Shown in pieces: positions 1-64,000 of a stretch of DNA of 64,000 nt (position 1 is the first letter of the stretch; every line of letters begins with the position of its first letter). Under the pieces are notes generated by a model that was not told where the DNA came from, did not search any database, and saw only the letters and a list, made by a program, of their open reading frames with translations. Position numbers and translations under genes: made by a program. This stretch comes from Pseudoflavitalea sp. G-6-1-2 (GTDB lineage Bacteria; Bacteroidota; Bacteroidia; Chitinophagales; Chitinophagaceae): NCBI RefSeq assembly GCF_012927185.1, contig NZ_JABBGB010000002.1:868001-932000 (forward strand), written 5' to 3'.

Positions 1-253
1 AGCGGCATGATATGTAGCCTTTCCGTGTGGATCATAGTGTAAGTTACGCCTGTAGGATGAGAATAGGTGAAGATAGCCAGATCACATGAAGCCTTGCAAT
101 GTTTCAGCCTATTTTCAGCCATTATTCTGCCTATATTCAGCGTATTTCAAGGGGAAGTCAGCCAGTAACCAGCCATTATTGAGCAATTATTGAGCAAGTC
201 TATACCATGTTTCCTGCCCCGGTTGCTGCAGATTTTCTCATACCGCTTCGAAT
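1..253. other. left-edge region without a recognisable gene
   Basis: I see no convincing coding frame here on either strand. The stretch around 100-200 is rich in short imperfect repeats of the kind cagcc-att and attgagca (two copies of attgagca about 10 bases apart near 178-195), which looks like non-coding spacer downstream of the minus-strand prfC gene. Confidence 0.4.
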
Positions 254-289
254 AAAAAAACCGGCAGTGGTTTATCCATGCTGCCGGTT
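254..289 (-). terminator. intrinsic terminator of prfC
   Basis: Read on the minus strand, an ACCGGCAG / CTGCCGGT stem with a small internal imperfection is followed by a run of seven T. It lies 24 bases beyond the prfC stop codon. Confidence 0.85.
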
Positions 290-312
290 CGGTATTATTT
301 GCAGAAAACTGA

Positions 313-1908
313 CTAAGCAGTCTCCTTATGAATCTCTGAAGTAAAGTGAAACTCGATATCCGGGTTATTGGTTCTTTCCGTGTTGAGGAACCATTCGCTC
401 TGTGCGAGGTACACCAGGTGACCATCCTTATCTTCTGCAATATTGTTCGATTTGAACTTGGTGAATTCATCCAGCTTTTTGTGATCAGCGCTGGTGATCC
501 AGCAGGCTTTGTAGTAAGGCTGCGCGCGGAACTCCACGCTGGCGCCATATTCCTGCAACAGTCGATACTGAATTACCTCGAACTGCAGTTCTCCCACACA
601 TCCGATGATCTTTTTGTTGCCACCGAACTGCGTGAAAAGCTGCGCCACACCTTCATCGGTAAGCTGCAAAAGTCCTTTCTCCAATTGTTTGGTTTTCATT
701 GGGTCTTTATTCACTACTTCTTTAAATATTTCAGGTGAGAAGCTGGGAATTCCGGTGAAATAGAAATTGGGGCCTTCGGTGAGGGTATCGCCGATCTTAA
801 AGTTGCCGGTATCGAAGAGACCCACCACATCGCCTGGATAAGCTGCTTCGATCACATCTTTATCGCGGGCAAGGAAAGTGTATGGGTTGGAGAAACGAAC
901 GTCTTTATCGAGACGCACGTGATGGAAATATTTGTTGCGCTCGAACTTGCCGGAGCAAACGCGTAGGAAAGCGATGCGGTCGCGATGTTTGGGGTCGAGG
1001 TTAGCGTGAATCTTAAAGATGAAACCAGAGAATTTCTCTTCATCGGGACAAACTTCGCGAACGCTGGTCATGCGGCAGCGAGGGATGGGCGCAATGCGGA
1101 TGAAGGTATCGAGCATCTCTTTTACACCGAAATTGTTGATGGCAGATCCGAAGAACACCGGGGCTACTTTTCCGGCGAGATAGTCGGTAACATTGAGTTC
1201 GCCATGCACACCGTCTACCAGCTCCACATCTTCACGTAATAATGAAGCATCCTTCTCACCGATCTTATTATCAAGCAGTTCAACAGAAATATCGGTAAGC
1301 TCAACTACGTCTTCATCAGCCGCTTTTGTACCGGCAGTGAAGAGTACGAGATTCTTATCGTGCAGATTGTACACCCCTTTGAAATCCTTGCCGCTGTTGA
1401 TTGGCCAGGTCATGGGATGCAGTTGTATTTTCAATTCAGCCTCGATCTCTTCGAGCAGGTCGAAACGGTTCTTGCCGTCGCGGTCCATTTTGTTGATGAA
1501 CACAATTACAGGAGTGTCGCGCATGCGGCAAACCTCCATGAGGCGGCGGGTTTGTTCTTCCACCCCGTTCACACTGTCCACCACAAGGATAACACTGTCC
1601 ACAGCAGTGAGGGTACGGTAAGTATCTTCAGCAAAGTCTTTGTGACCGGGAGTATCCAGCAGGTTCACCAGAATACCGTTGTATTCGAAGCTCATCACCG
1701 AAGTGGCCACCGAGATACCACGCTGGCGTTCGATTTCCATAAAGTCGGAAGCCGCAAACTTCTTGATCTTATTGCTTTTTACCGCACCGGCCGTTTGAAT
1801 GGCGCCACCAAAGAGAAGGAATTTCTCCGTAAGGGTGGTTTTACCGGCATCCGGGTGGGAAATGATCGCAAAAGTTCTTCTTTTCTGAATTTCGTGATTG
1901 TACTTCAT
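313..1908 (-). CDS. prfC: peptide chain release factor 3 (RF3)
   Basis: Cytoplasmic translational GTPase that recycles class-1 release factors from the ribosome after termination. The 531 residues match the usual RF3 length. The G1 P-loop (SHPDAGKTT, about residues 17-25), the G3 motif DTPGHKDF and the G4 motif NKMD are all present, and an EF-Tu-like domain 2 and the RF3 C-terminal domain follow. The highly typical stretch [14 protein letters not shown] sits just after G3. The gene stands alone: a TACCTTTG promoter box lies 33 bases upstream and a strong terminator closes it. LepA and EF-G are excluded by the RF3-type order of domains and the length. Confidence 0.96.
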
Positions 1909-1940
1909 GCTTGTGTTCGACTTTTTTGGAAAAACGCTCG

Positions 1941-1948
1941 CAAAGGTA
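1941..1948 (-). promoter_or_regulatory. TAnnTTTG minus-7 box of prfC
   Basis: Minus strand reads TACCTTTG, the Bacteroidota vegetative minus-7 consensus, 32 bases before the prfC ATG. Confidence 0.6.
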
Positions 1949-1968
1949 CATAATCCTGCCTCAATTTG

Positions 1969-1976
1969 TACTTTTA
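1969..1976 (+). promoter_or_regulatory. possible minus-7 box of the YitT-family gene
   Basis: TACTTTTA, one base off TAnnTTTG, ends six bases before the ATG at 1983. If used, the message would begin at or next to that ATG. It is divergent from, and about 20 bases from, the prfC box. Confidence 0.35.
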
Positions 1977-1982
1977 CCCTGC

Positions 1983-2951
1983 ATGCGATACAGACTTCGT
2001 CAATTCATTGCCAATAATTTTCTCCGGCAGCGCAAGCCGTCTGAACCGTCCAGTACATACCAGTTAGCCAAAGGGGTTTACAAATTAAGAAGAATCATAT
2101 TGATGAATTCGAAGGATGCCGTGCTGATACTAATCGGCATACTTTCGGCGGGTTTCGGACTGAAGAGTTTTCTGCTTCCGGTGAAATTCATCGATGGAGG
2201 CGCAACGGGTATTTCGCTGCTGATCGGCGCAGTGAGTGGATGGCCGCTATCAGTGATCATTATCCTCATCAATCTTCCATTCATATTGATTGGATACCGG
2301 CAGATCGGCAAGCTGTTCACCGTGAAAACGATTCTGGCCATCATCGGGCTGGCACTCTGCCTGGCGCTGGTGGAGTATCCGATAGTAACATCAGACAAAC
2401 TGCTGGTGGCGGTTTTCGGCGGATTCTTTCTCGGCGCCGGAATCGGATTTGCGGTACGCGGAGGCGGTGTGCTCGATGGAACCGAAATTCTCGCCATCTA
2501 TCTCAGCCGGAAACTGGGCGCTACTATCGGCGATGTGATCATGATGATCAACGTGCTGATATTCGCAGCCGCGGCCTATTTTCTGGGCATCGATAAGGCG
2601 CTGTATTCTATGCTCACTTATCTCTCGGCGTCGAAGACCGTGGATTTTCTGATCGAGGGTATCGAAGAATATACGGGAGTGACCATCATCTCGCCCAAGA
2701 ATGAAGAGATCGGAAAAGTGATTACGGAGAAACTGGGACGCGGCGTTACCGTGTACAAAGGAGCAGGAGGATTCGGGAAACGGGGACTGGTGCAGGAAGA
2801 CCAGCATATACTCTTCACGGTTATAACGAGGCTGGAGATATCGAGGCTAAAGCATGAGATAGAGATAATCGATCCGAATGCGTTTGTAGTGATGAATAGC
2901 ATAAAAGATACGAGGGGCGGAATGATTAAGAAGCGGCCGCTGAAGCATTAG
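1983..2951 (+). CDS. YitT family membrane protein (DUF2179 C-terminus)
   Basis: Integral inner-membrane protein of unknown transport role. From the ATG at 1983 it has 322 residues. It contains five to six hydrophobic segments (for example [42 protein letters not shown]), the family signature [12 protein letters not shown], a second conserved [12 protein letters not shown] block, and a soluble C-terminal DUF2179 domain (about the last 100 residues). An alternative ATG at 2103 gives 282 residues starting directly at the first membrane helix. I prefer 1983 because the intervening 40 residues look coding and are basic, as expected for a cytoplasmic N-tail, but this is not certain. Shares a divergent promoter region with prfC. 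Confidence 0.85.
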
Positions 2952-2954
2952 CGG

Positions 2955-3257
2955 CTATTTCCGATATCTTTTATTTGGGTGCTTTTTTTGATGAACAACC
3001 GAGATAACAAGTATCGTTTTGGTTTTCTTGTATATTTTGTAAGCAATCGTATAGGGGAAAACATCAAGGGTAGCTTCCCTGTAACCTTTTTTTGATTTCT
3101 GACTGAAGAACTCCGGATTTGCGGAGATTTGATCAAGTTTAGCCTGCGCCATTTTGAGAAAGCGTTCGCCTAAACCCACTTTATTACCTTCATACCATTC
3201 ATAGGCTTCAAGATAATCGGCATACACTTTTTCATGAAACAACAGCTGGTAATTCAT
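2955..3257 (-). CDS. RelE/ParE-family toxin of a type II toxin-antitoxin pair
   Basis: A basic 100-residue protein with the RelE/ParE layout. An N-terminal helix region (VYADYLEAYEWYE) is followed by a GLGERFL motif, an FP-YTIAYKI strand pair and a C-terminal VISVVHQKKHP segment. Members either cleave mRNA on the ribosome or poison gyrase; which applies here cannot be told from sequence. The start codon overlaps the stop of the upstream antitoxin gene by four bases (ATGA), giving translational coupling. The stop lies four bases from the stop of the convergent YitT gene. Confidence 0.85.
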   Translation of the reverse strand: MNYQLLFHEKVYADYLEAYEWYEGNKVGLGERFLKMAQAKLDQISANPEFFSQKSKKGYREATLDVFPYTIAYKIYKKTKTILVISVVHQKKHPNKRYRK

Positions 3258-3505
3258 TTCTTGCCCTTATATGCCTTCCTCACTTTTGATTCCAGTTGTT
3301 CAAGCGTTAGTACTTTTGCATTTCCTGTTTCGTACTCTTTTGTTCTGCGATCGAGTTCTGCGATGAACTCTTCGTCTTCCCAAACATCATTGTCGTTTTC
3401 AGTCGCGAAAGTCTTTACAACCGTCAATACAGCTTTCTTCTGATTCTCGTTTAATTGAGTCAGATAATCATTGATTTCTTTAACCAGTTTGGTAGCCGCA
3501 CTCAT
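3254..3505 (-). CDS. antitoxin of the RelE/ParE-type module
   Basis: An 83-residue acidic protein immediately upstream of the toxin and overlapping it by ATGA. An N-terminal helical segment (LVKEINDYLTQLNENQKKAVL) resembles the antitoxins commonly paired with ParE-type toxins in Bacteroidota. It is followed by an acidic linker (WEDEEFIAELDRR) and a basic tail. No clear DNA-binding fold is visible, so autoregulation is assumed from the family rather than seen. The call rests mainly on size, charge and position. Confidence 0.75.
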   Translation of the reverse strand: MSAATKLVKEINDYLTQLNENQKKAVLTVVKTFATENDNDVWEDEEFIAELDRRTKEYETGNAKVLTLEQLESKVRKAYKGKK

Positions 3506-3530
3506 ACATTCAGGTTTACAACAAATTTAC

Positions 3531-3587
3531 TTAAAACACGCTCACTGTCCAACTACGAGTGAACTTCGCCCGATATCCGGCCGGCAG
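3531..3587 (-). pseudogene. 3'-terminal remnant of a second aldose-1-epimerase-like gene
   Basis: The minus strand reads LPAGYRAKFTRSWTVSVF then a TAA stop. This nearly repeats the C-terminus of the intact epimerase at 4246 (EAGAKFTRSWTVTVF then stop). Most base differences between the two tails are at third codon positions, which suggests decay of a once-functional paralogue. Upstream, the frame is closed by stops within three codons, so only the tail survives. Confidence 0.6.
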
Positions 3588-3683
3588 TTACCGTTATCGC
3601 CACCATCACTCCCTTGCCGCACTCCATCATTATTCAATCAAATCTCCATCATCGCTTCTATTCACTCCCATCTATTTTCTAAA

Positions 3684-4061
3684 TCAACTCAATGACGAAT
3701 TCAGCCTTCTCGAAAACTTAAACACATTCACCCTGTTCACAATATCTTCAGAAATATCATACACCACAGACTCGTTCTTATAATCGATATTGAGCTGCTC
3801 AAACAGCGGTTTGGCATTCAGATAATAGTATTCTCCAGCCTTACTTATCTTAAAATTATCATCTTTAAGTCCGGGATAAACAATTACATAGAGATGATTA
3901 TCGGCAGGATCATCTTCATTGATGGCTACCGCCGCACTGTAGCCAACTGCAAGCCGCATTTTTCTGGCAGCGGCCGTACTGAATCCGAGTTTTCCATTCT
4001 TATGAGCGGTTGCTCTTAAATTTCGGTCGGGGTTTTCCGGGGTAATGAACCTGAGTTTCAT
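3684..4061 (-). CDS. hypothetical protein, 125 residues
   Basis: I do not recognise the family. The protein is soluble, with no signal peptide or membrane segment, and is rich in Lys, Asn and Tyr. It begins MKLRFITPENPDRNLRAT and contains a hydrophobic strand block (NHLYVIVYPGL) and a KAGEYYYLNAKPLFEQL segment. It lies between the toxin-antitoxin pair and the intact epimerase, just beside the decayed epimerase tail, so it may be part of a small cassette that replaced a paralogue. The reading frame is clean and bounded, and similar short proteins may exist in relatives, but no function can be assigned. Confidence 0.6.
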   Translation of the reverse strand: MKLRFITPENPDRNLRATAHKNGKLGFSTAAARKMRLAVGYSAAVAINEDDPADNHLYVIVYPGLKDDNFKISKAGEYYYLNAKPLFEQLNIDYKNESVVYDISEDIVNRVNVFKFSRRLNSSLS

Positions 4062-4245
4062 ATCTCAAATCTATCATGCTGATGTCAATCCTGCAAGTGC
4101 CTGCTTTAAAAACTCTGTCAGTCTATTTTTGCTACTCCATCACTTTTCCATTATTCAACACTCATAAAAATGGCAGAGGTCGGATAACCCCTGCCAATAT
4201 TTTCAGCCTGCTCTACAGCGTCGGCGGCAAATGAATTATTTGGAT

Positions 4246-5115
4246 CTAGAACACTGTAACCGTCCAGCTGCGGGTGAACTTCGCCCCTGCTTCCAGCTTA
4301 TTGATCCCTTCTTTTTCTTCCAGCAGCTGCATCGAATCTATGCTATCGGCAATGCCGCACCAGGGTTCGATACAAAGAAAATCGGCGCCGGGCGCTGCCC
4401 AGATCCCCAGATACGGGAAACCCGGAAACTCCATTTTCAATCCATGTTCAGACTGATGCGAGCGCAAACTCACGGCCGAAGAATTGAGATGCTTGAACAC
4501 CAGCGCATCTGTTGCGAACAGCGCCTTATTCAGCGGCAACACCTTCGTATCATTCAAAAAAGGAATGGAAGAAGTTTTCAGCAATCCGCCGTCAGCGATC
4601 GGCCAGCGGCCAGCATTTTCTTCCTGCTCAAATTCGAGGTAATAATCATCATATACATTATCCGCAACAATCGGCAATGCAAATGCCGGATGGCCTCCTA
4701 CCGAGCAATACATCGTTTCTTTCCCGGTATTCACTATTTCGTAGGTAACGGCAATGCTGTTGTCGAGAACGGTGTACCCTATGCGGAAATCGAAATTGAA
4801 TGGAAATGCTTTCAGGGAAGCTTCATTTTGCTTCAGCAGAAAAATGATGCGGTCGAAATCCTGCGACTCCACTGCAAACTGGTTGTCGCGGGCAAATCCA
4901 TGCCTTGGCAGGTTGTATAATTCACCATTGAATACATAAGTGTTATCCTTTAGTGCGCCTACAATAGGAAACAACACGGGCGAGTGTTTGCCCCATACCG
5001 CGGGATCGCCCTTCCACATATATTCAATACCGGTTTCTTTCTGTACCAGGCTCTGCAATTCTGCGCCTTTGGGGTGAAGAGTGGCCTTCAGGAGATGGCT
5101 TTCGATGGTAAACAT
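4246..5115 (-). CDS. aldose 1-epimerase family protein (LacX/Slr1438-like)
   Basis: Predicted cytoplasmic sugar mutarotase-like enzyme of the galactose-mutarotase fold, 289 residues from the ATG at 5115. The N-terminus (HPKGAELQSL), the WKGDPAVWGKHSPVLFPIVG block and the GGHPAFALP motif carrying the conserved His are typical of the LacX/Slr1438 branch. The substrate is unknown; members act on sugars or sugar phosphates. An in-frame start at 5202 is possible on paper, but it lies upstream of the TACATTTG promoter box at 5182-5189, so 5115 is preferred. Divergent from the permease gene at 5216. Confidence 0.85.
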   Translation of the reverse strand: MFTIESHLLKATLHPKGAELQSLVQKETGIEYMWKGDPAVWGKHSPVLFPIVGALKDNTYVFNGELYNLPRHGFARDNQFAVESQDFDRIIFLLKQNEASLKAFPFNFDFRIGYTVLDNSIAVTYEIVNTGKETMYCSVGGHPAFALPIVADNVYDDYYLEFEQEENAGRWPIADGGLLKTSSIPFLNDTKVLPLNKALFATDALVFKHLNSSAVSLRSHQSEHGLKMEFPGFPYLGIWAAPGADFLCIEPWCGIADSIDSMQLLEEKEGINKLEAGAKFTRSWTVTVF

Positions 5116-5181
5116 GCAGCAATTTAACAAAAAGCCTGATCCTTGCCTTTTGCCGTTGAAATAAATCGGCGGGTGCTGCGA

Positions 5182-5189
5182 CAAATGTA
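5182..5189 (-). promoter_or_regulatory. TAnnTTTG minus-7 box of the epimerase gene
   Basis: Minus strand TACATTTG, 66 bases before the ATG at 5115. It excludes use of the farther upstream in-frame codon at 5202. Confidence 0.5.
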
Positions 5190-5203
5190 CCGGAACTATC
5201 ACC

Positions 5204-5211
5204 TAAATTTG
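5204..5211 (+). promoter_or_regulatory. TAnnTTTG minus-7 box of the ABC permease gene
   Basis: TAAATTTG ends four bases before the ATG at 5216. This predicts a leaderless or nearly leaderless transcript. Confidence 0.55.
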
Positions 5212-5215
5212 GAAT

Positions 5216-6469
5216 ATGCGTCGTATCATCGAAATCCTCGGCAGCAGCCTCAACCTAACCTGGCAGGAATTTAAATCGCATAAGCTCAGAACCCTGCTCT
5301 CCCTTTCGGGGGTTGGTTTTGGCATTCTCTGCATCATTGGGGTACTGGCTACTGTGAACAGTCTCGAATATGCTGTTCAGCAGGATGTGAAGTCGCTCGG
5401 TTCCAACAGCATTTATATCGACAAATGGGAATACGGCGGAGGCGCCGACTATCCCTGGTGGAAATACGTAAACCGTCCTTCTCCCAAATACGATGAGATG
5501 GAACTGCTGAAACAAAAAGTACCGGCAATCGGGTTCATCGCTTTCACCGCTGCCATCAACGGAACACTCGAATACAACGGCAGTATCCTCAGCGGACTTA
5601 ATTATTATGGCATCTCGGAAGATTTCAACCGGCTTCAACCAATTGAAGTAGGATACGGCCGTTATTTTCTGCCGAATGAATTCGATCAGGGCACAGGCAC
5701 CATCGTACTCGGCTACATGGTGGCCGAAAACCTCTTCGGTTCGGATGTAACCAAGGGCCTCGGCAAAACCCTCAAACTGAAAGACGGACAACGTGTGTCC
5801 GTAGTAGGTATTCTGAAGAAAAAAGGCAAGAGCATGCTCGGCGGATGGGATTACGACAACAACGTACTCATCACCCGCAATTTTCTGAAACAACTGGCCA
5901 GGGAAGACTGGGCCGGTCCATCTATATTGGTAGTAGGAAAAGAAGGCATCACCATTGCCCAACTGAAAGATGAGCTGCAGGGCGCGATGCGTTCCATCCG
6001 CAAGCTCAAACCCACACAGGAAGACAATTTCGCACTCAACGATATCGACGCACTCAGCGGATTCTTCACCGACATCTTCGATGGTGTGAACAAAGGAGGA
6101 TGGGCTATCGCCACTCTTTCACTGATCGTAGGCATGTTCGGCGTAGCGAATATCATGTTCGTAACCGTTCGTGAACGCACTTCACAGATCGGATTGAAGA
6201 AAGCCATCGGCGCGAAGAAGATCACTATCCTCACAGAGTTTCTCCTTGAATCATCCTTCCTCTGCATTATCGGAGGGATGCTGGGATTGCTGGTAGTATT
6301 GCTCATCAGCTTCATCCTCTCGGCCGTTCTCGGATTTACCGTATTTGTGGCTCCGGGCATCATTCTGCTGGCCATCACCATCTGTATTGTGGTGGGTATT
6401 CTGGCAGGGATCATTCCTGCTTCCATCGCAGCCAGAATGGATCCGGTAGTAGCTATCCGCACCAAATAA
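5216..6469 (+). CDS. ABC transporter permease, MacB/FtsX type
   Basis: Inner-membrane permease of the MacB/LolCE (type VII ABC) superfamily, 417 residues. The first transmembrane helix follows the classic N-terminal pattern (FKSHKLRTLLSLSGVGFGI). A large periplasmic MacB core domain spans roughly residues 45-270. Three C-terminal helices form the FtsX domain, which includes the conserved RTSQIGLKKAIGAKK loop and ends PVVAIRTK. Such proteins act with an ATPase to export substrates or drive periplasmic work without translocation. No ATPase gene is adjacent, so the partner must be encoded elsewhere. Followed 45 bases later by tsaD, which has its own promoter box. Confidence 0.92.
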   Translation: MRRIIEILGSSLNLTWQEFKSHKLRTLLSLSGVGFGILCIIGVLATVNSLEYAVQQDVKSLGSNSIYIDKWEYGGGADYPWWKYVNRPSPKYDEMELLKQKVPAIGFIAFTAAINGTLEYNGSILSGLNYYGISEDFNRLQPIEVGYGRYFLPNEFDQGTGTIVLGYMVAENLFGSDVTKGLGKTLKLKDGQRVSVVGILKKKGKSMLGGWDYDNNVLITRNFLKQLAREDWAGPSILVVGKEGITIAQLKDELQGAMRSIRKLKPTQEDNFALNDIDALSGFFTDIFDGVNKGGWAIATLSLIVGMFGVANIMFVTVRERTSQIGLKKAIGAKKITILTEFLLESSFLCIIGGMLGLLVVLLISFILSAVLGFTVFVAPGIILLAITICIVVGILAGIIPASIAARMDPVVAIRTK

Positions 6470-6498
6470 GCGGTTGATCGCACAATCGTTCTTGTATG

Positions 6499-6506
6499 TA
6501 CATTTG
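6499..6506 (+). promoter_or_regulatory. TAnnTTTG minus-7 box of tsaD
   Basis: TACATTTG, ending eight bases before the tsaD ATG. Confidence 0.6.
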
Positions 6507-6514
6507 CAGGGAAT

Positions 6515-7519
6515 ATGAGCATCACAATCCTTGCAATAGAATCGAGCTGCGACGAAACTTCGGCCGCAGTATGCGTAGACGGAAAGATCCTTTCAAATAT
6601 CATTGCCAGCCAGTCGGTACATGAGCAATATGGCGGTGTGGTGCCCGAACTGGCATCGCGGGCGCATATGCAGAACATCGTTCCGGTGGTGGACAAGGCT
6701 TTGAAAGAAGCCGGCGTTACCATGAGCGACCTCAATGCCATTGCTTTTACACAGGCTCCCGGCCTCATCGGCAGCCTGCTCGTAGGCGCACAATTCGCCA
6801 AATCGCTGGCACTCGCACTGAATATTCCGCTCATCGCCGTACACCATATGCAGGCTCATGTGCTGGCCAATCTGATAGATGATCCCAAACCATCGTTCCC
6901 CTTCCTTTGCCTCACTGTGAGCGGAGGACATACGCAGATTGTGCAGTGCGACAGTCCGCATGAAATGCGCATCATCGGCGAAACCATCGACGATGCCGCA
7001 GGCGAAGCATTCGACAAATCGGCCAAGATGCTGGGACTTCCCTATCCAGGCGGACCACTCATAGACAAACACGCGAAGAACGGAGATCCCAATCGTTTCA
7101 AACTTCCCGAACCGCAGATACCCGGACTGAACTTCAGTTTCAGCGGACTCAAAACCGCCATTCTTTATCTGTTGCAGGATAACACCAAAACCGATCCTCA
7201 ATTCATCGAAAAGAATGTGGACGATCTCTGCGCTTCCATTCAGCATCGCATCATCAGCATACTGATGAACAAGATGAAGAAAGCATCCATTCAGACCGGC
7301 ATCAAAGACATCTGTATTGCAGGTGGCGTATCGGCCAACGGCGGACTGAGGTCAGCACTGAAAACAATGGGCGAAACACAGGGATGGAATACTTTCATTC
7401 CGGCATTTCAGTATTGCACGGACAATGCGGGGATGATAGCCATCACCGGTTACTTCAAATATCTTAAAGGTGATGCTGCTGCGTTAGCGGTTAGTCCATC
7501 CGCAAGAGCAGAGTGGTAA
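6515..7519 (+). CDS. tsaD: tRNA N6-adenosine threonylcarbamoyltransferase TsaD
   Basis: Essential cytoplasmic enzyme that transfers the threonylcarbamoyl group onto A37 of ANN-decoding tRNAs, acting with TsaB and TsaE. The 334 residues are the normal length. Diagnostic motifs are the N-terminal IESSCDETS, PELASRAH, the metal-binding HMQAH (His111 and His115), LTVSGGHTQIV, and GEAFDKSAKMLGLPYPGG. The C-terminal IAGGVSANGGLR and YCTDNAGMIA complete the ASKHA fold. The start follows a promoter box by eight bases, so the leader is very short. The methyltransferase gene begins 25 bases after the stop, so two tRNA-modification genes probably share a transcript. Confidence 0.97.
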   Translation: MSITILAIESSCDETSAAVCVDGKILSNIIASQSVHEQYGGVVPELASRAHMQNIVPVVDKALKEAGVTMSDLNAIAFTQAPGLIGSLLVGAQFAKSLALALNIPLIAVHHMQAHVLANLIDDPKPSFPFLCLTVSGGHTQIVQCDSPHEMRIIGETIDDAAGEAFDKSAKMLGLPYPGGPLIDKHAKNGDPNRFKLPEPQIPGLNFSFSGLKTAILYLLQDNTKTDPQFIEKNVDDLCASIQHRIISILMNKMKKASIQTGIKDICIAGGVSANGGLRSALKTMGETQGWNTFIPAFQYCTDNAGMIAITGYFKYLKGDAAALAVSPSARAEW

Positions 7520-7544
7520 TCATTTCCAACATCAAATTCAACCG

Positions 7545-8258
7545 ATGGCAAACGGTTACTTTCAATTCAAGCAGTTTACGGTAAATCAGGATCAGTGTGC
7601 CATGAAAGTGTGCACCGACGCCTGCATTTTCGGAGCATGGTTTGCAGCGAAGACCGCCGACTACACCACTGTACTCGATATAGGAGCAGGCACAGGATTG
7701 TTAAGCCTGATGTTTGCGCAGAAATCAAATTCAGAGATCCACGGCATAGAACTCGATCTCGGCGCATACAAGCAATTGAAGGGAAACGTGCAGGGCAGCA
7801 TCTGGAAAGACCGCATTACAGTGTTCCCCGGCGATGCACGCTCCTACTCCTTCCCTATCAAATACGATTTCATCATCACCAATCCGCCTTTCTTCGAGAA
7901 TGATCTTGCATCGGCAAGTGAAGGAGAACAACTAGCGAAGCACAGCAAGCAACTCACCCTCGAAGAACTGATTGGAGTGATCTCACGAAACTTAGAGCCA
8001 CACGGGGCTTTCGGCATATTACTGCCTTATCACAGATGGGAATATTTTCATCAGCTGGCAACAGCAAATGGATTTTCGCTCGTAGAAAATCTGCTTGTGA
8101 AGCAAACACCGAAGCATGATTATTTCAGAAGCATATTGCATTACAGCAGGGTGAACGATCAGTTCAATCCGGCGTTTGAGCTTACTATCAAAGGAGCGGA
8201 TAATGAGTATACGAAAGAGTTTACGGAGTTGCTGAAAGATTATTATCTCTACCTGTAA
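7545..8258 (+). CDS. trmN6: tRNA1(Val) A37 N6-methyltransferase-like (YfiC/TrmN6)
   Basis: SAM-dependent DNA/RNA N6-adenine-type methyltransferase, 237 residues. Motif I is VLDIGAGTGLLSLM (about residues 43-56), the acidic ribose-binding residue follows in IHGIELD, and the catalytic NPPF motif appears as IITNPPFFEND near residue 113. The N-terminal FQFKQFTVNQDQCAMKVCTDACIFGAW is the typical YfiC entry. The expected product is m6A37 in tRNA1(Val). Located directly downstream of tsaD (25-base gap), consistent with a two-gene tRNA-modification operon. The target assignment comes from the family, not from this sequence. Confidence 0.9.
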   Translation: MANGYFQFKQFTVNQDQCAMKVCTDACIFGAWFAAKTADYTTVLDIGAGTGLLSLMFAQKSNSEIHGIELDLGAYKQLKGNVQGSIWKDRITVFPGDARSYSFPIKYDFIITNPPFFENDLASASEGEQLAKHSKQLTLEELIGVISRNLEPHGAFGILLPYHRWEYFHQLATANGFSLVENLLVKQTPKHDYFRSILHYSRVNDQFNPAFELTIKGADNEYTKEFTELLKDYYLYL

Positions 8259-8270
8259 TCATATCCCCAT

Positions 8271-8306
8271 AAAAAAATCCGGCACTACAACAAGCAGTAC
8301 CGGATT
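8271..8306 (-). terminator. intrinsic terminator downstream of the dehydrogenase-like gene
   Basis: AATCCGG / CCGGATT stem with an extra inner ACT/AGT pairing, followed on the minus strand by seven T. Lies between convergent genes; the plus strand lacks a T run. Confidence 0.75.
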
Positions 8307-8323
8307 CAAAAAAGTTTTACAGC

Positions 8324-9529
8324 TTACTTACCCGCTGCGTAATCCGCGAGATAATCGAAACGCGCAGTAAGTTTTCCTTCCTTCACCATCGTGGCTCCCT
8401 CGATCACTGCTGACTGATTATTCTTCAACAGATCTTCGAGCACATACTTTATCAGCTGCTCGCCGAAATAGCGACTGGCATCGCGTGGCAGCTCATTCGG
8501 CAGATTACCCACAGCCATTACATCCACACTGCTTTGCAGATGTGCCGTTGTTTTTTCAAATGTATTTTTATCTACTCCGTAGATGGGATCTTCGATAGTC
8601 TGATCGCCGAGATTGATAGGTACCGAACCGAATGCATCATCGGTAATATCGGCGATGGTATTCATGCGCCATGCAGGATTCTGTACATCCTGGTTTTCGA
8701 AAAGCCTTGGCATAGCTGTATCCCAGTAGATGCCATTCATGAGAATATCCGACTGCAATGCATATGGCAGGAATTTGCAGTTGTACTGCTCCGGATGATC
8801 GTGAAAGTGAATGCGGTTGTAAGGCGCTCCGGATTTCTGTTCGTAAAGATCTGCACCTTTCAATTGCGTATATACGGGATAGGTATATTGTTTCTTCAGG
8901 TAATCTTCCGGCTCTACTTCGTGAATGCCCATAAGGTTCATGATCTCGAGAATGCCATGTGCCACACGGCCGCTTCCTGTTACAACAATTTTTACAGGAG
9001 GAATGCGCAATCCGAAATAGGTATGGATCAGTTCGCGGAAGCTGCGTTGCTTGTGTACACGAACGAGATCGTATGCGCCGGTGCGATGGCCGTAGCTCAT
9101 CATCCCATTGTGTGCCCCCACTACGCCGGCGAAGAATCCGAAACCGAGGATACGTTGACCGTCCTCATGCTCCAGGCATTCGTAATCGATCAGCGTGATC
9201 TTATCTGCAATGATCTTCTGAAACAGTTTTTGATTATAAGATTGCTTTTTGCGGGTATGAGAAAAGAAGAGATAGGTTTTGCCTGCAATGAGCTGATCTT
9301 TCGGAACTTCCTTGATGCCGAGCAGGATGCTGCATTCGCTGATATCTTCCTGAACATCAACACCTGCCATCTGATATTCCCTGTCGGAGAAGCAGCGATT
9401 GGGCGAAGATTGGGCAATCACACGCACACCGGGTGCGTTCTTATGGATCCATTTGCATTGTGCCGGTGTCAGCGCAACACGGTTGTCTGCTGGTATCTTG
9501 CCTTCGCGGATGAGTCCGATTTTAATCAT
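8324..9529 (-). CDS. saccharopine/alanine dehydrogenase-like NAD(P)-dependent oxidoreductase
   Basis: A 401-residue soluble protein with an alanine dehydrogenase/PNT N-terminal domain (IGLIREGKIPADNRVALTP, the classic opening) and a central nucleotide-binding region (VVTGSGRVAHGILEIM). The C-terminal part carries ITDDAFGSVPINLGDQTIEDP. The whole resembles the lysine-forming saccharopine dehydrogenase (Lys1) branch more than alanine dehydrogenase. It probably catalyses an NAD-linked oxidative deamination, but the substrate is not proven. The start is ATG 9529, 18 bases downstream of its TACATTTG box (9548-9555); an upstream in-frame non-ATG codon at 9550 falls inside that box and is rejected. 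Confidence 0.85.
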   Translation of the reverse strand: MIKIGLIREGKIPADNRVALTPAQCKWIHKNAPGVRVIAQSSPNRCFSDREYQMAGVDVQEDISECSILLGIKEVPKDQLIAGKTYLFFSHTRKKQSYNQKLFQKIIADKITLIDYECLEHEDGQRILGFGFFAGVVGAHNGMMSYGHRTGAYDLVRVHKQRSFRELIHTYFGLRIPPVKIVVTGSGRVAHGILEIMNLMGIHEVEPEDYLKKQYTYPVYTQLKGADLYEQKSGAPYNRIHFHDHPEQYNCKFLPYALQSDILMNGIYWDTAMPRLFENQDVQNPAWRMNTIADITDDAFGSVPINLGDQTIEDPIYGVDKNTFEKTTAHLQSSVDVMAVGNLPNELPRDASRYFGEQLIKYVLEDLLKNNQSAVIEGATMVKEGKLTARFDYLADYAAGK

Positions 9530-9534
9530 TTTCG

Positions 9535-9542
9535 TATTTTTG
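9535..9542 (+). promoter_or_regulatory. TAnnTTTG minus-7 box for the small acidic protein gene
   Basis: TATTTTTG, eight bases before the ATG at 9551. It is divergent from, and five bases from, the box of the dehydrogenase-like gene. Confidence 0.45.
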
Positions 9543-9547
9543 CGTTG

Positions 9548-9555
9548 CAAATGTA
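9548..9555 (-). promoter_or_regulatory. TAnnTTTG minus-7 box of the dehydrogenase-like gene
   Basis: Minus strand TACATTTG, 18 bases before the ATG at 9529. It overlaps the ATG (9551) of the divergent small gene. Confidence 0.55.
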
Positions 9556-9769
9556 CAATTTCAATGAATTATCCCGCATGGTTGAACAAGTTCTGGGTGG
9601 TGATCCGGAAGATATTCTTTCCCAAAAAGAGTTGTTGCAAGTAACGGCATTGATGCAGGACTTTTCTGCAAATGCTGCTGATGTTTCGCCCCTTTTGCTG
9701 ATGATGGCTTCGCAGATTTCGCAACAAAGCTCATCTGATGAAGATGAGGAGGAGGAAACTGAAGACTAA
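9551..9769 (+). CDS. small acidic protein of unknown function, 72 residues
   Basis: A small soluble protein beginning MYNFNELSRMVEQVLG, with a Leu/Met-rich helical middle (LQVTALMQDF, SPLLLMMASQIS) and a strikingly acidic tail (SSSDEDEEEETED). It is probably real: it starts next to a divergent promoter, ends just before a strong bidirectional terminator, and does not look like antisense shadow. A second ATG at 9578 (63 residues, MVEQVLGG) would leave a longer leader and is equally possible. I do not recognise the family. The acidic tail is typical of small adaptor or regulator proteins, but that is only a guess. Confidence 0.55.
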   Translation: MYNFNELSRMVEQVLGGDPEDILSQKELLQVTALMQDFSANAADVSPLLLMMASQISQQSSSDEDEEEETED

Positions 9770-9810
9770 AGCCTGAAATTATTATGGATACTTATAATTC
9801 CTTAACATAG

Positions 9811-9844
9811 AAAAGGGTACCCAATACATATTGAGTACCCTTTT
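9811..9844. terminator. bidirectional intrinsic terminator
   Basis: A nearly perfect 10-bp stem AAAAGGGTAC / GTACCCTTTT with further inner CAAT/ATTG pairing. A-run and T-run on the two sides let it serve both the plus-strand small gene and the minus-strand RHS/DUF922 operon. Confidence 0.85.
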
Positions 9845-9858
9845 CTCGTTTAGAATGA

Positions 9859-10422
9859 TTACTGCTGAACAGCCAGCAGCTTTGCAATCTTTTCATAATA
9901 GAAGTTCTGCCCATGACTACTTAAAGAATATTTATCATACTCTGCTTGTTCTTTATCAAGTTCTAGAACAAGTTTATCATATGCCTTCATAACTTTTAAC
10001 ATTAAATCAGGCTCGTAATATCCTATGAACTGTTTCATTTCGGCAGTAAATTTCCTTGCATAGATTTCTGCAATATCAAAGTGTCCCTGTTCATGCTTTA
10101 AGACAGTATGATCAGCATTCCGGGAAATCCAGGATTTCTTCTTGTAAAAAATTGCTGTTCCAGTAAATACAACTTTATCATCGACCATTTTGGGATCCAT
10201 AATAAAGGTAACACTACAAAAAGCACCTGAGTTATGTCCAGAAGATTTTGCCAGACTATCCGCATACTGAAAATCGGCAACAGATAGATTACGAGATGAT
10301 GACCATAAGAGCCCATCTTCTCTTTTTTCTGCAGCACTTGTAATTTGTTGCCCTTGTGTTGAACACCAGGGATTCACAATCAGAATGCATATTATACCTG
10401 TAATAAGCAACAAAAATTTCAT
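9859..10422 (-). CDS. secreted DUF922-type predicted zinc metalloprotease
   Basis: A 187-residue protein with an N-terminal signal-like hydrophobic segment (FLLLITGIICILIV, residues 3-16), so probably periplasmic or surface-exposed. The centre holds LKHEQGHFDIAEIYAR, a HExxH-like zinc motif (H-E-Q-G-H) with a downstream Glu, which defines the DUF922 group of predicted peptidases. The C-terminal half is helical and charged. It follows the large RHS gene on the same strand after 57 bases and precedes the operon terminator, so it may be co-transcribed with the RHS pair. A role in processing or releasing the RHS protein is conceivable but only inferred from position. Confidence 0.75.
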   Translation of the reverse strand: MKFLLLITGIICILIVNPWCSTQGQQITSAAEKREDGLLWSSSRNLSVADFQYADSLAKSSGHNSGAFCSVTFIMDPKMVDDKVVFTGTAIFYKKKSWISRNADHTVLKHEQGHFDIAEIYARKFTAEMKQFIGYYEPDLMLKVMKAYDKLVLELDKEQAEYDKYSLSSHGQNFYYEKIAKLLAVQQ

Positions 10423-10457
10423 TGTAGTTTATTTTTAATTTGCCATGAATATTAATG

Positions 10458-10472
10458 CCGAGATAATCTCGG
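10458..10472. repeat. short perfect palindrome between RHS and DUF922 genes
   Basis: CCGAGATAATCTCGG, a perfect inverted repeat centred on one base, in the 57-base gap. It has no T run, so it is not an obvious terminator; it could be a protein-binding site or an RNA processing hairpin. Confidence 0.4.
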
Positions 10473-10479
10473 TCAGAAA

Positions 10480-13400
10480 TCATCGTAGAACAGACTCAAC
10501 TTTACGGCCTGCCGGATCATTATACTGATTTCCAGCTTGAGTTGTTATTCTATTTCCATTAATCCCATAACGATTGATGAATATCCTTCGAATAGTCTCA
10601 GCTCTGGCCCTTGCAATACGAGCAATAGTAGAAGGTCGTCCGTTAAGGACACCGGGGCCATTTACGCGAGCAATGGGGCCAATGACTCTTAAGGGAAGAC
10701 CCTGTGGATTATCAAGGCCTGTATTACCGGTCAGAGTCAAGGAGCGGTTCAGGTTGTTTGTCATTATTCGAGCGATAATCCTGATCTGCAATAGTCCCAC
10801 ATTATTTCCAGTTGGTGTAAGTTGATCTGAATTACCATTGAAGTTAATCTCAAGTGGATCTGGAACCATTTGACCTGTCTCAACTCTTAATGGTCTGAAA
10901 TTACTTTGAACAGCTGGTATAGACGGATTAGGTAAGGGAAGAAATTGAGGAGCTTTGTAATTTATGGAGCTATAGGTTTCCGTTCTATAATACCCATATG
11001 ACACTGGGCCATTAAACGAAATATGTGTAATATCAATCCCAAGTCTGGCATCCCCGCCTAATATTTTATCACCTGTTTGAATAATACCCCAATAGGAATC
11101 GTGTATCGGTTCATAAACCAATTTGCCGTATTTATGTACTCTGATCATAACTATCTTTAATTTACCTACCTGTTGAGAAACCTGATCATTGGCTGTTGCA
11201 GTGAGAATATCTCCAGAGGGTGCTGAAACAGTAAAACTTCCTGCAGCATAAGCTATCAGGCCTCCCGTTAACGCCCCTCCAATGGCATAATTCCATGGCT
11301 GCTTTGCATCTACCATCAACCCTACTGTACCTCCAACAATGAAACCAGCTGTCGCCCCGACAAGTGTTTGTTTGAAAAGACTCAATCCTGCAAACAAACC
11401 ATCAACTGCCCCTCCTGAAGGATCCAGCAGATTTGCCGGGTTATTTCCCATCCCAATATACGGACTTGCAAACTGATCAAAAGGGTCAGTGCCTGTCCAT
11501 CTTGCAGTTTGCGGGTCATACATTCTCAGTTCAAATTCATTGTACCCTGATTCTTCTTCCTCTTCACTGAATTCAGCCTGGAACCCGTATCGGATCTGTT
11601 GACGATAGAAAGCTTTGCTGCTGATTGCAGCTATCTTCATTCCATGAGGATAATAATGCTTCTCTTCAACAATAGCACTTCTTTCATGGGTTACTTTAAA
11701 ATCATCAAAATATACCGGCCAATCACTTTCATTGCTGAGATACACATATGCATACCCATTTTTTGGCACCCTGATATTCAGCGCACTGACAGCATTATCG
11801 TTTGAGTTGCCACTTATTAACTTCGCACCGCTAGCCTCTCCGACATAATTGAAGTTTTCATCGAAGAACATGTAATTCAGGTAAGCTTTGGGGCGGCTTA
11901 CATCAGGAGCCGGACGATTCTGCATGAACGGCAGCAATGGACTCAACACTGGGTCCTGCAAAACAGCCTGAATACCATCAGCTCCATTTTTCACCAGTTG
12001 ATTTACCCCATTTCCACTTAACCCGCCGAGTAGACTAAAAACAACTGAATTGAGAATACTCTGACTATTTACAGGAGCTACAGGAAGATCATAGTAATAC
12101 TTTGAATAAGCGCTTATAAAATCTCCACCCATCACCTTCAGCAACATATTCGGACCAACACATTTACCGTTTGCACCTCCTGTGCTTACAAGTTTTACAA
12201 CAGAGCCCGATGTATTTGAGCTCCAGGAAGGAATCAAATCTTTGCTTATTCTGGTATCGTACAACTCGTTCCCTGCGTGCATCGGATTACCATTGTTATC
12301 TACTTTACCAAACAATCGCTCTTCTTCAGATGCTGCATTTATTTCCATTGAAGCTGAGTAAATATCCTTGTGGGACTCTTCTGAAAGTACCATTCGTACA
12401 CTACCCTGATGATCTTTTACGAAATACTCATATACACCCCATTTATCTGTACTCAACTGTACGTTTCCGGTGTTAATTTTTGCGCTGGCACCTAATGGAG
12501 TGGTGCTGCTTACCGGCGTCATTATTCTTACACGGCCTTCATCATGTAAGTAGTATTCCAGCTCATTTTCCACATAAACAAAGTCTCCGGCATAATAGGT
12601 TGTTACCGGTGTCTGCCCTTGTTTGGTGACCTTTTTAGAAAGTTTATTACCCGTAGCATCATATACAAAGTCAACAATACTCTTATTTTCAAGAACGATT
12701 TTTTCCGGCTTGTTCAGGTGATTGAACACTATTCCATTGCCACTGCCTTCTCTGATTTTTTTGTTATTGTCTACTACGATATTACCGTTGGCGTCATATG
12801 TGTAATCATTTGCGTTCACATTAAAATTCTCATCTTTAAAATCACCTTGCAGGCCATTTGCAGTAGCTCCTGTACCAGGGTTATTGTCGAATACCTTCAG
12901 CAATTTATTACTCCATTCGCCCCCACTAACCTGCATGTAGGTGTACTGTAGTTTATCAATGAACACAGCAGCAGCAGTACCGGGCATTATGCCCATTCTG
13001 TTAAGTTGTTTCAGGTTTCCGTTTTCATCGTAAGTAATATCCTTTTCGGAAAAGTCTACTGCAGCATTGGTCCAGGTTGCATCAGCAGGGTTCGCCTTCT
13101 GATGAAAATCAGCTCCTGTGAGGCGGGCAGCATTGTCATATTTGAAATCATATTTTCTGGGAGTGTTGTCGCCTTGCGAACGCCAGATCACACCAGTCAG
13201 CAGATTGTCGTACCTGGTCGCTGCAAACCTGTTATCTACGTTTTCAGATTCCAGATAAATACCAAAATAACTATCCCATTGCGAGCCGGATGAGGCAGTT
13301 AATGCATAATCTTTATTAATACCGGTAAGCAGTCCCATGGCATTGTAAGAATACCGTAAAGATTCTAATACAGTGCCTGCACTGCCCGGTTTTTCTCCAA

Positions 13401-16014
13401 TTTCTTTATTTTTTGTTCTGGCAAATTCATCATACTGATAGGATGCAATTTTTTTGAAACCTGAATTTCCTGGCTTTTGTTCAACGGCTAATAACTGACC
13501 TATCTTATCATAGCTATTCTTTTTCAGCAATGTGAAATCATTGAATGGGCTTCCGGGAGCACCGTGTTTGGTATACTCGCTCATCAATTTCCCATCAAAA
13601 CTGTGTTGACTGGTTACAATATCAGAACCGTTCTTAATATTCTCACCGATAGTCTGAGATATATTCCCGTTTTCATCATAATAAATAGTGCTGATAAGGA
13701 ATTGCGATGAACCAAGTACTCTAACTTTAGAACCGGTAACCATTCCCGTAGTACGATCGGTATGAGTGATCGGAAGGATATCACCTGTTACAGCATAAGC
13801 CAGAGTATTTGTATGGGTGTTATCAAAAGGTTTGACGCCTGGATAGTTGTACTTATCATAGTATTGATAACTGAGAATTGTGTACACTGAGGCATCATTT
13901 ACGTTAACTGGGTAACTCCCTAAGGCATAAACGGTATATCCACCTGGCACACCATCACCAGTTATTTCAGCAGTAAACTCATCACCGGTCAAACTTTCAA
14001 ATTCAGGAAGAAAATCGATACTCACGTCTGACCTGTACACGGATGGGGCATCCTGAATAGTTCTTGTTGTTACCGTCAAAGGACCCGTAACCGGAGTACC
14101 CTGAGTATAGTGAATCTCCATATTGGCGGAATTGTCTGCCACTGTCTGGAGATCAGCCTGCGAACCTGAAAATTTATAAATACCTGTCATAACCTGGCGA
14201 TTGAATTCGTCAAAAACAAATGATGACCATTCAGGCACCTGCTTCGCAGCCTGATTTGCAGACTGAGTAAAAATCAGGCGATTTCTGATATCATAAACAT
14301 ATTTCTCAAGGCCTCCCCCAGCAATTCTTTTGGATATCACCCTACCTCTCCCATCATACAGATAGCTAAAGCAAAGCTCATCCACAATACTTTGGTTGAT
14401 GACCCAGTTGGCTCCGTCGAGGTACTTTACCGCTTTGGGGGATATAATGAACCTTACCCGGTTGAAATCATCGTACACATAATAAGTGCACAACCAACCT
14501 TCATGTGCAATTGACAAGCCAGCTTCCTCATCAGCCAGCTGCTGTTTTTTCATTACCAGGTTTCCATTCAGATCAAAGTATTGAATCACTAATTTTTTCT
14601 CCTGATCTTTTAGGACAGTTTTCCTCAGTTTACCATCAGCGTAAACAGCAGTTGCAGTTGTTACAGGTAATGCGCCGGCTTCAACTCCAACCTTCCAGAT
14701 ATGTACATTTTCGATGGCTTTATTTACGATTGCATCTGAGAGATCCGTAGAAATACCAAGGTTATTTGTCTGCTTGTTAGTACCGGGGTCGATTTGGTTA
14801 ATGATACGGTTGAGCGGGTTATTTTCAAAACCTGTTAAAGACCATGGAGAGCTTTCATTATAATTTGTTGCATAAAATTGCTGCTGTTCGGTGAAAACCG
14901 CTGTTTTGAAAGTTCCGGGTTGAGATGCCGAAGGATATGGCAAATAACCTTTGGGGCTTCTTCCCTGATTATCGAAAGCAGCCGGTGTTACCATATCGAG
15001 CCAACTACCGTTTGACGAGCTGATACCCTTATCAACCTGCTGGATTGTTCTTCCCAATCCATCAAGGTAGTTTGTCTTTTGTGTTTTCTTTCCAATCTCC
15101 AGATCATTCGCCTGATAAATAGATTGTATTCCTTTTGTATGGATGGTATAGGTACGGATATAATTCCTGTTCTCCGCATCAACATAAGTGTATTGGGGAT
15201 TTATTTCCAGAATATTGGAGATCAGCATCTGGCCCTGACAGGTAGCTTTTCTTCTGATTCTGGTATCGCCGATAATCAAAGGAGCAGTTGCCGGATAAGC
15301 TTGCGTATTACCAATTACTTCCCATGGCCCGCCATCAACCGATGCTTCCCAGACATACTGATATTGATTGAAAATGCAAAGGCCACCTGAGGCAGGTATT
15401 GAAGAAATAGCCGGAGCCGACTTAAATGATACAGGTGAATTAAGTAAAATCGAGCCAGGGTCAAAATGAGCGTATTCAACCAATACTTCATTGGTAATAT
15501 GATTCTCTCCATATATAGTTACTATACATCTGTAATAAGTATCCCTGTAACCATCAGGCAAGGCAGGAAGGTAGCTATCGTTTGTAGCTCCATTAATATT
15601 TTCCCACTGACCGGATGCACTCTTTTTTTGCCAGAGAAAGGTAGCTGGATAGTTGCCATAATTAGCAGTCAATACCACTGTAGATTCTCCATATTGTATG
15701 GATTGGTTAAATGGAGTGATAAATGGACCACCAACCAGTACTGTCATAGACCCGCTGTATCCATATAAATCTTCAAAAACATCTATGGTAGCTACGGCAT
15801 ATTCATTTGGCCATGTAATCTGGCAGCTATTTTGTCCACCTACAATTTCAACAGTAGGAGACGCACCCCAGGATACCAGGCTGCTTGGCGGAACTCCTTC
15901 AACTTCATAACTAATCTGTGATCCTTTTGGTACAACAATAGGCCCTTTAATCAGCAATTGCGAAAAAGTGCTGTTACAAGTCAGCAATAATATTGCTACG
16001 ATAAGTATTCGCAT
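10480..16014 (-). CDS. secreted RHS/DUF6443 protein with OmpA-like C-terminal region
   Basis: A very large (1,844-residue) secreted protein. Signal peptide at residues 1-18 (ILIVAILLLTCNSTFS), then PKD/Ig-like beta modules to about residue 280. A DUF6443 region follows (NYLDGLGRTIQQV), then many YD/RHS repeats (YVYDDFNRV, YLYDGRGRV, YTYDANGNI). The RHS-associated core ends FELRMYDPQTARWTGTDPF and LLDPSGG near residue 1534. The last 310 residues are variable: a Gly/Ala-rich hydrophobic stretch, then from about residue 1720 an OmpA-like domain (EINFNGNSDQLTP through RARAETIRRIFINRYGI to the end). RHS proteins form hollow shells that carry C-terminal toxins or effectors. Here the tail suggests cell-wall contact instead. 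It is second in an operon after the SpvB-like gene (10-base gap). Confidence 0.88.
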   Translation of the reverse strand: MRILIVAILLLTCNSTFSQLLIKGPIVVPKGSQISYEVEGVPPSSLVSWGASPTVEIVGGQNSCQITWPNEYAVATIDVFEDLYGYSGSMTVLVGGPFITPFNQSIQYGESTVVLTANYGNYPATFLWQKKSASGQWENINGATNDSYLPALPDGYRDTYYRCIVTIYGENHITNEVLVEYAHFDPGSILLNSPVSFKSAPAISSIPASGGLCIFNQYQYVWEASVDGGPWEVIGNTQAYPATAPLIIGDTRIRRKATCQGQMLISNILEINPQYTYVDAENRNYIRTYTIHTKGIQSIYQANDLEIGKKTQKTNYLDGLGRTIQQVDKGISSSNGSWLDMVTPAAFDNQGRSPKGYLPYPSASQPGTFKTAVFTEQQQFYATNYNESSPWSLTGFENNPLNRIINQIDPGTNKQTNNLGISTDLSDAIVNKAIENVHIWKVGVEAGALPVTTATAVYADGKLRKTVLKDQEKKLVIQYFDLNGNLVMKKQQLADEEAGLSIAHEGWLCTYYVYDDFNRVRFIISPKAVKYLDGANWVINQSIVDELCFSYLYDGRGRVISKRIAGGGLEKYVYDIRNRLIFTQSANQAAKQVPEWSSFVFDEFNRQVMTGIYKFSGSQADLQTVADNSANMEIHYTQGTPVTGPLTVTTRTIQDAPSVYRSDVSIDFLPEFESLTGDEFTAEITGDGVPGGYTVYALGSYPVNVNDASVYTILSYQYYDKYNYPGVKPFDNTHTNTLAYAVTGDILPITHTDRTTGMVTGSKVRVLGSSQFLISTIYYDENGNISQTIGENIKNGSDIVTSQHSFDGKLMSEYTKHGAPGSPFNDFTLLKKNSYDKIGQLLAVEQKPGNSGFKKIASYQYDEFARTKNKEIGEKPGSAGTVLESLRYSYNAMGLLTGINKDYALTASSGSQWDSYFGIYLESENVDNRFAATRYDNLLTGVIWRSQGDNTPRKYDFKYDNAARLTGADFHQKANPADATWTNAAVDFSEKDITYDENGNLKQLNRMGIMPGTAAAVFIDKLQYTYMQVSGGEWSNKLLKVFDNNPGTGATANGLQGDFKDENFNVNANDYTYDANGNIVVDNNKKIREGSGNGIVFNHLNKPEKIVLENKSIVDFVYDATGNKLSKKVTKQGQTPVTTYYAGDFVYVENELEYYLHDEGRVRIMTPVSSTTPLGASAKINTGNVQLSTDKWGVYEYFVKDHQGSVRMVLSEESHKDIYSASMEINAASEEERLFGKVDNNGNPMHAGNELYDTRISKDLIPSWSSNTSGSVVKLVSTGGANGKCVGPNMLLKVMGGDFISAYSKYYYDLPVAPVNSQSILNSVVFSLLGGLSGNGVNQLVKNGADGIQAVLQDPVLSPLLPFMQNRPAPDVSRPKAYLNYMFFDENFNYVGEASGAKLISGNSNDNAVSALNIRVPKNGYAYVYLSNESDWPVYFDDFKVTHERSAIVEEKHYYPHGMKIAAISSKAFYRQQIRYGFQAEFSEEEEESGYNEFELRMYDPQTARWTGTDPFDQFASPYIGMGNNPANLLDPSGGAVDGLFAGLSLFKQTLVGATAGFIVGGTVGLMVDAKQPWNYAIGGALTGGLIAYAAGSFTVSAPSGDILTATANDQVSQQVGKLKIVMIRVHKYGKLVYEPIHDSYWGIIQTGDKILGGDARLGIDITHISFNGPVSYGYYRTETYSSINYKAPQFLPLPNPSIPAVQSNFRPLRVETGQMVPDPLEINFNGNSDQLTPTGNNVGLLQIRIIARIMTNNLNRSLTLTGNTGLDNPQGLPLRVIGPIARVNGPGVLNGRPSTIARIARARAETIRRIFINRYGINGNRITTQAGNQYNDPAGRKVESVLR

Positions 16015-16024
16015 AATGTAACAG

Positions 16025-19000
16025 TTAGTTTTTGTAATTGTATTCGAATGCCTTGAGAAGGTTGCGGTTTTGATCCATTATCTTTTTCAATCTGCCAAAT
16101 TCATCGTACTCGTAATAAGTGATACGACCATTGACATCACACTCCGACTCCTTGCCAATACCAGGTAGCCAGGTAGAAGTTGAAAGGATTGAATTTGCCG
16201 GATAAAGCCTGAGTTCATCCAGCATTACATTTCCAGATAACCCAATATTATCCTGTAGCGTAATATTTTCCAGTTCATATTCATAATAAGTCCATCCACT
16301 AATTGGCACACTCGTTCTGACCGGTGATTTTGGGGTAGGTGCATTTACAGTAACGGGGCCGCCCTTGGACCAGAAAGACAGTATGAATTTTCTATTGCCC
16401 GTTGCTATTTTTGTATTCACAGTTCCGAAGGTCAGGTTGTAGACTCTTGTTCCTGTAGGTCCGGGTTCATCATATAAAATACTTTGCGGATCATATTCCC
16501 ATCCTCCTTTTCCATCTGCTTCAAAAGAAGTATACCGGATATCGGAAGTAGTAGCATTGATACATTCAGCTACAACTTCTAACCCGTTATAATCATATAA
16601 CCGGCACTTCCGGGCACCACCAAAATTGGTGACAACTTCCGTCATATGGCCACTGCCATCATAAATATGGGTTGAAGAGGGCTTCAGGTAATCATACCCA
16701 GTGAGATTGCTGGTTGAGAATTTGATTGTCGAAGCGATACTGTTTTCCAAGGGTATTGTCAGTTCTGACTGAAAGGTTTTCACAGGCTGAAAATCACCAT
16801 TCGGAATACGGCCAAACTCGGTTACAGTGGAAGAAATGAGTTTTCGTTCGCCATCTGCGGCATTCTGCTTCCAGATGTTTACACTTAATGGAACTTGCAG
16901 AATATTATTAAGCTTCATATCATTGATTACACCGGAAACATTGTAATCACTGGAGTAATATGTAGTAGATCCGCTAATATCTCCTTTACTGTCTGCAACA
17001 GCCACCGTTTGTACCAGGTAGTTTCCCTGATTGTAGGTATAGTTGGTAGTATTCGATTGAACTGGTTGCTCTAATGAATTAAAGAGTGTTACAGTTGAAT
17101 TTTTCAGTTCCATTCTTCCCAGAAGAGGATAATAGACTTCAGAAGTAATAAATTGATCTTCTGTTTCATCATAGGCTCGTAAATAAAAACCTATGATATA
17201 ACGATTAGGAACCCAGGCACGGGATGCAAAATTCGCATCAAGGTACTCATAAGCAATGCTATTATATTCATTGGTAATATTTTTTACTTTTTTGCCGCTT
17301 GCATTATACCAGGTTGCTGTTTTCATATTACCATAGAGCCAGGGTGCATATCTTTGTTTGCCCATGCTGTATGGTGCAGTCATAGGCCCACCACTCCTAA
17401 AAGGATATTCCTGATCAGAAGTAAATTCATACACTACTTTCCCATTGGTTACCGGTGATGTACCAGATTGCACAATGTCAACTACTTCTACGCGTGAATA
17501 CATTTGCGGCAACGGATTACCCAAATTAAGATTATCCAAATGAACCATAGCCACATCATAATCATGAAAATTGTCTCCTAGAATCTCGTCAAGAATCCGA
17601 AGTACAATATATACAATCACCATTTCGATAGTTCCACCCATTGTAACATTGAACATGGCTCCCCCAAGTGTACCCGCACTCATCGCCTGTGCCCTGCTCA
17701 TGAGCAAATTGATTGCAAGTGAGGTTGTAAACTCTTTAGCATTTTCGCCGTACCCTCCGTCTTTGCTATGCTTATATTGTCGAAATACTTTTGATTCTCC
17801 GTAAATAGGTTTTTCGTATCCAAATGCAGAAGAAGTTCCGTCAGTATTAGTATAACGATATTCTTTAACAATATCTTTAGCATGATCTTCTCCATCATAG
17901 ATGGTAGTACGCTTTACTCTTACTCCTCCGGAATATTTGCTTGAATATGTGCTCGCCTCAGCCTGGTTCAATTCATATTCATAAGTAATTGACCCACCCT
18001 CCGGATAGGTGACCTTATTCAACATGCCAAGACTGGGCATCAGTTGGTCATCCTTCGGATGAATTACTTTTTCAGTGAAGATTTGTCCGTTTATGTAGGA
18101 AGCCGTTCCATTATTCGTCTCAAAAACATCTGTAATTAAAGTTCCCCAGTATCCAAAATGATCGGTTTGAAAAGTCATGGTCGGTGGCAGGTTTACCACT
18201 GTAGAATTATATGGTATGTTGTAAGAAAATCTATAAGGCGGAATCGTTCCATTACTGCTTCCGAATTTTTGGATTTGCTTAAGACACAATCTTGTCCATC
18301 GCCACTCCCATTCATTAAACTGTCGGTTTAGTGGCCATAATTCTGTACGGGACATGTACTCATAACTAAAGTTGTACCCAGACAACAACTTGTAACCCTG
18401 AAATATCTTTATGACATGGAGAGCATATTCCCCAGGTAAATCAGCTCTTTGTATGCCATAATCAAACGTAACCGACTTATTATCCGGCATATCGATTCGC
18501 TTTAGTCTTTGAGTACGTGACTCTATGGTAGTCTTAAGAAACTGCATAGACTTTTTAGGTGTGTTCCCTATATAAACAGTTTGCGCAGTCACTTGCCGAG
18601 GCCCTTCCGCTGTAATCGTATATGGTTCATATGTGAAGCTTACCTTCTTTTGGGTTAGGGGGTTTTTTATTTCGGAAAGAAACCATTTGGTAACAATCTT
18701 ATCTCTATAATTTACAGGATTTCTCTTCGCAGTAAGGTTACTGAGCATTTGTAGATTGCTTGTTTTTCTATATTCAAATACTGTAGATAACTCCAATTGA
18801 TCAAACTTATATTCAATCCCCTGCTCATCCCGAATAGTAAAGGAGGATATTTTTGTTCTCACATTTTGCTGCAACATATTCGTCTCAACGAAGCTCACAT
18901 TCAATTTAGCATCGCCGATTATTTTTACTTCCTTATTCTTTCCAATAATAAACTGTCCCGTTCGTCCTCCGAACTGAAACAGGTAGCGATCCTGTTCCCT

Positions 19001-19450
19001 ATCATCGATATTTAACTTGTAATCCTGCCAGGTACCACTAGGAAGTGTAGGTACATAGGATCCAACAGCAGGAGGCAAATTCGTGGGAGACATGGGAGAA
19101 TACATATAACCCTCGGGGAAAAACTCGTTTGCAATTTTTCCTACAATCAACATGTCGTTACGGCCATGTTCATTCGAAGTACTCTGATCATCTGGTTCAC
19201 CATACTGTACCCGAGAAATAACACCACCTGCATTGAGCGACCACCCCGCACCTACATTGGATGCATATTCATTTAGCCGAACACCGTTCCCATATACGTA
19301 GTTCATTGAGATATCAACACTCAACCGGTTTCTTTCATCAGTATTCTTAAACAATGGAATATTAACTTCAGCGCTACCAGTAGGGAGATTCACCTGAGCT
19401 GACACAGTTATAGTCAGACACAAGAATGTCAGAAAAACAAAATTTTTCAT
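16025..19450 (-). CDS. secreted SpvB/RHS-like N-terminal-half protein
   Basis: A 1,141-residue secreted protein with a signal peptide (FVFLTFLCLTITVSA, residues 4-18). Its start resembles the SpvB/Tc-toxin B-type entry: LPTGSAEVNIPLFKN, then GNGVRLNEYASNVGAGWSLNAGG. Long beta-rich regions follow. A hydrophobic segment near the middle (GGTIEMVIVYIVLRILDEIL) could be a membrane or packing helix. The C-terminus returns to YD-repeat style (YYEYDEFGRLKKI) and then stops, so it lacks a core or toxin domain. The DUF6443/RHS gene starts 10 bases later, the usual two-gene arrangement in which the two halves probably assemble together at the cell surface. Confidence 0.85.
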   Translation of the reverse strand: MKNFVFLTFLCLTITVSAQVNLPTGSAEVNIPLFKNTDERNRLSVDISMNYVYGNGVRLNEYASNVGAGWSLNAGGVISRVQYGEPDDQSTSNEHGRNDMLIVGKIANEFFPEGYMYSPMSPTNLPPAVGSYVPTLPSGTWQDYKLNIDDREQDRYLFQFGGRTGQFIIGKNKEVKIIGDAKLNVSFVETNMLQQNVRTKISSFTIRDEQGIEYKFDQLELSTVFEYRKTSNLQMLSNLTAKRNPVNYRDKIVTKWFLSEIKNPLTQKKVSFTYEPYTITAEGPRQVTAQTVYIGNTPKKSMQFLKTTIESRTQRLKRIDMPDNKSVTFDYGIQRADLPGEYALHVIKIFQGYKLLSGYNFSYEYMSRTELWPLNRQFNEWEWRWTRLCLKQIQKFGSSNGTIPPYRFSYNIPYNSTVVNLPPTMTFQTDHFGYWGTLITDVFETNNGTASYINGQIFTEKVIHPKDDQLMPSLGMLNKVTYPEGGSITYEYELNQAEASTYSSKYSGGVRVKRTTIYDGEDHAKDIVKEYRYTNTDGTSSAFGYEKPIYGESKVFRQYKHSKDGGYGENAKEFTTSLAINLLMSRAQAMSAGTLGGAMFNVTMGGTIEMVIVYIVLRILDEILGDNFHDYDVAMVHLDNLNLGNPLPQMYSRVEVVDIVQSGTSPVTNGKVVYEFTSDQEYPFRSGGPMTAPYSMGKQRYAPWLYGNMKTATWYNASGKKVKNITNEYNSIAYEYLDANFASRAWVPNRYIIGFYLRAYDETEDQFITSEVYYPLLGRMELKNSTVTLFNSLEQPVQSNTTNYTYNQGNYLVQTVAVADSKGDISGSTTYYSSDYNVSGVINDMKLNNILQVPLSVNIWKQNAADGERKLISSTVTEFGRIPNGDFQPVKTFQSELTIPLENSIASTIKFSTSNLTGYDYLKPSSTHIYDGSGHMTEVVTNFGGARKCRLYDYNGLEVVAECINATTSDIRYTSFEADGKGGWEYDPQSILYDEPGPTGTRVYNLTFGTVNTKIATGNRKFILSFWSKGGPVTVNAPTPKSPVRTSVPISGWTYYEYELENITLQDNIGLSGNVMLDELRLYPANSILSTSTWLPGIGKESECDVNGRITYYEYDEFGRLKKIMDQNRNLLKAFEYNYKN

Positions 19451-19465
19451 AAATTCAACAGTAAA

Positions 19466-19651
19466 TTAAGCCACAACCACCGTGATTTCCGGATTGACAT
19501 AAATCACCTGAACATCCGCTGGCGCAGCATTCAATAAATAAAATCGGAAATTATGTGCATATTCACCGCCATGCGTGGTTGCAAAAAACCGGGGCTGAAA
19601 GTCGACGCAAAGGAGAAGAAAACTGCAATGAATAAAGATCAATTGTTGCGT
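19466..19651 (-). other. possible C-terminal gene fragment upstream of the RHS operon
   Basis: This 61-codon open stretch without a start Met ends HNFRFYLLNAAPADVQVIYV and NPEITVVVA, then TAA. The second half looks protein-like, but the first half is not convincing. It may be the eroded 3' end of a lost gene, or chance. The same region must hold the RHS operon promoter, which I could not place with confidence. Confidence 0.25.
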
Positions 19652-19729
19652 TCACTCATTCGCATAAATGGATTTAGGTGATCCTAAGGTAAAACTTTTT
19701 ATTTAGCTGGCAGATTATACAACAACATT

Positions 19730-21628
19730 TTATTCTCCCATATACTCCCAGGCGCTTTTGTATGCGTCGTGCTGTTCTGCATAGCCGATGAAACCAGCAT
19801 AATATTCGTGCTGACTTAGCGTAGCGCTGTCTCCTACCACAACAAGTTTCTTTCTTGCGCGCGTCATGGCAACGTTCATACGGCGGATCTCGCTGAGAAA
19901 TCCGATACGGTTATCGTTGTTGCTGCGCGTCATGCTAATGAGCACAAGGTCGCGCTCCTGCCCCTGGAAACTATCGATGGTATTCACCGTGATCTTTGCA
20001 GCGTGCGGTTGCAGCACGGATGAATGTTGCAGCAATTCTTTCAGCGCATCGATCTGTTTGCGATAGGGAGAGATGATACCAATCGTTGGAAAGTCTTTAT
20101 CCCACTGCTTTTCAGCTGCCAGTTGTTGAAGATACTTAATACAGAAAGCTGCTTCTTCAGGGTTGGAAGTAGCAGTGCCGGTGGTCTCTTCTTCGAAGCC
20201 GCATCCTGCAGTATCGATAAACTGCAAAGGATGTTCATCGTTGTGCAATGTATGGCCGGCAACACTTGCATGTGCCTTCAGTTCGTTATCGTAAAATGTT
20301 GCCGCGGAATATCCCATGATCAGTTGGTTCATGCGGTATTGTTCGTTCAGCATCACTACGGAATCCGGATGGAGTGTTACAAGTTTTTCCAGCAGTGTAT
20401 TGCTCAGTCCGTTCTTTGCTGCTTCATTGGATTTCACCGTGGGCGGCAGTTGCAGGTGATCGCCTGCAAGAATGAGTTTGCGCGCTTTGATCACAGGCAC
20501 CCAGGTGGCGGGCTCCAGTGCTTGTCCGGCTTCATCGATCACTACGGTATGGAATTTTTTATCGCGCACGAGATAATGATTGGCGCCGATCAGCGTGGCC
20601 GTGATCACATTCGCTTTCGCTATCAGATCATCCACGATGTATTGTTCGGTTTTCTCCACCTGCTTCATTATGTCACGTGCTGCATCGAAGAGCGCTTTGC
20701 GCTGATCGCGTTCCGCTTTGCCGAAACTCCGTTTGTATTTATGGGCCATGTCTTTGAACTCGCTGGCCTGTTTCTTCATCTTTTTGATCTCTTTGTTGCC
20801 ATTGTGCTCAACCATTTTATGATCCATGGTAAGCATCTGCAAACGCTCGCTCACGCGCGCAGGATTGCCTATGCGCAACACATTGAGCCCTGCATCGGAT
20901 AACTTCTCACTGAGCAGGTCAACCGCAGTATTGCTGGGAGCCACTACCAGTATCTGTTGTTTATCTTTTTTCACCAGCGCTTTGATGGCCTGCACCAGCG
21001 TGGTGGTTTTGCCGGTACCGGGAGGACCATGCACAATGGCGAGATCTTCAGCCGAAAGTATCTTGTTCACAGCTGCTGCCTGCGAAGCATTCAGTGCAGG
21101 GAATTCAACGGGTGATGCGTATGTTTCGAATACGGGAGTCTGAGACCCGGTGAGGATGCGTACCAGTTTCCCTTCTTCTTTTTTCTCGTTGAGCGCAATG
21201 GCCTGTTTGATGGCCTGCTGCATTTCGTCGTAACTGTTATCGTCGAAAAGCAGATCCACACCGAGTTTGCCGTTGCGGGTCCATTCGGGGAGTTCGTCGG
21301 TGCGCAGGGTTATTTTGATTTTGTTGGCGCCAACATAATTCACTACACCTTCCACACGATCTTCGTCACGGTTATGATTGGAGAAAAGTGCGGCGGATGT
21401 GCCGGTCCGGAACTGATGCTGGATATCCTGATTGGTAGTGCGTTCCAGCTCCACCGTTAGATAGTCTCCTTTGGTGGGTTCGGTATCGCGGATGGCAACG
21501 GGGTACCAGCTAAGGCCAGCCGAACGGCGGTCGTTTACGGAAAGCTTTGTATGGAGCTGACGGTAAAGGGCTTCATCTTCCTGCCGCTCGGTTTTGAGCA
21601 GATCGAGCAGCTTTTTGAAATAATCCAT
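19730..21628 (-). CDS. SF1B DNA/RNA helicase, Upf1/IGHMBP2-like
   Basis: A 632-residue superfamily 1B helicase of the family related to human IGHMBP2/SMUBP2. The N-terminal accessory domain (residues 1-170) is followed by motif I GPPGTGKTTT (201-210), motif Ia (VVAPSNTAVDLL), motif II VIDEAGQALEP, motif III GDHLQLPPTV and motif IV/V regions (IGIISPYRKQI, VNTIDSFQGQERDLVLIS). Motif VI MTRARKKLVVVGD closes the core. It is expected to unwind DNA or RNA 5' to 3'; its role in Bacteroidota is unclear. It stands alone, with a TACCTTTG box only four bases before the ATG, so the message is predicted to be leaderless. Confidence 0.93.
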   Translation of the reverse strand: MDYFKKLLDLLKTERQEDEALYRQLHTKLSVNDRRSAGLSWYPVAIRDTEPTKGDYLTVELERTTNQDIQHQFRTGTSAALFSNHNRDEDRVEGVVNYVGANKIKITLRTDELPEWTRNGKLGVDLLFDDNSYDEMQQAIKQAIALNEKKEEGKLVRILTGSQTPVFETYASPVEFPALNASQAAAVNKILSAEDLAIVHGPPGTGKTTTLVQAIKALVKKDKQQILVVAPSNTAVDLLSEKLSDAGLNVLRIGNPARVSERLQMLTMDHKMVEHNGNKEIKKMKKQASEFKDMAHKYKRSFGKAERDQRKALFDAARDIMKQVEKTEQYIVDDLIAKANVITATLIGANHYLVRDKKFHTVVIDEAGQALEPATWVPVIKARKLILAGDHLQLPPTVKSNEAAKNGLSNTLLEKLVTLHPDSVVMLNEQYRMNQLIMGYSAATFYDNELKAHASVAGHTLHNDEHPLQFIDTAGCGFEEETTGTATSNPEEAAFCIKYLQQLAAEKQWDKDFPTIGIISPYRKQIDALKELLQHSSVLQPHAAKITVNTIDSFQGQERDLVLISMTRSNNDNRIGFLSEIRRMNVAMTRARKKLVVVGDSATLSQHEYYAGFIGYAEQHDAYKSAWEYMGE

Positions 21629-21632
21629 CGCG

Positions 21633-21640
21633 CAAAGGTA
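21633..21640 (-). promoter_or_regulatory. TAnnTTTG minus-7 box of the helicase gene
   Basis: Minus strand TACCTTTG followed by CGCG and then the ATG. This is one of the clearest predicted leaderless starts in the window. Confidence 0.6.
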
Positions 21641-21764
21641 CGCACACGGGGCGGCATTTGAGGAAAAGGTGCATTTCGGGTGAACAACTTACTGGCACTG
21701 AATGCCCTAGTTATCAGTTCATATAACTATTTTTATTATATTCATGATCATTAAATCGATAACT

Positions 21765-22445
21765 ATGGTACAGAAATTCATGGCTGAGTTTTTTGGAACC
21801 TTCTGGCTTGTGTTGGGTGGTTGCGGCAGCGCCCTGATTGGAGCATCCTTTCCCGGAGCAGGCATTGGCCATCTGGGTGTGGCGCTTGCATTCGGATTAA
21901 CGGTGCTCACTATTGCCTATTCACTCGGAAGAGTTTCAGGGGCTCACCTCAATCCGGCAGTCTCCATTGGCTTATGCATTGGAGGCAGATTGCCTGTTAA
22001 GGACCTGGTACCTTACATCATTGCACAGGTGCTGGGCGGTATCGTAGCAGCCGCTGTGCTGTATGTGATCGTAACCGGTAATGGCAGCAGCATCGGAAAC
22101 TTTGCAGCCAATGGTTATGGGGCACATTCGCCCGGTGGTTACGACATGAAGTCGGCCTTCGTAACAGAAGCAGTGCTGACATTTATGTTCCTGATCGTGA
22201 TCCTTGGCTCAACCGACAGCAGAAATGGTACAGGAAAATTTGCAGGGCTGGCCATCGGCCTTACCCTCACGCTGATCCACCTCATCAGCATTCCGGTAAC
22301 CAACACTTCTGTAAACCCCGCACGAAGCATCAGTCAGGCCCTCTTCGTGGGCGACTGGGCAATGTCACAACTCTGGCTGTTCCTGCTTGCTCCTGCACTG
22401 GGTGCAGCACTCGCAGGCATTGTGTACAAAGCATTGTGGAAGTAG
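21765..22445 (+). CDS. aqpZ: aquaporin Z
   Basis: Inner-membrane water channel of the MIP family, 226 residues, six transmembrane helices plus two half-helices. Both NPA boxes are intact: HLNPAVS (NPA at residues 63-65) and TSVNPARS near residue 185. The narrow-filter signature with His and Arg, as in AqpZ, is consistent with water rather than glycerol selectivity, since the Asp residues typical of glycerol facilitators after the second NPA box are lacking. The ATG at 21765 is chosen because [19 protein letters not shown] is the family start; an in-frame ATG at 21744 adds seven residues. Followed by two successive terminators. Confidence 0.94.
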
Positions 22446-22473
22446 TTGATCAGAACCTTTACATAGAAATCGG

Positions 22474-22499
22474 AGCCCCTGATTGTTCAGGGGCTTTTT
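22474..22499 (+). terminator. intrinsic terminator of aqpZ
   Basis: Perfect AGCCCCTGA / TCAGGGGCT stem with a four-base loop followed by five T, 29 bases after the stop codon. Confidence 0.93.
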
Positions 22500-22546
22500 G
22501 TTGCTTACCGATGCCCGTTTTCAAAGTGAAAGCCAATTCAGCTCAC

Positions 22547-22554
22547 TATATTTC
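22547..22554 (+). promoter_or_regulatory. possible minus-7 box upstream of the fucosidase gene
   Basis: TATATTTC, one base off TAnnTTTG, directly before the second hairpin. If used, transcription would begin inside the 5' arm of that hairpin. Confidence 0.25.
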
Positions 22555-22555
22555 C

Positions 22556-22587
22556 AATCGGCTGCAAGCATGCAGCCGATTTTTTTG
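22556..22587 (+). terminator. second strong terminator hairpin, in the fucosidase leader
   Basis: Perfect 10-bp stem AATCGGCTGC / GCAGCCGATT with a six-base loop and a T run, ending 35 bases before the fucosidase ATG. It is either a backup terminator for aqpZ or a leader attenuator. Confidence 0.85.
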
Positions 22588-22622
22588 TTCTCTTACCGGT
22601 TCAAAACCATCGCTGCCCTGAT

Positions 22623-24404
22623 ATGAAAAATCTTGCCACCATTACCGCTCTGCTCCTGCTTCAGATTAGTTTGTTCTCACAAACCATGGACGAAATGTGG
22701 GACAATCGTTCTTCCGGAAAAGAACACTCCAATATCAAATGGTTCAAAGACGCCAAATTCGGCATGTTCATTCACTGGGGATTGTATTCCAAACTCGGCG
22801 GAGAATGGAAAGGGAAGAAATATTACGGCAGTGGCGAATGGCTGATGAGCCAGGCAAAAATCCCCGTGAAAGAATATGAACAAGTGGCAGCAGCATTCAA
22901 TCCTGTTGACTTCGATGCAGAAGAGTGGGCACAGCTTGCAGCCGATGCCGGAATGAAGTACATGGTGATCACCGCCAAACATCACGAAGGCTTTTCCATG
23001 TACGATTCAAAAGCCACCAATTTCGATATTACTGATGCCAGCGCTTACCACAAAGATCCCATGAAACCCTTATCTGAAGCTGTTCGCAAACGAGGACTGC
23101 AATTTGGATTCTATTACTCGCAATTTCAGGACTGGTACGAACCCAACGGCGGAAAGAACAGCTGGGACTTCAATGAGTCTAAGAAAAACTATCAGCTCTA
23201 TTATCAGCAGAAAGCCATTCCGCAGATCAAAGAATTGCTCACGCAATACGGCCCGCTTGGCATTCTCTGGTTCGATACTCCGGGTGGCATGACCAAAGAA
23301 CAAACACAACTGTTCATCGATTCACTTCGCCTGCTTCAGCCGGGATGCCTGTTCAGCAGCCGCGTTGGCCATGGACTGGGCGATTACAAAGACTTTGGGG
23401 ATTCGGAACTGCCTCCCACTCCCATCAAAGGCGCATGGGAATCGCTGTACACGCATAACGACTCCTGGGGATTTATCCGCCATGATCTCAATTTCAAAAC
23501 ACCTGAAGCGATTGTACAATTGCTGGCGCATGTTGCATCGCGTGGAGGCAACCTTCTGCTGAATGTTGGACCGGATGGCACAGGCAAGATACCAGCATAC
23601 AGCATCAGATACCTGAAAGAAGCCGGCAAGTGGCTGCGCACATACGGTGCCTCGATCTATGGAAGCACATATGGACTGATTGCCGATCAGCCCTGGGGCG
23701 TAAGTACATCAGCTCCCGGCAAACAGTTCCTGCATGTGCTGCATCAACCGGATAACAGAAAAATATTTGTGCCGCTTCAGCAAAACATTCGCATCAAAAA
23801 AATATACCTCCTGAAAAATAAACAGCCATTGCAGTTTACACTGCGTGGTACAGATCTTTCCATACAACTGCCTGCATCACTCCCCTCTTCGCCGGATGAA
23901 GTAATTGTGATGGAGTATGATGGCAAACTCCCTGAGCCATCGCTGAAAACGCCAGTTACAGTTTCTGCTCATTACCCTCAAAATCAACTGGAAGTTGTAC
24001 GCGCAACACTTAAAGGAAAGCCATCTATGAAAAGCCTTACCTACAGCCACTATTACGGCGACTGGAAACATACCGACTGCATCACGGATCTGAAAGACAG
24101 TACAGATGAGATCGCATTTCCGATTAGAATCACAAATGCCGCAGACTACAAAGTGATACTCGAATATGCCTGCGACCCCGCATCAGCAAAACAGGAAGGC
24201 ATTGTTTACTTCAATGAACAACCGGTTTACTTTCGCACATTGAAAACAGGCAGTTTCGAAAAAACGGCGCCATTGATGTTCATAAAGCATAACATTGGAA
24301 CTGTGAGTGCAAAACCTGGGCTGGCCACTATCAAAATAAAGCCACTGATTAACGGCAATGAATTGTTGAAGTTGAAAGCGGTTATCCTCGAGCCGGTGAA
24401 ATAA
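22623..24404 (+). CDS. GH29 alpha-L-fucosidase
   Basis: A secreted 593-residue glycoside hydrolase with a signal peptide (residues 1-19, ending SLFSQ), predicted to release alpha-linked L-fucose. The catalytic barrel spans about residues 35-360. It starts FKDAKFGMFIHWGLYS and holds the substrate-binding AKHHEGFSMYDS. The nucleophile Asp218 lies in GILWFDTPGG, and LLNVGPDGTG near residue 315 is also typical. A C-terminal beta-sandwich (about 430-593) probably binds carbohydrate. The general acid varies between GH29 subfamilies and cannot be placed by eye. No SusC/D or other sugar gene is adjacent, so it is an isolated enzyme, not part of the SUS-like locus further right. Confidence 0.92.
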   Translation: MKNLATITALLLLQISLFSQTMDEMWDNRSSGKEHSNIKWFKDAKFGMFIHWGLYSKLGGEWKGKKYYGSGEWLMSQAKIPVKEYEQVAAAFNPVDFDAEEWAQLAADAGMKYMVITAKHHEGFSMYDSKATNFDITDASAYHKDPMKPLSEAVRKRGLQFGFYYSQFQDWYEPNGGKNSWDFNESKKNYQLYYQQKAIPQIKELLTQYGPLGILWFDTPGGMTKEQTQLFIDSLRLLQPGCLFSSRVGHGLGDYKDFGDSELPPTPIKGAWESLYTHNDSWGFIRHDLNFKTPEAIVQLLAHVASRGGNLLLNVGPDGTGKIPAYSIRYLKEAGKWLRTYGASIYGSTYGLIADQPWGVSTSAPGKQFLHVLHQPDNRKIFVPLQQNIRIKKIYLLKNKQPLQFTLRGTDLSIQLPASLPSSPDEVIVMEYDGKLPEPSLKTPVTVSAHYPQNQLEVVRATLKGKPSMKSLTYSHYYGDWKHTDCITDLKDSTDEIAFPIRITNAADYKVILEYACDPASAKQEGIVYFNEQPVYFRTLKTGSFEKTAPLMFIKHNIGTVSAKPGLATIKIKPLINGNELLKLKAVILEPVK

Positions 24405-24519
24405 TGGAGATCAACAGTTATCAGCATAACCATATGAGGCTGCTACAGAGTTAAACCCAATAAAATCCTGCGGTTAATGCAAATAAATAATTGGAGTTGG
24501 TTTTGAGTCGGATTCTGGC

Positions 24520-24527
24520 TATTTTTG
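24520..24527 (+). promoter_or_regulatory. possible promoter box of the second RHS locus
   Basis: TATTTTTG matches TAnnTTTG, with a TTTTG about 15 bases upstream. It lies 165 bases before the RHS ATG in the 287-base gap after the fucosidase gene, in which nothing else is evident. Confidence 0.3.
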
Positions 24528-24691
24528 GCTCCATTAACAATACCCTAACCAAATGCAATCCATAATTACACTATTGTTTTTTCGTTCTGCACCTAACTGA
24601 TATAGTTTCAGCCCAGTTAAATCATCTGTTATTGTCAGCCCCGATACAGATCAGAGCTTGTTTCTGATAGTAATCTGTATTTCATAACCCC

Positions 24692-27600
24692 ATGCACCTG
24701 ATTCTTATGATTTTTAGCACCAGTGCAAACCTGACCAAACTTATCCTTTTGAGCCTGACAGCATGTTTTACATTCGCTGTCAGCAATGCTCAGACGCCGG
24801 AGCCGCTTCCGGTTCCTTACAGTGCCACCACCAAAGTAAATTACGTGAGATCATGGAGTGCAAAAACTCCTGAAACAGATCCATCAGTATTTGTGACCAA
24901 AGGGGTTAAAGAAGTAATGCAATCGACCGAATATCTCGACGGATTGGGAAGACCAATTCAAACAGTAGTAAAAAAAGGAGCCGTTGTAAATGGCAATCAG
25001 GTTGACCTTGTTACGCCGGTTGTATATGATAACTTCGGTCGCACACCACTTCAATACCTTCCTTTTGCTGCTACAGCCGTAGCGGGGGGTGGCACTTTGA
25101 ATGATGGCAATTTCAAATTGAATCCATTTCAGCAGCAGGCGACCTTTGCCGGTGCTCAATATGAAGGAGAGAACTACTTTTACTCAAAAACAGAGTTTGA
25201 AGCGTCGCCGTTGAGCAGACAGACCAAAATGATGGCTCCGGGAAATAGCTGGGTTGGGCAATCACGGGGAGTTGAATCAAAATACTGGCTCAACACCGCC
25301 ATCGATGATGTGAAGATCTGGCAGGTTACCGAACAACCCAATGGATATGCATCGTATCAGGTAACTGGCGTATATCCCGCTGGCCAGTTAACAAAAGACA
25401 TCACCATTAGCGAACACCAGAAACAGCAAATAATATTTACAGATAAAAGCGGACAGATAATTCTCAGGAAAACCCAGGTAGGTAACACGCAGGATAATGG
25501 AGACGGTTCAGGCCATACAGGCTGGGTCAACACCTATTATGTTTATGACGACTTCAATAATGTTCGTTGCGTGATTCAACCCGAAGCAGTTAAAGCCATC
25601 AGCACAGACTGGCAACTGACTAATGCAACCATCCTCGCAGAACAATGCTTCCGTTACGAATATGACCACCGGATGCGTATAACTGCAAAGCAGCATCCCG
25701 GCAGAGGAACAACCTACATGATCTATGATGTTGCAGACCGGCTTGTATTTACGCAGGATGAAGCTATGCGCCAGAAAGGTCAATGGCTAACCTATCTGTA
25801 TGATGAACTGAACAGGCAGGTCATAATTGGAATCATCAATTACAGTGGTTCCCGCGCAGAACTGCAGGGATTGGTTGATATTCAAACAGCAACCACCGAA
25901 CAGGGTTCTGGCGTGGTGGCCGATAAAGTAATGTCAACACTTACGCCATCCGGCACCTATTATGCAACCAACAGCATTAGCCTTGAGCCTGGATTTGAAA
26001 GTGAAAACAATGCAAACATCAACCTTGAACTTATCAATGGAGGCGGTACGGGCGGCTCAGTTGAGATCGAAGGAGTGCAGGTAAATAGAAACCCTATTCC
26101 CAACGGAGCAGGTTTTATTGCACATACTATTACTTATTATGACAATTACCAATGGACCACTCCACTGCCTGCAACATTAAAAACTTTCAGCACAACTGAA
26201 GTGAGCAGTCATTTCTATGCTGCTACCAATTCTTCTCCCTATGCACAGGAAGTTGTTGCCTCAAACAATACAAAGGGCATGGTAACTGGAAGTAAAACGC
26301 TTGTACTCGGCAGCAACCCACTCAAATATATTACCAGCGTACATTTTTATGATGAAGATGCCAGACTGGTGCAGCTCCGCACCCAAAACTATACAGATGG
26401 CTTGGATGTCTCCACCTCTCAATACGCGTGGAACGGGCAATCCCTGGTGGCAATAGCCCAACAGCAAAAGCTGGGCACCAACCCACAAACGCATATGGTA
26501 ATCACAAAACCAAACTATGATGATTATGGAAGAGTGATGAGTATCAAAAAATCAGTCAGCAGTACCATTGGCGGCGTAACAATTTCAAAACCCGAAACTG
26601 AAATAATTACGCAGGAATATAACGCACTGGGCCAACTGAAAACAAAATCATTTCCTCTTGTAAATGAGTCGGTGGTATTCGATTACAACATTCTGGGATG
26701 GGTGCTTGGAGCAAACAGGGATTATCTGAAAAACGACAACTCAACACATAAATTCGGATATGAATTAGGATATGATAAGCCAGCAACCTCTGTTGCGGGA
26801 ACCAGCTTTGCCAATCCGCAATTCAATGGCAACGCCAGCGGAACAGTTTGGCGCAGTGCGGGAGACGGAGAAAAGAGAAAATACGATTACAGCTACGATA
26901 ACCTGAACAGGCTTACTGCTGCTGAATTTGGCCAATTTAAGAATGGCAGTATTGACCAGAACTCCAATCTCAACTTCAGTGTAAGAAATATCACCTATGA
27001 CTTCAATGGGAACATTCTTACCATGAACAAATACGGATGGAAACCGGGCACTGCTGCAGGTTCCCCAAGTGTACTCATCGATGAGCTTCAGTATAATTAT
27101 TTTGCCTATACCAATAAGCTGAAAAACGTAATCGATGCTAAAAATGATCCGCTGACAAAACTGGGCGACTTCAGAAGCTCACAAACTTATATGAGTGCTC
27201 TTGGCGGAGCTAAAACTCCAGGCGCCACCGATTATTCATACGATGTCAATGGCAATCTCAACAAAGACCTCAATAAAGATATTGGCGATGCGGGCACAAC
27301 AGGCATTATCTACAATTACCTGAACCTCCCTGTACTGATTACTTTCAAAGGAGCTGCCGGCAACAAGGGCACAATAGAATATACCTATGACGCCAATGGC
27401 AATAAATTGAAGCGCATATTGACAGAGGATGGAAAAGCTCCCAAAATCACAGAGTTCCTCGGAAATATGGCATATGAAGATGACAAATTACAATACATCG
27501 GTTTTGAAGCAGGCCGTATCAGATTAATTCAAAAGACACTCGAACAAGGCGGAACTGTTAACGAGTATGTGTATGATTATTTCCTGAAAGATCAACTCGG

Positions 27601-29323
27601 CAACACCCGTATGGTACTCACCGAGCAACAGGAAACTTCCAAATATTACGCCACTATGGAAACGGCGTACAGGGAAAAGGAAAAAGCGCTGTTCTCCAAT
27701 ATCACGGAAACCGCTTTCCCTACTGCAAATGTACCTGGAGGATATCCTGCCGATGCCATGACCACTAATCCCAATGAATTTGTGGCCAAACTGAATGGCC
27801 TGGGTAAAAAGATCGGGCCCTCACTTGTTTTGCGAGTAATGTCAGGAGATAAAATGGATATTGGAGTAAAATCCTTTTATCGACCACAGGGAACCGTAGG
27901 TTCACCTACCAGCTCTGTTCCTCAATTACTGACCTCTCTGGCGGCAGGGATAGTAGGTAAAGCCGGAGAATCGAAAGGAGCTTTATCATTATTGGAAAAC
28001 GATGTAACCAGTCCTTTACTGGGCGCTGTAGATCTGTTCAGAACCTCCAAAAACAATGCAGCACCTGGTGCGCCGAAAGCATTCCTCAACTGGATACTGT
28101 TTGATGAACAGTTCAACTTTGTAGAAGCATCCAGTAATGCGAAGCAGGTTTCAACGGCTGATGTGATCGAATCCCTCACTTCAGGAACTGTGAATATCAG
28201 GAAGAATGGTTTCCTCTATGTTTATGTAAGCAATGAGACAGATAATTACGATGTATATTTTAATGACCTGAGTGTAGTTCATAATGCCGGGCCGATACTG
28301 GAAGAAACACATTATTATCCGTTCGGACTTTCTATTGCTGCGATCAGCTCAAAAGCCTTTGGGAGACTGGAGAATACCCGCAAATTTAATGGCGGAACCG
28401 AGTTGAATGAAGGATTAGGGCTACATTTGTACGAAACACCGTTCAGACTATATGACCCGCAACTGGGCAGGTTTATTCAGTTGGATGAAATGGCAGAGAA
28501 GTTTGTGGAATGGTCTCCTTACACTTTTGCCATGAACAATCCGATTCTGCTGAATGACCCAACGGGATTGGATACAGTACTTACAACAAAAACAACAAAT
28601 CTTGCGCCGGTAGTGGTTACAGCTAAGGTTTCAAATTATAAGATGTATCTGAACAGGCTGACGCACGGCGGAGGCACACTAGTGTTCAGAAGTACAGACA
28701 GCAAATCCCTCAGATCCCAGCTTACGAGGGTATGGGAGTATGAGAATAGACGCTTTGAAATGACCAAGGCTGCTCAGTATGGCTTACTTAACGTGGCATC
28801 GTCATTTGTTCCAATTGGTAAGGTATTTCAAGGCATGGCATGGGCATACCGCGCCGCAAAAGTGAGTCAGTTTCTATCAAAAGGAGGGCAACTCGCCAGC
28901 AGATTAATCAACAACCCTACTGTAGTGAAGTACGGAGGTAAGATGCTGACAGAAATGGGTACCAATCTGGCTAAAGAAACATTAGCCAACTATCTTAACC
29001 CTGGTGCAGAAGTAGATTATTTTGATGTTTTAATTGGTGGGCTTGGGGCTCCTTTTGGAATAGGGGGAAAAATAGCAGGAGAAGCACTGGGAGCAACAAT
29101 CGATGTTCAGGCAGAAGCGGGTGTAACTACAGTATTTGATGGATCGAAAAGGGGGGATTTTGTAGGTATCGATGCCCTTTTTGGAATTGCAAAAATAGCA
29201 ACAGGTAGCCTGGCAGAAAGTTTCAAAGCAGACTCCCGTATTGCCAATGGCCTTGATGCCATGATAGATCAAGCCAAAAATGGAGTTAAAGCAGTTCAAC
29301 CTAAACAGGATGACAAAAAATAA
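24692..29323 (+). CDS. secreted DUF6443/RHS protein with a unique C-terminal domain
   Basis: A 1,543-residue secreted RHS protein. A signal peptide covers about residues 1-33 (LILLSLTACFTFAVSNA); a second ATG at residue 6 is possible. The DUF6443 region (EYLDGLGRPIQTVVKKG) starts near residue 75. YD repeats follow (YVYDDFNNVRCV, YTYDANGNKLKR), then the RHS core with HYYPFGLSIAAISSKAF and FRLYDPQLGRFIQLD, ending LLNDPTGLD near residue 1294. The last 249 residues are specific to this protein: hydrophobic and Gly/Ala-rich, with no toxin motif that I recognise. It shares the family architecture with the 10480-16014 protein but a different tail. A small membrane-protein gene overlaps its 3' end by 14 bases, as in toxin-immunity pairs. 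Confidence 0.87.
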   Translation: MHLILMIFSTSANLTKLILLSLTACFTFAVSNAQTPEPLPVPYSATTKVNYVRSWSAKTPETDPSVFVTKGVKEVMQSTEYLDGLGRPIQTVVKKGAVVNGNQVDLVTPVVYDNFGRTPLQYLPFAATAVAGGGTLNDGNFKLNPFQQQATFAGAQYEGENYFYSKTEFEASPLSRQTKMMAPGNSWVGQSRGVESKYWLNTAIDDVKIWQVTEQPNGYASYQVTGVYPAGQLTKDITISEHQKQQIIFTDKSGQIILRKTQVGNTQDNGDGSGHTGWVNTYYVYDDFNNVRCVIQPEAVKAISTDWQLTNATILAEQCFRYEYDHRMRITAKQHPGRGTTYMIYDVADRLVFTQDEAMRQKGQWLTYLYDELNRQVIIGIINYSGSRAELQGLVDIQTATTEQGSGVVADKVMSTLTPSGTYYATNSISLEPGFESENNANINLELINGGGTGGSVEIEGVQVNRNPIPNGAGFIAHTITYYDNYQWTTPLPATLKTFSTTEVSSHFYAATNSSPYAQEVVASNNTKGMVTGSKTLVLGSNPLKYITSVHFYDEDARLVQLRTQNYTDGLDVSTSQYAWNGQSLVAIAQQQKLGTNPQTHMVITKPNYDDYGRVMSIKKSVSSTIGGVTISKPETEIITQEYNALGQLKTKSFPLVNESVVFDYNILGWVLGANRDYLKNDNSTHKFGYELGYDKPATSVAGTSFANPQFNGNASGTVWRSAGDGEKRKYDYSYDNLNRLTAAEFGQFKNGSIDQNSNLNFSVRNITYDFNGNILTMNKYGWKPGTAAGSPSVLIDELQYNYFAYTNKLKNVIDAKNDPLTKLGDFRSSQTYMSALGGAKTPGATDYSYDVNGNLNKDLNKDIGDAGTTGIIYNYLNLPVLITFKGAAGNKGTIEYTYDANGNKLKRILTEDGKAPKITEFLGNMAYEDDKLQYIGFEAGRIRLIQKTLEQGGTVNEYVYDYFLKDQLGNTRMVLTEQQETSKYYATMETAYREKEKALFSNITETAFPTANVPGGYPADAMTTNPNEFVAKLNGLGKKIGPSLVLRVMSGDKMDIGVKSFYRPQGTVGSPTSSVPQLLTSLAAGIVGKAGESKGALSLLENDVTSPLLGAVDLFRTSKNNAAPGAPKAFLNWILFDEQFNFVEASSNAKQVSTADVIESLTSGTVNIRKNGFLYVYVSNETDNYDVYFNDLSVVHNAGPILEETHYYPFGLSIAAISSKAFGRLENTRKFNGGTELNEGLGLHLYETPFRLYDPQLGRFIQLDEMAEKFVEWSPYTFAMNNPILLNDPTGLDTVLTTKTTNLAPVVVTAKVSNYKMYLNRLTHGGGTLVFRSTDSKSLRSQLTRVWEYENRRFEMTKAAQYGLLNVASSFVPIGKVFQGMAWAYRAAKVSQFLSKGGQLASRLINNPTVVKYGGKMLTEMGTNLAKETLANYLNPGAEVDYFDVLIGGLGAPFGIGGKIAGEALGATIDVQAEAGVTTVFDGSKRGDFVGIDALFGIAKIATGSLAESFKADSRIANGLDAMIDQAKNGVKAVQPKQDDKK

Positions 29324-29678
29324 AGCAATAGCATTCATATTGATTTTTGGGACAATCTTTTGTGCCTTCTTTTTCTGGGGGAAAAACAAAAAGAACAAAA
29401 TCAATAGAAACAAGGTATATGTTGTGGCAAAAATTCAATCGCTCAACAATCTGACTAATAGTACTATTTATTATTGTCTTTACCGTTTCAAGAATAAGGA
29501 ATATACAATGAAATTTAAGGACTTTGGGGGCCGTGAAATTGGAAAACTGGTCTTTGTAAAAATTTCAGAAGTAGACCCCGAGCTAAATCTGGTGCTGTTT
29601 CACGAATCGGTTCCTGACTGTATCGACTTCGACAAAGCTCCCGCAGAAGGCTGGAAAACATTGCCAGACTGCAAATAA
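29310..29678 (+). CDS. small single-pass membrane protein, candidate immunity protein
   Basis: From the ATG at 29310 the protein has 122 residues. It has one N-terminal transmembrane helix (AIAFILIFGTIFCAFFFWG), a basic stop-transfer segment (KNKKNKINRNK), and then an exposed beta-rich domain (VYVVAKIQSLNN, YYCLYRFKNKEYTMKF, LNLVLFHESVPDC). The start overlaps the end of the RHS gene by 14 bases in another frame, implying translational coupling. Position directly behind a polymorphic RHS tail suggests an immunity or chaperone partner, but the domain itself is not recognised. An in-frame ATG at 29280 inside the RHS gene is less likely. A strong terminator follows. Confidence 0.65.
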   Translation: MTKNKAIAFILIFGTIFCAFFFWGKNKKNKINRNKVYVVAKIQSLNNLTNSTIYYCLYRFKNKEYTMKFKDFGGREIGKLVFVKISEVDPELNLVLFHESVPDCIDFDKAPAEGWKTLPDCK

Positions 29679-29686
29679 ACTCACTC

Positions 29687-29719
29687 ATCCCAGGTTGTTT
29701 CAAAACAGCCTGGGATTTT
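29687..29719 (+). terminator. intrinsic terminator after the RHS/small-protein pair
   Basis: ATCCCAGG / CCTGGGAT stem extended by TTGTTT/AAACAG pairing, followed by four T; nine bases after the stop codon. Confidence 0.88.
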
Positions 29720-29741
29720 CATTCCCCTATTACCCTATTTT

Positions 29742-30668
29742 ATGTCTAAATGTTTCAGACGGACAATCCGTCAAACACTTCTTTTGATTCTACTGCTCGG
29801 ATTATCATCCTCAGAATTTTATGCACAGGTTCCCAATCAGGGTGCCTTGCCGCAGATCATCCCAAAATCTCCGAATGTTGCCGGTTTTGAAAAGTATGGA
29901 AAAATACCTGTTTCTCTGAGTACAGGTGTACCAGAAGTAAGCATTCCACTAACTACGATCAACATCGATGGGCTGAGCATTCCCGTTACCTTATCGTATC
30001 ACAATAATGGTGTAAAACCAAAAGAGATCGCATCATGGGTTGGCTATGGCTGGAACCTGCAATTCGGCGGAACAATCAACTGGCAGATTCGTGGCCTCAG
30101 TGATTTTAGTCAGGTGGAAAATGGATTGTACTAGGGCAATCCCAATCTGGAAGATTACTACGCAGGTCGCCAAACATATAAACAACAAGCCGTTTTCTTC
30201 GAATCGATCCTCAGAAAAGAGCAGGATACCGAATACGATTTATTCCACCTGAACCTGCTCGACAACTCCCACTATTTCTATTACAAAGGCAATCAGCAAA
30301 TGGAAGTAGCTCCCAGAACAGATCTGAAGATTACCAATTCAGGTGGAGTGTGGAAAGTTACAGACCTTACAGGCAACCAATTCTTTTTTGAAGCATCTGA
30401 AAGCGGCAGCTCTTCTGACAATGGTGATGTCAATCTCAGAGAAAGCAGTAATGGTGCTACGTTCTACCTGTCGAAGATCATCACAAAAAATGGTCGTCAG
30501 ATCCTGTTCAGGTATCAGGCTTACTTCTACAGTTTCAATCAGGAAAGTCAGCTGAGATCCATCATCAATGCGCCTTCTATGAGTAATTGCCCCAGAGGCG
30601 GGCCTCAATCAAAGCTATTTTGGGAATTGCAATACCTGCTATTGATTTCAATTTATTCGTGTGCATAA
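29742..30668 (+). pseudogene. broken SpvB-like RHS N-terminal-half gene
   Basis: The first 130 codons encode a secreted protein: a signal peptide ending SSSEFYAQ, then YGKIPVSLSTGVPEVSIPL and WVGYGWNLQFGG. This is the same type of start as the intact 1,141-residue gene at 16025. A TAG stop interrupts it at 30132-30134. The same frame then continues with clear homology-like sequence (NLEDYYAGRQTY, FYLSKIITKNGRQILFRYQ) until about 30590. There the character changes, and the frame ends at 30668. So there are two lesions: an in-frame amber codon and a 3' deletion that also removed any DUF6443/RHS partner gene. About two thirds of the normal gene is missing. Confidence 0.85.
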
Positions 30669-30733
30669 TGCTGTGTTTATTGATCACAAAATTATGCGGA
30701 GCATGCTATGCGAAGAATGTCAGAAAATACCGA

Positions 30734-30922
30734 TCACCTGCCAATATTGACGAACATATTCCGATAGTCTACAGGCGCTATCTGCGTATTCTTTTTGAAG
30801 AAATGACTGAATTGCTCAGGAGTGGAAAATGAAAGATCATAGGCGATCTCTTTGATGGGTCGGGCCGAAAACTGCAATGCACGCTTGGCTTCGTCAATCA
30901 CATGGCCATTGATGGATAGAGC
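30734..30922 (-). pseudogene. C-terminal remnant of an AraC-family regulator
   Basis: The minus strand reads INGHVIDEAKRALQFSA, then IKEIAYDLSFSTPEQFSHFF and KKNTQIAPVDYR, ending in a TGA. This is the second helix-turn-helix and the signature end of an AraC/XylS DNA-binding domain. Upstream the frame hits a TAA and there is no N-terminal domain, so only about 55 codons survive. It sits at the broken 3' end of the SpvB-like pseudogene and points toward it, marking a deletion or recombination junction. Confidence 0.8.
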
Positions 30923-31139
30923 TTACTATCGGCATTATCGATGCCAGTAAGCGCAGCTGCGTTGATGTTGGCCAATTTGATCATGATCACTTTCAGATTT
31001 CTTTATCCAGAATCAAGGCATTTCCCGGATGCATAGCCAGTGAATTTTGATGAAGATTATTTGAAGAACAAATTTACCCGAAACTGGTTCAGACAGCTGC
31101 ACAATCTTTCCCTGCGAACTGTTAAAAGATGATATGCCA
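30923..31139. other. non-coding remainder between the remnants and the response regulator
   Basis: No intact gene is visible. On the minus strand a 28-codon frame starting MIKLANINAAALTGIDNADS (about 30986 down to 30900) overlaps the AraC remnant in another frame and may be further debris. Confidence 0.35.
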
Positions 31140-31781
31140 TCAGATCAAACCGGTTTCTTTTGCCCTGTTGATGAGGGTTACGATATTATTCACCTGAAAC
31201 TTATGCAGCAACGTAGCTCTATGCGTTTTAACGGTAAGCGGACTGATGTACAACTCTTCTGCTATCGCTGCAGACTTTCTCCCTGCTGCCAGCAAATGAA
31301 GGATCTGTTTTTCTCTTTTGGTAAGTTCCGGTACGGGTTGCAATGTATTGAGATCGGGTTGCTGCAGAATGTCTTTTACTTCATCACTGAGCGCTATTTT
31401 GCCCTCCATAACAGTATTCAGCGCATCGAGCAATTCCCGGGCTGATAAGTTTTTCAGCAGATAGCCGCGGGCACCATTCTTCAAAAGTTGTGAAATAATG
31501 CTGCGCTCATTCAGGTTGCTCAATCCAACAACATTCGTATCGGGATATCGCTCGCTGATCTCTTTGCAGAAATGAACACCACTCCCATCGGGAAGTGTGA
31601 TATCCAGCAACAGAATATCCACTTTCTGTTGACTGAGAAACTGCATCAGGTCTCCACCGGTGGTGAAACAACCTGCGATTTCGTACACCGGATCATTTTC
31701 CAGCAGCGATTTAAAGCCCTGAATAACTATCGGATGATCATCCACAATGGCAATGCTGATCTTATGATGATTGGGCAACAT
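31140..31781 (-). CDS. NarL/LuxR-family response regulator
   Basis: Cytoplasmic two-component regulator, 213 residues. The receiver domain (about 8-125) has the acidic pair Asp14-Asp15 (AIVDDHP), the phosphoacceptor Asp60 in ILLLDITLPDGSG, and the conserved Lys in GYLLKNLSA. The C-terminal LuxR-type helix-turn-helix (about 148-210) reads LTKREKQILHLLAAG and ISPLTVKTHRATLLHKF. The gene overlaps the upstream histidine kinase gene by 20 bases and is certainly its cognate partner. Targets are unknown. The divergent lipoprotein gene at 33920 is a plausible one, judged only by position. Confidence 0.95.
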   Translation of the reverse strand: MLPNHHKISIAIVDDHPIVIQGFKSLLENDPVYEIAGCFTTGGDLMQFLSQQKVDILLLDITLPDGSGVHFCKEISERYPDTNVVGLSNLNERSIISQLLKNGARGYLLKNLSARELLDALNTVMEGKIALSDEVKDILQQPDLNTLQPVPELTKREKQILHLLAAGRKSAAIAEELYISPLTVKTHRATLLHKFQVNNIVTLINRAKETGLI

Positions 31782-33756
31782 TCAGTTCGATATTAATGAT
31801 GGTTCCTTCTGGTGATGATTCAATATGGAATTGTCCATTGAAATACTCCACACGGTTTCTGATATTCTTCATTCCCATTCCTTCCGCATGATGATTATTG
31901 GTATTGAAACCAATTCCATTGTCTTCTACTGTGATGAAGAAGCTGTCTTCCTCCTGACTGCATTGCAACATCAGCGCAGATGCATTGGCATGGTTCACTG
32001 CATTGCCGATGATCTCCTGTATCATGCGATAGATCATGGTTTGCGTGGCCAATGGCAGTGCTTCATCGATATTGTAGGCGTTGTATGTTACGCGCAACTG
32101 CGGATTCATTACGGAAGAGCAGAGATCTTTAAGGGCATCCTGCAATCCAAGAGTAAGCAACGATTCCGGCATCATATTGCGCGACAGCCAACGCAATTCG
32201 CTGATGCCGGTATCCAACTGATCCATCACCTGTTGAAGCGATTGCTGCTGCACAGCATGTGCTGCCGGAATGCGAGACAAGCCTAGTTTTACAGCAGCGA
32301 GGCGGCACCCAAGTCCGTCGTGCAGATCACGGGCCATTCGCTGACGCTCCTGCTCCTGCCCATGCATCAGGGCTGTGTAATTGGAGAGCTGCTTTTCTTT
32401 TTCGATACTGTCGAGTTCTGTTCGGTGTTCTTCCTCCCGCTTTGCGGCCATCTTTTTGCGATGCCGCAATTGCATGAAGGCAAGTACTGCAACGAGGCTG
32501 AGTACGGCAATTACAGCGAGCAGCAGCAGGAGCTGATACTTTCTGTCGCGCGCACCGATCTTCTTTTCGTGTTCGAGATTCAGAATCTGCTTTTCTTTTT
32601 CCGCTGTTCTGAATTGTGTTTCCAGTGCAGCGATCTCTGTTTTGGTTTGGTTCTGATAAATGGAGTCGGACAATGCGGCATATTGCATCAGCCGACTGTA
32701 AGCGGCTTCTGTATTGCCGATGATCTTTTCGGTTTCTGCCAGATCGTACAACAATTGCTTTTTATTTTTGGATAGCGGAAAACTGGCTTCCATGGCCAAT
32801 CCCAGCAACAACATATTGCGTGCAGCAGTGTAATTTTCTTCTTCCCGGTATACATTGAATTGTTCGTGAAGCAGGGATCGTTTCTCGAAAATATCGTTCA
32901 GCTTATCTGCCAGTACCAGGCCATGTTCGAGACTTTGATGAGCCAACGCATAGGATCTTACATATCTGAAGTACGCTCCCTCCACTGAATAATACAATGG
33001 CCAGTAGGGCGATTCGGGATTCGGTTCCAGTACCTTTTTGGCTTTTTGCAGAAAGTACAAAGCCTGTTCCGGATGTGCGCTCAGAATATTTGCACGGGCA
33101 GACAACGCATAAGCATCGGCCAGATCTGCGTATACCGTATTGCCGGCTTCCATGATGGATATGGCACGGGCAAAGTATTGCAGCCCGCGTTCGTACTCAT
33201 TCTGATTGAGCAATATCAATCCGATGTTGTGATAGTTCAATGCAACTCTTGTACTGTCGCCCGCCTGCTGCGCAAGCGGCAATGCTTTATTGATGAGGAT
33301 ATGGAGGTATCCTCTCATATTATCTTTTCGCTGTTCGAGGGCTCCGTAATTATTCCATGCTCTCGATCTGAAGATGAGCGCTTCGGGTTGTGAGAATTTG
33401 CTGAGTTGTTTTTCTGCATACATATATTGTTGCTGACTGCGGCTGGCATCGAATTCAAAATATACTCCTGCGAGATAGAAGTGCGCCAAGGCATTGAGGT
33501 ATTCATCCTGACGGCTCAGTTCAATGCTTTGATTTGCATAGCCGAGTGCTTTGGCAGTGTCTTTAACACTGTAGTAATCCGAGAGCAGAAAAAGCGCATC
33601 CAGCCTGCCTTTCAGGGTTGTTGCATTTTTCAATACCTGCTGAAGGCTGTCGGGAAACCTGCGGTCATCAACCAGATGCTGTGCACTTGCAGACATGCGA
33701 ATGCACAACAACAGCAGCAACAAACAGATGGTGATTGAAAATGATTTGTTCAGCAT
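31762..33756 (-). CDS. TPR-containing sensor histidine kinase (HisKA_3)
   Basis: A 664-residue sensor kinase with a signal peptide (FSITICLLLLLLCIRMSASA). A large periplasmic region built of TPR-like repeats spans about residues 30-385 (for example YHNIGLILLNQNEYERGLQYFARA). A transmembrane helix (YQLLLLLAVIAVLSLVAVLAF) follows. The cytoplasmic part has the HisKA_3 phosphoacceptor box ARDLHDGLGCRLAAVK and a HATPase domain (IIGNAVNHANAS, VEDNGIGFNT, GMGMKNIRNRV). The ATG at 33756 is chosen; an in-frame TTG two codons earlier is less likely. This class senses an unknown signal through the TPR region. It overlaps its response regulator gene by 20 bases. Confidence 0.94.
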   Translation of the reverse strand: MLNKSFSITICLLLLLLCIRMSASAQHLVDDRRFPDSLQQVLKNATTLKGRLDALFLLSDYYSVKDTAKALGYANQSIELSRQDEYLNALAHFYLAGVYFEFDASRSQQQYMYAEKQLSKFSQPEALIFRSRAWNNYGALEQRKDNMRGYLHILINKALPLAQQAGDSTRVALNYHNIGLILLNQNEYERGLQYFARAISIMEAGNTVYADLADAYALSARANILSAHPEQALYFLQKAKKVLEPNPESPYWPLYYSVEGAYFRYVRSYALAHQSLEHGLVLADKLNDIFEKRSLLHEQFNVYREEENYTAARNMLLLGLAMEASFPLSKNKKQLLYDLAETEKIIGNTEAAYSRLMQYAALSDSIYQNQTKTEIAALETQFRTAEKEKQILNLEHEKKIGARDRKYQLLLLLAVIAVLSLVAVLAFMQLRHRKKMAAKREEEHRTELDSIEKEKQLSNYTALMHGQEQERQRMARDLHDGLGCRLAAVKLGLSRIPAAHAVQQQSLQQVMDQLDTGISELRWLSRNMMPESLLTLGLQDALKDLCSSVMNPQLRVTYNAYNIDEALPLATQTMIYRMIQEIIGNAVNHANASALMLQCSQEEDSFFITVEDNGIGFNTNNHHAEGMGMKNIRNRVEYFNGQFHIESSPEGTIINIELNVAQSS

Positions 33757-33919
33757 ACTCAAGTTTGAACCTGCACTAAAAATAATGATAAAACAATTGG
33801 AGCATAGCTTTCCGGCGCTTCTTCCTAAAAATTACTCCTTTGGGAGTATTGCCTTGCGACGCCTGCAATCGGAATTTTGTTGGGCAATTCTCAATTCAAA
33901 CCATTAATCATTAACCAAC

Positions 33920-34894
33920 ATGAGCAAGCATTTATTCTGGATAGCACTGGCATTGATGTTGAACGCCTGCTCCAAAGGCAAGGGCGACAATGGCGGCGGT
34001 GATGGCGGCAATCCTGGTCCGGGTACAAACCCGGGAAACGGAAACGTGCAACTGGGAACCGGTGTGGTGTACTTCGACTGGGCAACGGAAGGCATTTCCA
34101 AAGTTGATCTCAATACCGGAGTAAAAGCAAGAGCCCTCATTTACAATACCCGGAGAAATGGCTGGGATATCAGTCGTGATAACACTTTGCTGCTCGAAGT
34201 AACAGATCATCCGGATGATTATGATGCAGAACTCTACACCATCACCAATATCAAGGATAACACCATCGTATCGCGGTTCAAAAAGAATTCGGGCTATGCA
34301 AACCACACATTCCCCACATTATCGTACGATAAAACGCTGATTGTTGTACCTCCCACCGACGACGATGGCATCATGATACTGGATCTTCAGGGAAAAATCC
34401 TGCTGAACCTGATTTCCTTTCAGGGCAAAAAACTCACGGAATCAGTTGAATGGATGCCAGACAACACCCTGCTGTTCAGACTGGAAAACAGTTTGTACAG
34501 AACCAACAAAGAAATGACAGCAGCAACGCTGGTAAAAACTTTCAACTTTGCCAGTTGGGGAAATTTTGCAGTAAGTCCGGATGGAAGCAAGATTGCATTG
34601 AATGCCGGCAATCACACCTGGATGATGAATGCAGATGGGAACAATCTTACTCAGATAACAGAAAGCGACTACATTGAAGTGATGCCGGTATTCTCACCGG
34701 ATTCAAAGCGATTGCTGATAGGCTATGATTTTACAAGAACCGGAGACTGGGGCAGGTACTGGAAAATGGCCATCATACCGGCGGACTACGGAAAATACAA
34801 TGTGAATACAAATGCAGATAAGCGCGTTATTCCGTTTGTACCAAAAGGGGAAACCAGTGTGCAGGCTTCGGATGGCATCATGCTTTGGCGTTAA
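33920..34894 (+). CDS. TolB/WD40-like beta-propeller lipoprotein
   Basis: A 324-residue lipoprotein. The signal peptide ends in a lipobox LMLNACS (Cys at residue 17). A flexible Gly/Asn/Pro-rich linker (KGDNGGGDGGNPGPGTNPG) probably lets it extend from the membrane. The body is a series of propeller blades with PD40-like repeats (ISRDNTLLLEV, FAVSPDGSKIALNAG, PVFSPDSKRLLIGYDF). Such proteins usually mediate binding rather than catalysis. It is divergent from the two-component system, with 163 bases between starts, and could be its target. The unknown gene at 34964 follows 69 bases later with no terminator between. Confidence 0.8.
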   Translation: MSKHLFWIALALMLNACSKGKGDNGGGDGGNPGPGTNPGNGNVQLGTGVVYFDWATEGISKVDLNTGVKARALIYNTRRNGWDISRDNTLLLEVTDHPDDYDAELYTITNIKDNTIVSRFKKNSGYANHTFPTLSYDKTLIVVPPTDDDGIMILDLQGKILLNLISFQGKKLTESVEWMPDNTLLFRLENSLYRTNKEMTAATLVKTFNFASWGNFAVSPDGSKIALNAGNHTWMMNADGNNLTQITESDYIEVMPVFSPDSKRLLIGYDFTRTGDWGRYWKMAIIPADYGKYNVNTNADKRVIPFVPKGETSVQASDGIMLWR

Positions 34895-34963
34895 GCAAGT
34901 GCATCAGAAACTGTAAATTGATTACCGGAACCGATATCCTATTGTTTCACTTTATTCTTTATT

Positions 34964-35716
34964 ATGAATCCGGTAAACATTACAGTATTTCTTCAGGCAG
35001 CAGGCGGTAAATTCCTAGGGCCGAATGCATACAGCAACAACAATATCAGTATTTATTTAATTGTGGAAGGGCAAAGCTATCCGCTCGTTTACGATGCAAC
35101 TGCAAGTGGCATCGATGATGGCAATATCAGTCAGCAGTTCTCGAATGCATCACCGTATGCATCGCCGATACTCACATTGCAGACATCCGGCTCAGGCAAT
35201 CCGACAAGCGGATATCAGACCAATTATCTTACGATCGACGACAATACGGTACGCGGAACAGTTTCAGTAAGCATACCCGATGCACCATATATCAATGCCA
35301 CATTAAAAGCGTATGTTCCCAAGCCAACGGGATTGACGCTACTGGTGGAACAGTTGATTGTACTGGTGCCGCAGCAAACGGATTATACGTTTTTACTTCC
35401 GGTTGCAGGGTTGCTGCTGGAACCGAATCCGGCAACACAACCAGAAGGAACATTATCAGTGCTGGTAAAAATGATGTGTGGCTGCAAAATAACAGTAGGC
35501 AATCCAAACAGTTTCTGGTCGCCGGATGATTTCGATGTGGTGGCCAATGTAACGTTTGCGGATAACAGCGCTGCAGCGTATCCGATGAATTTCGACGGAA
35601 GCAGTAATGATTCATCTTTTTATGCGAGTATACCAACAGCATCGCGGGTGCTGTTTGTGTGTTATACTGCACAACAACATAGTACCGGCAATTTTGGATT
35701 TTTGCAGGTGAGCTGA
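34964..35716 (+). CDS. hypothetical protein, 250 residues, beta-rich
   Basis: I do not recognise the family. The protein has no signal peptide and starts MNPVNITVFLQAAGGKFLGP. It is predicted to be almost entirely beta strands and turns, rich in Thr, Ser, Asn and Tyr, with few charges. One Cys pair (MMCGCKITVG) lies near residue 168. The N-terminus resembles inclusion-body or AidA-type proteins (a short strand, a Gly-rich loop, then strands), but I cannot confirm that. It may share a transcript with the beta-propeller lipoprotein upstream and is closed by a strong terminator. Confidence 0.6.
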   Translation: MNPVNITVFLQAAGGKFLGPNAYSNNNISIYLIVEGQSYPLVYDATASGIDDGNISQQFSNASPYASPILTLQTSGSGNPTSGYQTNYLTIDDNTVRGTVSVSIPDAPYINATLKAYVPKPTGLTLLVEQLIVLVPQQTDYTFLLPVAGLLLEPNPATQPEGTLSVLVKMMCGCKITVGNPNSFWSPDDFDVVANVTFADNSAAAYPMNFDGSSNDSSFYASIPTASRVLFVCYTAQQHSTGNFGFLQVS

Positions 35717-35743
35717 TAAATGCTCAACTCCTGCAAATGAAAG

Positions 35744-35773
35744 AAGCCTGTAGCATCTGCCGCAGGCTTTTTT
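35744..35773 (+). terminator. intrinsic terminator of the 34964 gene
   Basis: AAGCCTG / CAGGCTT stem followed by a T run, 27 bases after the stop codon. On the minus strand the A/T-rich flank could also help stop the convergent gene. Confidence 0.85.
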
Positions 35774-35794
35774 CTTTAACGCCAAACCGTGCTT

Positions 35795-36196
35795 CTATTT
35801 CACCCAAAGCTCCCATTTGTTATTGAACTTATACCATTTACCATCGGAGCCTTCCCATGTCCAGTCAGGCACTTCAGACCATGAACTACCATCTGCACTC
35901 CATACCAGCTTGCCTTCATGGATCTTGAGCCACTTGCCGGATTTATCGGCCCATGCGCCGTCGCTTACCGCTGCCCATTTTTTACCGTCAGTGCTCCACC
36001 AGAGGCCGGCATTCTTGTCGATTTTGTACCAGTATGTTTTTCCGTCTTTCATGCCGGGCCATGTGCCGGATTTGGATTTCATCCAATCACTGCTGATGGA
36101 TGTTACAGTAACTTCTTTGCTGTTTTTTGTTGCAAAGCTGCTCATGAACAGTACTGCCGGCAGGCAAAATGCCAGCATAACAATTGACTTTTTCAT
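35795..36196 (-). CDS. secreted Trp-rich repeat protein, 133 residues
   Basis: A small secreted protein with a signal peptide (VMLAFCLPAVLFMSSFA) from the ATG at 36196. The mature part is about three repeats of 25-35 residues with the pattern W-x-DGK-W-K-x-G-x-WS-DG-x-W-x-V-D: SGTWPGMKDGKTYWYKI, GAWADKSGKWLKIHEGKLVW and WTWEGSDGKWYKFNNKWELW. It has roughly a dozen Trp in 110 residues. This looks like a small beta-repeat or ligand-binding fold, but I do not recognise a family. Longer upstream starts run into the spacer and are rejected. It lies just downstream of the ferritin-like genes (31-base gap), possibly in the same transcript. Confidence 0.7.
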   Translation of the reverse strand: MKKSIVMLAFCLPAVLFMSSFATKNSKEVTVTSISSDWMKSKSGTWPGMKDGKTYWYKIDKNAGLWWSTDGKKWAAVSDGAWADKSGKWLKIHEGKLVWSADGSSWSEVPDWTWEGSDGKWYKFNNKWELWVK

Positions 36197-36227
36197 ATGT
36201 ATCATGTATTTAAGTTGAAGAAATGAT

Positions 36228-37067
36228 TTATGCGATGAACGGATCCACAATCGCCAGCACATCGGCCTTGCTGAGTGGTTCATCAAAAGCTTCGGAAGCA
36301 GCGGAAACAGATACTCCGGAATTTCCGATATTCACAATGTTGATTCCCGCCTGCGTAGTAAGGTCTTCACCGTTGTAACTCGCCTGTACAGCAGCTCCGA
36401 TGCCACCTGTATCTTTCCCGGTGATCCATGGCTTGATGGTGTTATTGCTGAGCAGCGCCCTGCGCATACTTCTGATATGTGATGCATGCCTTGCTTCTAC
36501 CGAATGAATCTGCAATGCAGCGGTGAGTATATCATTGTTTTCCATCAGCTCACCAGCCTGCCCTTTGTAAGCACGTACACCGGTATCTTCAAAAGTTTGT
36601 GCAACTGCGAGAAACAGCGCGTAGTTGGTGAATACATCTTTGAAGGGACCATTGCCCGACCCGTTGCCGGCAGAAAAATCGAAAGTGGGTTTACTTACCG
36701 GAGTAGCGCCAAGCTGCGTGATCACAGACTTTAACAATGCTACATGCGCATTCTCATGATCCCGAATGGTGGTGATGGCGCCAGTTGGCGCACCCGCCGG
36801 AATGGGAGCCATTGCTACTCCTTTAGTGTAGAATTCAGCTTCGAGGTATTCGAGAGTAAGAGCATATTGCAATACGGCAACAATACCTGCAGTATCACGT
36901 CCGTAAGCTTTTTTGAACAGACTGCCCAGTGCAAGCGGCAGTGCTGTAAGTGCCAGTACACGGCCTGTTCGGGCAAACTGCTGCATGGTCTTTCTTCTGG
37001 TATCCATCCGGTCGTATATTTCCGGATCTGTTTCTTCCAGTTTGTTGAATATTTCAAAGAAGTTCAT
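36228..37067 (-). CDS. ferritin-like domain protein, distal of two
   Basis: A 279-residue protein of the bacterial ferritin-like (Ferritin_2) group often linked with desiccation or oxidative stress. A hydrophobic segment near the N-terminus (VLALTALPLALGSLF) follows a basic stretch and may be an export signal or anchor. Helical iron-type motifs follow: LQYALTLEYLEAEFY, IRDHENAHVALL (the E-x-x-H pair), AQTFEDTGVRAYKG and SVEARHASHIR. The start at 37067 is chosen because MNFFEIFNKLEE begins after a 10-base gap from the preceding gene; an earlier ATG at 37103 overlaps it. Co-transcribed with the next ferritin-like gene. Confidence 0.85.
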   Translation of the reverse strand: MNFFEIFNKLEETDPEIYDRMDTRRKTMQQFARTGRVLALTALPLALGSLFKKAYGRDTAGIVAVLQYALTLEYLEAEFYTKGVAMAPIPAGAPTGAITTIRDHENAHVALLKSVITQLGATPVSKPTFDFSAGNGSGNGPFKDVFTNYALFLAVAQTFEDTGVRAYKGQAGELMENNDILTAALQIHSVEARHASHIRSMRRALLSNNTIKPWITGKDTGGIGAAVQASYNGEDLTTQAGINIVNIGNSGVSVSAASEAFDEPLSKADVLAIVDPFIA

Positions 37068-37077
37068 AGTGATAGTT

Positions 37078-37794
37078 TTAAGAAGTGGGAAGATTAGATG
37101 CATTTACTTTCGTTTTCAGAAAAGCACCTGCAACATTTAATACTTCTGAAGGAGATTTGGCAAGATCGAGGCCTTGTGCATTCACCACCGTGCTGTCGGC
37201 AAAGCTGCCATTGCTCAGCAGGTCGCGGATATACCCTGCATGCCGGGCTTCAACCGATACAATTTTGCCTGCAAGCTCCAGATAGGCTTTGGTTGTAATG
37301 AGCTTTCCGGCACCGTTGTAGGCAGATACGCCAAGATCTTCAAATGCCTTGGCAGTGTTCAGCACACTGGTTCTGCTGGAAAAATCAATGGATGCAAAAT
37401 TCACTTCCAATGCACCAATGGCGTTACCTGCAAGCGCTTTTTTGAAGAACTCCCGATGCGCCACTTCGTGATCGCGGATATCAGTAAGCAAAGCAAGTTC
37501 TGATGCAGTGATGCCGGAATATTGCGAAGCGATCACCCTGGTATAGAATGCGGCTTCCAGCTGCTCTAACGCGTAGGCATAGTTGAGAATTCCGATATCT
37601 CCGCTTCCGAGATTGACGCCTCCGTTATCTCCATTGTTATCATCGTCTTTGTTGCACCCGACAAGAAAAGCAGAAGCGCCTGCAATGGAAGCTGTGAGTC
37701 CAACGTAAGTAAGAAACTTTCTTCGCCCAACCTGATTGGGCAATAAGGCCTCTTCACTACCCTTTTGGGGCAGCTGCATTTTTTCTTTTTTCAT
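37078..37794 (-). CDS. ferritin-like domain protein, proximal of two
   Basis: A 238-residue exported paralogue of the neighbouring gene. The N-terminus has a twin-Arg-like export sequence (GRRKFLTYVGLTASIAG) ending in a possible lipobox FLVGCNK, then an Asp/Asn/Gly-rich linker. The ferritin-like four-helix core carries YALEQLEAAFYTR, IRDHEVAHREFFKKAL (E-x-x-H), KAFEDLGVSAYNG and SVEARHAGYIRDL. The two proteins probably form a hetero- or homo-oligomer at the envelope. Iron binding is inferred from the E-x-x-H and E-x-x-H-like helices. The sigma/anti-sigma pair lies 129 bases upstream on the same strand and probably controls it. Confidence 0.87.
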   Translation of the reverse strand: MKKEKMQLPQKGSEEALLPNQVGRRKFLTYVGLTASIAGASAFLVGCNKDDDNNGDNGGVNLGSGDIGILNYAYALEQLEAAFYTRVIASQYSGITASELALLTDIRDHEVAHREFFKKALAGNAIGALEVNFASIDFSSRTSVLNTAKAFEDLGVSAYNGAGKLITTKAYLELAGKIVSVEARHAGYIRDLLSNGSFADSTVVNAQGLDLAKSPSEVLNVAGAFLKTKVNASNLPTS

Positions 37795-37923
37795 GATTAT
37801 GTATTTAATTGGTTAGCGGTCCATTTAAATCAGAGAGGGGTTGCGATGGATGATGTGGATTAAATAGGTACGTGGCAAAAAGCCATAAAGTTCACTGTGG
37901 TAAATATTTTTTTGGAGAGCGGT

Positions 37924-38703
37924 TCAGCTGTTCACTTTCCCGAATACATACATCTGCTCAAGTGTGGGCTGGTCGCTGCCTCCGGCCTTTTCGAGCGTAA
38001 CCGCATAAGCTTCGGCACCGGCTACCGCATTGAATCTGCAGTAAGGATCGCAACCGGTAAGCATACCCGCATTGACTGGTTTTCCGCGAACGATCGCCCA
38101 GAGCTGGTATTGTTTTCCGGTGGGAGCATTGGGGAGAGAATTACCCACCATCAGCAGTTGCTGCTTTGCAGCATCCAGCAGCAACACAGTTTGCAACTGG
38201 TTTTTGCCTGCAACGGCATTCAGAATAATTTTTGAAGAACCGGCAGCAGCCATCAGCTTAAGATCGTTGCTGACAATGTTCATTTTAGCCTGTATCAGAT
38301 TATTGTTGGCAAGCAGGGTCTGATTGTTTTGCTGCAATGCCAGTGCATTGTTCTTTTCAGTGAGGTATTTTTTGTACAGAATCAGGTTTGCCGCCAAACT
38401 GCATATCAGGAGAATCAGCGATGCGGCTGCAAAGTATCGGTAAAATGGCCTGATTACAGCAACCGGACGCGACGGGAGATCTTCGTTGATTACGGCGAAA
38501 ATCCTGTCCTTTACCTTGGAAGGAACCGGTGCAGTGTAGGAAGAAGCCACTCCATGGAGCCATTCTTCAGCACGCTGGATGGCTGCTTCTACTTCGGGGT
38601 ATTGGCGGCGTATGCTGTTGAGCTCTTTCTCTTCTTCCTCACCTGCGATGCCCAACAGATAGCTTTCTATGATGCCGCTTTGTATGTATGCATGTATATC
38701 CAT
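37924..38703 (-). CDS. RskA-type anti-sigma factor
   Basis: A 259-residue single-pass membrane protein. The N-terminal cytoplasmic part (about 1-95) contains the LGIAGEEEEKELNSIRRQYPE helix typical of anti-sigma domains. A transmembrane segment (FAAASLILLICSLAANLILY) lies near residue 105. The exposed RskA domain has LLDAAKQQLLMVGNSLP, GKQYQLWAIVRGKPVNAG and YAVTLEKAGGSDQPTLEQMY, the usual RskA signature. It is expected to hold the adjacent ECF sigma factor until proteolysis or redox change releases it. One base separates it from the sigma gene. Confidence 0.93.
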   Translation of the reverse strand: MDIHAYIQSGIIESYLLGIAGEEEEKELNSIRRQYPEVEAAIQRAEEWLHGVASSYTAPVPSKVKDRIFAVINEDLPSRPVAVIRPFYRYFAAASLILLICSLAANLILYKKYLTEKNNALALQQNNQTLLANNNLIQAKMNIVSNDLKLMAAAGSSKIILNAVAGKNQLQTVLLLDAAKQQLLMVGNSLPNAPTGKQYQLWAIVRGKPVNAGMLTGCDPYCRFNAVAGAEAYAVTLEKAGGSDQPTLEQMYVFGKVNS

Positions 38704-38704
38704 G

Positions 38705-39241
38705 CTAACTCATCTGTTTTTTTAATTGCAGTATAGCCGCTCTGAGCCTTGTTTTCACTGTCCCTAATGGCAGTTTCAGCATTTCGGCAATTTCTTCCTG
38801 TGTGTATCCCTGGAAGTAAGACAGTTCAATGAGCACTTTATGTTCGGCTTTGAGCGATTGTACTATTTTCCGCAGTCCCGTGTCTTCTGCGGGGTTGAAA
38901 GCTCTGTCGGCAAGTGATGTGTAATCATTTACCGAAGAACTTCTCTTTTGGTTCTGCCATTCTTTTTTTCTGGTGGCGTCGATGGCTGCATTTCGGGCAA
39001 TGTTGAACATCCAGGTGAACAGTCTCCCCCTTACAGGATCATACTGTTCAATCTGCTTCCATATCTTAATGAATACCTCCTGAAGAACATCTATCGAAGA
39101 TTCCTCATCCTGCAGAATATCCATGATCACTCCGTTCAATGCTGCGGAGTAATGATCATATAAATAACCAAAGGCCTTACCGTCGCGCTGTTTCAGCGCT
39201 TCTACGAGCTCCTGCTCGGAATATGTATGTACACCTTTCAA
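38705..39241 (-). CDS. ECF sigma factor, SigK/RskA-type pair
   Basis: A 178-residue extracytoplasmic-function sigma factor. Region 2 is FGYLYDHYSAALNG with the core-binding DVLQEVFIKIWKQI, and region 4 is LSYFQGYTQEEIAEMLKLPLGTVKTRLRAA. The downstream gene (one-base gap) encodes its anti-sigma factor, and the two ferritin-like genes follow. The whole row reads as a stress response unit with its own regulator, and autoregulation is likely. It differs from the FecI-type sigma at 58470, which is coupled to FecR and SusC rather than RskA. Confidence 0.95.
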   Translation of the reverse strand: MKGVHTYSEQELVEALKQRDGKAFGYLYDHYSAALNGVIMDILQDEESSIDVLQEVFIKIWKQIEQYDPVRGRLFTWMFNIARNAAIDATRKKEWQNQKRSSSVNDYTSLADRAFNPAEDTGLRKIVQSLKAEHKVLIELSYFQGYTQEEIAEMLKLPLGTVKTRLRAAILQLKKQMS

Positions 39242-39344
39242 TCGTAGATGAATAACATTAGTGCATCATATACGCCTCAAAAGTCAGGAAAGTTTTACCT
39301 GCCGGAGATTTCTTTTTAAGTGGATGGATCATAGGGGGAAATGC

Positions 39345-40322
39345 TTACCGCACCTTATTCGGCGAAATGCCGTATTTCTTTTTGAAAGCGGCGCTGAAAT
39401 GCTGAATGGACGAGTATCCCAGGAGGTTGGCCGTTTCTCCTACCGTTTTCTGCTCATCGAGCAGATAACTCTTTGCCAGCTCCAGTCTTTTTTCCGCTAC
39501 AAACCCGAAGGCTGTTATATTGAATAATTCTTTAAAGCCATATTTCAATTTATACTCATTCAGGCCCGCCAGTTTGGCCAGCGCAGCAAGGTTCGGGGGA
39601 TTATCCACATGCTCATTCAGGTACTCACGCGCATACATGATGCGCTCCTTATCATAAGCCGTTTTAATTACCGATCTGCTTCTGCCGGCCGCATTGTTAA
39701 ATGCTTCTGCCTGAAGTACCAGTATTTCAATGGCCTTTGAAAAGTAGTACAGCTGCTTCATACTGTTTTCGTAAGTACAATTCAGTATAGCATCTATTAC
39801 CTGCTGCAATTTGAAATCGATGGGCAGGTTATCACCCATCGACACCGCCTCTCCTTTCATGATTTTTTCTGCAAATCGCTGCAGATTTTCATTGGCATTA
39901 TTGGTGAGCTGCAGAAATACGTCTTTATCGAGTTGCATGATGAACTGGGTAGCAGTGGCACCGGCATTACGGATAATGCCTGTTGCATTCGATGTGTAGA
40001 TCATGTTGTGCTGGTTCTCCCCAAACTCAAGTGCCTTATGGCCCGATGCCGGTTCAATAGCAATACATCCTTTCAGATTGAACTGCAGGTGCACCATTTC
40101 AAAATCCGTTTTCCAGACCAGTTGAGGGTTTCCCTTGTAAAGCCAGTTGGAATGCATCAGGCGTATGCCATCGAAACTCCATTGGGTCATCTTCGTAGCA
40201 GCATAAGGAGTATCCAGTTCACTGCTGAGCTCCACCAGTTTTTTCTGATGGAAATCCTTCACCGACAATTCATTCCGGTGAATGGAAATATCATTGTTCA
40301 ATTCTCTTAATTCGAAAGACAT
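39345..40322 (-). CDS. AraC-family transcriptional regulator
   Basis: A 325-residue DNA-binding regulator. The N-terminal 220 residues form a sensor domain without a clear ligand motif. The last 100 hold two helix-turn-helices (NLAALAKLAGLNEYKLKYGF and VGETANLLGYSSIQHFSAAF) and the family end KKKYGISPNKVR. It is divergent from the small membrane protein gene at 40407, 84 bases between starts, so it probably regulates that gene and itself. No effector can be inferred. It is unrelated in detail to the AraC remnant at 30734. Confidence 0.92.
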   Translation of the reverse strand: MSFELRELNNDISIHRNELSVKDFHQKKLVELSSELDTPYAATKMTQWSFDGIRLMHSNWLYKGNPQLVWKTDFEMVHLQFNLKGCIAIEPASGHKALEFGENQHNMIYTSNATGIIRNAGATATQFIMQLDKDVFLQLTNNANENLQRFAEKIMKGEAVSMGDNLPIDFKLQQVIDAILNCTYENSMKQLYYFSKAIEILVLQAEAFNNAAGRSRSVIKTAYDKERIMYAREYLNEHVDNPPNLAALAKLAGLNEYKLKYGFKELFNITAFGFVAEKRLELAKSYLLDEQKTVGETANLLGYSSIQHFSAAFKKKYGISPNKVR

Positions 40323-40406
40323 ACTCCCCTTTATACAAATCTAACTCCTTTAGATATAAGTTGAAACAGGCAGCATTCATGAATTTAGCAGGGTTGTAAA
40401 AACATA

Positions 40407-40880
40407 ATGAATATGAATCCTTACTTATTAATTGTATTAGTGCATATTGTTGGATTAACCCTTGTTGCAGGCACAACATTGATTGCTTTTATTGCCAATC
40501 GCAGGTTCTGGAAGCTTTATCCGGATAATGGCCAGCAGGCATTGGGAATAGTTGCGTTGACTAAGAAATTCTCCGTGGTTATCGGAATTGGAATGGTGTT
40601 GCTCATCAGCTCCGGTGTAACATTAATGGTGCAAACGCATGGCGTATATGCAGAGCAACTTTGGTTCAGAGTTAAAATGATACTGGTATTGCTGACCATC
40701 GTAAATGCCGTTGTAGGCCGGTCGCTGGAAAAGCGCGTGAATATTGCTTTAGCTGAAACGCAGGGCAGCGCCTTGTCTGCAAGGGCCCTTACGTTGAAAT
40801 CGAGAGTGCAGGTATTTTTCGTTGTTCAGCTGGTGCTGTTCTTTTTCATATTTGCGCTGGGTGTGCTTAAGATCAACTGA
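40407..40880 (+). CDS. DUF2269-like four-helix membrane protein
   Basis: A 157-residue integral membrane protein. Four predicted transmembrane helices: LLIVLVHIVGLTLVAGTTLI, FSVVIGIGMVLLISSGVTLM, FRVKMILVLLTIVNAVVG and VFFVVQLVLFFFIFALGVL. The His in the first helix and the overall pattern resemble small DUF2269/CopD-like membrane proteins, but the family call is tentative. It is divergently transcribed from the AraC regulator, suggesting a regulator-target pair. A long inverted repeat follows 18 bases after the stop. Confidence 0.7.
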   Translation: MNMNPYLLIVLVHIVGLTLVAGTTLIAFIANRRFWKLYPDNGQQALGIVALTKKFSVVIGIGMVLLISSGVTLMVQTHGVYAEQLWFRVKMILVLLTIVNAVVGRSLEKRVNIALAETQGSALSARALTLKSRVQVFFVVQLVLFFFIFALGVLKIN

Positions 40881-40898
40881 GTATTTTATAGACATTGA

Positions 40899-40958
40899 GG
40901 TAAGATTTATCGACAACATGCCGGAATTGCCGGCACGTTGTCGATGAATTGTCTTACC
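40899..40958. terminator. long inverted repeat between convergent genes
   Basis: An extended hairpin: outer GGTAAGA/TCTTACC, middle ATCGACAAC/GTTGTCGAT, inner TGCCGG/CCGGCA around a small loop. There is no clean T run, so it may be a Rho-independent terminator of weak type or an mRNA 3'-end stabiliser for both genes. Confidence 0.6.
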
Positions 40959-40974
40959 AAAATGGCAACTCAGA

Positions 40975-43809
40975 TTATTGCCCGCTCTCAGGCGACAATA
41001 CAAATATTTTCAAACTGTTTGTATGCAGGTATTTTTTTGCAGTCTCCTTAAAGCTCTGCGCAGTTACGGCCTCCATCTTACTGGCCACTTCAGTGATCTC
41101 TTGAAGATCCTTTCCTACCTGCAGTTTGGCGCAGATCTGGCTAAGCCAGTATTCATTGCGCTTCAGCTGCACTTCCATGCTCTTTGCAAACTCAGCTTTG
41201 AATTTGGTCAACTCCCCGGCAGAGGCACCGTTTGTAACCAGTTTGTTCAGTTCATCTTTGGCAGCCATCGTCAATTTTTCTACCATGCCCGGAGAACAGG
41301 TAAATCCTATGCGCAATTCATACCGTTTGCTGTTTTCCAGCATGCTCATTGAAATACCTGGCGAATACACTTCATGTTCAGTTCCGCGAAGTCTTTCAGT
41401 CATTTTTAGTTGTACAATATCCCTTAACGCCGTCATATTTCCTGCGAGGTTAGGTTCTTCCTGATATGTTCCATCCAGGATCATCGTTACAGTAGACTTA
41501 TCGGTTTTCCCTTTTTGGATCAATTTGGTAAATCCGCCTTCAGGATATGTATACTGAATGTATTTTGTTCCTTCATTTCTGTTCAGGCCGGGAAGACTGG
41601 CCAGGTATTGCTGCACCATAGGTTTGAGGGTATTGAGATCCAGGCTACCCACCAGTACAAAAGTGAAATCCGAGAAATCAGCAAATCTTTCCTTATAGAT
41701 CTTCAGCGCCGTATCTGCATTGATCATATCCACTCTTTCTGCCTGGACCGCTCTTTTGCGGAAATGGTGATTGAACATTACAGCATTGATTGTGTCAGCA
41801 AATACGTTCGCCGGTTTACTGTATCGTTTCTGTGCCCGGTCTTTGGCCTCTTTGAGTATGCCGGCCACCAATTCCTTATCCAGCCTGGGTTGCGTAAAAT
41901 AGAGGTGCATCAGTTGAAAAGCAGATTCCAGATCTTTCTTACTGCTGCTTGCATTCACTCCTTCATAATTCTCACTGATAAATGGGTTTACTGTCATGGT
42001 CCTGCCCGTTAGCACTCTCGATAATGTTTTAGCGTCCAGCTCACCAACGCCTCCTCTGGACAGTATTCCAACAGCATCGATCGCAGACTGATAATCCTTA
42101 TCAGGATACAGCGAACTTCCGCCCGGACTGAATGCAGAGATCAAAATCTGGTCATTTCTGAAAGTAGTTGGTTTGAGTATCACTTTCGCTCCATTGCTTA
42201 ATTGCCAGGTAGTGATCCCCATCTCCTGATTGGTTGTTTCAGAAACGATGCTGCCTCCCTTTGGTAACTCATTCATCAGTTTCTTATTCACTTTCTTTTC
42301 TTCCTGAACAACCAGTTCCTCTTTTCCTACTTCTTCTGTCCATTTCTCCAGTTCTTCTATACCGGGAAGCTGGTCACGCTCAGTGGACGGAGCCATCACA
42401 TACACGTCGCGGTTCTTATTGTTGTAGAATTTCTCTATGAGGGACTGTACTTCTTCCAGCCCGATATTCCTGATATGCAGGTTGTAGAATTCATTGTAAA
42501 ATTCAGCAGCGGGATAAGGCACATTCTTCAAAAATGCATTCACATACACTGTTACATAATTCTGAGAAGTGACCTTGTTCCGTTCACCAAACTGATAATC
42601 TTTTTTCTCTATGAAGGAGGCTTTTGCACGATCCAGCTCATGCTGATTAAAGCCCTGCTCTTTTATCTTACGTAGCTCACGCATGATGGTCTTGAATCCT
42701 TTTTCATATTCACCCAGGTTCACCGTTACATTTACGGAAGCTGATCCAAGGCCGGCAAACAAAGATTCAATTTTTATGGCTGCACTCAGAAAGGGCATCT
42801 CAGCGCCTCTCCGCATATCATTGATCCGGTTGGCCAGCATGGTATTGAACAGAGAAGCGATCATCGAATTTCTCAGATCCAGCTCGGATTCTATCTTGTC
42901 TCTGGTTGGATATTTATGCAGCACCTGAATAGTGGCATTGGCGATCTCTTCGTCTAACACAGTCTGATAATGTTCCCGTTCTATCTGAGGTATTTTCACC
43001 TCTTCCGGTTGTGCACCATTCGCCTCCTTTTTCAGATCACTGAAAAGAGCGATGATCTTCTTTTCCATCTCAGCCGCATCGAAATCACCTACGGCAATAA
43101 TCGACTGCAGATCGGGGCGATACCAATTCTGGTAGAATTTCTGAAGATCGGCAGCCTTTGCATTCTTCAATACAGAATCGATGCCGATGGGTGCGCGCTC
43201 TGCATACTTAGCACCATTCAACAGATTGAACAGGCTTTGTTCTCTGATGCGCTGCTCCAATCCCTGCCGCTGGCGCTTTTCCGCCAGAACAATGCCCCGT
43301 TCTGTATTTACACCGGCTTCTGTGATCTCGATATTCTGAGCCCAATCTTTCAGAATGGCCAGACCGGTTCCCAGCAAACTGCTATCCTGTGTAGGAATGG
43401 GAAGCTGGTATACTGTTTCATTATAGCTGGTATACGCATTCAGGTCGGCCCCGAATTTTACACCTGCTTTTTCCAGAAAGTCAATCACATTATTTCCCGG
43501 AAAATTTTTGGTTCCGCGAAACGCCATATGCTCAACAAAGTGAGCCAGCCCACGTTGTTCATTAGTTTCATGTACTGAACCGATCTTATTCACCAGGTAG
43601 AACACCGCCCTGTTCTCAGGGTTCTTGTTCCTGCGGATATAATATTTCAAACCATTCGGCAGTTCACCGGTAATAACAGCTGAGTCATTCGGTAAGATCT
43701 TTTTCTCTAATCCTGTGAGGGATACTTTATCGTCTTTGCAGGACACTACGCCGAGGATCAGCAATAACAACACTAAGATGCCTGCTCTTCTTTTTATAAG
43801 GATGCTCAT
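40975..43809 (-). CDS. M16 family zinc peptidase lipoprotein (pitrilysin/PqqL-like)
   Basis: A 944-residue two-lobed M16 metallopeptidase. Signal peptide with lipobox LGVVSC (Cys24), so membrane-anchored in the envelope. The active inverted zinc motif HxxEH is intact: His90-Phe-Val-Glu93-His94 in LAHFVEHMAFRGT. The distal Glu is in NTERGIVLAEKRQR. The second half (from about residue 510) is an inactive paired lobe, as in the family. It degrades short unfolded peptides inside a closed chamber. It is the last gene of the minus-strand row that starts with the ECF sigma at 59066, 17 bases after the MutS-like gene. Confidence 0.94.
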   Translation of the reverse strand: MSILIKRRAGILVLLLLILGVVSCKDDKVSLTGLEKKILPNDSAVITGELPNGLKYYIRRNKNPENRAVFYLVNKIGSVHETNEQRGLAHFVEHMAFRGTKNFPGNNVIDFLEKAGVKFGADLNAYTSYNETVYQLPIPTQDSSLLGTGLAILKDWAQNIEITEAGVNTERGIVLAEKRQRQGLEQRIREQSLFNLLNGAKYAERAPIGIDSVLKNAKAADLQKFYQNWYRPDLQSIIAVGDFDAAEMEKKIIALFSDLKKEANGAQPEEVKIPQIEREHYQTVLDEEIANATIQVLHKYPTRDKIESELDLRNSMIASLFNTMLANRINDMRRGAEMPFLSAAIKIESLFAGLGSASVNVTVNLGEYEKGFKTIMRELRKIKEQGFNQHELDRAKASFIEKKDYQFGERNKVTSQNYVTVYVNAFLKNVPYPAAEFYNEFYNLHIRNIGLEEVQSLIEKFYNNKNRDVYVMAPSTERDQLPGIEELEKWTEEVGKEELVVQEEKKVNKKLMNELPKGGSIVSETTNQEMGITTWQLSNGAKVILKPTTFRNDQILISAFSPGGSSLYPDKDYQSAIDAVGILSRGGVGELDAKTLSRVLTGRTMTVNPFISENYEGVNASSSKKDLESAFQLMHLYFTQPRLDKELVAGILKEAKDRAQKRYSKPANVFADTINAVMFNHHFRKRAVQAERVDMINADTALKIYKERFADFSDFTFVLVGSLDLNTLKPMVQQYLASLPGLNRNEGTKYIQYTYPEGGFTKLIQKGKTDKSTVTMILDGTYQEEPNLAGNMTALRDIVQLKMTERLRGTEHEVYSPGISMSMLENSKRYELRIGFTCSPGMVEKLTMAAKDELNKLVTNGASAGELTKFKAEFAKSMEVQLKRNEYWLSQICAKLQVGKDLQEITEVASKMEAVTAQSFKETAKKYLHTNSLKIFVLSPESGQ

Positions 43810-43826
43810 AATAAAAAATAAAGTGA

Positions 43827-45182
43827 TTAACTGTAACGCAATTTCTTTGATGGAAAGAGATCGAAGATCCCTTCCTGCCGGATGATCATCATGCCATGGC
43901 GATCATCCGAAATACCCTCCTGCAACGTATAGGTGTAGCGGGTTGCATTGGCTTCCAGCAGAGAGGGCATGTATTTATACTGTATGCCAACTGCTTCCTT
44001 TTGCAGCAGAGCGCCAACTTCAACAATATGGGTTGAAAGCACAAACAGGCTCTGCTTATAATCCAGCATGGCTCTGGCCACTCCGGAAGTAGCATCGAAG
44101 GCATCTTTTACATTGGTACCCTTGAACAACTCATCAAAAATGATGAGCAACTTTTTTCCCGCTGCCACTTCTTTCGCCACCTCTTTTACACGCAATACTT
44201 CAGCGTAAAAATGACTGTAACCTTTACTGATATTATCGGGCAGATTGATGGAAGAATACAAACCATCATACACCGAAGTTTCCATCTCCTTAGCAGGAAC
44301 AGGAAATCCCAAATGAGCGAGGTAGCAACAAATCCCAATGGTTTTCATGAAGGTGGATTTCCCCGCCATATTAGCTCCTGTAAGGAACAGCATGTTTTGC
44401 CGGGCATCCAGCTGCAGATCATTTCCAATGGCCTTTTTCAAACCGGGATGATACGCTCCTTTCAGCTTCAGCAGCGCCTTTCCATGAAGGATCACCGGAC
44501 AGCAATAATTATTCTCCTCCATCAATTGTGCAACACCCAGAAAAACATCCAGCTCATAACAATCACGGAGAAGGGAATTGAATGTTTCATGGTTATCGCC
44601 ACGCAGGAATGATTCATATTTACTTTGTTGCATAACCGATAATCTGTCACCAGCAATATGCGCTTCAAACTGGTCCAGCAATTTGTTCTCCAGCAAGGCA
44701 CTGTACCGGCCGGTTAGTTTTTGCAGATAGCCGGACTCCATACCCGTTAATGTGCCCCTGAACCAGTCACGCAGTTTCAGCAATGCTTTTAAACCTTCAG
44801 TGAGCAGCGTATACACATGATCCTGTTCTTCTTTCATACCTGCCAGCGCAACGGATCTTCTTTTGAGTACCTCTGTGAACAACTTCACCTTGCCTACCGG
44901 TGCGAAGCTGGTGAGATATTGTTCCAACGCCTCCAATTCTTTTTCCTCCACCGGAAAAGCAAGCGCTTTGCTCACCAGTGAACTGATGCTGCGCTGCCTT
45001 TCTTCTATAGCAGCTGCCTCTGTAAGTGGATGTTGAAAATACGTTTCGAGCAACTTCTCTCCCCCCTTCGTTCTTGTACGGTTATACAGGGAGAAAATTG
45101 AATCGGTCTTATACTTACCCAATAAGTTGAGGTCTTCCGTAGTTTGCCTGTCGGTACAAAACGATCTCGCTTCCTTATTCAT
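43827..45182 (-). CDS. MutS-like ATPase without mismatch-recognition domain, second copy
   Basis: A 451-residue protein from the ATG at 45182 (the eight-base ATGAATAA overlap with the upstream stop supports this start). It has a MutS lever/clamp-like domain (residues 1 to about 250) and the MutS ABC-type ATPase: Walker A FLTGANMAGKSTFMKT, signature GYSHFYAEVLRVKEV, Walker B LLIIFDELFKGTNVKD and the switch STHIVEVGALL. The mismatch-binding domain I and connector domain of MutS are absent, and the GRGT after the Walker B Glu is replaced by FKGT. It is a close paralogue of the preceding gene, and the two may form an asymmetric dimer. The DNA-related role is not established. Confidence 0.85.
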   Translation of the reverse strand: MNKEARSFCTDRQTTEDLNLLGKYKTDSIFSLYNRTRTKGGEKLLETYFQHPLTEAAAIEERQRSISSLVSKALAFPVEEKELEALEQYLTSFAPVGKVKLFTEVLKRRSVALAGMKEEQDHVYTLLTEGLKALLKLRDWFRGTLTGMESGYLQKLTGRYSALLENKLLDQFEAHIAGDRLSVMQQSKYESFLRGDNHETFNSLLRDCYELDVFLGVAQLMEENNYCCPVILHGKALLKLKGAYHPGLKKAIGNDLQLDARQNMLFLTGANMAGKSTFMKTIGICCYLAHLGFPVPAKEMETSVYDGLYSSINLPDNISKGYSHFYAEVLRVKEVAKEVAAGKKLLIIFDELFKGTNVKDAFDATSGVARAMLDYKQSLFVLSTHIVEVGALLQKEAVGIQYKYMPSLLEANATRYTYTLQEGISDDRHGMMIIRQEGIFDLFPSKKLRYS

Positions 45183-46524
45183 AGATTTTTTCTTTCTTTC
45201 CATTCGCTAATATGTCGAGAATGCCTTCGTTCTGGATGATCAGCATACCATGACGATCCTCCGTTACTCCTTCTGTTAAGACATAGGTGTACACAGGTTG
45301 ATGATCTTTCATCACGGTTGGCATATAAGCATACCGGATGTTCCGGCACTGATGGCGGAGATCATCCGCAGCTTCCACAATATGGGTTGATACCAGCATC
45401 AGGCTGTTCTCCAGTTCTGAATAAAGTGCAGTAACGGCAACGGTAGCTTCATGTGCATCTTTCACATTGGTTCCGCGGAATAATTCATCGAATATGATGA
45501 TGAGCTTTTTACCGGCAGCCAGTTCCATGGATACTTTTTTCACCCGCAATACTTCGGCATAAAAATGACTATGCCCCATTTGAATATTATCGGAAAGATT
45601 GATAGTGGTATACAGGCCATCACTCACCGTAAACTTCATAGATAAGGCAGGGACAGGCAAACCGATATGCGCCAGAAAAACCGTGATACCAAAGGATTTC
45701 ATCAGGGTAGACTTTCCTGCCATATTAGCTCCGGTAAGGAACAACACCCGCTGTGATGCGTTCATTTCTATATTGTTCCCCAATGCACCGGGTACCAGCG
45801 GATGGTAAAAGCCCTGAATGTGCAGTTGCTGATCGCCATCGGGCAGTACTTCAGCAAAGGCCAGCTTTCTTTCGCGGGCAACGGTGGCAACAGAAATATA
45901 CAGATCTAACCAGTATACATACTCTAAGATATGCTGCAGCTGATCGTAATGGGTAAAGCGGAAGAATCTGTCGCCGGAAGCGATCTGTTCAAAACTCAAA
46001 CGTGTTCCCACCAACGAGGAATAGGCGGCTTTGAACTCCTGATTATTCAGGATGCTCTTTACCTCTTTCTGCATTTTTTGAAACGCAGAAGATTGTCCAT
46101 TCTCATTGGTTTGTTCCAGAAAACTGTTCAATCGCGTCAGGCACTCTCCTATTGCTTTCAGGGCTTTTTGAGTGAAGTTCAGTTGTGTGTCTGCCTTCAA
46201 CCATTTGTTCAGCTTACTTTCCATGGTTTCACCATCCGCTCTCAGCAGGGTTCTGCTGTCGCGATCGGATAAATAAGCTACCATCACCTCAATCCAAACA
46301 GCTTCCAGCGGGAAGGTGGCCGAAGTGCTGCAAAAGAATTGAATGGTTTGAGTACGCTCTCTGATCTCATCCGCACCGGTGGTGGGATAATGGAAGATAT
46401 GTTCCAGCTTCTCCGCACCGCCTGTTGTGCAGGTACGGTTAAAGAGAGCATAAACAGAATCCTTTCCTTTTTTACCGAAGATGTTGAGATCATCCAGTGT
46501 TTGTTTATCTGTATTCCAGATCAT
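45175..46524 (-). CDS. MutS-like ATPase without mismatch-recognition domain, first copy
   Basis: A 449-residue paralogue of the downstream gene with the same two-part layout. Walker A FLTGANMAGKSTLMKS, signature MGHSHFYAEVLRVKKV, Walker B LIIIFDELFRGTNVKD and STHIVEAADDL are all intact, so the ATPase should work. The N-terminal 250 residues are helical and lack the mismatch-recognition and connector domains. Paired MutS-like ATPases inside a transport operon are unusual for repair proteins. They may use the MutS clamp mechanism on another substrate. The gene starts 18 bases after the GldFG stop and overlaps the second copy by eight bases. Confidence 0.85.
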   Translation of the reverse strand: MIWNTDKQTLDDLNIFGKKGKDSVYALFNRTCTTGGAEKLEHIFHYPTTGADEIRERTQTIQFFCSTSATFPLEAVWIEVMVAYLSDRDSRTLLRADGETMESKLNKWLKADTQLNFTQKALKAIGECLTRLNSFLEQTNENGQSSAFQKMQKEVKSILNNQEFKAAYSSLVGTRLSFEQIASGDRFFRFTHYDQLQHILEYVYWLDLYISVATVARERKLAFAEVLPDGDQQLHIQGFYHPLVPGALGNNIEMNASQRVLFLTGANMAGKSTLMKSFGITVFLAHIGLPVPALSMKFTVSDGLYTTINLSDNIQMGHSHFYAEVLRVKKVSMELAAGKKLIIIFDELFRGTNVKDAHEATVAVTALYSELENSLMLVSTHIVEAADDLRHQCRNIRYAYMPTVMKDHQPVYTYVLTEGVTEDRHGMLIIQNEGILDILANGKKEKIYE

Positions 46525-46542
46525 AACTGTTCCTTTTTAGCG

Positions 46543-48831
46543 TTATCTGGCCTTTCTTCTCATCCAAATAAATACACCCACCAAAGCCAGCACCAGCGGG
46601 AATCCGATCTTTAGCAATCCTCCCATCAACTTCCATGATCCGGAACTGAGTTTATTGTCGATGGGTGGCGCCAGACGCATATCGATGGGCGCTTTGCCAT
46701 CACTCAACCAGAAGAATGCGGCCGCGATCAGGTAATAATTGGCGGCTCTCAGTTTCGGTCTGTTGATGCCGAGTTCTTTGTTGCTGAGCCAATCTGCATC
46801 ACCTGTAACCAGTATTTTCTGTTGCTTATCATTCACCGTTCTGCTCAGGGCCATTACTGCAGGATACTCCTGTTCGGATTCGTCTTTTTCAACATCCAGC
46901 ACAGGCAGTTTATCGATAGTATTGAAACTGTCCTTTTCAATCCAGATGCCTGATGCAGGCGTTCTGAAAAGTGTGGTGGCCTCGAATCCTTTCGACGGAT
47001 CGAACTGCAGCACAGCGCTTCCTGCCAGCGCAAGTGAATAATTCTGCTTCTTCATTTCTTCCAGTTGAAAGGAAAATTTAGCAGCTTCATCGGATGGACG
47101 CAACGCAATAACATCGGGTTGAAGATCTTTATTGGCATGCACCAGCGTACCAGGGAGGAATTTCACTCCGATCTCTTTGGTGATCTCATTCATCTGTGCT
47201 GCAACATCCGGTTCACCTGCGATGATGAGGTTTCCACCTCTGGCGATATATTTTTCCAGGTTTTGCAGCTCCACCGGTGAATACATTTTCCTCGGCTCTG
47301 CAATCACCATTATCTGAATATCGTTGGGCACTTCGGACAAGAGGGAGATATTCGTAAAATCAAATCCCTGATTGAGCATGGAATGACGGAAAGTTTTTTC
47401 CTGCGTCACCATATTGTATCCTCTGTCCTGGTTGGAATTACTCTGCCGTTCTCCATGGCCTTCCACAAAACCCACTTTGGGCAATTCCATCACCAGGCGT
47501 TTAAAAGCTGCCGTTACTTCTGCTTCGTTCGGATGCACCATCATATCATTGAAGATGCGCAGGAATGTTTTTTGTCCGTTCGCTGCTTCCAGTACATGCA
47601 CATAACGGTAATCCTCTCCTGACAGATCTACTTTATCACTGATCTCATCATAGGACTTCACATCGAACGACCAGTCGTTCAGGATCTTCAGAGAGTCCAT
47701 TCTTTCAGAGTCGGACAGTTCCGGGAACCGGGTTTCCAGATAGGGAAAATTGGCACGATGGTAATACAGTGTTTGTTTTAATGTGAGATCGGTTTTGAAA
47801 CGGAGATATTTCTCAAACCGCTGTGCTTCGCGCTTGTAGAATTTCGGCAAGCCATAGCTGTAATGCCTGTCAAGCATATTCACGTACGTATGAATGGTCA
47901 ATGGTCCTTTCAGCATGTCAACCACTTTCTGGCTGTTCTCGCTGATGGTATTCACTTTTGAGTAAGTGGTATCGTAGTAGACCTTACACGAAGGCAATGC
48001 ACTCACATAACCTACCATGCAAACCACTATCAGCGTTATTGCATACCTTGAAAAAGTAGCCCAGGCAGCCGTTTTCTTTCTTTCCACCTGCAGTTTGATG
48101 ATGGTGAATGAAACAAAGAGCAGTATCACCATGATAAAATAGAGCAGGTCTTCCGATGTGATCAAACCTGAAATGAAAGTGTTGCTTCTTCCGGCGAGAG
48201 CGATCCAATACGTTATATCCCTCACGAATGCGATCTCCTGCCACCAGCTTTTCATCAGATTGAGCAATGCCAGAATGCCCAGTGTACCGATGGCTGCCAC
48301 TACGGTATAGGAAGTGATGGACGACATGAACAGGCCCACTGCAGCATACGCACAGATCAGCAGAAACAATCCCAGCAGTGCACAGAGTACAGCGGGATAA
48401 TCAAAGTGCTCAATGGTGAATGCGCCATGCAGGCAAAACATACCCAATATCCCGATCAGTGCAAATGCAAAAACGATCAGCGCCAGATATTTTCCCAGCA
48501 CTATCTGAAAGCTGTTGATCGGTGAGGAATACAGGAGTTTGATGGATCCGCTGTTGAACTCGCGGCTGATAACACCCATCGTCAGCAATGGAATGTATAA
48601 ATAGAGATAGCTCTGAATATTGGCAAAGAAGCCATCAATCGGATTATTGAAAATATTCTGTGTGATATTCCGGGTAGCCTGTCCCACAATATCCTTGTGC
48701 GCAAGAGCACCATAAAGATTGGTGTACACAATACCTGTCTGCAATGCAAAGATCACCAGCACCAGCCAGGCAACCGGAGAATAAAACAAAACCTGCAATT
48801 CCGCCTTTGCAATCCTATATGTTGTTTTCAT
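46543..48831 (-). CDS. fused GldF-GldG type ABC transporter permease
   Basis: A 762-residue protein joining two parts that are separate genes in gliding bacteria. Residues 1 to about 245 are a GldF/ABC-2 permease with six membrane helices and the typical FNSGSIKLLYSSPINSFQIVLGK loop. After a further helix (YAITLIVVCMVGYVSAL, about 265-281), residues 290-735 form the GldG-like (ABC_transp_aux) exposed domain with VGFVEGHGERQSNSN, YIARGGNLIIAGEPD and KILVTGDADWLSN. A last helix (IGFPLVLALVGVFIWM) anchors the C-terminus. It works with the ATPase encoded 32 bases upstream. The substrate is unknown; no other gliding genes are present here. Confidence 0.9.
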   Translation of the reverse strand: MKTTYRIAKAELQVLFYSPVAWLVLVIFALQTGIVYTNLYGALAHKDIVGQATRNITQNIFNNPIDGFFANIQSYLYLYIPLLTMGVISREFNSGSIKLLYSSPINSFQIVLGKYLALIVFAFALIGILGMFCLHGAFTIEHFDYPAVLCALLGLFLLICAYAAVGLFMSSITSYTVVAAIGTLGILALLNLMKSWWQEIAFVRDITYWIALAGRSNTFISGLITSEDLLYFIMVILLFVSFTIIKLQVERKKTAAWATFSRYAITLIVVCMVGYVSALPSCKVYYDTTYSKVNTISENSQKVVDMLKGPLTIHTYVNMLDRHYSYGLPKFYKREAQRFEKYLRFKTDLTLKQTLYYHRANFPYLETRFPELSDSERMDSLKILNDWSFDVKSYDEISDKVDLSGEDYRYVHVLEAANGQKTFLRIFNDMMVHPNEAEVTAAFKRLVMELPKVGFVEGHGERQSNSNQDRGYNMVTQEKTFRHSMLNQGFDFTNISLLSEVPNDIQIMVIAEPRKMYSPVELQNLEKYIARGGNLIIAGEPDVAAQMNEITKEIGVKFLPGTLVHANKDLQPDVIALRPSDEAAKFSFQLEEMKKQNYSLALAGSAVLQFDPSKGFEATTLFRTPASGIWIEKDSFNTIDKLPVLDVEKDESEQEYPAVMALSRTVNDKQQKILVTGDADWLSNKELGINRPKLRAANYYLIAAAFFWLSDGKAPIDMRLAPPIDNKLSSGSWKLMGGLLKIGFPLVLALVGVFIWMRRKAR

Positions 48832-48863
48832 TGAATGTTCTTTTGTTTGACAGCTTTAGAAGA

Positions 48864-49793
48864 TCAGGACTTTTTCTTTGAGAGTTCGGCAAAAATATTG
48901 TCGAGTGAATTTTTGTTTTGTGAGATATGCAACAGCTCCCAGTTGTTCTCCACAGCGCTTTTTACGATACGGGAGATCACTTCTCTTGAACCGGCAGCAT
49001 AGTTGACGGTATAGTCGATGCCACCGGTATGAACGGCATCCACCACTCCATCGATGGCAGTTAAATATTGCAGGCCGGGAAGTTGCGCCAGACTCACGGA
49101 AAGTGAGCTGGGCTGGAGATACGTGTCGAAATCTTCCATGGGGCCGGAAAAGATCATCTGTCCTTCATTGATCATCCAGATATGTTCGCAAAGCGCCTGC
49201 ACTTCCTGCAGGATATGTGTAGACAGGATCACTGTTCTTTCTTCTGCGATGCTTTTGATCAGTTTCCTTACTTCCAGAATCTGATTGGGATCGAGGCCGT
49301 TTGTAGGTTCATCGAAGATCACGAACTCCGGTTTGTGAATGATGGCCTGAGCAATGCCTGCCCTTTGTTTGTATCCTCCTGAAAGGTTTTTGATCAGCCT
49401 CTTTCTAAAGTGCGAAAGATTACATAACTCCATTACATTCTTTACTGCAGAAGGGATGTCTGCTTTGGGTATCATGCGCAGGTGAGCGCAATAGGTAAGA
49501 TATTCCTCTACCGTCAGCTCAGGCTGTACCGGAGGCATCTGCGGAAGAAATCCGATCTTTTTCTTTGCCTCCACGGGATGTGTATCCAGATTGTATCCTC
49601 TGATGTATACATTGCCTTTTGTTTGTTTCAATACGCCGCACATGATATTCATGATGGTGGACTTCCCTGCTCCGTTAGCACCCAGCAATCCGTAGATCCC
49701 TTTTTCCTTTAGTTCAAAGCTGATGTCTTTGATGGCCCATTGTACACTGTACCGATGGGATAGCTGTTCCACTTTTACAATAGATTCGCTCAT
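48864..49793 (-). CDS. ABC transporter ATP-binding protein, GldA-like
   Basis: A 309-residue ABC ATPase for the fused permease downstream. Walker A GLLGANGAGKSTIMNIM (about 34-50), Q-loop FLPQMPPVQPELTVEEY, signature NLSGGYKQRAGIAQAI, Walker B EFVIFDEPTNGLDPNQ and the H-loop STHILQEVQAL are all intact. The C-terminal 80 residues are the accessory tail of the GldA/CcmA/DrrA group. Together with GldFG it forms an inner-membrane ABC machine that either exports a substrate or pulls on an envelope component. It follows the PKD-like lipoprotein gene after 82 bases containing a hairpin. Confidence 0.95.
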   Translation of the reverse strand: MSESIVKVEQLSHRYSVQWAIKDISFELKEKGIYGLLGANGAGKSTIMNIMCGVLKQTKGNVYIRGYNLDTHPVEAKKKIGFLPQMPPVQPELTVEEYLTYCAHLRMIPKADIPSAVKNVMELCNLSHFRKRLIKNLSGGYKQRAGIAQAIIHKPEFVIFDEPTNGLDPNQILEVRKLIKSIAEERTVILSTHILQEVQALCEHIWMINEGQMIFSGPMEDFDTYLQPSSLSVSLAQLPGLQYLTAIDGVVDAVHTGGIDYTVNYAAGSREVISRIVKSAVENNWELLHISQNKNSLDNIFAELSKKKS

Positions 49794-49810
49794 AAATCCT
49801 GAAAGTTTTT

Positions 49811-49844
49811 AAAAAATGATACCCTGTATCGTCTGTTCAGACGA
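49811..49844 (-). terminator. tandem hairpins between the SUS-like genes and the ABC genes
   Basis: Read on the minus strand, a perfect TCGTCTG/CAGACGA palindrome (49829-49844) is followed by a five-bp GATAC/GTATC hairpin (49818-49830) and then ATTTTTT. The second is a weak intrinsic terminator. It could reduce, rather than block, read-through into the ABC and MutS-like genes. Confidence 0.4.
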
Positions 49845-49875
49845 CTGTACCTATAGCATTTATGTAGTTGGAGGA

Positions 49876-51399
49876 TTAACGCATAATACCGCTTTTAACG
49901 GTTATATCTGCAATGCGACCCAGACCCGTCATACGATGTAACTCAACAGGGGCGGGCAATGTAAGGGAAGCATCGGAAATATTATAGAGCATAACGGTGC
50001 CATCTTCCAGACCCACCGCCAGTTCAAGGGAATTGTCCGACTGGCACATGGCAGTGATCTTGCTTCCGTAAGAAGTGAAGAGTTTGGCTGCACTACCCGT
50101 GATCATATCATAATAATACAGATCGGTATTACCAGCGCCGCCGGAGAAGAAAATGAAATTTCTGCTCTTGATGCCAATGTACTTTGATTCAGAATTTACC
50201 AGGCTGCTGCCGGTAAATGGTTTTCTGGCTTTAGGAGAAAAGCTCATCACACGATTCACATTGCGCATGGTAAACGACTGCATATAGATCTGCGTTTCTC
50301 CCGGTTTTCTCATCAGCACCACTCCATCGGAGCTGAGGCTACTGCCAGACTCATTGAAAGAGCCGCCCCATACATATTGCCAGTCTCCCATATGATTGAA
50401 GTTTACATGATCTGCAGGATATGGTGTGGCTGCTGCCGGATTCGGCAATGTATCGATAACCACATAACCACCGGTTGAATGAAGGCCGTTCAACGAAAGG
50501 AAAAGTATCCTGTTATTCAAAGAGTCATACATGAAGTTCATGAGGGTTGCCATGGAGTGGGAATTCCACAGATCGGTGATCTTCATTCCATGCAATGTGG
50601 TCATTGGAAAATTCAACCAGGGCATCGAAAATGGTACAGGCGAATTGGAGAATAATCTGGGATATACCTCTCCGTTGGTATTCACCAGCAGATGTGCATT
50701 AGGATAGAAGCCCATATTTACGGCATCGGTATTGGCAGGCGCGCTGCCGGCGAAAGCATCTTTGAGCCGCAACCTCTTCTGCAGGCTGTAGGAATCCAGT
50801 TCCACTGTACCCTGACCTCCCTGCTGCATTACCACCAGGCTCCATACACCTGTTACCGGATAGTTCTTCAGCTTTATGGGTTTGCTTCCCAGGGATTCCC
50901 CATTGTTTTTTCTTTTATAGATGTCCCGGTCGTCTACATACAGTTTTTGAGTGGCATCGTAACGAATATGCGCCAGCTCCGATTCTCCATCTTTTTCATA
51001 GAGGATCCCGTAGCCGTTCTGATAGGGAGAGGCCATCTTCAGCATCAGATTTGAAGAGAAGTATTTGACCTTTGTTGTTTTATCCACCATGCAATAGTTG
51101 ACCGGCAAAGTTGCGGGCGCCGCTGCTGTGAATACCAGAATGGAATCGGTACCCACCAGCTGATCACTCACATACCATTCATGATTGTAATCCGCTGCTG
51201 TTTTGGATGGGTCGCTATATACTCTGATAGCATCGATAGTGACCGGCATGTCGATGAGTGCATCCATATTGGGAGCCTGAAACCTAATAGTAACGGGGCT
51301 TCCGTCTTTATAGGAATAATTGCCCCTGTCTTTGATACATCCCGGTAAAGAAATGAGCAGTGTGGCTGCAACAGCATATACAGAAGATCGTACTTTCAT
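49876..51399 (-). CDS. PKD-like family surface lipoprotein
   Basis: A 507-residue lipoprotein with signal peptide and lipobox SLPGC. The N-terminal part (INYSYKDG-like GNYSYKDGSPVTIRF, WYVSDQLVG) matches the PKD-like group found with SusC/SusD loci. The middle and C-terminal parts look propeller-like. The protein probably sits on the cell surface and helps capture ligand for the SusC channel. The stop of the DUF4843 gene lies 17 bases upstream. It is the last of the outer-membrane genes before the ABC genes. Confidence 0.82.
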   Translation of the reverse strand: MKVRSSVYAVAATLLISLPGCIKDRGNYSYKDGSPVTIRFQAPNMDALIDMPVTIDAIRVYSDPSKTAADYNHEWYVSDQLVGTDSILVFTAAAPATLPVNYCMVDKTTKVKYFSSNLMLKMASPYQNGYGILYEKDGESELAHIRYDATQKLYVDDRDIYKRKNNGESLGSKPIKLKNYPVTGVWSLVVMQQGGQGTVELDSYSLQKRLRLKDAFAGSAPANTDAVNMGFYPNAHLLVNTNGEVYPRLFSNSPVPFSMPWLNFPMTTLHGMKITDLWNSHSMATLMNFMYDSLNNRILFLSLNGLHSTGGYVVIDTLPNPAAATPYPADHVNFNHMGDWQYVWGGSFNESGSSLSSDGVVLMRKPGETQIYMQSFTMRNVNRVMSFSPKARKPFTGSSLVNSESKYIGIKSRNFIFFSGGAGNTDLYYYDMITGSAAKLFTSYGSKITAMCQSDNSLELAVGLEDGTVMLYNISDASLTLPAPVELHRMTGLGRIADITVKSGIMR

Positions 51400-51416
51400 T
51401 GTTTTCAGATTAGAGA

Positions 51417-52118
51417 TTAACCAATTAAGGGAAGACTGGCCAGCATATCCGATCCATCTTCCAGCAAGAGGGGCGTTCCGTTTTCCTTCATTTCTATCAG
51501 GTGATATTTGAAGCGAAGCATCAGCACGCGTTGTTCGTTGGGATCATATGCATCGAGATCCCCCACGCCAGTAACATCCATGAAAGCCCTGAATTTTTTT
51601 TCCGAATAAATGCCTAAATAGAACCTGTCCATATCTGCATTCCACCAGCCTGGTTTGGCAATGAGATCACTGATCCTGAAAACGCGGTAGGCATAATTGG
51701 TCTGCCCGGCTTTCACTTCTTCCGTATCCTTTATTCTGATAGTGAGCAGCACGGCTTCAGTGGCCAGCTGAGGAATATTTCTGAAAACGATATGTGCAGT
51801 ATCCTGCGTAAACCCTGCCCTGTATCTGAATACAGTGGGCAGCGTGTAGGTAGTGGAAGGCGCATTGGTCTTATCCTGCACCACTTCGATCATATAGTTC
51901 AGATCTTTTTGAGGCATAGTGCCTGTCAGTTTCACGGGCATTGCCAGATCCACTGCAGTTTTTCCGGGATGGAAGAAAAAAGAGAACTGCGTAGTGTCTG
52001 TAAAAGCAGTGGTGAACTGTATGTAATGATCACCTTTATAAGTAGGGATGTCCCTCTTTGAACAACTTTGTACAAAGAGCCCGGTAAATCCCAATAATAT
52101 TATTGCCAATTGTTTCAT
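51417..52118 (-). CDS. DUF4843 surface lipoprotein
   Basis: A 233-residue lipoprotein with lipobox LFVQSCSK (Cys19). The body has the DUF4843 features: the DHYIQFTTAF opening, an all-beta first domain and RNIPQLATEAVLLTIRIKD. The C-terminal segment LRFKYHLIEMKENGTPL is also typical. DUF4843 proteins occur together with PKD-like lipoproteins and RagA/RagB-type SusC/SusD pairs. From memory, similar four-part sets have been tied to uptake of oligopeptides, so the ligand here may be a peptide, but that is not shown by this sequence. Confidence 0.85.
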   Translation of the reverse strand: MKQLAIILLGFTGLFVQSCSKRDIPTYKGDHYIQFTTAFTDTTQFSFFFHPGKTAVDLAMPVKLTGTMPQKDLNYMIEVVQDKTNAPSTTYTLPTVFRYRAGFTQDTAHIVFRNIPQLATEAVLLTIRIKDTEEVKAGQTNYAYRVFRISDLIAKPGWWNADMDRFYLGIYSEKKFRAFMDVTGVGDLDAYDPNEQRVLMLRFKYHLIEMKENGTPLLLEDGSDMLASLPLIG

Positions 52119-52136
52119 GAGTGCTGATTTCGATGA

Positions 52137-53609
52137 TTAGTAAATGACTTCTCCTTCCGGAATTTTGAATGTGAACCTTTCATCCATGGGAATCAGCTGG
52201 GTGCTGCTGGCCTGTATTCCTCTTCCCAGTCTTTTGTAAGCGAAGATGGTTTGTCCTTCTGTCAGGAATTCCCTCCGATATTCATTTAGTAACTCGTTAT
52301 AGAAACCGGTTTCCGACTGGTCGCTGAAAATGTTGATCTTACCTCTTGCTACACGCACCTGATTGAGAATAGCAAGAGCATCTGCGGTTAGTCCTTTACG
52401 GTATAATGCTTCGCTGTAGATATAACAGATCTCACTCAGGCGAAGCACAGGAACGAAGGTATTCTGCTGAGGCCTGTATGTGGCGGTTGAACTGGTAGCT
52501 ACCCATTTCTGGCTTACCATATCGGTAGATACTGCAGCATCCGGAATCAGCAGGTTGAGCCGGTAATCTCTTTCGGAAGACGGGAACCAGGCAGATACTT
52601 GTTTATTGATCCTATACCTTACAGTGGTGCCTTTGTATGTGGTAATATCGGTTACCAGATCTGTGTTGAATGAGCCAAACAACACATCATCCGCAAACTT
52701 GGTATAGATGTTTGCGCCTGCTGCATTGGCAGAAGAAGTGAACTCCCACCATTTTTTAGTGCCTGAAGGTCCGTAGCTATACACATAGGCTGCTTCATTC
52801 AATGCGCGCTCCGCATCACCTGCATACAATGCTACTTTAGCCAGCAGACCTGCGATGGCAACATGGTTCAATCGCATCATGCGGAATGAGAAAAAACGTT
52901 CTTCCGGAATAATGCTGCCCACCAAACGGCTGGCGAGTTTGCCGCTGAGCGAGGCTCTGTTGAGAATGGTATCGTTCTCTGCTACCAGGTTCTTCGCTTC
53001 TTCCAGGTCGCGCTGAATGTTTTGCAGCACAGTGGAAGTGGGTGATGGTGCCGTGTAATAGGATGGATATTTGTCTACGTAAGGGATGTATTTTCCCGAC
53101 AGGTCCAGCGCAGGAGAAGGCGCAAAAAGTCTTACCAACTCAAAATGAAGCAATGCACGCAAGGCCATCGCTTCTCCCATGATCAGTTTTTTCTCCACAT
53201 TGCCAAACTGGAACAGCCCGGTATCCTTATTCTTTATTTCAGTGATCAGTTTATTGCTGTTGGCAATAGCTTTGTAGGCGTTGCCCCAGATACTTGTTCC
53301 CAGTGCGAGCACAGTGGGATCTGTCTGAACGAAAGTGGTGGCGGCATTTTGGTATTCCTGTGAAATATCATTGCCGATATAATCCTGTGCCAGCGCACTG
53401 TTGAGGCCCCATGTGAGATTTCTTCCATACAGGTTCCCTTCAGCAATGTATTGGTATATTCCATTCAATGCATTCCGGAATCCGATGCCTTCACTGAAAA
53501 GTCGTTCCTGTGTGATCTGATCCGTAGGCTTAACATCCAACCATTTATTACAGCCGGAAAAAACAAGTACACAAAGTACTACTGCTATATGTTTAATGAA
53601 TGTATTCAT
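52137..53609 (-). CDS. RagB/SusD family nutrient-binding lipoprotein
   Basis: A 490-residue surface lipoprotein. The signal peptide ends in lipobox LVFSGC, followed by NKWLDVKPTDQITQERLF, the standard SusD N-terminus. The helical TPR-like core continues (AMALRALLHFELVRLFAP) and the C-terminus has VLRLSEICYIYSEALYRKG and YRREFLTEGQTIFAYKRLGRG. It forms the lid over the SusC channel. It follows the SusC gene after a 26-base gap. The RagB-type features fit a non-glycan ligand but do not prove one. Confidence 0.94.
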   Translation of the reverse strand: MNTFIKHIAVVLCVLVFSGCNKWLDVKPTDQITQERLFSEGIGFRNALNGIYQYIAEGNLYGRNLTWGLNSALAQDYIGNDISQEYQNAATTFVQTDPTVLALGTSIWGNAYKAIANSNKLITEIKNKDTGLFQFGNVEKKLIMGEAMALRALLHFELVRLFAPSPALDLSGKYIPYVDKYPSYYTAPSPTSTVLQNIQRDLEEAKNLVAENDTILNRASLSGKLASRLVGSIIPEERFFSFRMMRLNHVAIAGLLAKVALYAGDAERALNEAAYVYSYGPSGTKKWWEFTSSANAAGANIYTKFADDVLFGSFNTDLVTDITTYKGTTVRYRINKQVSAWFPSSERDYRLNLLIPDAAVSTDMVSQKWVATSSTATYRPQQNTFVPVLRLSEICYIYSEALYRKGLTADALAILNQVRVARGKINIFSDQSETGFYNELLNEYRREFLTEGQTIFAYKRLGRGIQASSTQLIPMDERFTFKIPEGEVIY

Positions 53610-53635
53610 GTTTCTGATTTTTAAACGAGCACCAC

Positions 53636-56600
53636 TTACAATACGATCTTTACAGTTAAATCATAGTTCCTTGCGAAAGGATAAGAAGTTCCCCGCTCCT
53701 GCATGATGGTCGACCAGGTGGCCAGGTTATTGGACGACAACTGCACTTTCAATCGCGAGATGCCGAATCTTTGCAGTTTTTTCGACACCAGGTCGTAAGC
53801 GAGGCTCAGCGAATTGAACCGCACAAAATTGTTATCCTGTATGAACCTTGAGCTGGGTCTTGTGGTGAAACTCCGGCTGGCTATGTCTTTCAGGGGAGTG
53901 ATGTCGCCCGGTTTCACCCATCTTTGCAGCAAGATCCTTTTATCGCCATTCTTATTGTAGAGGTCTACGTTTTCCACTTTAGTTACCAGCGTTTTGTTGT
54001 ATTCCTGCGCACCGTACTGATACAGGAAAGATGCAAAAAGTGAAAAAGCTTTATAGCCGATATTGAATCCGAATGAACCCTGGCCTTTTGGAGAATAATC
54101 TCCAATGATAGTTTGATCGGAGGCTGCCCAGTCGTAGGTAATGGTACCATCAGGACGAACATACACTTCCTTACCGTCCATAGGATTAATGCCAAGCGAT
54201 CGCATTCCGAAAATGGAAGTGAGAGATCCTCCTTCTACATACTTGGTATACGGCGTGGAATATTTACCGAGGAATTGAGGGCTGGTAGGAGTGTTTCCTG
54301 TAAAGCCATCGTACTGTGTATTTACGAGGTCGTTGTATTTTTTCAGAGAGTTGGATAATTCCAGTAATTCGTTCCTGTTGTGTGCGAAGTTCCCATAAAC
54401 TGAAAACTGAAAATCTTTTTCACGAATGATATTCGCTCTCACAAATACTTCGAAACCTTTGTTGCGCACCTTACCGATATTGTCTTTGTAACTGGTAAAG
54501 CCGGAAGAAAGTGGAAGGTCTACATCGTTCACAAGATTGTTGGTGATCTTGTTGTAGAGATCGATGTTCACAGACAGCAGGTCTTTAAAGATCCCTACAT
54601 CGAGTATCAGGTCGTAGGTGGTTGTTTTTTCCCAGGTCAGCGCGGGAGATTCCATGCCCATAAGGAAAGCGCCGTTACCGGTTGCATACCATTTGTCCTG
54701 ATAAGTGAACAAACCTTTTGCCGCGTAAGGAGGGAAATTGGTTTTACCCAGCTCACCCGTTGTTCCTGTTAATCTCAGCCTGTTGAAAATACCAAGCTCT
54801 TTCACCCATTTGTATTTATGGAAGTTGATACCGGTACCCACCGACCAGAATGGGGCAAAGCGATTATCGGAACCGAATTCGGAGGAACCATCGAGACGGC
54901 CTGAAACATCCAGGAGGTAAATATCCTGGAAAGCATAGTTCATGGTAACGAAACTGCCGAACAAACGGGTATGATTATCCGAGTAGCCGGGTTTGCGCAC
55001 AATTTTGTTGGCGAAATTGGGAGAGTTCTGCGAGCCCGAGGGGAAGCCGGTGTACAGCTCGGCAGACATGGTCACTTTTGTTTCGCGGGCATTCATGCCT
55101 CCTGAGAAATTGAAACTGTGTCCGGCAAAACGATTTTCATATCGTACGAACAGATTAGAATTAAATCCTTTGTTGATGGTTTTGGTGCGTGCCAGCTCTC
55201 CGATATTGCTGAGGTCTGTATTGTTATTGAAAGAGTATTTACTGGAAGCAGGGTCGGTAAAAATATCCGTCCAGGAATCCTGCCTGGTGAGTGCCAGGTC
55301 TGCCCTTAACTGGAATTTGGGTAAGAAGTTCCAGATGATGGCTGTGTTATTCACTAAGCTGTAATAACCGTTCTTATCAAAACTATTGGTATGGTAAGCT
55401 TCGTACAGGGGATTGAACCGGTTGGCGACAGATTCGATTGCCACATGCCATTCAGTGGTATTTTTTACAGGGCGACCATCCGGTCCGTAGATCTCATCGT
55501 AAGGCGCTTTGCTGGTATACGCGCTGAATTCGCCGTAAGGAGAAGCTTTGGCATCTACCACATCATACGTAATGTCGTTGCGGATCTGGAATTTCTTTTG
55601 TCTGTAATCGATTCCCAAACCTCCACCTTTTCTTTCGCGGAAGGAGGATTTCATCACACCATTCTGCTTATCGTATTTCACCAGAAAATTGAAGCGCAGG
55701 TTATCTGTACCACCATCGATATTGAGCGTGTGTTTGTGATTGAATACATTCTGTACCGGCTGTGCGATCCAGTCTGTATTCACACCACGGGCAATTTGAT
55801 TTTGTTTCATCAGCAACTCTTTCATGAGTGCTCCTTTGTTAACGGGAGTCATGCCGGGTGGAGGAATGTAATAACCAGCGAGGACTTCGGCCTCCAGTTT
55901 TTCTGCAGCGTTCATCAGGTTATAATCGGAAAGATCGGGTAATGATAAAGACCCTGCCATCGTATAATCCAATCTCAGTTTGCCGGGTTCGGGCGCAACT
56001 GTTTCGATCACCACTACTCCATTGGCGGAGCGGGAGCCGTACACAGCCGTTGCTGCAGCATCTTTCAGAATGGTGATGTTCTTGATTCTGGTGATGTCGA
56101 AATCATACACGCGTTCAGCAGATACTTCGTATCCATCCATGATGAAGATGGGAAGGTTGGGATTGTTGGTGAGTGCTGCCTGCGACACATCCACCTGATC
56201 CAGCGCCTTAACGCCAATGCCTGAACGCCCTCTGATATAGAACTCGGGAAGCGTATTGGGATCACTGCCCATCACATTGTTGACTTCGATACGGAAAGAA
56301 GGATCGAATACCTGCAATACATCCACCAGATTCCGGTTACTTACTTTGAGCAGGTCTTTCTGTGTTACCTGGATGGAGTTGCCGGTAAAACTTTCTTTTT
56401 TCATGCGGCTGTATCCGGTCACTACTTCGTCCAGCGTTTTTTCGGCCATCTGCAACTTAATGAGGACAGAAGTGGCATCAGCGGTTACTTTATGTGTGGC
56501 TTTTTCAAACCCTACATAGGAGATCTCAAGTACATCGCCTGCGTTCACCTGCAGCGTGAGTTCACCGGTTGGCCCGGTAACTTTGGAGCTGCCACTGTTC

Positions 56601-57109
56601 TTATTGGTGACAGTAGCGCCGGTGAGGGCATTCCCATCTGCACTTACAACTTTTATTTTAAGCTGTATCGGCGGGATGGGAATGGGGGAACCGGCCCCGT
56701 AGGAAGATAACGGGCTTCCCAGGCTTTTATTCCCTTCGGCAATTATTTGCCGGGTAATGAATACAGTTCTGTCGGCAATCCGGTAATTGAGCGGTTGCCC
56801 TTTTAATAATCTTTCCAGGAAATCATCCAGCGGAAGATCCTTTGCTTTTATAGAAACAGGTTTAGTGTTGGAGAGCAGCCCTTCTTTGTAGAGAAAAACA
56901 AATCCTGTTTGTTTTTCAATTTCCGTAAACACTTTTTCGAGTGAAGTGCCGGAAGCGGAATAAGTAATATTCTGGGCCAGGCCATTGGCGCTCACATTGA
57001 GGAACGCAGCAGTTAGTAAGAGTACAGTCAGCTTCATAGCTAATAACATTTGAGCAATCCCCCGGTGCCTCCACCAGGCGAACGGGGAACAATAAGCAGT
57101 TTTTGGCAT
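53636..57109 (-). CDS. SusC/RagA TonB-linked outer membrane protein with STN domain
   Basis: A 1,157-residue outer-membrane TonB-dependent transporter. A long N-terminus with signal segment (LTVLLLTAAFLNVSANGLAQ) is followed by an STN domain (LEKVFTEIEKQTGFVFLYKEG), which passes the ligand signal to FecR. A carboxypeptidase-like beta domain (about 150-235), the plug (VIETVA, SRMKKESFTGNSIQV, GRSGIGVKALDQVDVS) and the beta barrel to the end (YPFARNYDLTVKIVL) follow. The adjacent FecR and sigma genes make ligand-induced expression very likely. It takes up the substrate captured by SusD. Confidence 0.96.
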   Translation of the reverse strand: MPKTAYCSPFAWWRHRGIAQMLLAMKLTVLLLTAAFLNVSANGLAQNITYSASGTSLEKVFTEIEKQTGFVFLYKEGLLSNTKPVSIKAKDLPLDDFLERLLKGQPLNYRIADRTVFITRQIIAEGNKSLGSPLSSYGAGSPIPIPPIQLKIKVVSADGNALTGATVTNKNSGSSKVTGPTGELTLQVNAGDVLEISYVGFEKATHKVTADATSVLIKLQMAEKTLDEVVTGYSRMKKESFTGNSIQVTQKDLLKVSNRNLVDVLQVFDPSFRIEVNNVMGSDPNTLPEFYIRGRSGIGVKALDQVDVSQAALTNNPNLPIFIMDGYEVSAERVYDFDITRIKNITILKDAAATAVYGSRSANGVVVIETVAPEPGKLRLDYTMAGSLSLPDLSDYNLMNAAEKLEAEVLAGYYIPPPGMTPVNKGALMKELLMKQNQIARGVNTDWIAQPVQNVFNHKHTLNIDGGTDNLRFNFLVKYDKQNGVMKSSFRERKGGGLGIDYRQKKFQIRNDITYDVVDAKASPYGEFSAYTSKAPYDEIYGPDGRPVKNTTEWHVAIESVANRFNPLYEAYHTNSFDKNGYYSLVNNTAIIWNFLPKFQLRADLALTRQDSWTDIFTDPASSKYSFNNNTDLSNIGELARTKTINKGFNSNLFVRYENRFAGHSFNFSGGMNARETKVTMSAELYTGFPSGSQNSPNFANKIVRKPGYSDNHTRLFGSFVTMNYAFQDIYLLDVSGRLDGSSEFGSDNRFAPFWSVGTGINFHKYKWVKELGIFNRLRLTGTTGELGKTNFPPYAAKGLFTYQDKWYATGNGAFLMGMESPALTWEKTTTYDLILDVGIFKDLLSVNIDLYNKITNNLVNDVDLPLSSGFTSYKDNIGKVRNKGFEVFVRANIIREKDFQFSVYGNFAHNRNELLELSNSLKKYNDLVNTQYDGFTGNTPTSPQFLGKYSTPYTKYVEGGSLTSIFGMRSLGINPMDGKEVYVRPDGTITYDWAASDQTIIGDYSPKGQGSFGFNIGYKAFSLFASFLYQYGAQEYNKTLVTKVENVDLYNKNGDKRILLQRWVKPGDITPLKDIASRSFTTRPSSRFIQDNNFVRFNSLSLAYDLVSKKLQRFGISRLKVQLSSNNLATWSTIMQERGTSYPFARNYDLTVKIVL

Positions 57110-57174
57110 ACATTTGCATTGTTTGGGTTATGAAAGCAGTCTTCCCGACTTTGTTTATCAGCCTGAACATTTTT

Positions 57175-57198
57175 CCGTTCCGATGGCCGTCGGAACGG
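57175..57198. repeat. GC-rich hairpin in the fecR-susC gap
   Basis: A perfect nine-bp stem CCGTTCCGA/TCGGAACGG with a six-base loop, between the fecR stop and the susC start. The minus strand lacks a T run after it, so it is more likely an mRNA stability or processing element, explaining unequal fecR and susC levels, than a terminator. Confidence 0.55.
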
Positions 57199-57224
57199 TT
57201 TTTGTTTTTGGCCTACCTTAATGT

Positions 57225-58409
57225 TTATTGAACTATCAGAATGCGGTTCTCCAGTTTTAGCTTCAGCTCATTATCCGATAAGAATTTAATTACATCAGCC
57301 AGCGCTACGCCCCTGCTCATTTTGCCACGGAATTTTATAGCGGGCATCGGGCCTTCGTAGCGAACTTCAATATCGTACCAGCGTTCGAGCTGCCGCATGA
57401 TCTCAACAAGCGGCATGTTCTCAAAATTAAAATGGCCATTTTTCCAGGCCAGTATCTGATCGGGGTCAATTTTGGGAGCGATGGTAATGGCATCGCCAAC
57501 CCTTGCCTGCTGGCCCGGTTGAAGTATTTCGGACTGATCTCCTTTGCTTATCCTCACCTTTCCTTCGATCAATGTTGTTTTACTATTACTTTCATTGTCG
57601 TAGGCATTAATGTTGAAGCTGGTTCCCAGCACTTCGATGGAAGACCTGTCCTCTACCTCCACGATGAAAGGTTGTGCAGCATTTTTAGCTACTTCGAAAT
57701 AAAGCTCTCCGGCAATTTTTACTGAACGTTTCTTTCCGGTGAAGATGGCAGGATAGGTAATGGAAGATGCAGCATTCATCCATACTCTGGTGCCATCGGG
57801 CAAAGTGAGTTTGTATTGTCCGCCTTTGGGTGTTCGCAATGTATTGGTCATTACTTTTCCGTCAGGTGTGCCATTGGGATTGTAGACGATGGATCCATTG
57901 GATTGCTTTTCAATTGCAGCAGTTCCTTGTTGAGCAATGATCCCGGTAGCGGAGCTATCGAGCACGATGGATGATCCATCTGCGAGTGTGAGTATTGCTT
58001 TATTGGTGCCGGGTAAAATATCTTTTGCAGTAAGGTTGTTACTGATCTCTGCTGATCCGGTATCCTGTTTGAACAGCAGGAACCAGGAGGCTGCTCCGAG
58101 GATCAATACAATAGCGGCGGCCCATTTCAGTCTGCCGGCAGATCTGATGGAGAATAAACGCCTGCGGGGTGCAACGTTGGGTGACGCCTGCTGGCCGGCA
58201 ATGTTTATGATGGTTTCCTGGATCTGCAATAACCTGTTTTCCTGCATTGGCTGGCCGCTGATATATCCTTCTGCTATTGCATCGCGGATCAGCTTCCTGC
58301 TTTCAGACTCATGAGCTGCATCGGTCATGAACTCCAGCAACGCTTTGAGTTCAGCCTCTGTAGCCCTGTTCTCCATTGCTTTTTTGTACAATTCATCTAT
58401 ATGAGTCAT
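57225..58409 (-). CDS. FecR-type anti-sigma factor / signal transducer
   Basis: A 394-residue inner-membrane protein that relays the signal from the SusC STN domain to the sigma factor. The cytoplasmic N-terminal part (MTHIDELYKKAMENRATE) binds the sigma factor. The transmembrane helix (LKWAAAIVLILGAASWFLLF) lies near residue 105. The periplasmic FecR domain follows (ILTLADGSSIVLDSSATG, NTLRTPKGGQYKLTLPDG, VWMNAASSITYPAIF), then a DUF4974-type end (FENMPLVEIMRQLERWYDIE). ATG 58409 is preferred to a start at 58448, which would add 13 residues of low quality. It lies 60 bases after the sigma gene. Confidence 0.95.
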   Translation of the reverse strand: MTHIDELYKKAMENRATEAELKALLEFMTDAAHESESRKLIRDAIAEGYISGQPMQENRLLQIQETIINIAGQQASPNVAPRRRLFSIRSAGRLKWAAAIVLILGAASWFLLFKQDTGSAEISNNLTAKDILPGTNKAILTLADGSSIVLDSSATGIIAQQGTAAIEKQSNGSIVYNPNGTPDGKVMTNTLRTPKGGQYKLTLPDGTRVWMNAASSITYPAIFTGKKRSVKIAGELYFEVAKNAAQPFIVEVEDRSSIEVLGTSFNINAYDNESNSKTTLIEGKVRISKGDQSEILQPGQQARVGDAITIAPKIDPDQILAWKNGHFNFENMPLVEIMRQLERWYDIEVRYEGPMPAIKFRGKMSRGVALADVIKFLSDNELKLKLENRILIVQ

Positions 58410-58469
58410 AACGGAAAATAAATGCTTTCTTATAGAGACAACATTCACTATCCGTTTTGGGGGAGTGGG

Positions 58470-59066
58470 CTATAAATATTTTTTTGCTTCTGTGAGAATC
58501 AGAATAATGGGGATGGATTTGTCTAATCGCGAAGTACAATAGGCCCGGATGATCCGCATGGCCTGTTCCAGATGCGATTTTACAGTTTCAGCAGAAACAT
58601 TCATCTGCAGGGCTGCTTCTTCGCGTTTGTATCCCTGTTCCTTAATGAGCTGGTATGCTTCGCGCTGGCGGGGCGAGAGTTGTTGAACAGCTTGCTGTAA
58701 CAGATCGGTCAGTGCGTTCTCCTGGATTTCTTCCTGATTGATTTCTTTGTAGAAGTCGGCGACCCAGCTCTTAACGTCATTTTTTTTGCGCAGGGATTGT
58801 TTGATCACATTCAATGCCATGTTCTCTGCCACAGTATTCAGCCATGCAGTGAAATTGTCGAGCGCAGGTAAGGTGTCGCGCTTCATCCAAACTTTGAGGA
58901 ATAAGTCCTGTACTACTTCTTCGGCCATCCACTGGTCTCCGGTCAAGCGGAGTACGGCATGATACACACCTATATGTTTTGCCCGCATGAGCTGGGTAAA
59001 AGCTGCTTCGTCGCCGGATGCTATTTGCAAGAGAAGCTCTCGTTCATTGTTAAGTAGGGCAAACAA
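58470..59066 (-). CDS. FecI-type ECF RNA polymerase sigma factor
   Basis: A 198-residue ECF sigma factor, first gene of the eleven-gene row. Region 2 holds FTQLMRAKHIGVYHAVLRL and AEEVVQDLFLKVWMKRD; region 4 holds LSPRQREAYQLIKEQGYKREEAALQMNVSAETVKSHLEQA. It is followed by fecR and susC, the standard cell-surface-signalling order. A TACATTTG box 30 bases upstream provides basal expression, and the sigma factor is expected to amplify the operon on induction. Confidence 0.95.
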   Translation of the reverse strand: MFALLNNERELLLQIASGDEAAFTQLMRAKHIGVYHAVLRLTGDQWMAEEVVQDLFLKVWMKRDTLPALDNFTAWLNTVAENMALNVIKQSLRKKNDVKSWVADFYKEINQEEIQENALTDLLQQAVQQLSPRQREAYQLIKEQGYKREEAALQMNVSAETVKSHLEQAMRIIRAYCTSRLDKSIPIILILTEAKKYL

Positions 59067-59096
59067 GAAAGTACGGATGAATGTGATTTAGGTGTT

Positions 59097-59104
59097 CAAA
59101 TGTA
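59097..59104 (-). promoter_or_regulatory. TAnnTTTG minus-7 box of the FecI-type sigma gene
   Basis: Minus strand TACATTTG, 30 bases before the ATG at 59066; a plausible basal promoter for the whole row. Confidence 0.5.
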
Positions 59105-59269
59105 GGGGTTTTGTAATTCATTATAGTCTATACCTTTCTGGTTTCAATTCGCGGGTTGTTTATTTATTTCACTTTGGCAGGTACTGAAACAGCATATTTA
59201 TAGCAATCTTTGTTTCCTTTTTGGGAATTTCCCAATAAACGTGTATCATTGCACCCCAATTCGTTTTAT

Positions 59270-59351
59270 GCCCAGATGGCGGAATTGGTAGACGCGCGTG
59301 ACTCAAACTCACGTTACGAAAGTAGTGCAGGTTCGATTCCTGTTCTGGGCA
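59270..59351 (+). tRNA. tRNA-Leu (anticodon CAA)
   Basis: A class II tRNA of 82 bases. The acceptor stem GCCCAGA pairs with TCTGGGC (59344-59350), and A59351 is the discriminator base. The anticodon stem CGTGA/TCACG encloses the loop CTCAAAC, giving anticodon CAA (reads UUG). The T arm carries GGTTCGATTCC. The CCA end is not encoded. Confidence 0.95.
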
Positions 59352-59352
59352 C

Positions 59353-59384
59353 AAAAAAACCTCAGCGAAAGCTGAGGTTTTTTT
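59353..59384 (+). terminator. intrinsic terminator after tRNA-Leu
   Basis: Perfect AACCTCAGC/GCTGAGGTT stem around a GAAA tetraloop with a seven-base T run directly after the tRNA 3' end. Confidence 0.95.
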
Positions 59385-59514
59385 ATGTAATAGCCAATAT
59401 AGTTAAGCCGGCTAAAAGCATGCATGCAAAACCTTTGGTTTTGACCAACATAGAAAAATGCAATGAACCTACTTCGTAAGAAGTTGAATAGTCTTGCTGC
59501 TGATTGGGGGATTA

Positions 59515-59979
59515 CTAGCCTATATCACAGCGCATGGTAGTGAGGATCTGCTTAAACCCCGCCTTCTCGTAAGCCCGCACCGCCGCATTATTATACGTAT
59601 ACACATCCAGCCGCACTTCGCGCACACCTTTGGTTCTTATCCAGCTCTTGAGCCCTTCTATCAGCTGCTGATTCAATCCCCGCCCTCTGTATTCTGGCAG
59701 TACATATTGAAATCCCAGATGCGCATACTCAGGTTCTATCTGGTAAGGCTTGGCTTTTCTGATCTGCGCATACCCCGCTCCTACCAGTTTGCCATTATCT
59801 TCCAGCACCAAAACTTCAGAATCGTCCCTCTGTATCAGATCCTGCAAATCGTAATAGATGAGATCTCCTTCTTTGAGGGTTTCATCGAATGGTCTTTCAG
59901 CATCTACCAGCAACTGCAGAAATTCAGCCAGCACAGGCAGATCGTTCAAAATAGCTTTTCTCGTTATGATCGTACTCAT
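59515..59979 (-). CDS. GNAT family N-acetyltransferase
   Basis: A 154-residue single-domain acetyltransferase using acetyl-CoA. The N-terminal helices (LPVLAEFLQLLVDAERPFDE), the central strand with the phosphate-binding loop (YVLPEYRGRGLNQQLIEGL) and the C-terminal VRLDVYTYNNAAVRAYEKAGFKQ are the typical GNAT motifs A and B. The acceptor substrate cannot be told; it may be a small amine, peptide or protein. It stands alone between the tRNA terminator and purU, facing the tRNA. Confidence 0.9.
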   Translation of the reverse strand: MSTIITRKAILNDLPVLAEFLQLLVDAERPFDETLKEGDLIYYDLQDLIQRDDSEVLVLEDNGKLVGAGYAQIRKAKPYQIEPEYAHLGFQYVLPEYRGRGLNQQLIEGLKSWIRTKGVREVRLDVYTYNNAAVRAYEKAGFKQILTTMRCDIG

Positions 59980-60058
59980 GTCTATAAGGTTTCGGAAACG
60001 AATTTAATCAGAAATTATGTAGTTGAATACATAATTCTGCATTCGATTGTTCGGAGGC

Positions 60059-60886
60059 TTACTCAAAAACCACCGTTTTATTTCCGTAGACAAATATTCT
60101 ATCCTCGAAAACCAGTCGCAGTCCGCGTGCCAGCACTGCTGTTTCAATTTCTTTTCCTGCCTTCACCATGTCTGCAGTAGTGGCCGAATGGGTAACCGGA
60201 ATGATCTGCTGCGCCAGTATCGGACCTTCATCCAGATGATCCGTTACAAAATGCGCCGTAGCTCCGATCAGTTTTACGCCGCGCTCGAACGCCTGCCTGT
60301 AAGGATGCGCTCCCGCAAATGCCGGCAAAAATGAATGATGGATATTGATGATCCGCATCGGATATTTCGCTACAAACTCAGGCGACAATATGCGCATGAA
60401 TTTTGCCAGCACCAGAAAATCCGGAGAATACTGCTGTATCAGATCTTCGAGCTGCTGTTCGAACAATACCCTTGCAGATGCAGGCACTTCAACTTTATGG
60501 AAAGGGATCTCGAAACGGCGGCAGATATCTTCCAATGTATCGTAATGGCCGATCACGGCCTGCACTTCTGCACCGAGTGATCCGAAATAATTTCTGATGA
60601 GAATATCCGCGAGACAATGATATTCTTTTGTTACCAGCACTACTATCTTTTTCTGTGGACTGGGGTTCACTTTCACTACGGCATCCGAAGGCAGTTCGCG
60701 GAGCAGTTTTTCTTCAAGCCCAGCACTCTCTCCTTGCTGCTCTACTTCTACACGCATGAAAAAAAGATTTGCCTGCTTGTCTACATGCTCACGCAACGAA
60801 ACAATATTCAGCGATTCGTTCGCCAACACGCCTGAAATGGCCGCTACCAGTCCAACCTGGTCTCTGCATTGTATCAGTATGATCAT
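60059..60886 (-). CDS. purU: formyltetrahydrofolate deformylase
   Basis: Cytoplasmic enzyme that hydrolyses 10-formyl-THF to formate and THF, feeding purine synthesis and balancing one-carbon pools. The N-terminal ACT domain (IILIQCRDQVGLVAAISGVLANESLNIV, residues 2-75) is followed by the formyl-transferase-like catalytic domain. That domain has IINIHHSFLPAFAGAHPYRQAFERGVKLIGATAHFV (Asn-His) and DHLDEGPILAQ (Asp), the catalytic Asn/His/Asp set. The 275 residues match the family. The start codon overlaps the upstream metallopeptidase stop by ATGA, so translation is coupled. Confidence 0.96.
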   Translation of the reverse strand: MIILIQCRDQVGLVAAISGVLANESLNIVSLREHVDKQANLFFMRVEVEQQGESAGLEEKLLRELPSDAVVKVNPSPQKKIVVLVTKEYHCLADILIRNYFGSLGAEVQAVIGHYDTLEDICRRFEIPFHKVEVPASARVLFEQQLEDLIQQYSPDFLVLAKFMRILSPEFVAKYPMRIINIHHSFLPAFAGAHPYRQAFERGVKLIGATAHFVTDHLDEGPILAQQIIPVTHSATTADMVKAGKEIETAVLARGLRLVFEDRIFVYGNKTVVFE

Positions 60887-62787
60887 TTTTTTGGTTGTTT
60901 AGGGGCTTCGTAACTGTTGTCTGCTGTATTTGCATCGAGAAATACCGGATGCCCGATAGTAACGGACTGAGCCCGTTTATTGTAGTTGATCAGTACAATA
61001 GCATTCCTTGTATCCCGCTCCCATACCGATGGCGTACAATGAATGGTTTCTTTTGTTCCATCCATATAAGTAACGTTCACATCGAATGGAACGGCCATCC
61101 CGCCTATATTTCGCACCCGTACCATATTGGCATGAGGGTTTTTGGATACGCTGCCGATGCCAATATCCATGTAGTTGGGAGAAAAGAACCAGTTGTTCCA
61201 GAACCAGTCCAACGGCTTGTTATAGGTGTTGTTGAATGTATGGAAGAAATCCCACGGAGTAGGATGTTTGCCATGCCAGCGATCCATATAGGCATGCAGG
61301 CTAGTTTTGAATGCAGCATCTCCCATCAGATCTTTCAGTGCGAGATATGCAAGGGCTGGCTTTCCATATTGGTTTACTTTCAGTGCTTTTCCTGTAAGCG
61401 AGGTACCGGGTGTAATGATTGGTATGTCCATATCACCGGAGCGGTCTTTGATCCATTTGAATACCCTGTTCTCAGTGAACATCTCCTCTGCATAGGTTTT
61501 CGTCATGTAATCGTAGCCGCTCAGCAGTTCGAGTGCTGTTGCCCATCCTTCGTCCATGAACCCGAACCGTGTTTCGTTGATGCCCATATAGAACGGCATG
61601 TACATATGCGCGATCTCATGCGCCGCTACATTTCTGGCGAAATTCTGTTCGTCGAATGATCCGTCGTTGGCCATCATCGGAAACTCCATTCCATCATCGC
61701 CATTGAATACAGTCATTTTTTCATATGGAAAGGCAATGCCGGGCCATTCTTTAGAGAACCAACGAATGCTCAGTCCTGCATCGAGCGCCATTTTGTGGAA
61801 ATCAGCCGACTCCGGTTTGTAAGCAGATTGTACACTGGTTCTGCGTTTTGATTTTTCATCTACCTCCACACTCCATGCATCCCATGCATAATGATCGCTG
61901 ATTGCGAAAGCCATGTCCGGGATGTCGGATGCTTTGAACGTCCAGCTGTTCACCGCTTCCTGTGATGTAACGCGTCTGGCTTTCATTTCGTCAGCAGTGG
62001 CGATATGAATTACTGTGTCGCTGGTGAATGATTTTTTGTATCTCGCAGTAAACTCAGGCTGCAGCAGTGTTTCAGGCCGCTGCAATGTTCCTGTTCCCCA
62101 TACAACAAAATTTCTGGGTGCATTGATGGTAACGGTATAATCGTTGAAGTCGCTGTAGAATTCGTGTCCGTCAGTGAAATCATGATCATCCCATCCATTG
62201 TAATCATCGTATACGGCAATGCGTGGATAGAAGTATGCGAGGAAGTAACTGGACTTATCTGCCATGCCTTCCCTGCCCATGGAGGATGCGATATCGAAAT
62301 GCCATCCGATATTCAGTTTCACAGATTTTCCCGGCAGAATTGGTGCGCCGGGTTCAATGAAATAATTGGTGAAAGTTTTGTCGTTACTGAGCTCGTAAGA
62401 CACTCCGTTTATTTTCAGGTCGTCGAGTTGTACGCCGGCAGTGAGATCGTTTTCATAGGCTTTGCTTTCGCGCGGAGCGCCGGGCTTGTGAATATTGAGG
62501 AAAAGTTTGAGCACCAGTTCGCGGAGTGTATCCGGACTATTATTCGTATACACGATTTCTTCCACCCCTCTGATAGTTCTTTCAGGAGGATTCACCGCCA
62601 GCTGAATATTGTAAGTGGCTTTATTCTGCCAGTAATTCTTTCCGGGATTTCCATCCGCGGAGCGCGTGCCGTTGGCATATGCCTTCTTAATATCGGCAGG
62701 CATGTATAAAGATTGTGCGTCCGCCTTTTCAATGCTCATCAGAGAAGTGGTCAGCAGCAGTGCAATACATCCGGACTTGAACATCAT
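60883..62787 (-). CDS. secreted M1 family metallopeptidase
   Basis: A 634-residue secreted zinc peptidase of the M1 aminopeptidase group. A signal peptide (IALLLTTSLMSIEKADA) is followed by the N-terminal beta domain. The zinc site is intact: HEIAH (His390, Glu391, His394) with Glu413 exactly 18 residues after, in GFMDEGWA. The AMP-N-like GxMEN motif of classical M1 appears only as DGMEFPMM here, so it may be a divergent, endopeptidase- or repeat-type member. ATG 62787 is chosen; a longer frame from 62889 crosses a terminator-like hairpin. It is coupled to purU by a four-base ATGA overlap, with no obvious functional link. Confidence 0.9.
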   Translation of the reverse strand: MMFKSGCIALLLTTSLMSIEKADAQSLYMPADIKKAYANGTRSADGNPGKNYWQNKATYNIQLAVNPPERTIRGVEEIVYTNNSPDTLRELVLKLFLNIHKPGAPRESKAYENDLTAGVQLDDLKINGVSYELSNDKTFTNYFIEPGAPILPGKSVKLNIGWHFDIASSMGREGMADKSSYFLAYFYPRIAVYDDYNGWDDHDFTDGHEFYSDFNDYTVTINAPRNFVVWGTGTLQRPETLLQPEFTARYKKSFTSDTVIHIATADEMKARRVTSQEAVNSWTFKASDIPDMAFAISDHYAWDAWSVEVDEKSKRRTSVQSAYKPESADFHKMALDAGLSIRWFSKEWPGIAFPYEKMTVFNGDDGMEFPMMANDGSFDEQNFARNVAAHEIAHMYMPFYMGINETRFGFMDEGWATALELLSGYDYMTKTYAEEMFTENRVFKWIKDRSGDMDIPIITPGTSLTGKALKVNQYGKPALAYLALKDLMGDAAFKTSLHAYMDRWHGKHPTPWDFFHTFNNTYNKPLDWFWNNWFFSPNYMDIGIGSVSKNPHANMVRVRNIGGMAVPFDVNVTYMDGTKETIHCTPSVWERDTRNAIVLINYNKRAQSVTIGHPVFLDANTADNSYEAPKQPKK

Positions 62788-62857
62788 GATAAAAATTTGG
62801 AAACGGAAGTTATTAAATATCCATGGTTCATTTTGTCCTTTGATCATATAACATGCA

Positions 62858-62890
62858 AATGCCGCTGTTGCGGTTGGCAGCAGCGGCATT
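62858..62890 (-). terminator. hairpin after the MFS transporter gene
   Basis: A 14-bp stem AATGCCGCTGTTGC/GCAGCAGCGGCATT with one G-U pair and a five-base loop, 21 bases after the MFS stop on the minus strand. The following T content is modest, so termination is probable rather than certain. Confidence 0.65.
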
Positions 62891-62911
62891 CGACTAAGTG
62901 ATTACCATTAT

Positions 62912-64000
62912 TTATGCGGGCCTGGCAACCGGTGCGGGTTGGGCAGCCTGTGCATTTTGAGAGGCTTGTGCGCGTGCGGCCATGATGCGCTTTACCATTT
63001 TGTTCAGCAGATACATCATGAATATCGTGATAAGACTGGTGCAGACCACCACATATCCAAGCGTATCATAATGCTGCAGTTTTCCTGATGGAGTTTGCAC
63101 CACAATATATCCTGCAATGATTGCACCCGTTCCGCCGGCGAGCTGCTGTACGGAGGAGTTGAGGCTCATGAAAGCACCCCTGTCCTGCATCGATGGAACA
63201 GCAGTGAACAATGCAGAGCTGGCGATCATGCGGGCGGAGATCCCGGCGAACATCACCACACTTATGGCCATTACAATACCCAGTGGTGTGACGCCCAGGT
63301 TGCAATAGATCACTACAGTGATAATGGTAAGCGTTGAACCTGCGATGAAAACAGATAACTTACCGATCTTATCACTCAGTTTTCCGATCTGTGGTCCAAT
63401 GAGTAATGCGCTGATACCTGTTGCCAGATAGATCCAGGTAAGCTGGTCCAGGGTAATGCCCAGGTTATTGGTAGAAAATGCACTGCTGAAAGGCATCAGC
63501 ATAAATCCACCGGTAGCCAGCAAGGTAGTGGTTCCAAATGCAAGGAGGTACTGACGGTTTGTTACAGTTTTAGCCAGGTGTCTGAATGGGTTAACATCGT
63601 GCTTTACCACCAGGTGACCGGTAATTGGTTTCATAAAACGAATGATCATGATAAGTACCAGCGAGCAGAAGATCACCAGCATCCAGAAAGGTGCATGCCA
63701 GCTGAGTCTGTTTGCCAGGAAGAGCCCGATAGGTAAACCGAGTACCTGGCTGGCAGATAAAGCCATCTGCACAAATCCCATTACACGGCCTCTCACTTCC
63801 ATTGCAAAAATATCGGTGATGATGGCGAAACTGATTGAACCGATCACACCTCCGAATAATCCCGTTACAATTCTTGCGATCAGCAGGAAATGAAAATTGG
63901 GAGCAGTGGCACATAACAATGTGCCTGCAATGAAACCGATATAAAAGAATACAAGCATCTTCTTTCTGTCGAATTTATCGGCAAAGCCTGCTGCGAGGAT
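62912..64000 (-). CDS. MFS transporter, cut by the right edge
   Basis: The 3' part of a major facilitator superfamily transporter; the 5' end lies beyond the window. The frame is open to base 64000. Near the edge the minus strand reads GFADKFDRKKML, the MFS motif A between helices 2 and 3. About nine helices follow (for example IVTGLFGGVIGSISFAIITDIFAM, APFWMLVIFCSLVLIMIIRFM, LLAFGTTTLLATGGFMLMP). The cytoplasmic tail is Gln/Ala/Pro-rich (ARAQASQNAQAAQPAPVARPA). The pattern is that of a drug or sugar efflux permease, but the substrate is not known. Confidence 0.9.
   Translation of the reverse strand: MLAAGFADKFDRKKMLVFFYIGFIAGTLLCATAPNFHFLLIARIVTGLFGGVIGSISFAIITDIFAMEVRGRVMGFVQMALSASQVLGLPIGLFLANRLSWHAPFWMLVIFCSLVLIMIIRFMKPITGHLVVKHDVNPFRHLAKTVTNRQYLLAFGTTTLLATGGFMLMPFSSAFSTNNLGITLDQLTWIYLATGISALLIGPQIGKLSDKIGKLSVFIAGSTLTIITVVIYCNLGVTPLGIVMAISVVMFAGISARMIASSALFTAVPSMQDRGAFMSLNSSVQQLAGGTGAIIAGYIVVQTPSGKLQHYDTLGYVVVCTSLITIFMMYLLNKMVKRIMAARAQASQNAQAAQPAPVARPA

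Follow-up and report, generated by a model that had tools for sequence, protein, structure and literature searches.

A recurrent SusCD-type gene row in Bacteroidota with a conserved ABC-GldFG and paired MutS-like back end

The solved relatives of the SusC protein examined here include RagA, BT2264, and other SusC homologs, and some of the solved homologs matched in this study are presumably glycan systems. To our knowledge, what GldFG-type ABC machines do in gliding bacteria is still an open question. Roles in DNA repair, recombination, and ribosome rescue are known for ATPases of the MutS family (PMC12292046), and PMC9164220 cites Krishnan et al. 2020 (NAR) on MutS-like proteins in the vicinity of cobalamin enzymes. 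Literature searches at the listing level found no description of a four-gene cassette that joins an ABC ATPase, a GldF-GldG fusion, and two MutS-like ATPases. Such a cassette was found in the window, which is the whole stretch of DNA analyzed here (64,000 nt of Pseudoflavitalea sp. G-6-1-2, GCF_012927185.1, NZ_JABBGB010000002.1:868,001-932,000). A sequence-only reading had described eleven minus-strand genes with gaps of no more than 115 bases and one overlap, and all of these ORFs were found at 40975-59066 on the minus strand, separated (from the sigma factor to the M16 gene) by 21, 115, 26, 18, 17, 82, 32, 18, -29, and 17 bases. Gene families were assigned by Pfam and NCBIfam, and these assignments matched the identities claimed for the row from the ECF sigma factor through the M16 peptidase, as follows.

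58470..59066, minus strand: ECF sigma factor, FecI-like (Pfam Sigma70_r2 and r4_2)
57225..58448, minus strand: FecR anti-sigma/sensor (Pfam FecR and FecR_C; one TM-like segment at residue 107)
53636..57109, minus strand: SusC/RagA TonB-dependent transporter with STN (Pfam STN, E=1.5e-10, and Plug; TIGR04056)
52137..53609, minus strand: SusD/RagB lipoprotein (Pfam SusD-like_3 and SusD_RagB over cut-off; lipobox)
51417..52118, minus strand: DUF4843 protein, probable surface lipoprotein (Pfam DUF4843, 2.2e-25)
49876..51399, minus strand: PKD_2 protein, probable lipoprotein (Pfam PKD_2, 3.9e-15)
49829..49844, minus strand: hairpin between front and back end (inverted repeat)
48864..49793, minus strand: ABC ATPase, GldA-like, back-end gene 1 (Pfam ABC_tran; TIGR03522)
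46543..48831, minus strand: fused GldF-like ABC-2 permease and GldG-like periplasmic domain, back-end gene 2 (Pfam ABC2_membrane_2, ABC_transp_aux)
45175..46524, minus strand: MutS-like ATPase 1, domains III and V only, back-end gene 3 (Pfam)
43827..45203, minus strand: MutS-like ATPase 2, back-end gene 4, overlapping MutS-like ATPase 1 (Pfam)
40975..43809, minus strand: M16 peptidase lipoprotein, optional accessory (Pfam Peptidase_M16 and M16_C; lipobox)

The SusC protein scored 548.5 bits against TIGR04056, over the curated cut-off of 368.25. The DUF4843 protein was missed by a simple lipobox pattern and carries VQSC at its N-terminus by eye, the PKD_2 protein has a propeller-like C-terminal stretch with weak Pfam matches to WD-propellers, and the M16 protein carries an HFVEH motif. 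By Pfam, the sigma factor, FecR, and the STN-bearing transporter are present together and form the FecI/FecR/STN signaling anatomy, with which ligand induction would fit. The scan of the eleven proteins with Pfam detected no carbohydrate-active or glycan-degrading enzyme, as the sequence-only reading had stated.

The row was found to be a single recurrent unit. Of 515 matches to the operon-type MutS, the best 80 were scored for linkage, and the figures are therefore valid for close relatives. Upstream sequence of 6 kb or more was available for 68 of these 80 loci; among the 68, the ABC and GldFG genes were present in the gene row of the MutS pair at 67 (63 by row count, plus four permuted operons confirmed by exact overlap), SusD was on the same strand of the stretch at 62, and SusC at 60, with the stretches of L070 and L090, two of the eight loci without SusC, ending before the SusC position. 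The ABC count was 62 of 68 with an ORF filter, which hid the ABC genes of L048 and L119, and 63 of 68 unfiltered, with the other counts unchanged. Median gaps were 11 bases for ABC-GldFG, 5 for GldFG-MutS, and -4 for MutS-MutS. In an independent sample of 60 genomes of the family, operon-type MutS (delimited at 1e-135, a line set after the matches were known) and GldFG were found in the identical 8, which would occur with a chance of 1 in 2.6e9 if the two sets were independent; in all eight stretches retrieved from six of these genomes (L150-L157), GldFG adjoined the MutS pair. A control set of 12 lone MutS-like loci from this family (each 4.1 to 7.0 kb long) contained no GldFG, SusC, or SusD; because the stretches are short, the absence of SusC is weaker evidence than that of an abutting GldFG. 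The linked loci span several families of Bacteroidota, and even where the gene order is permuted (L028, L029, L039, L059, L031, and L048), SusCD and ABC-GldFG stay with the MutS pair. Furthermore, about a dozen instances of the operon plan occur in the genome of the window, where 17 GldFG copies were counted (about 13 operons), and 36 copies were counted in another species of the genus. A chance neighborhood is ruled out by this recurrence across loci and genomes. A mobile island at tRNA-Leu (59270-59352) was also considered and set aside, as the 3′ end of the tRNA faces away from the operon.

The proposal that the row is one system and not two neighbors is thus borne out by the presence of GldFG with the MutS pair at 67 of 68 loci and by their shared set of 8 of 60 family genomes, and the neighborhood search that had been suggested for joint occurrence found ABC, GldFG, and the MutS pair beside SusD in most of the best 80 of 515 loci. 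The same reading had held that relatives with the two parts at unrelated places would point to adjacent units, and this was found for a minority only; most loci keep the parts together. The modules can occur apart, since (i) of the 10 PKD_2 matches in the genome, including that of the window itself, seven (one of them below cut-off) are separated from every GldFG by more than 50 kb; and (ii) SusD is missing from the fetched stretch in five of the 67 cassettes (L026, L027, L036, L042, and L063). In addition, an operon of the same genome, L119, has SusCD, ABC, and GldFG and no MutS, while L046 has a fused MutS pair with no GldFG nearby.

The operon is best described as varied SusCD front ends attached to a conserved four-gene back end of ABC ATPase, GldFG, MutS-like 1, and MutS-like 2. 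When eight of the ten operons of the genome were compared (L010 and L018 were left out), median identity was 57% for the ABC ATPase, 48 and 47% for the MutS-like proteins, and 40% for GldFG, compared with 27% for SusC and 26% for SusD; for six operons, the median was 38% for FecR and 29% for the sigma factor. A quick tree was built from 77 GldFG proteins, 70 of which had a SusD type; on it, the SusD type changes 14 times, with two changes being the least possible. The pairing of SusD with GldFG is partly inherited, because SusD types cluster on this tree (17 changes with four labels vs 34.3 in shuffles). The labels SusDa/b/c, Mx1, and DUF4397 derive from our own HMMs: Pfam returned no match for the DUF4397-labeled protein of L017 or the Mx1-labeled protein of L018, and L013 was slightly below the Peptidase_Mx1 cut-off. 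The hairpin at 49829-49844 is conserved in L023, the closest ortholog, where one base pair is compensated; when five further PKD_2-ABC gaps were folded, it was missing from L009, L034, L066, and L090, and the hairpin of L010 differed. It is possibly an attenuator or an mRNA stabilizer.

The ABC ATPase and the fusion were compared with the gliding transporter models and scored below cut-off in each case: 270 bits against the GldA model TIGR03522 (cut-off 402.6) for the ATPase, and 81 bits against GldF (cut-off 288.5) and 32.9 bits against GldG (cut-off 389.85) for the fusion. The canonical gldF is a separate gene elsewhere in the genome (304.9 bits, over the cut-off). Foldseek analysis of the AF2 model of GldFG (pLDDT 87.9) identified IFT52, NosDFY (E 7e-4), and, weakly, PmtCD (E about 0.01), with the GldF half of the model probably making the NosDFY/PmtCD match.

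Both MutS-like proteins have intact ATPase motifs, with Walker A GANMAGKS in each and DELFRGT or DELFKGT in MutS-like 1 and 2, respectively. Pfam detected domains III and V in the pair and no mismatch (I), connector (II), or clamp (IV) domain; the MutS1 of the same genome, used as a control, showed II, III, IV, and V on a scanned stretch that starts inside the gene and so gives no control for domain I. Similarly, Smr/KOW and the clamp had no Pfam match in the window pair or in the fused pair of L066. The MutS fold was supported by AF2 and Foldseek; when the fused pair was compared with single MutS chains, the TM-scores (0.33-0.38 by query length) were too low to define how its two halves are arranged. 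The pair is tandem or fused in all 80 of the best 80 of 515 loci, and fused in 19. On a tree of first and second MutS genes, built from 24 of the 80 loci and eight of the ten operons of the genome (30 pairs after the fused L010 and L066 were dropped), one well-supported set of 30 rows comprised 27 first and three second genes, and the second genes did not form a single clade. The pair scored 104 and 120.5 bits against the KamC model NF052383, below its 300-bit cut-off, and 138 and 156 bits against the MutS model NF003810. A search of 61 genomes with the KamC model returned no match over cut-off; its matches at 1e-50 sit in frames roughly 700 to 1060 residues long, and we read these as MutS1 and MutS2. 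A pair with no recognizable DNA-binding parts hints at an undescribed job for the MutS family, and we favor the view that it serves the ABC machine as an ATP-driven partner.

The M16 peptidase, which the sequence-only reading had counted as a member of the row, proved to be an optional accessory: among the best 80 of 515 loci it was present in 31 and none was seen in 49, some of the stretches being incomplete, and the constant part is ABC-GldFG-MutS-MutS. An AhpC/TSA-DUF4369 group was found in 13 of the same 80 loci, and an S41 peptidase in L020 of the same genome, with 58%-identical proteins in L089 and L091. The recurrence of M16, S41, and thioredoxin-like partners makes a peptide-like ligand plausible. 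This reading does not extend to every locus, given the 49 loci in which no M16 was seen and the lack of HExxH in the four Mx1-like lipoproteins modeled from copies in the same genome.

Taken together, the row is a genuine SusCD/FecIR uptake operon variant whose conserved back end is puzzling. We consider it probable that it acts as one ligand-inducible envelope operon, in which the outer-membrane front end (ECF sigma, FecR, STN-SusC, SusD, and surface lipoproteins) is variable, the inner-membrane and cytosolic back end (ABC ATPase, GldF-GldG permease, and two MutS-like ATPases) is constant, and M16, S41, or thioredoxin-like helpers are optional. A peptide-like ligand would be captured by the SusCD complex; loaded SusC would signal through STN and FecR to the sigma factor and raise expression, while TonB would power entry of the ligand to the periplasm, where peptidases may cut it. 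At the inner membrane, the ABC-GldFG machine would then act on the ligand or on fragments of it in a NosDFY- or PmtCD-like manner, by extraction, export, or mechanical loading. The MutS-like pair is predicted to be a cytosolic heterodimeric ATPase that would work with the ABC machine or on an intracellular target, and not on DNA mismatches. A bolder and tentative extension, which we hold to be rather doubtful, is that the cassette represents a new class of envelope machine in which the work of an ABC-2/GldG complex at the inner membrane is gated or powered by a dedicated MutS-family heterodimer, a plug-in for many different SusCD receptors multiplied by arms-race or foraging selection.

Other explanations were weighed against this operon model. 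An unlikely one is immunity to peptide antibiotics or bacteriocins, in which SusCD or the lipoproteins would sense or admit a toxin, ABC-GldFG would clear it from the inner membrane, proteases would destroy it, and the MutS pair would shield an intracellular target. The ABC ATPase scored 194 bits against drrA, 187 against lantibiotic-protection, and 117 against PmtA, all below the respective cut-offs and below its GldA score, and the weak PmtCD match of the permease model points the same way. The 17 and 36 GldFG copies with divergent front ends agree with an arms race, but copy expansion is also compatible with foraging. The defense or resistance role raised by the sequence-only reading has so far found no support: PADLOC, run on six of the eleven proteins, returned no match for GldFG, the MutS pair, M16, or PKD_2, and matched the ABC ATPase to 28 models (best mad3, 108 bits), while GldFG had no match in a plasmid collection and MutS-like 1 none in a phage collection. 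Less likely again is cofactor or metal handling, with metallophore- or corrinoid-like import, NosDFY-like loading by GldFG, and the MutS pair as a KamB/KamC-like reactivase or metallochaperone. The FecI/FecR regulation, the NosDFY-like model, and the NCBIfam matches to KamC are in line with it, and MutS-like proteins near adenosylcobalamin enzymes are proposed, in a portion of PMC9164220, to aid metalloprotein assembly. However, the KamC scores are far below cut-off and below those for NF003810, and no cobalamin-dependent enzyme was found among the labeled operon members and the few accessories scanned with Pfam. It is very improbable that the MutS pair serves in DNA repair or ribosome rescue and merely accompanies the uptake operon as a response to stress. 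The fold is that of MutS, and stalled ribosomes are split by MutS2 according to a portion of PMC12292046; the same source describes MutS2 as holding the ribosome by clamp domain IV and as recruited by Smr and KOW, yet clamp, Smr, and KOW, along with domains I and II, went undetected by Pfam in the pair, and a stress factor need not stay tied to ABC-GldFG at 67 of 68 loci. That two unrelated adjacent units were mistaken for one is scarcely credible, for although each module is found alone in some places and the hairpin stands between them in the window, the linkage of SusD and of GldFG to the MutS pair holds across several families and through permuted gene orders.

Some Bacteroidota carry an inducible-looking uptake operon with a fixed four-gene set, sometimes a dozen per genome. 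The association of a MutS pair that has no recognizable DNA-binding domains with ABC-GldFG and uptake, in several families of the phylum and a dozen or more times in single genomes, amounts to a repeated natural experiment on function, and the operon is a testable case for the role of GldFG-type ABC machines. If true, the gated-machine idea would give the MutS fold a role in membrane transport.

Compared with known systems, the row shares with the GldA-GldF-GldG gliding transporter homologous ABC ATPase, permease, and periplasmic domains, but all three fall below the equivalog cut-offs and GldF and GldG are fused. It resembles the NosDFY and PmtCD ABC-2 systems in the fold of the GldFG model and differs by the IFT52/GldG-like periplasmic part and the MutS pair. 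The peptide importers BT2263-BT2264 of Bacteroides and RagAB of P. gingivalis are related through SusC; the SusC homolog 8aa4 outscores them, so the ligand class is not fixed by homology. With the MutS repair family, MutS2, and KamC, the pair has in common MutS domains III and V, the fold, and the Walker motifs, whereas by Pfam it is without I, II, IV, Smr, and KOW, and its genes lie in tandem or are fused and show linkage to a membrane transporter. Finally, SusCD/RagAB loci with FecI/FecR-STN have the same ECF sigma factor, FecR, STN-SusC, SusD, and lipoproteins in the same order; the row differs in having no glycan-degrading enzyme in its eleven genes, and has in addition an ABC-GldFG machine of its own and the MutS-like pair.

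The eleven minus-strand genes that the sequence-only reading had placed at 40975-59066 of the window were confirmed at these coordinates with the families it named: ECF sigma, FecR, SusC with STN, SusD, DUF4843, PKD_2, ABC ATPase, GldFG (a fused GldF-like ABC-2 permease and GldG-like periplasmic domain), two MutS-like ATPases and M16. Their tight spacing likewise held, with intergenic gaps of -29 to 115 bases. By motif inspection, Walker A and Walker B motifs were found in both window MutS-like proteins and in the eight other tandem MutS pairs examined in the genome of the same strain (own genome), while the fused MutS protein of own-genome locus L010 has two Walker A motifs. The window M16 protein retains HFVEH and a lipobox. 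Two features lie on either side of the operon:

59270-59352, plus strand: tRNA-Leu (caa), directly upstream of the operon
37924-39241, minus strand: separate ECF sigma and RskA-like anti-sigma pair, downstream of the operon, past an AraC-type gene

Genome contigs were scanned, giving at least 515 encoding stretches, and the best 80, i.e., the closest relatives, were analysed as loci (L-numbers); these came from Chitinophagaceae, Sphingobacteriaceae, Odoribacteraceae, Rikenellaceae, Dysgonomonas, Galbibacter and unclassified Bacteroidetes. The MutS-like pair was tandem or fused in all 80 (fused in 19). Among the 68 loci with at least 6 kb upstream, on which the linkage counts are based, the same-strand partners of the pair were GldFG and ABC (63 each, the latter 62 before hidden ORFs were included), SusD (62) and SusC (60). 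Four of the five loci without same-strand GldFG proved to be permuted operons (MutS-MutS-ECF-FecR-SusC-SusD-DUF4843-PKD2-ABC-GldFG) once the adjoining DNA was fetched, the overlap matching exactly; in the fifth, L046, GldFG was absent from the fetched stretch. Thus, GldFG is linked to the MutS pair in 67 of the 68 loci. In a family sample of 60 genomes, operon-type MutS (E < 1e-135, a threshold set after the hits were viewed) and GldFG (E <= 1e-100) were found in an identical set of 8, and GldFG lay beside the MutS pair in all eight stretches fetched from six of these carriers (L150-L157). An even draw of 80 genomes across the phylum yielded GldFG in 3 at 1e-60, own genome included, which indicates a patchy distribution of the cassette (ABC ATPase, GldFG and the MutS pair). 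In Butyricimonas (L094:12685-17330) the cassette precedes an outer-membrane efflux protein (OEP by Pfam) and what, from sequence impression, look like a membrane-fusion protein and a MacB-like ABC set. Separate from the operon pairs is a lone MutS-like gene of ~440 residues, with neither GldFG nor SusC in the fetched stretches of 12 such loci and a dihydroorotase-like gene (named by eye) beside it in 10 of them:

L138-L149: lone MutS-like gene
L011:7870-9183, minus strand: lone MutS-like gene, also beside a dihydroorotase-like gene

The operon is repeated within the own genome, where 20 of the 26 MutS_V matches fall in ten operons of the window plan (window, L009, L010, L013, L014, L016, L017, L018, L019 and L020); in L010 the two MutS genes form one ORF of 897 residues. 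Two further operons (L120, L121) are interrupted by contig starts after GldFG, L119 has SusCD, ABC and GldFG without MutS, and full-length GldFG copies number seventeen. The Pseudoflavitalea rhizosphaerae genome holding L059, of the same genus, has 36 GldFG matches, 35 spanning the whole profile, and L023, from the same named strain, has 83% identity to window MutS-like 1. The L009 and L010 operons adjoin (C2:1428000-1463000), one with fused MutS genes and M16 and the other with neither. Contigs C1 and C2 start ~130 bases past a GldFG gene (L120, L121), and a MutS-like gene is cut off by the end of C3 and of C4 (L021, L022); because the ends fall at these genes, the operon copies probably broke the assembly. 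GldFG genes are tandemly duplicated or repeated after M16 in L018, L019, L120, L121, L048, L063 and L062, and may encode heterodimeric permeases. Some operons carry a second ECF-sigma-like gene between lipoprotein and ABC genes:

L018:13343-14158
L020:11546-12220
L120:5900-6685
L121:6034-6807

Across eight own-genome operons, ABC had a median pairwise identity of 57%, the two MutS-like proteins 48% and 47%, and GldFG 40%, compared with 27% for SusC and 26% for SusD; among six, it was 38% for FecR and 29% for ECF. When SusD type (labelled by our own HMMs; known for 70) was mapped onto a quickly built tree of 77 GldFG proteins, it changed 14 times against a minimum possible of 2, and well-supported branches alone required no fewer than 9 changes for one of the types. 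SusD types were nonetheless more clustered than shuffled labels, so SusD-GldFG combinations are in part inherited and in part exchanged. Modules also occur apart: 7 of the 10 own-genome PKD_2 matches are separated from the nearest GldFG by >50 kb, and SusD is missing from the fetched stretch in 5 of 67 cassettes.

In the mechanism we propose, expression would be induced via STN-FecR-sigma, ligand import would be driven by TonB and the ligand would be trimmed in the periplasm; ABC-GldFG would then act at the inner membrane and, judging from linkage, the MutS pair would serve as its ATPase partner in the cytosol. In the loci counted, the pair occurs with ABC-GldFG everywhere except in L046, and the reverse does not hold (L119), so the pair seems to rely on the ABC machine. 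The hairpin between PKD_2 and ABC (49829-49844) is shared by L023, where it shows one compensated pair and, ~ten bases downstream, a T run. Folding of five other PKD_2-ABC gaps showed it in none: it was missing from four, and L010 formed a different one. The window hairpin may reduce or stabilise expression of the back end and is no proof of two units.

Pfam assigned MutS III and V alone, plus weak generic ATPase matches, to the window pair and the fused L066 pair; the own-genome MutS1 control gave domains II, III, IV and V, its stretch beginning inside the gene, so that domain I is without control. The AlphaFold2 model of a fused pair (pLDDT 85.1, pTM 0.76) matched MutS chains in 50 of the 50 Foldseek matches listed, with low whole-model TM-scores. 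The MutS tree has an old split between partners, as would be expected for a heterodimer, with three swapped gene orders and no single clade of second genes. Two papers offer precedent for MutS relatives away from DNA, with MutS2 working on stalled ribosomes (PMC12292046), and a proposed role for MutS relatives in adenosylcobalamin enzyme assembly (PMC9164220). Another family member is encoded in the own genome:

L012:5604-7388, minus strand (C3 ~1301600): MutS-family protein of 594 residues, MutS III and V by Pfam, with hydrophobic stretches near the N-terminus and mid-protein (by eye possible membrane segments)

M16 was present in 31 of the 80 loci and an AhpC/TSA-DUF4369 group (Pfam on three members) in 13, while S41 occurs in own-genome L020, and L089 and L091 encode proteins 58% identical to it; this recurrence is suggestive of peptides or proteins as ligand. 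The closest solved SusC chains were the SusC homolog 8aa4 and RagA, with BT2264 lower in the list; a BT2263/64-peptide complex is mentioned in PMC7782687, and room for deca-glycine in PMC11817032.

The GldFG model (pLDDT 87.9) matched IFT52 (2e-7; located in the GldG half by profile), NosDFY (7e-4) and, weakly, PmtCD (0.01). A separate gldF lies elsewhere in the own genome, over the cut-off at 304.9 bits, so operon GldFG is not the gliding transporter. No description of the cassette was found in the literature searched, one key survey being outside that search's reach; compared with known systems, the front end (ECF sigma to lipoproteins) is of a known kind and the back end is new to us.
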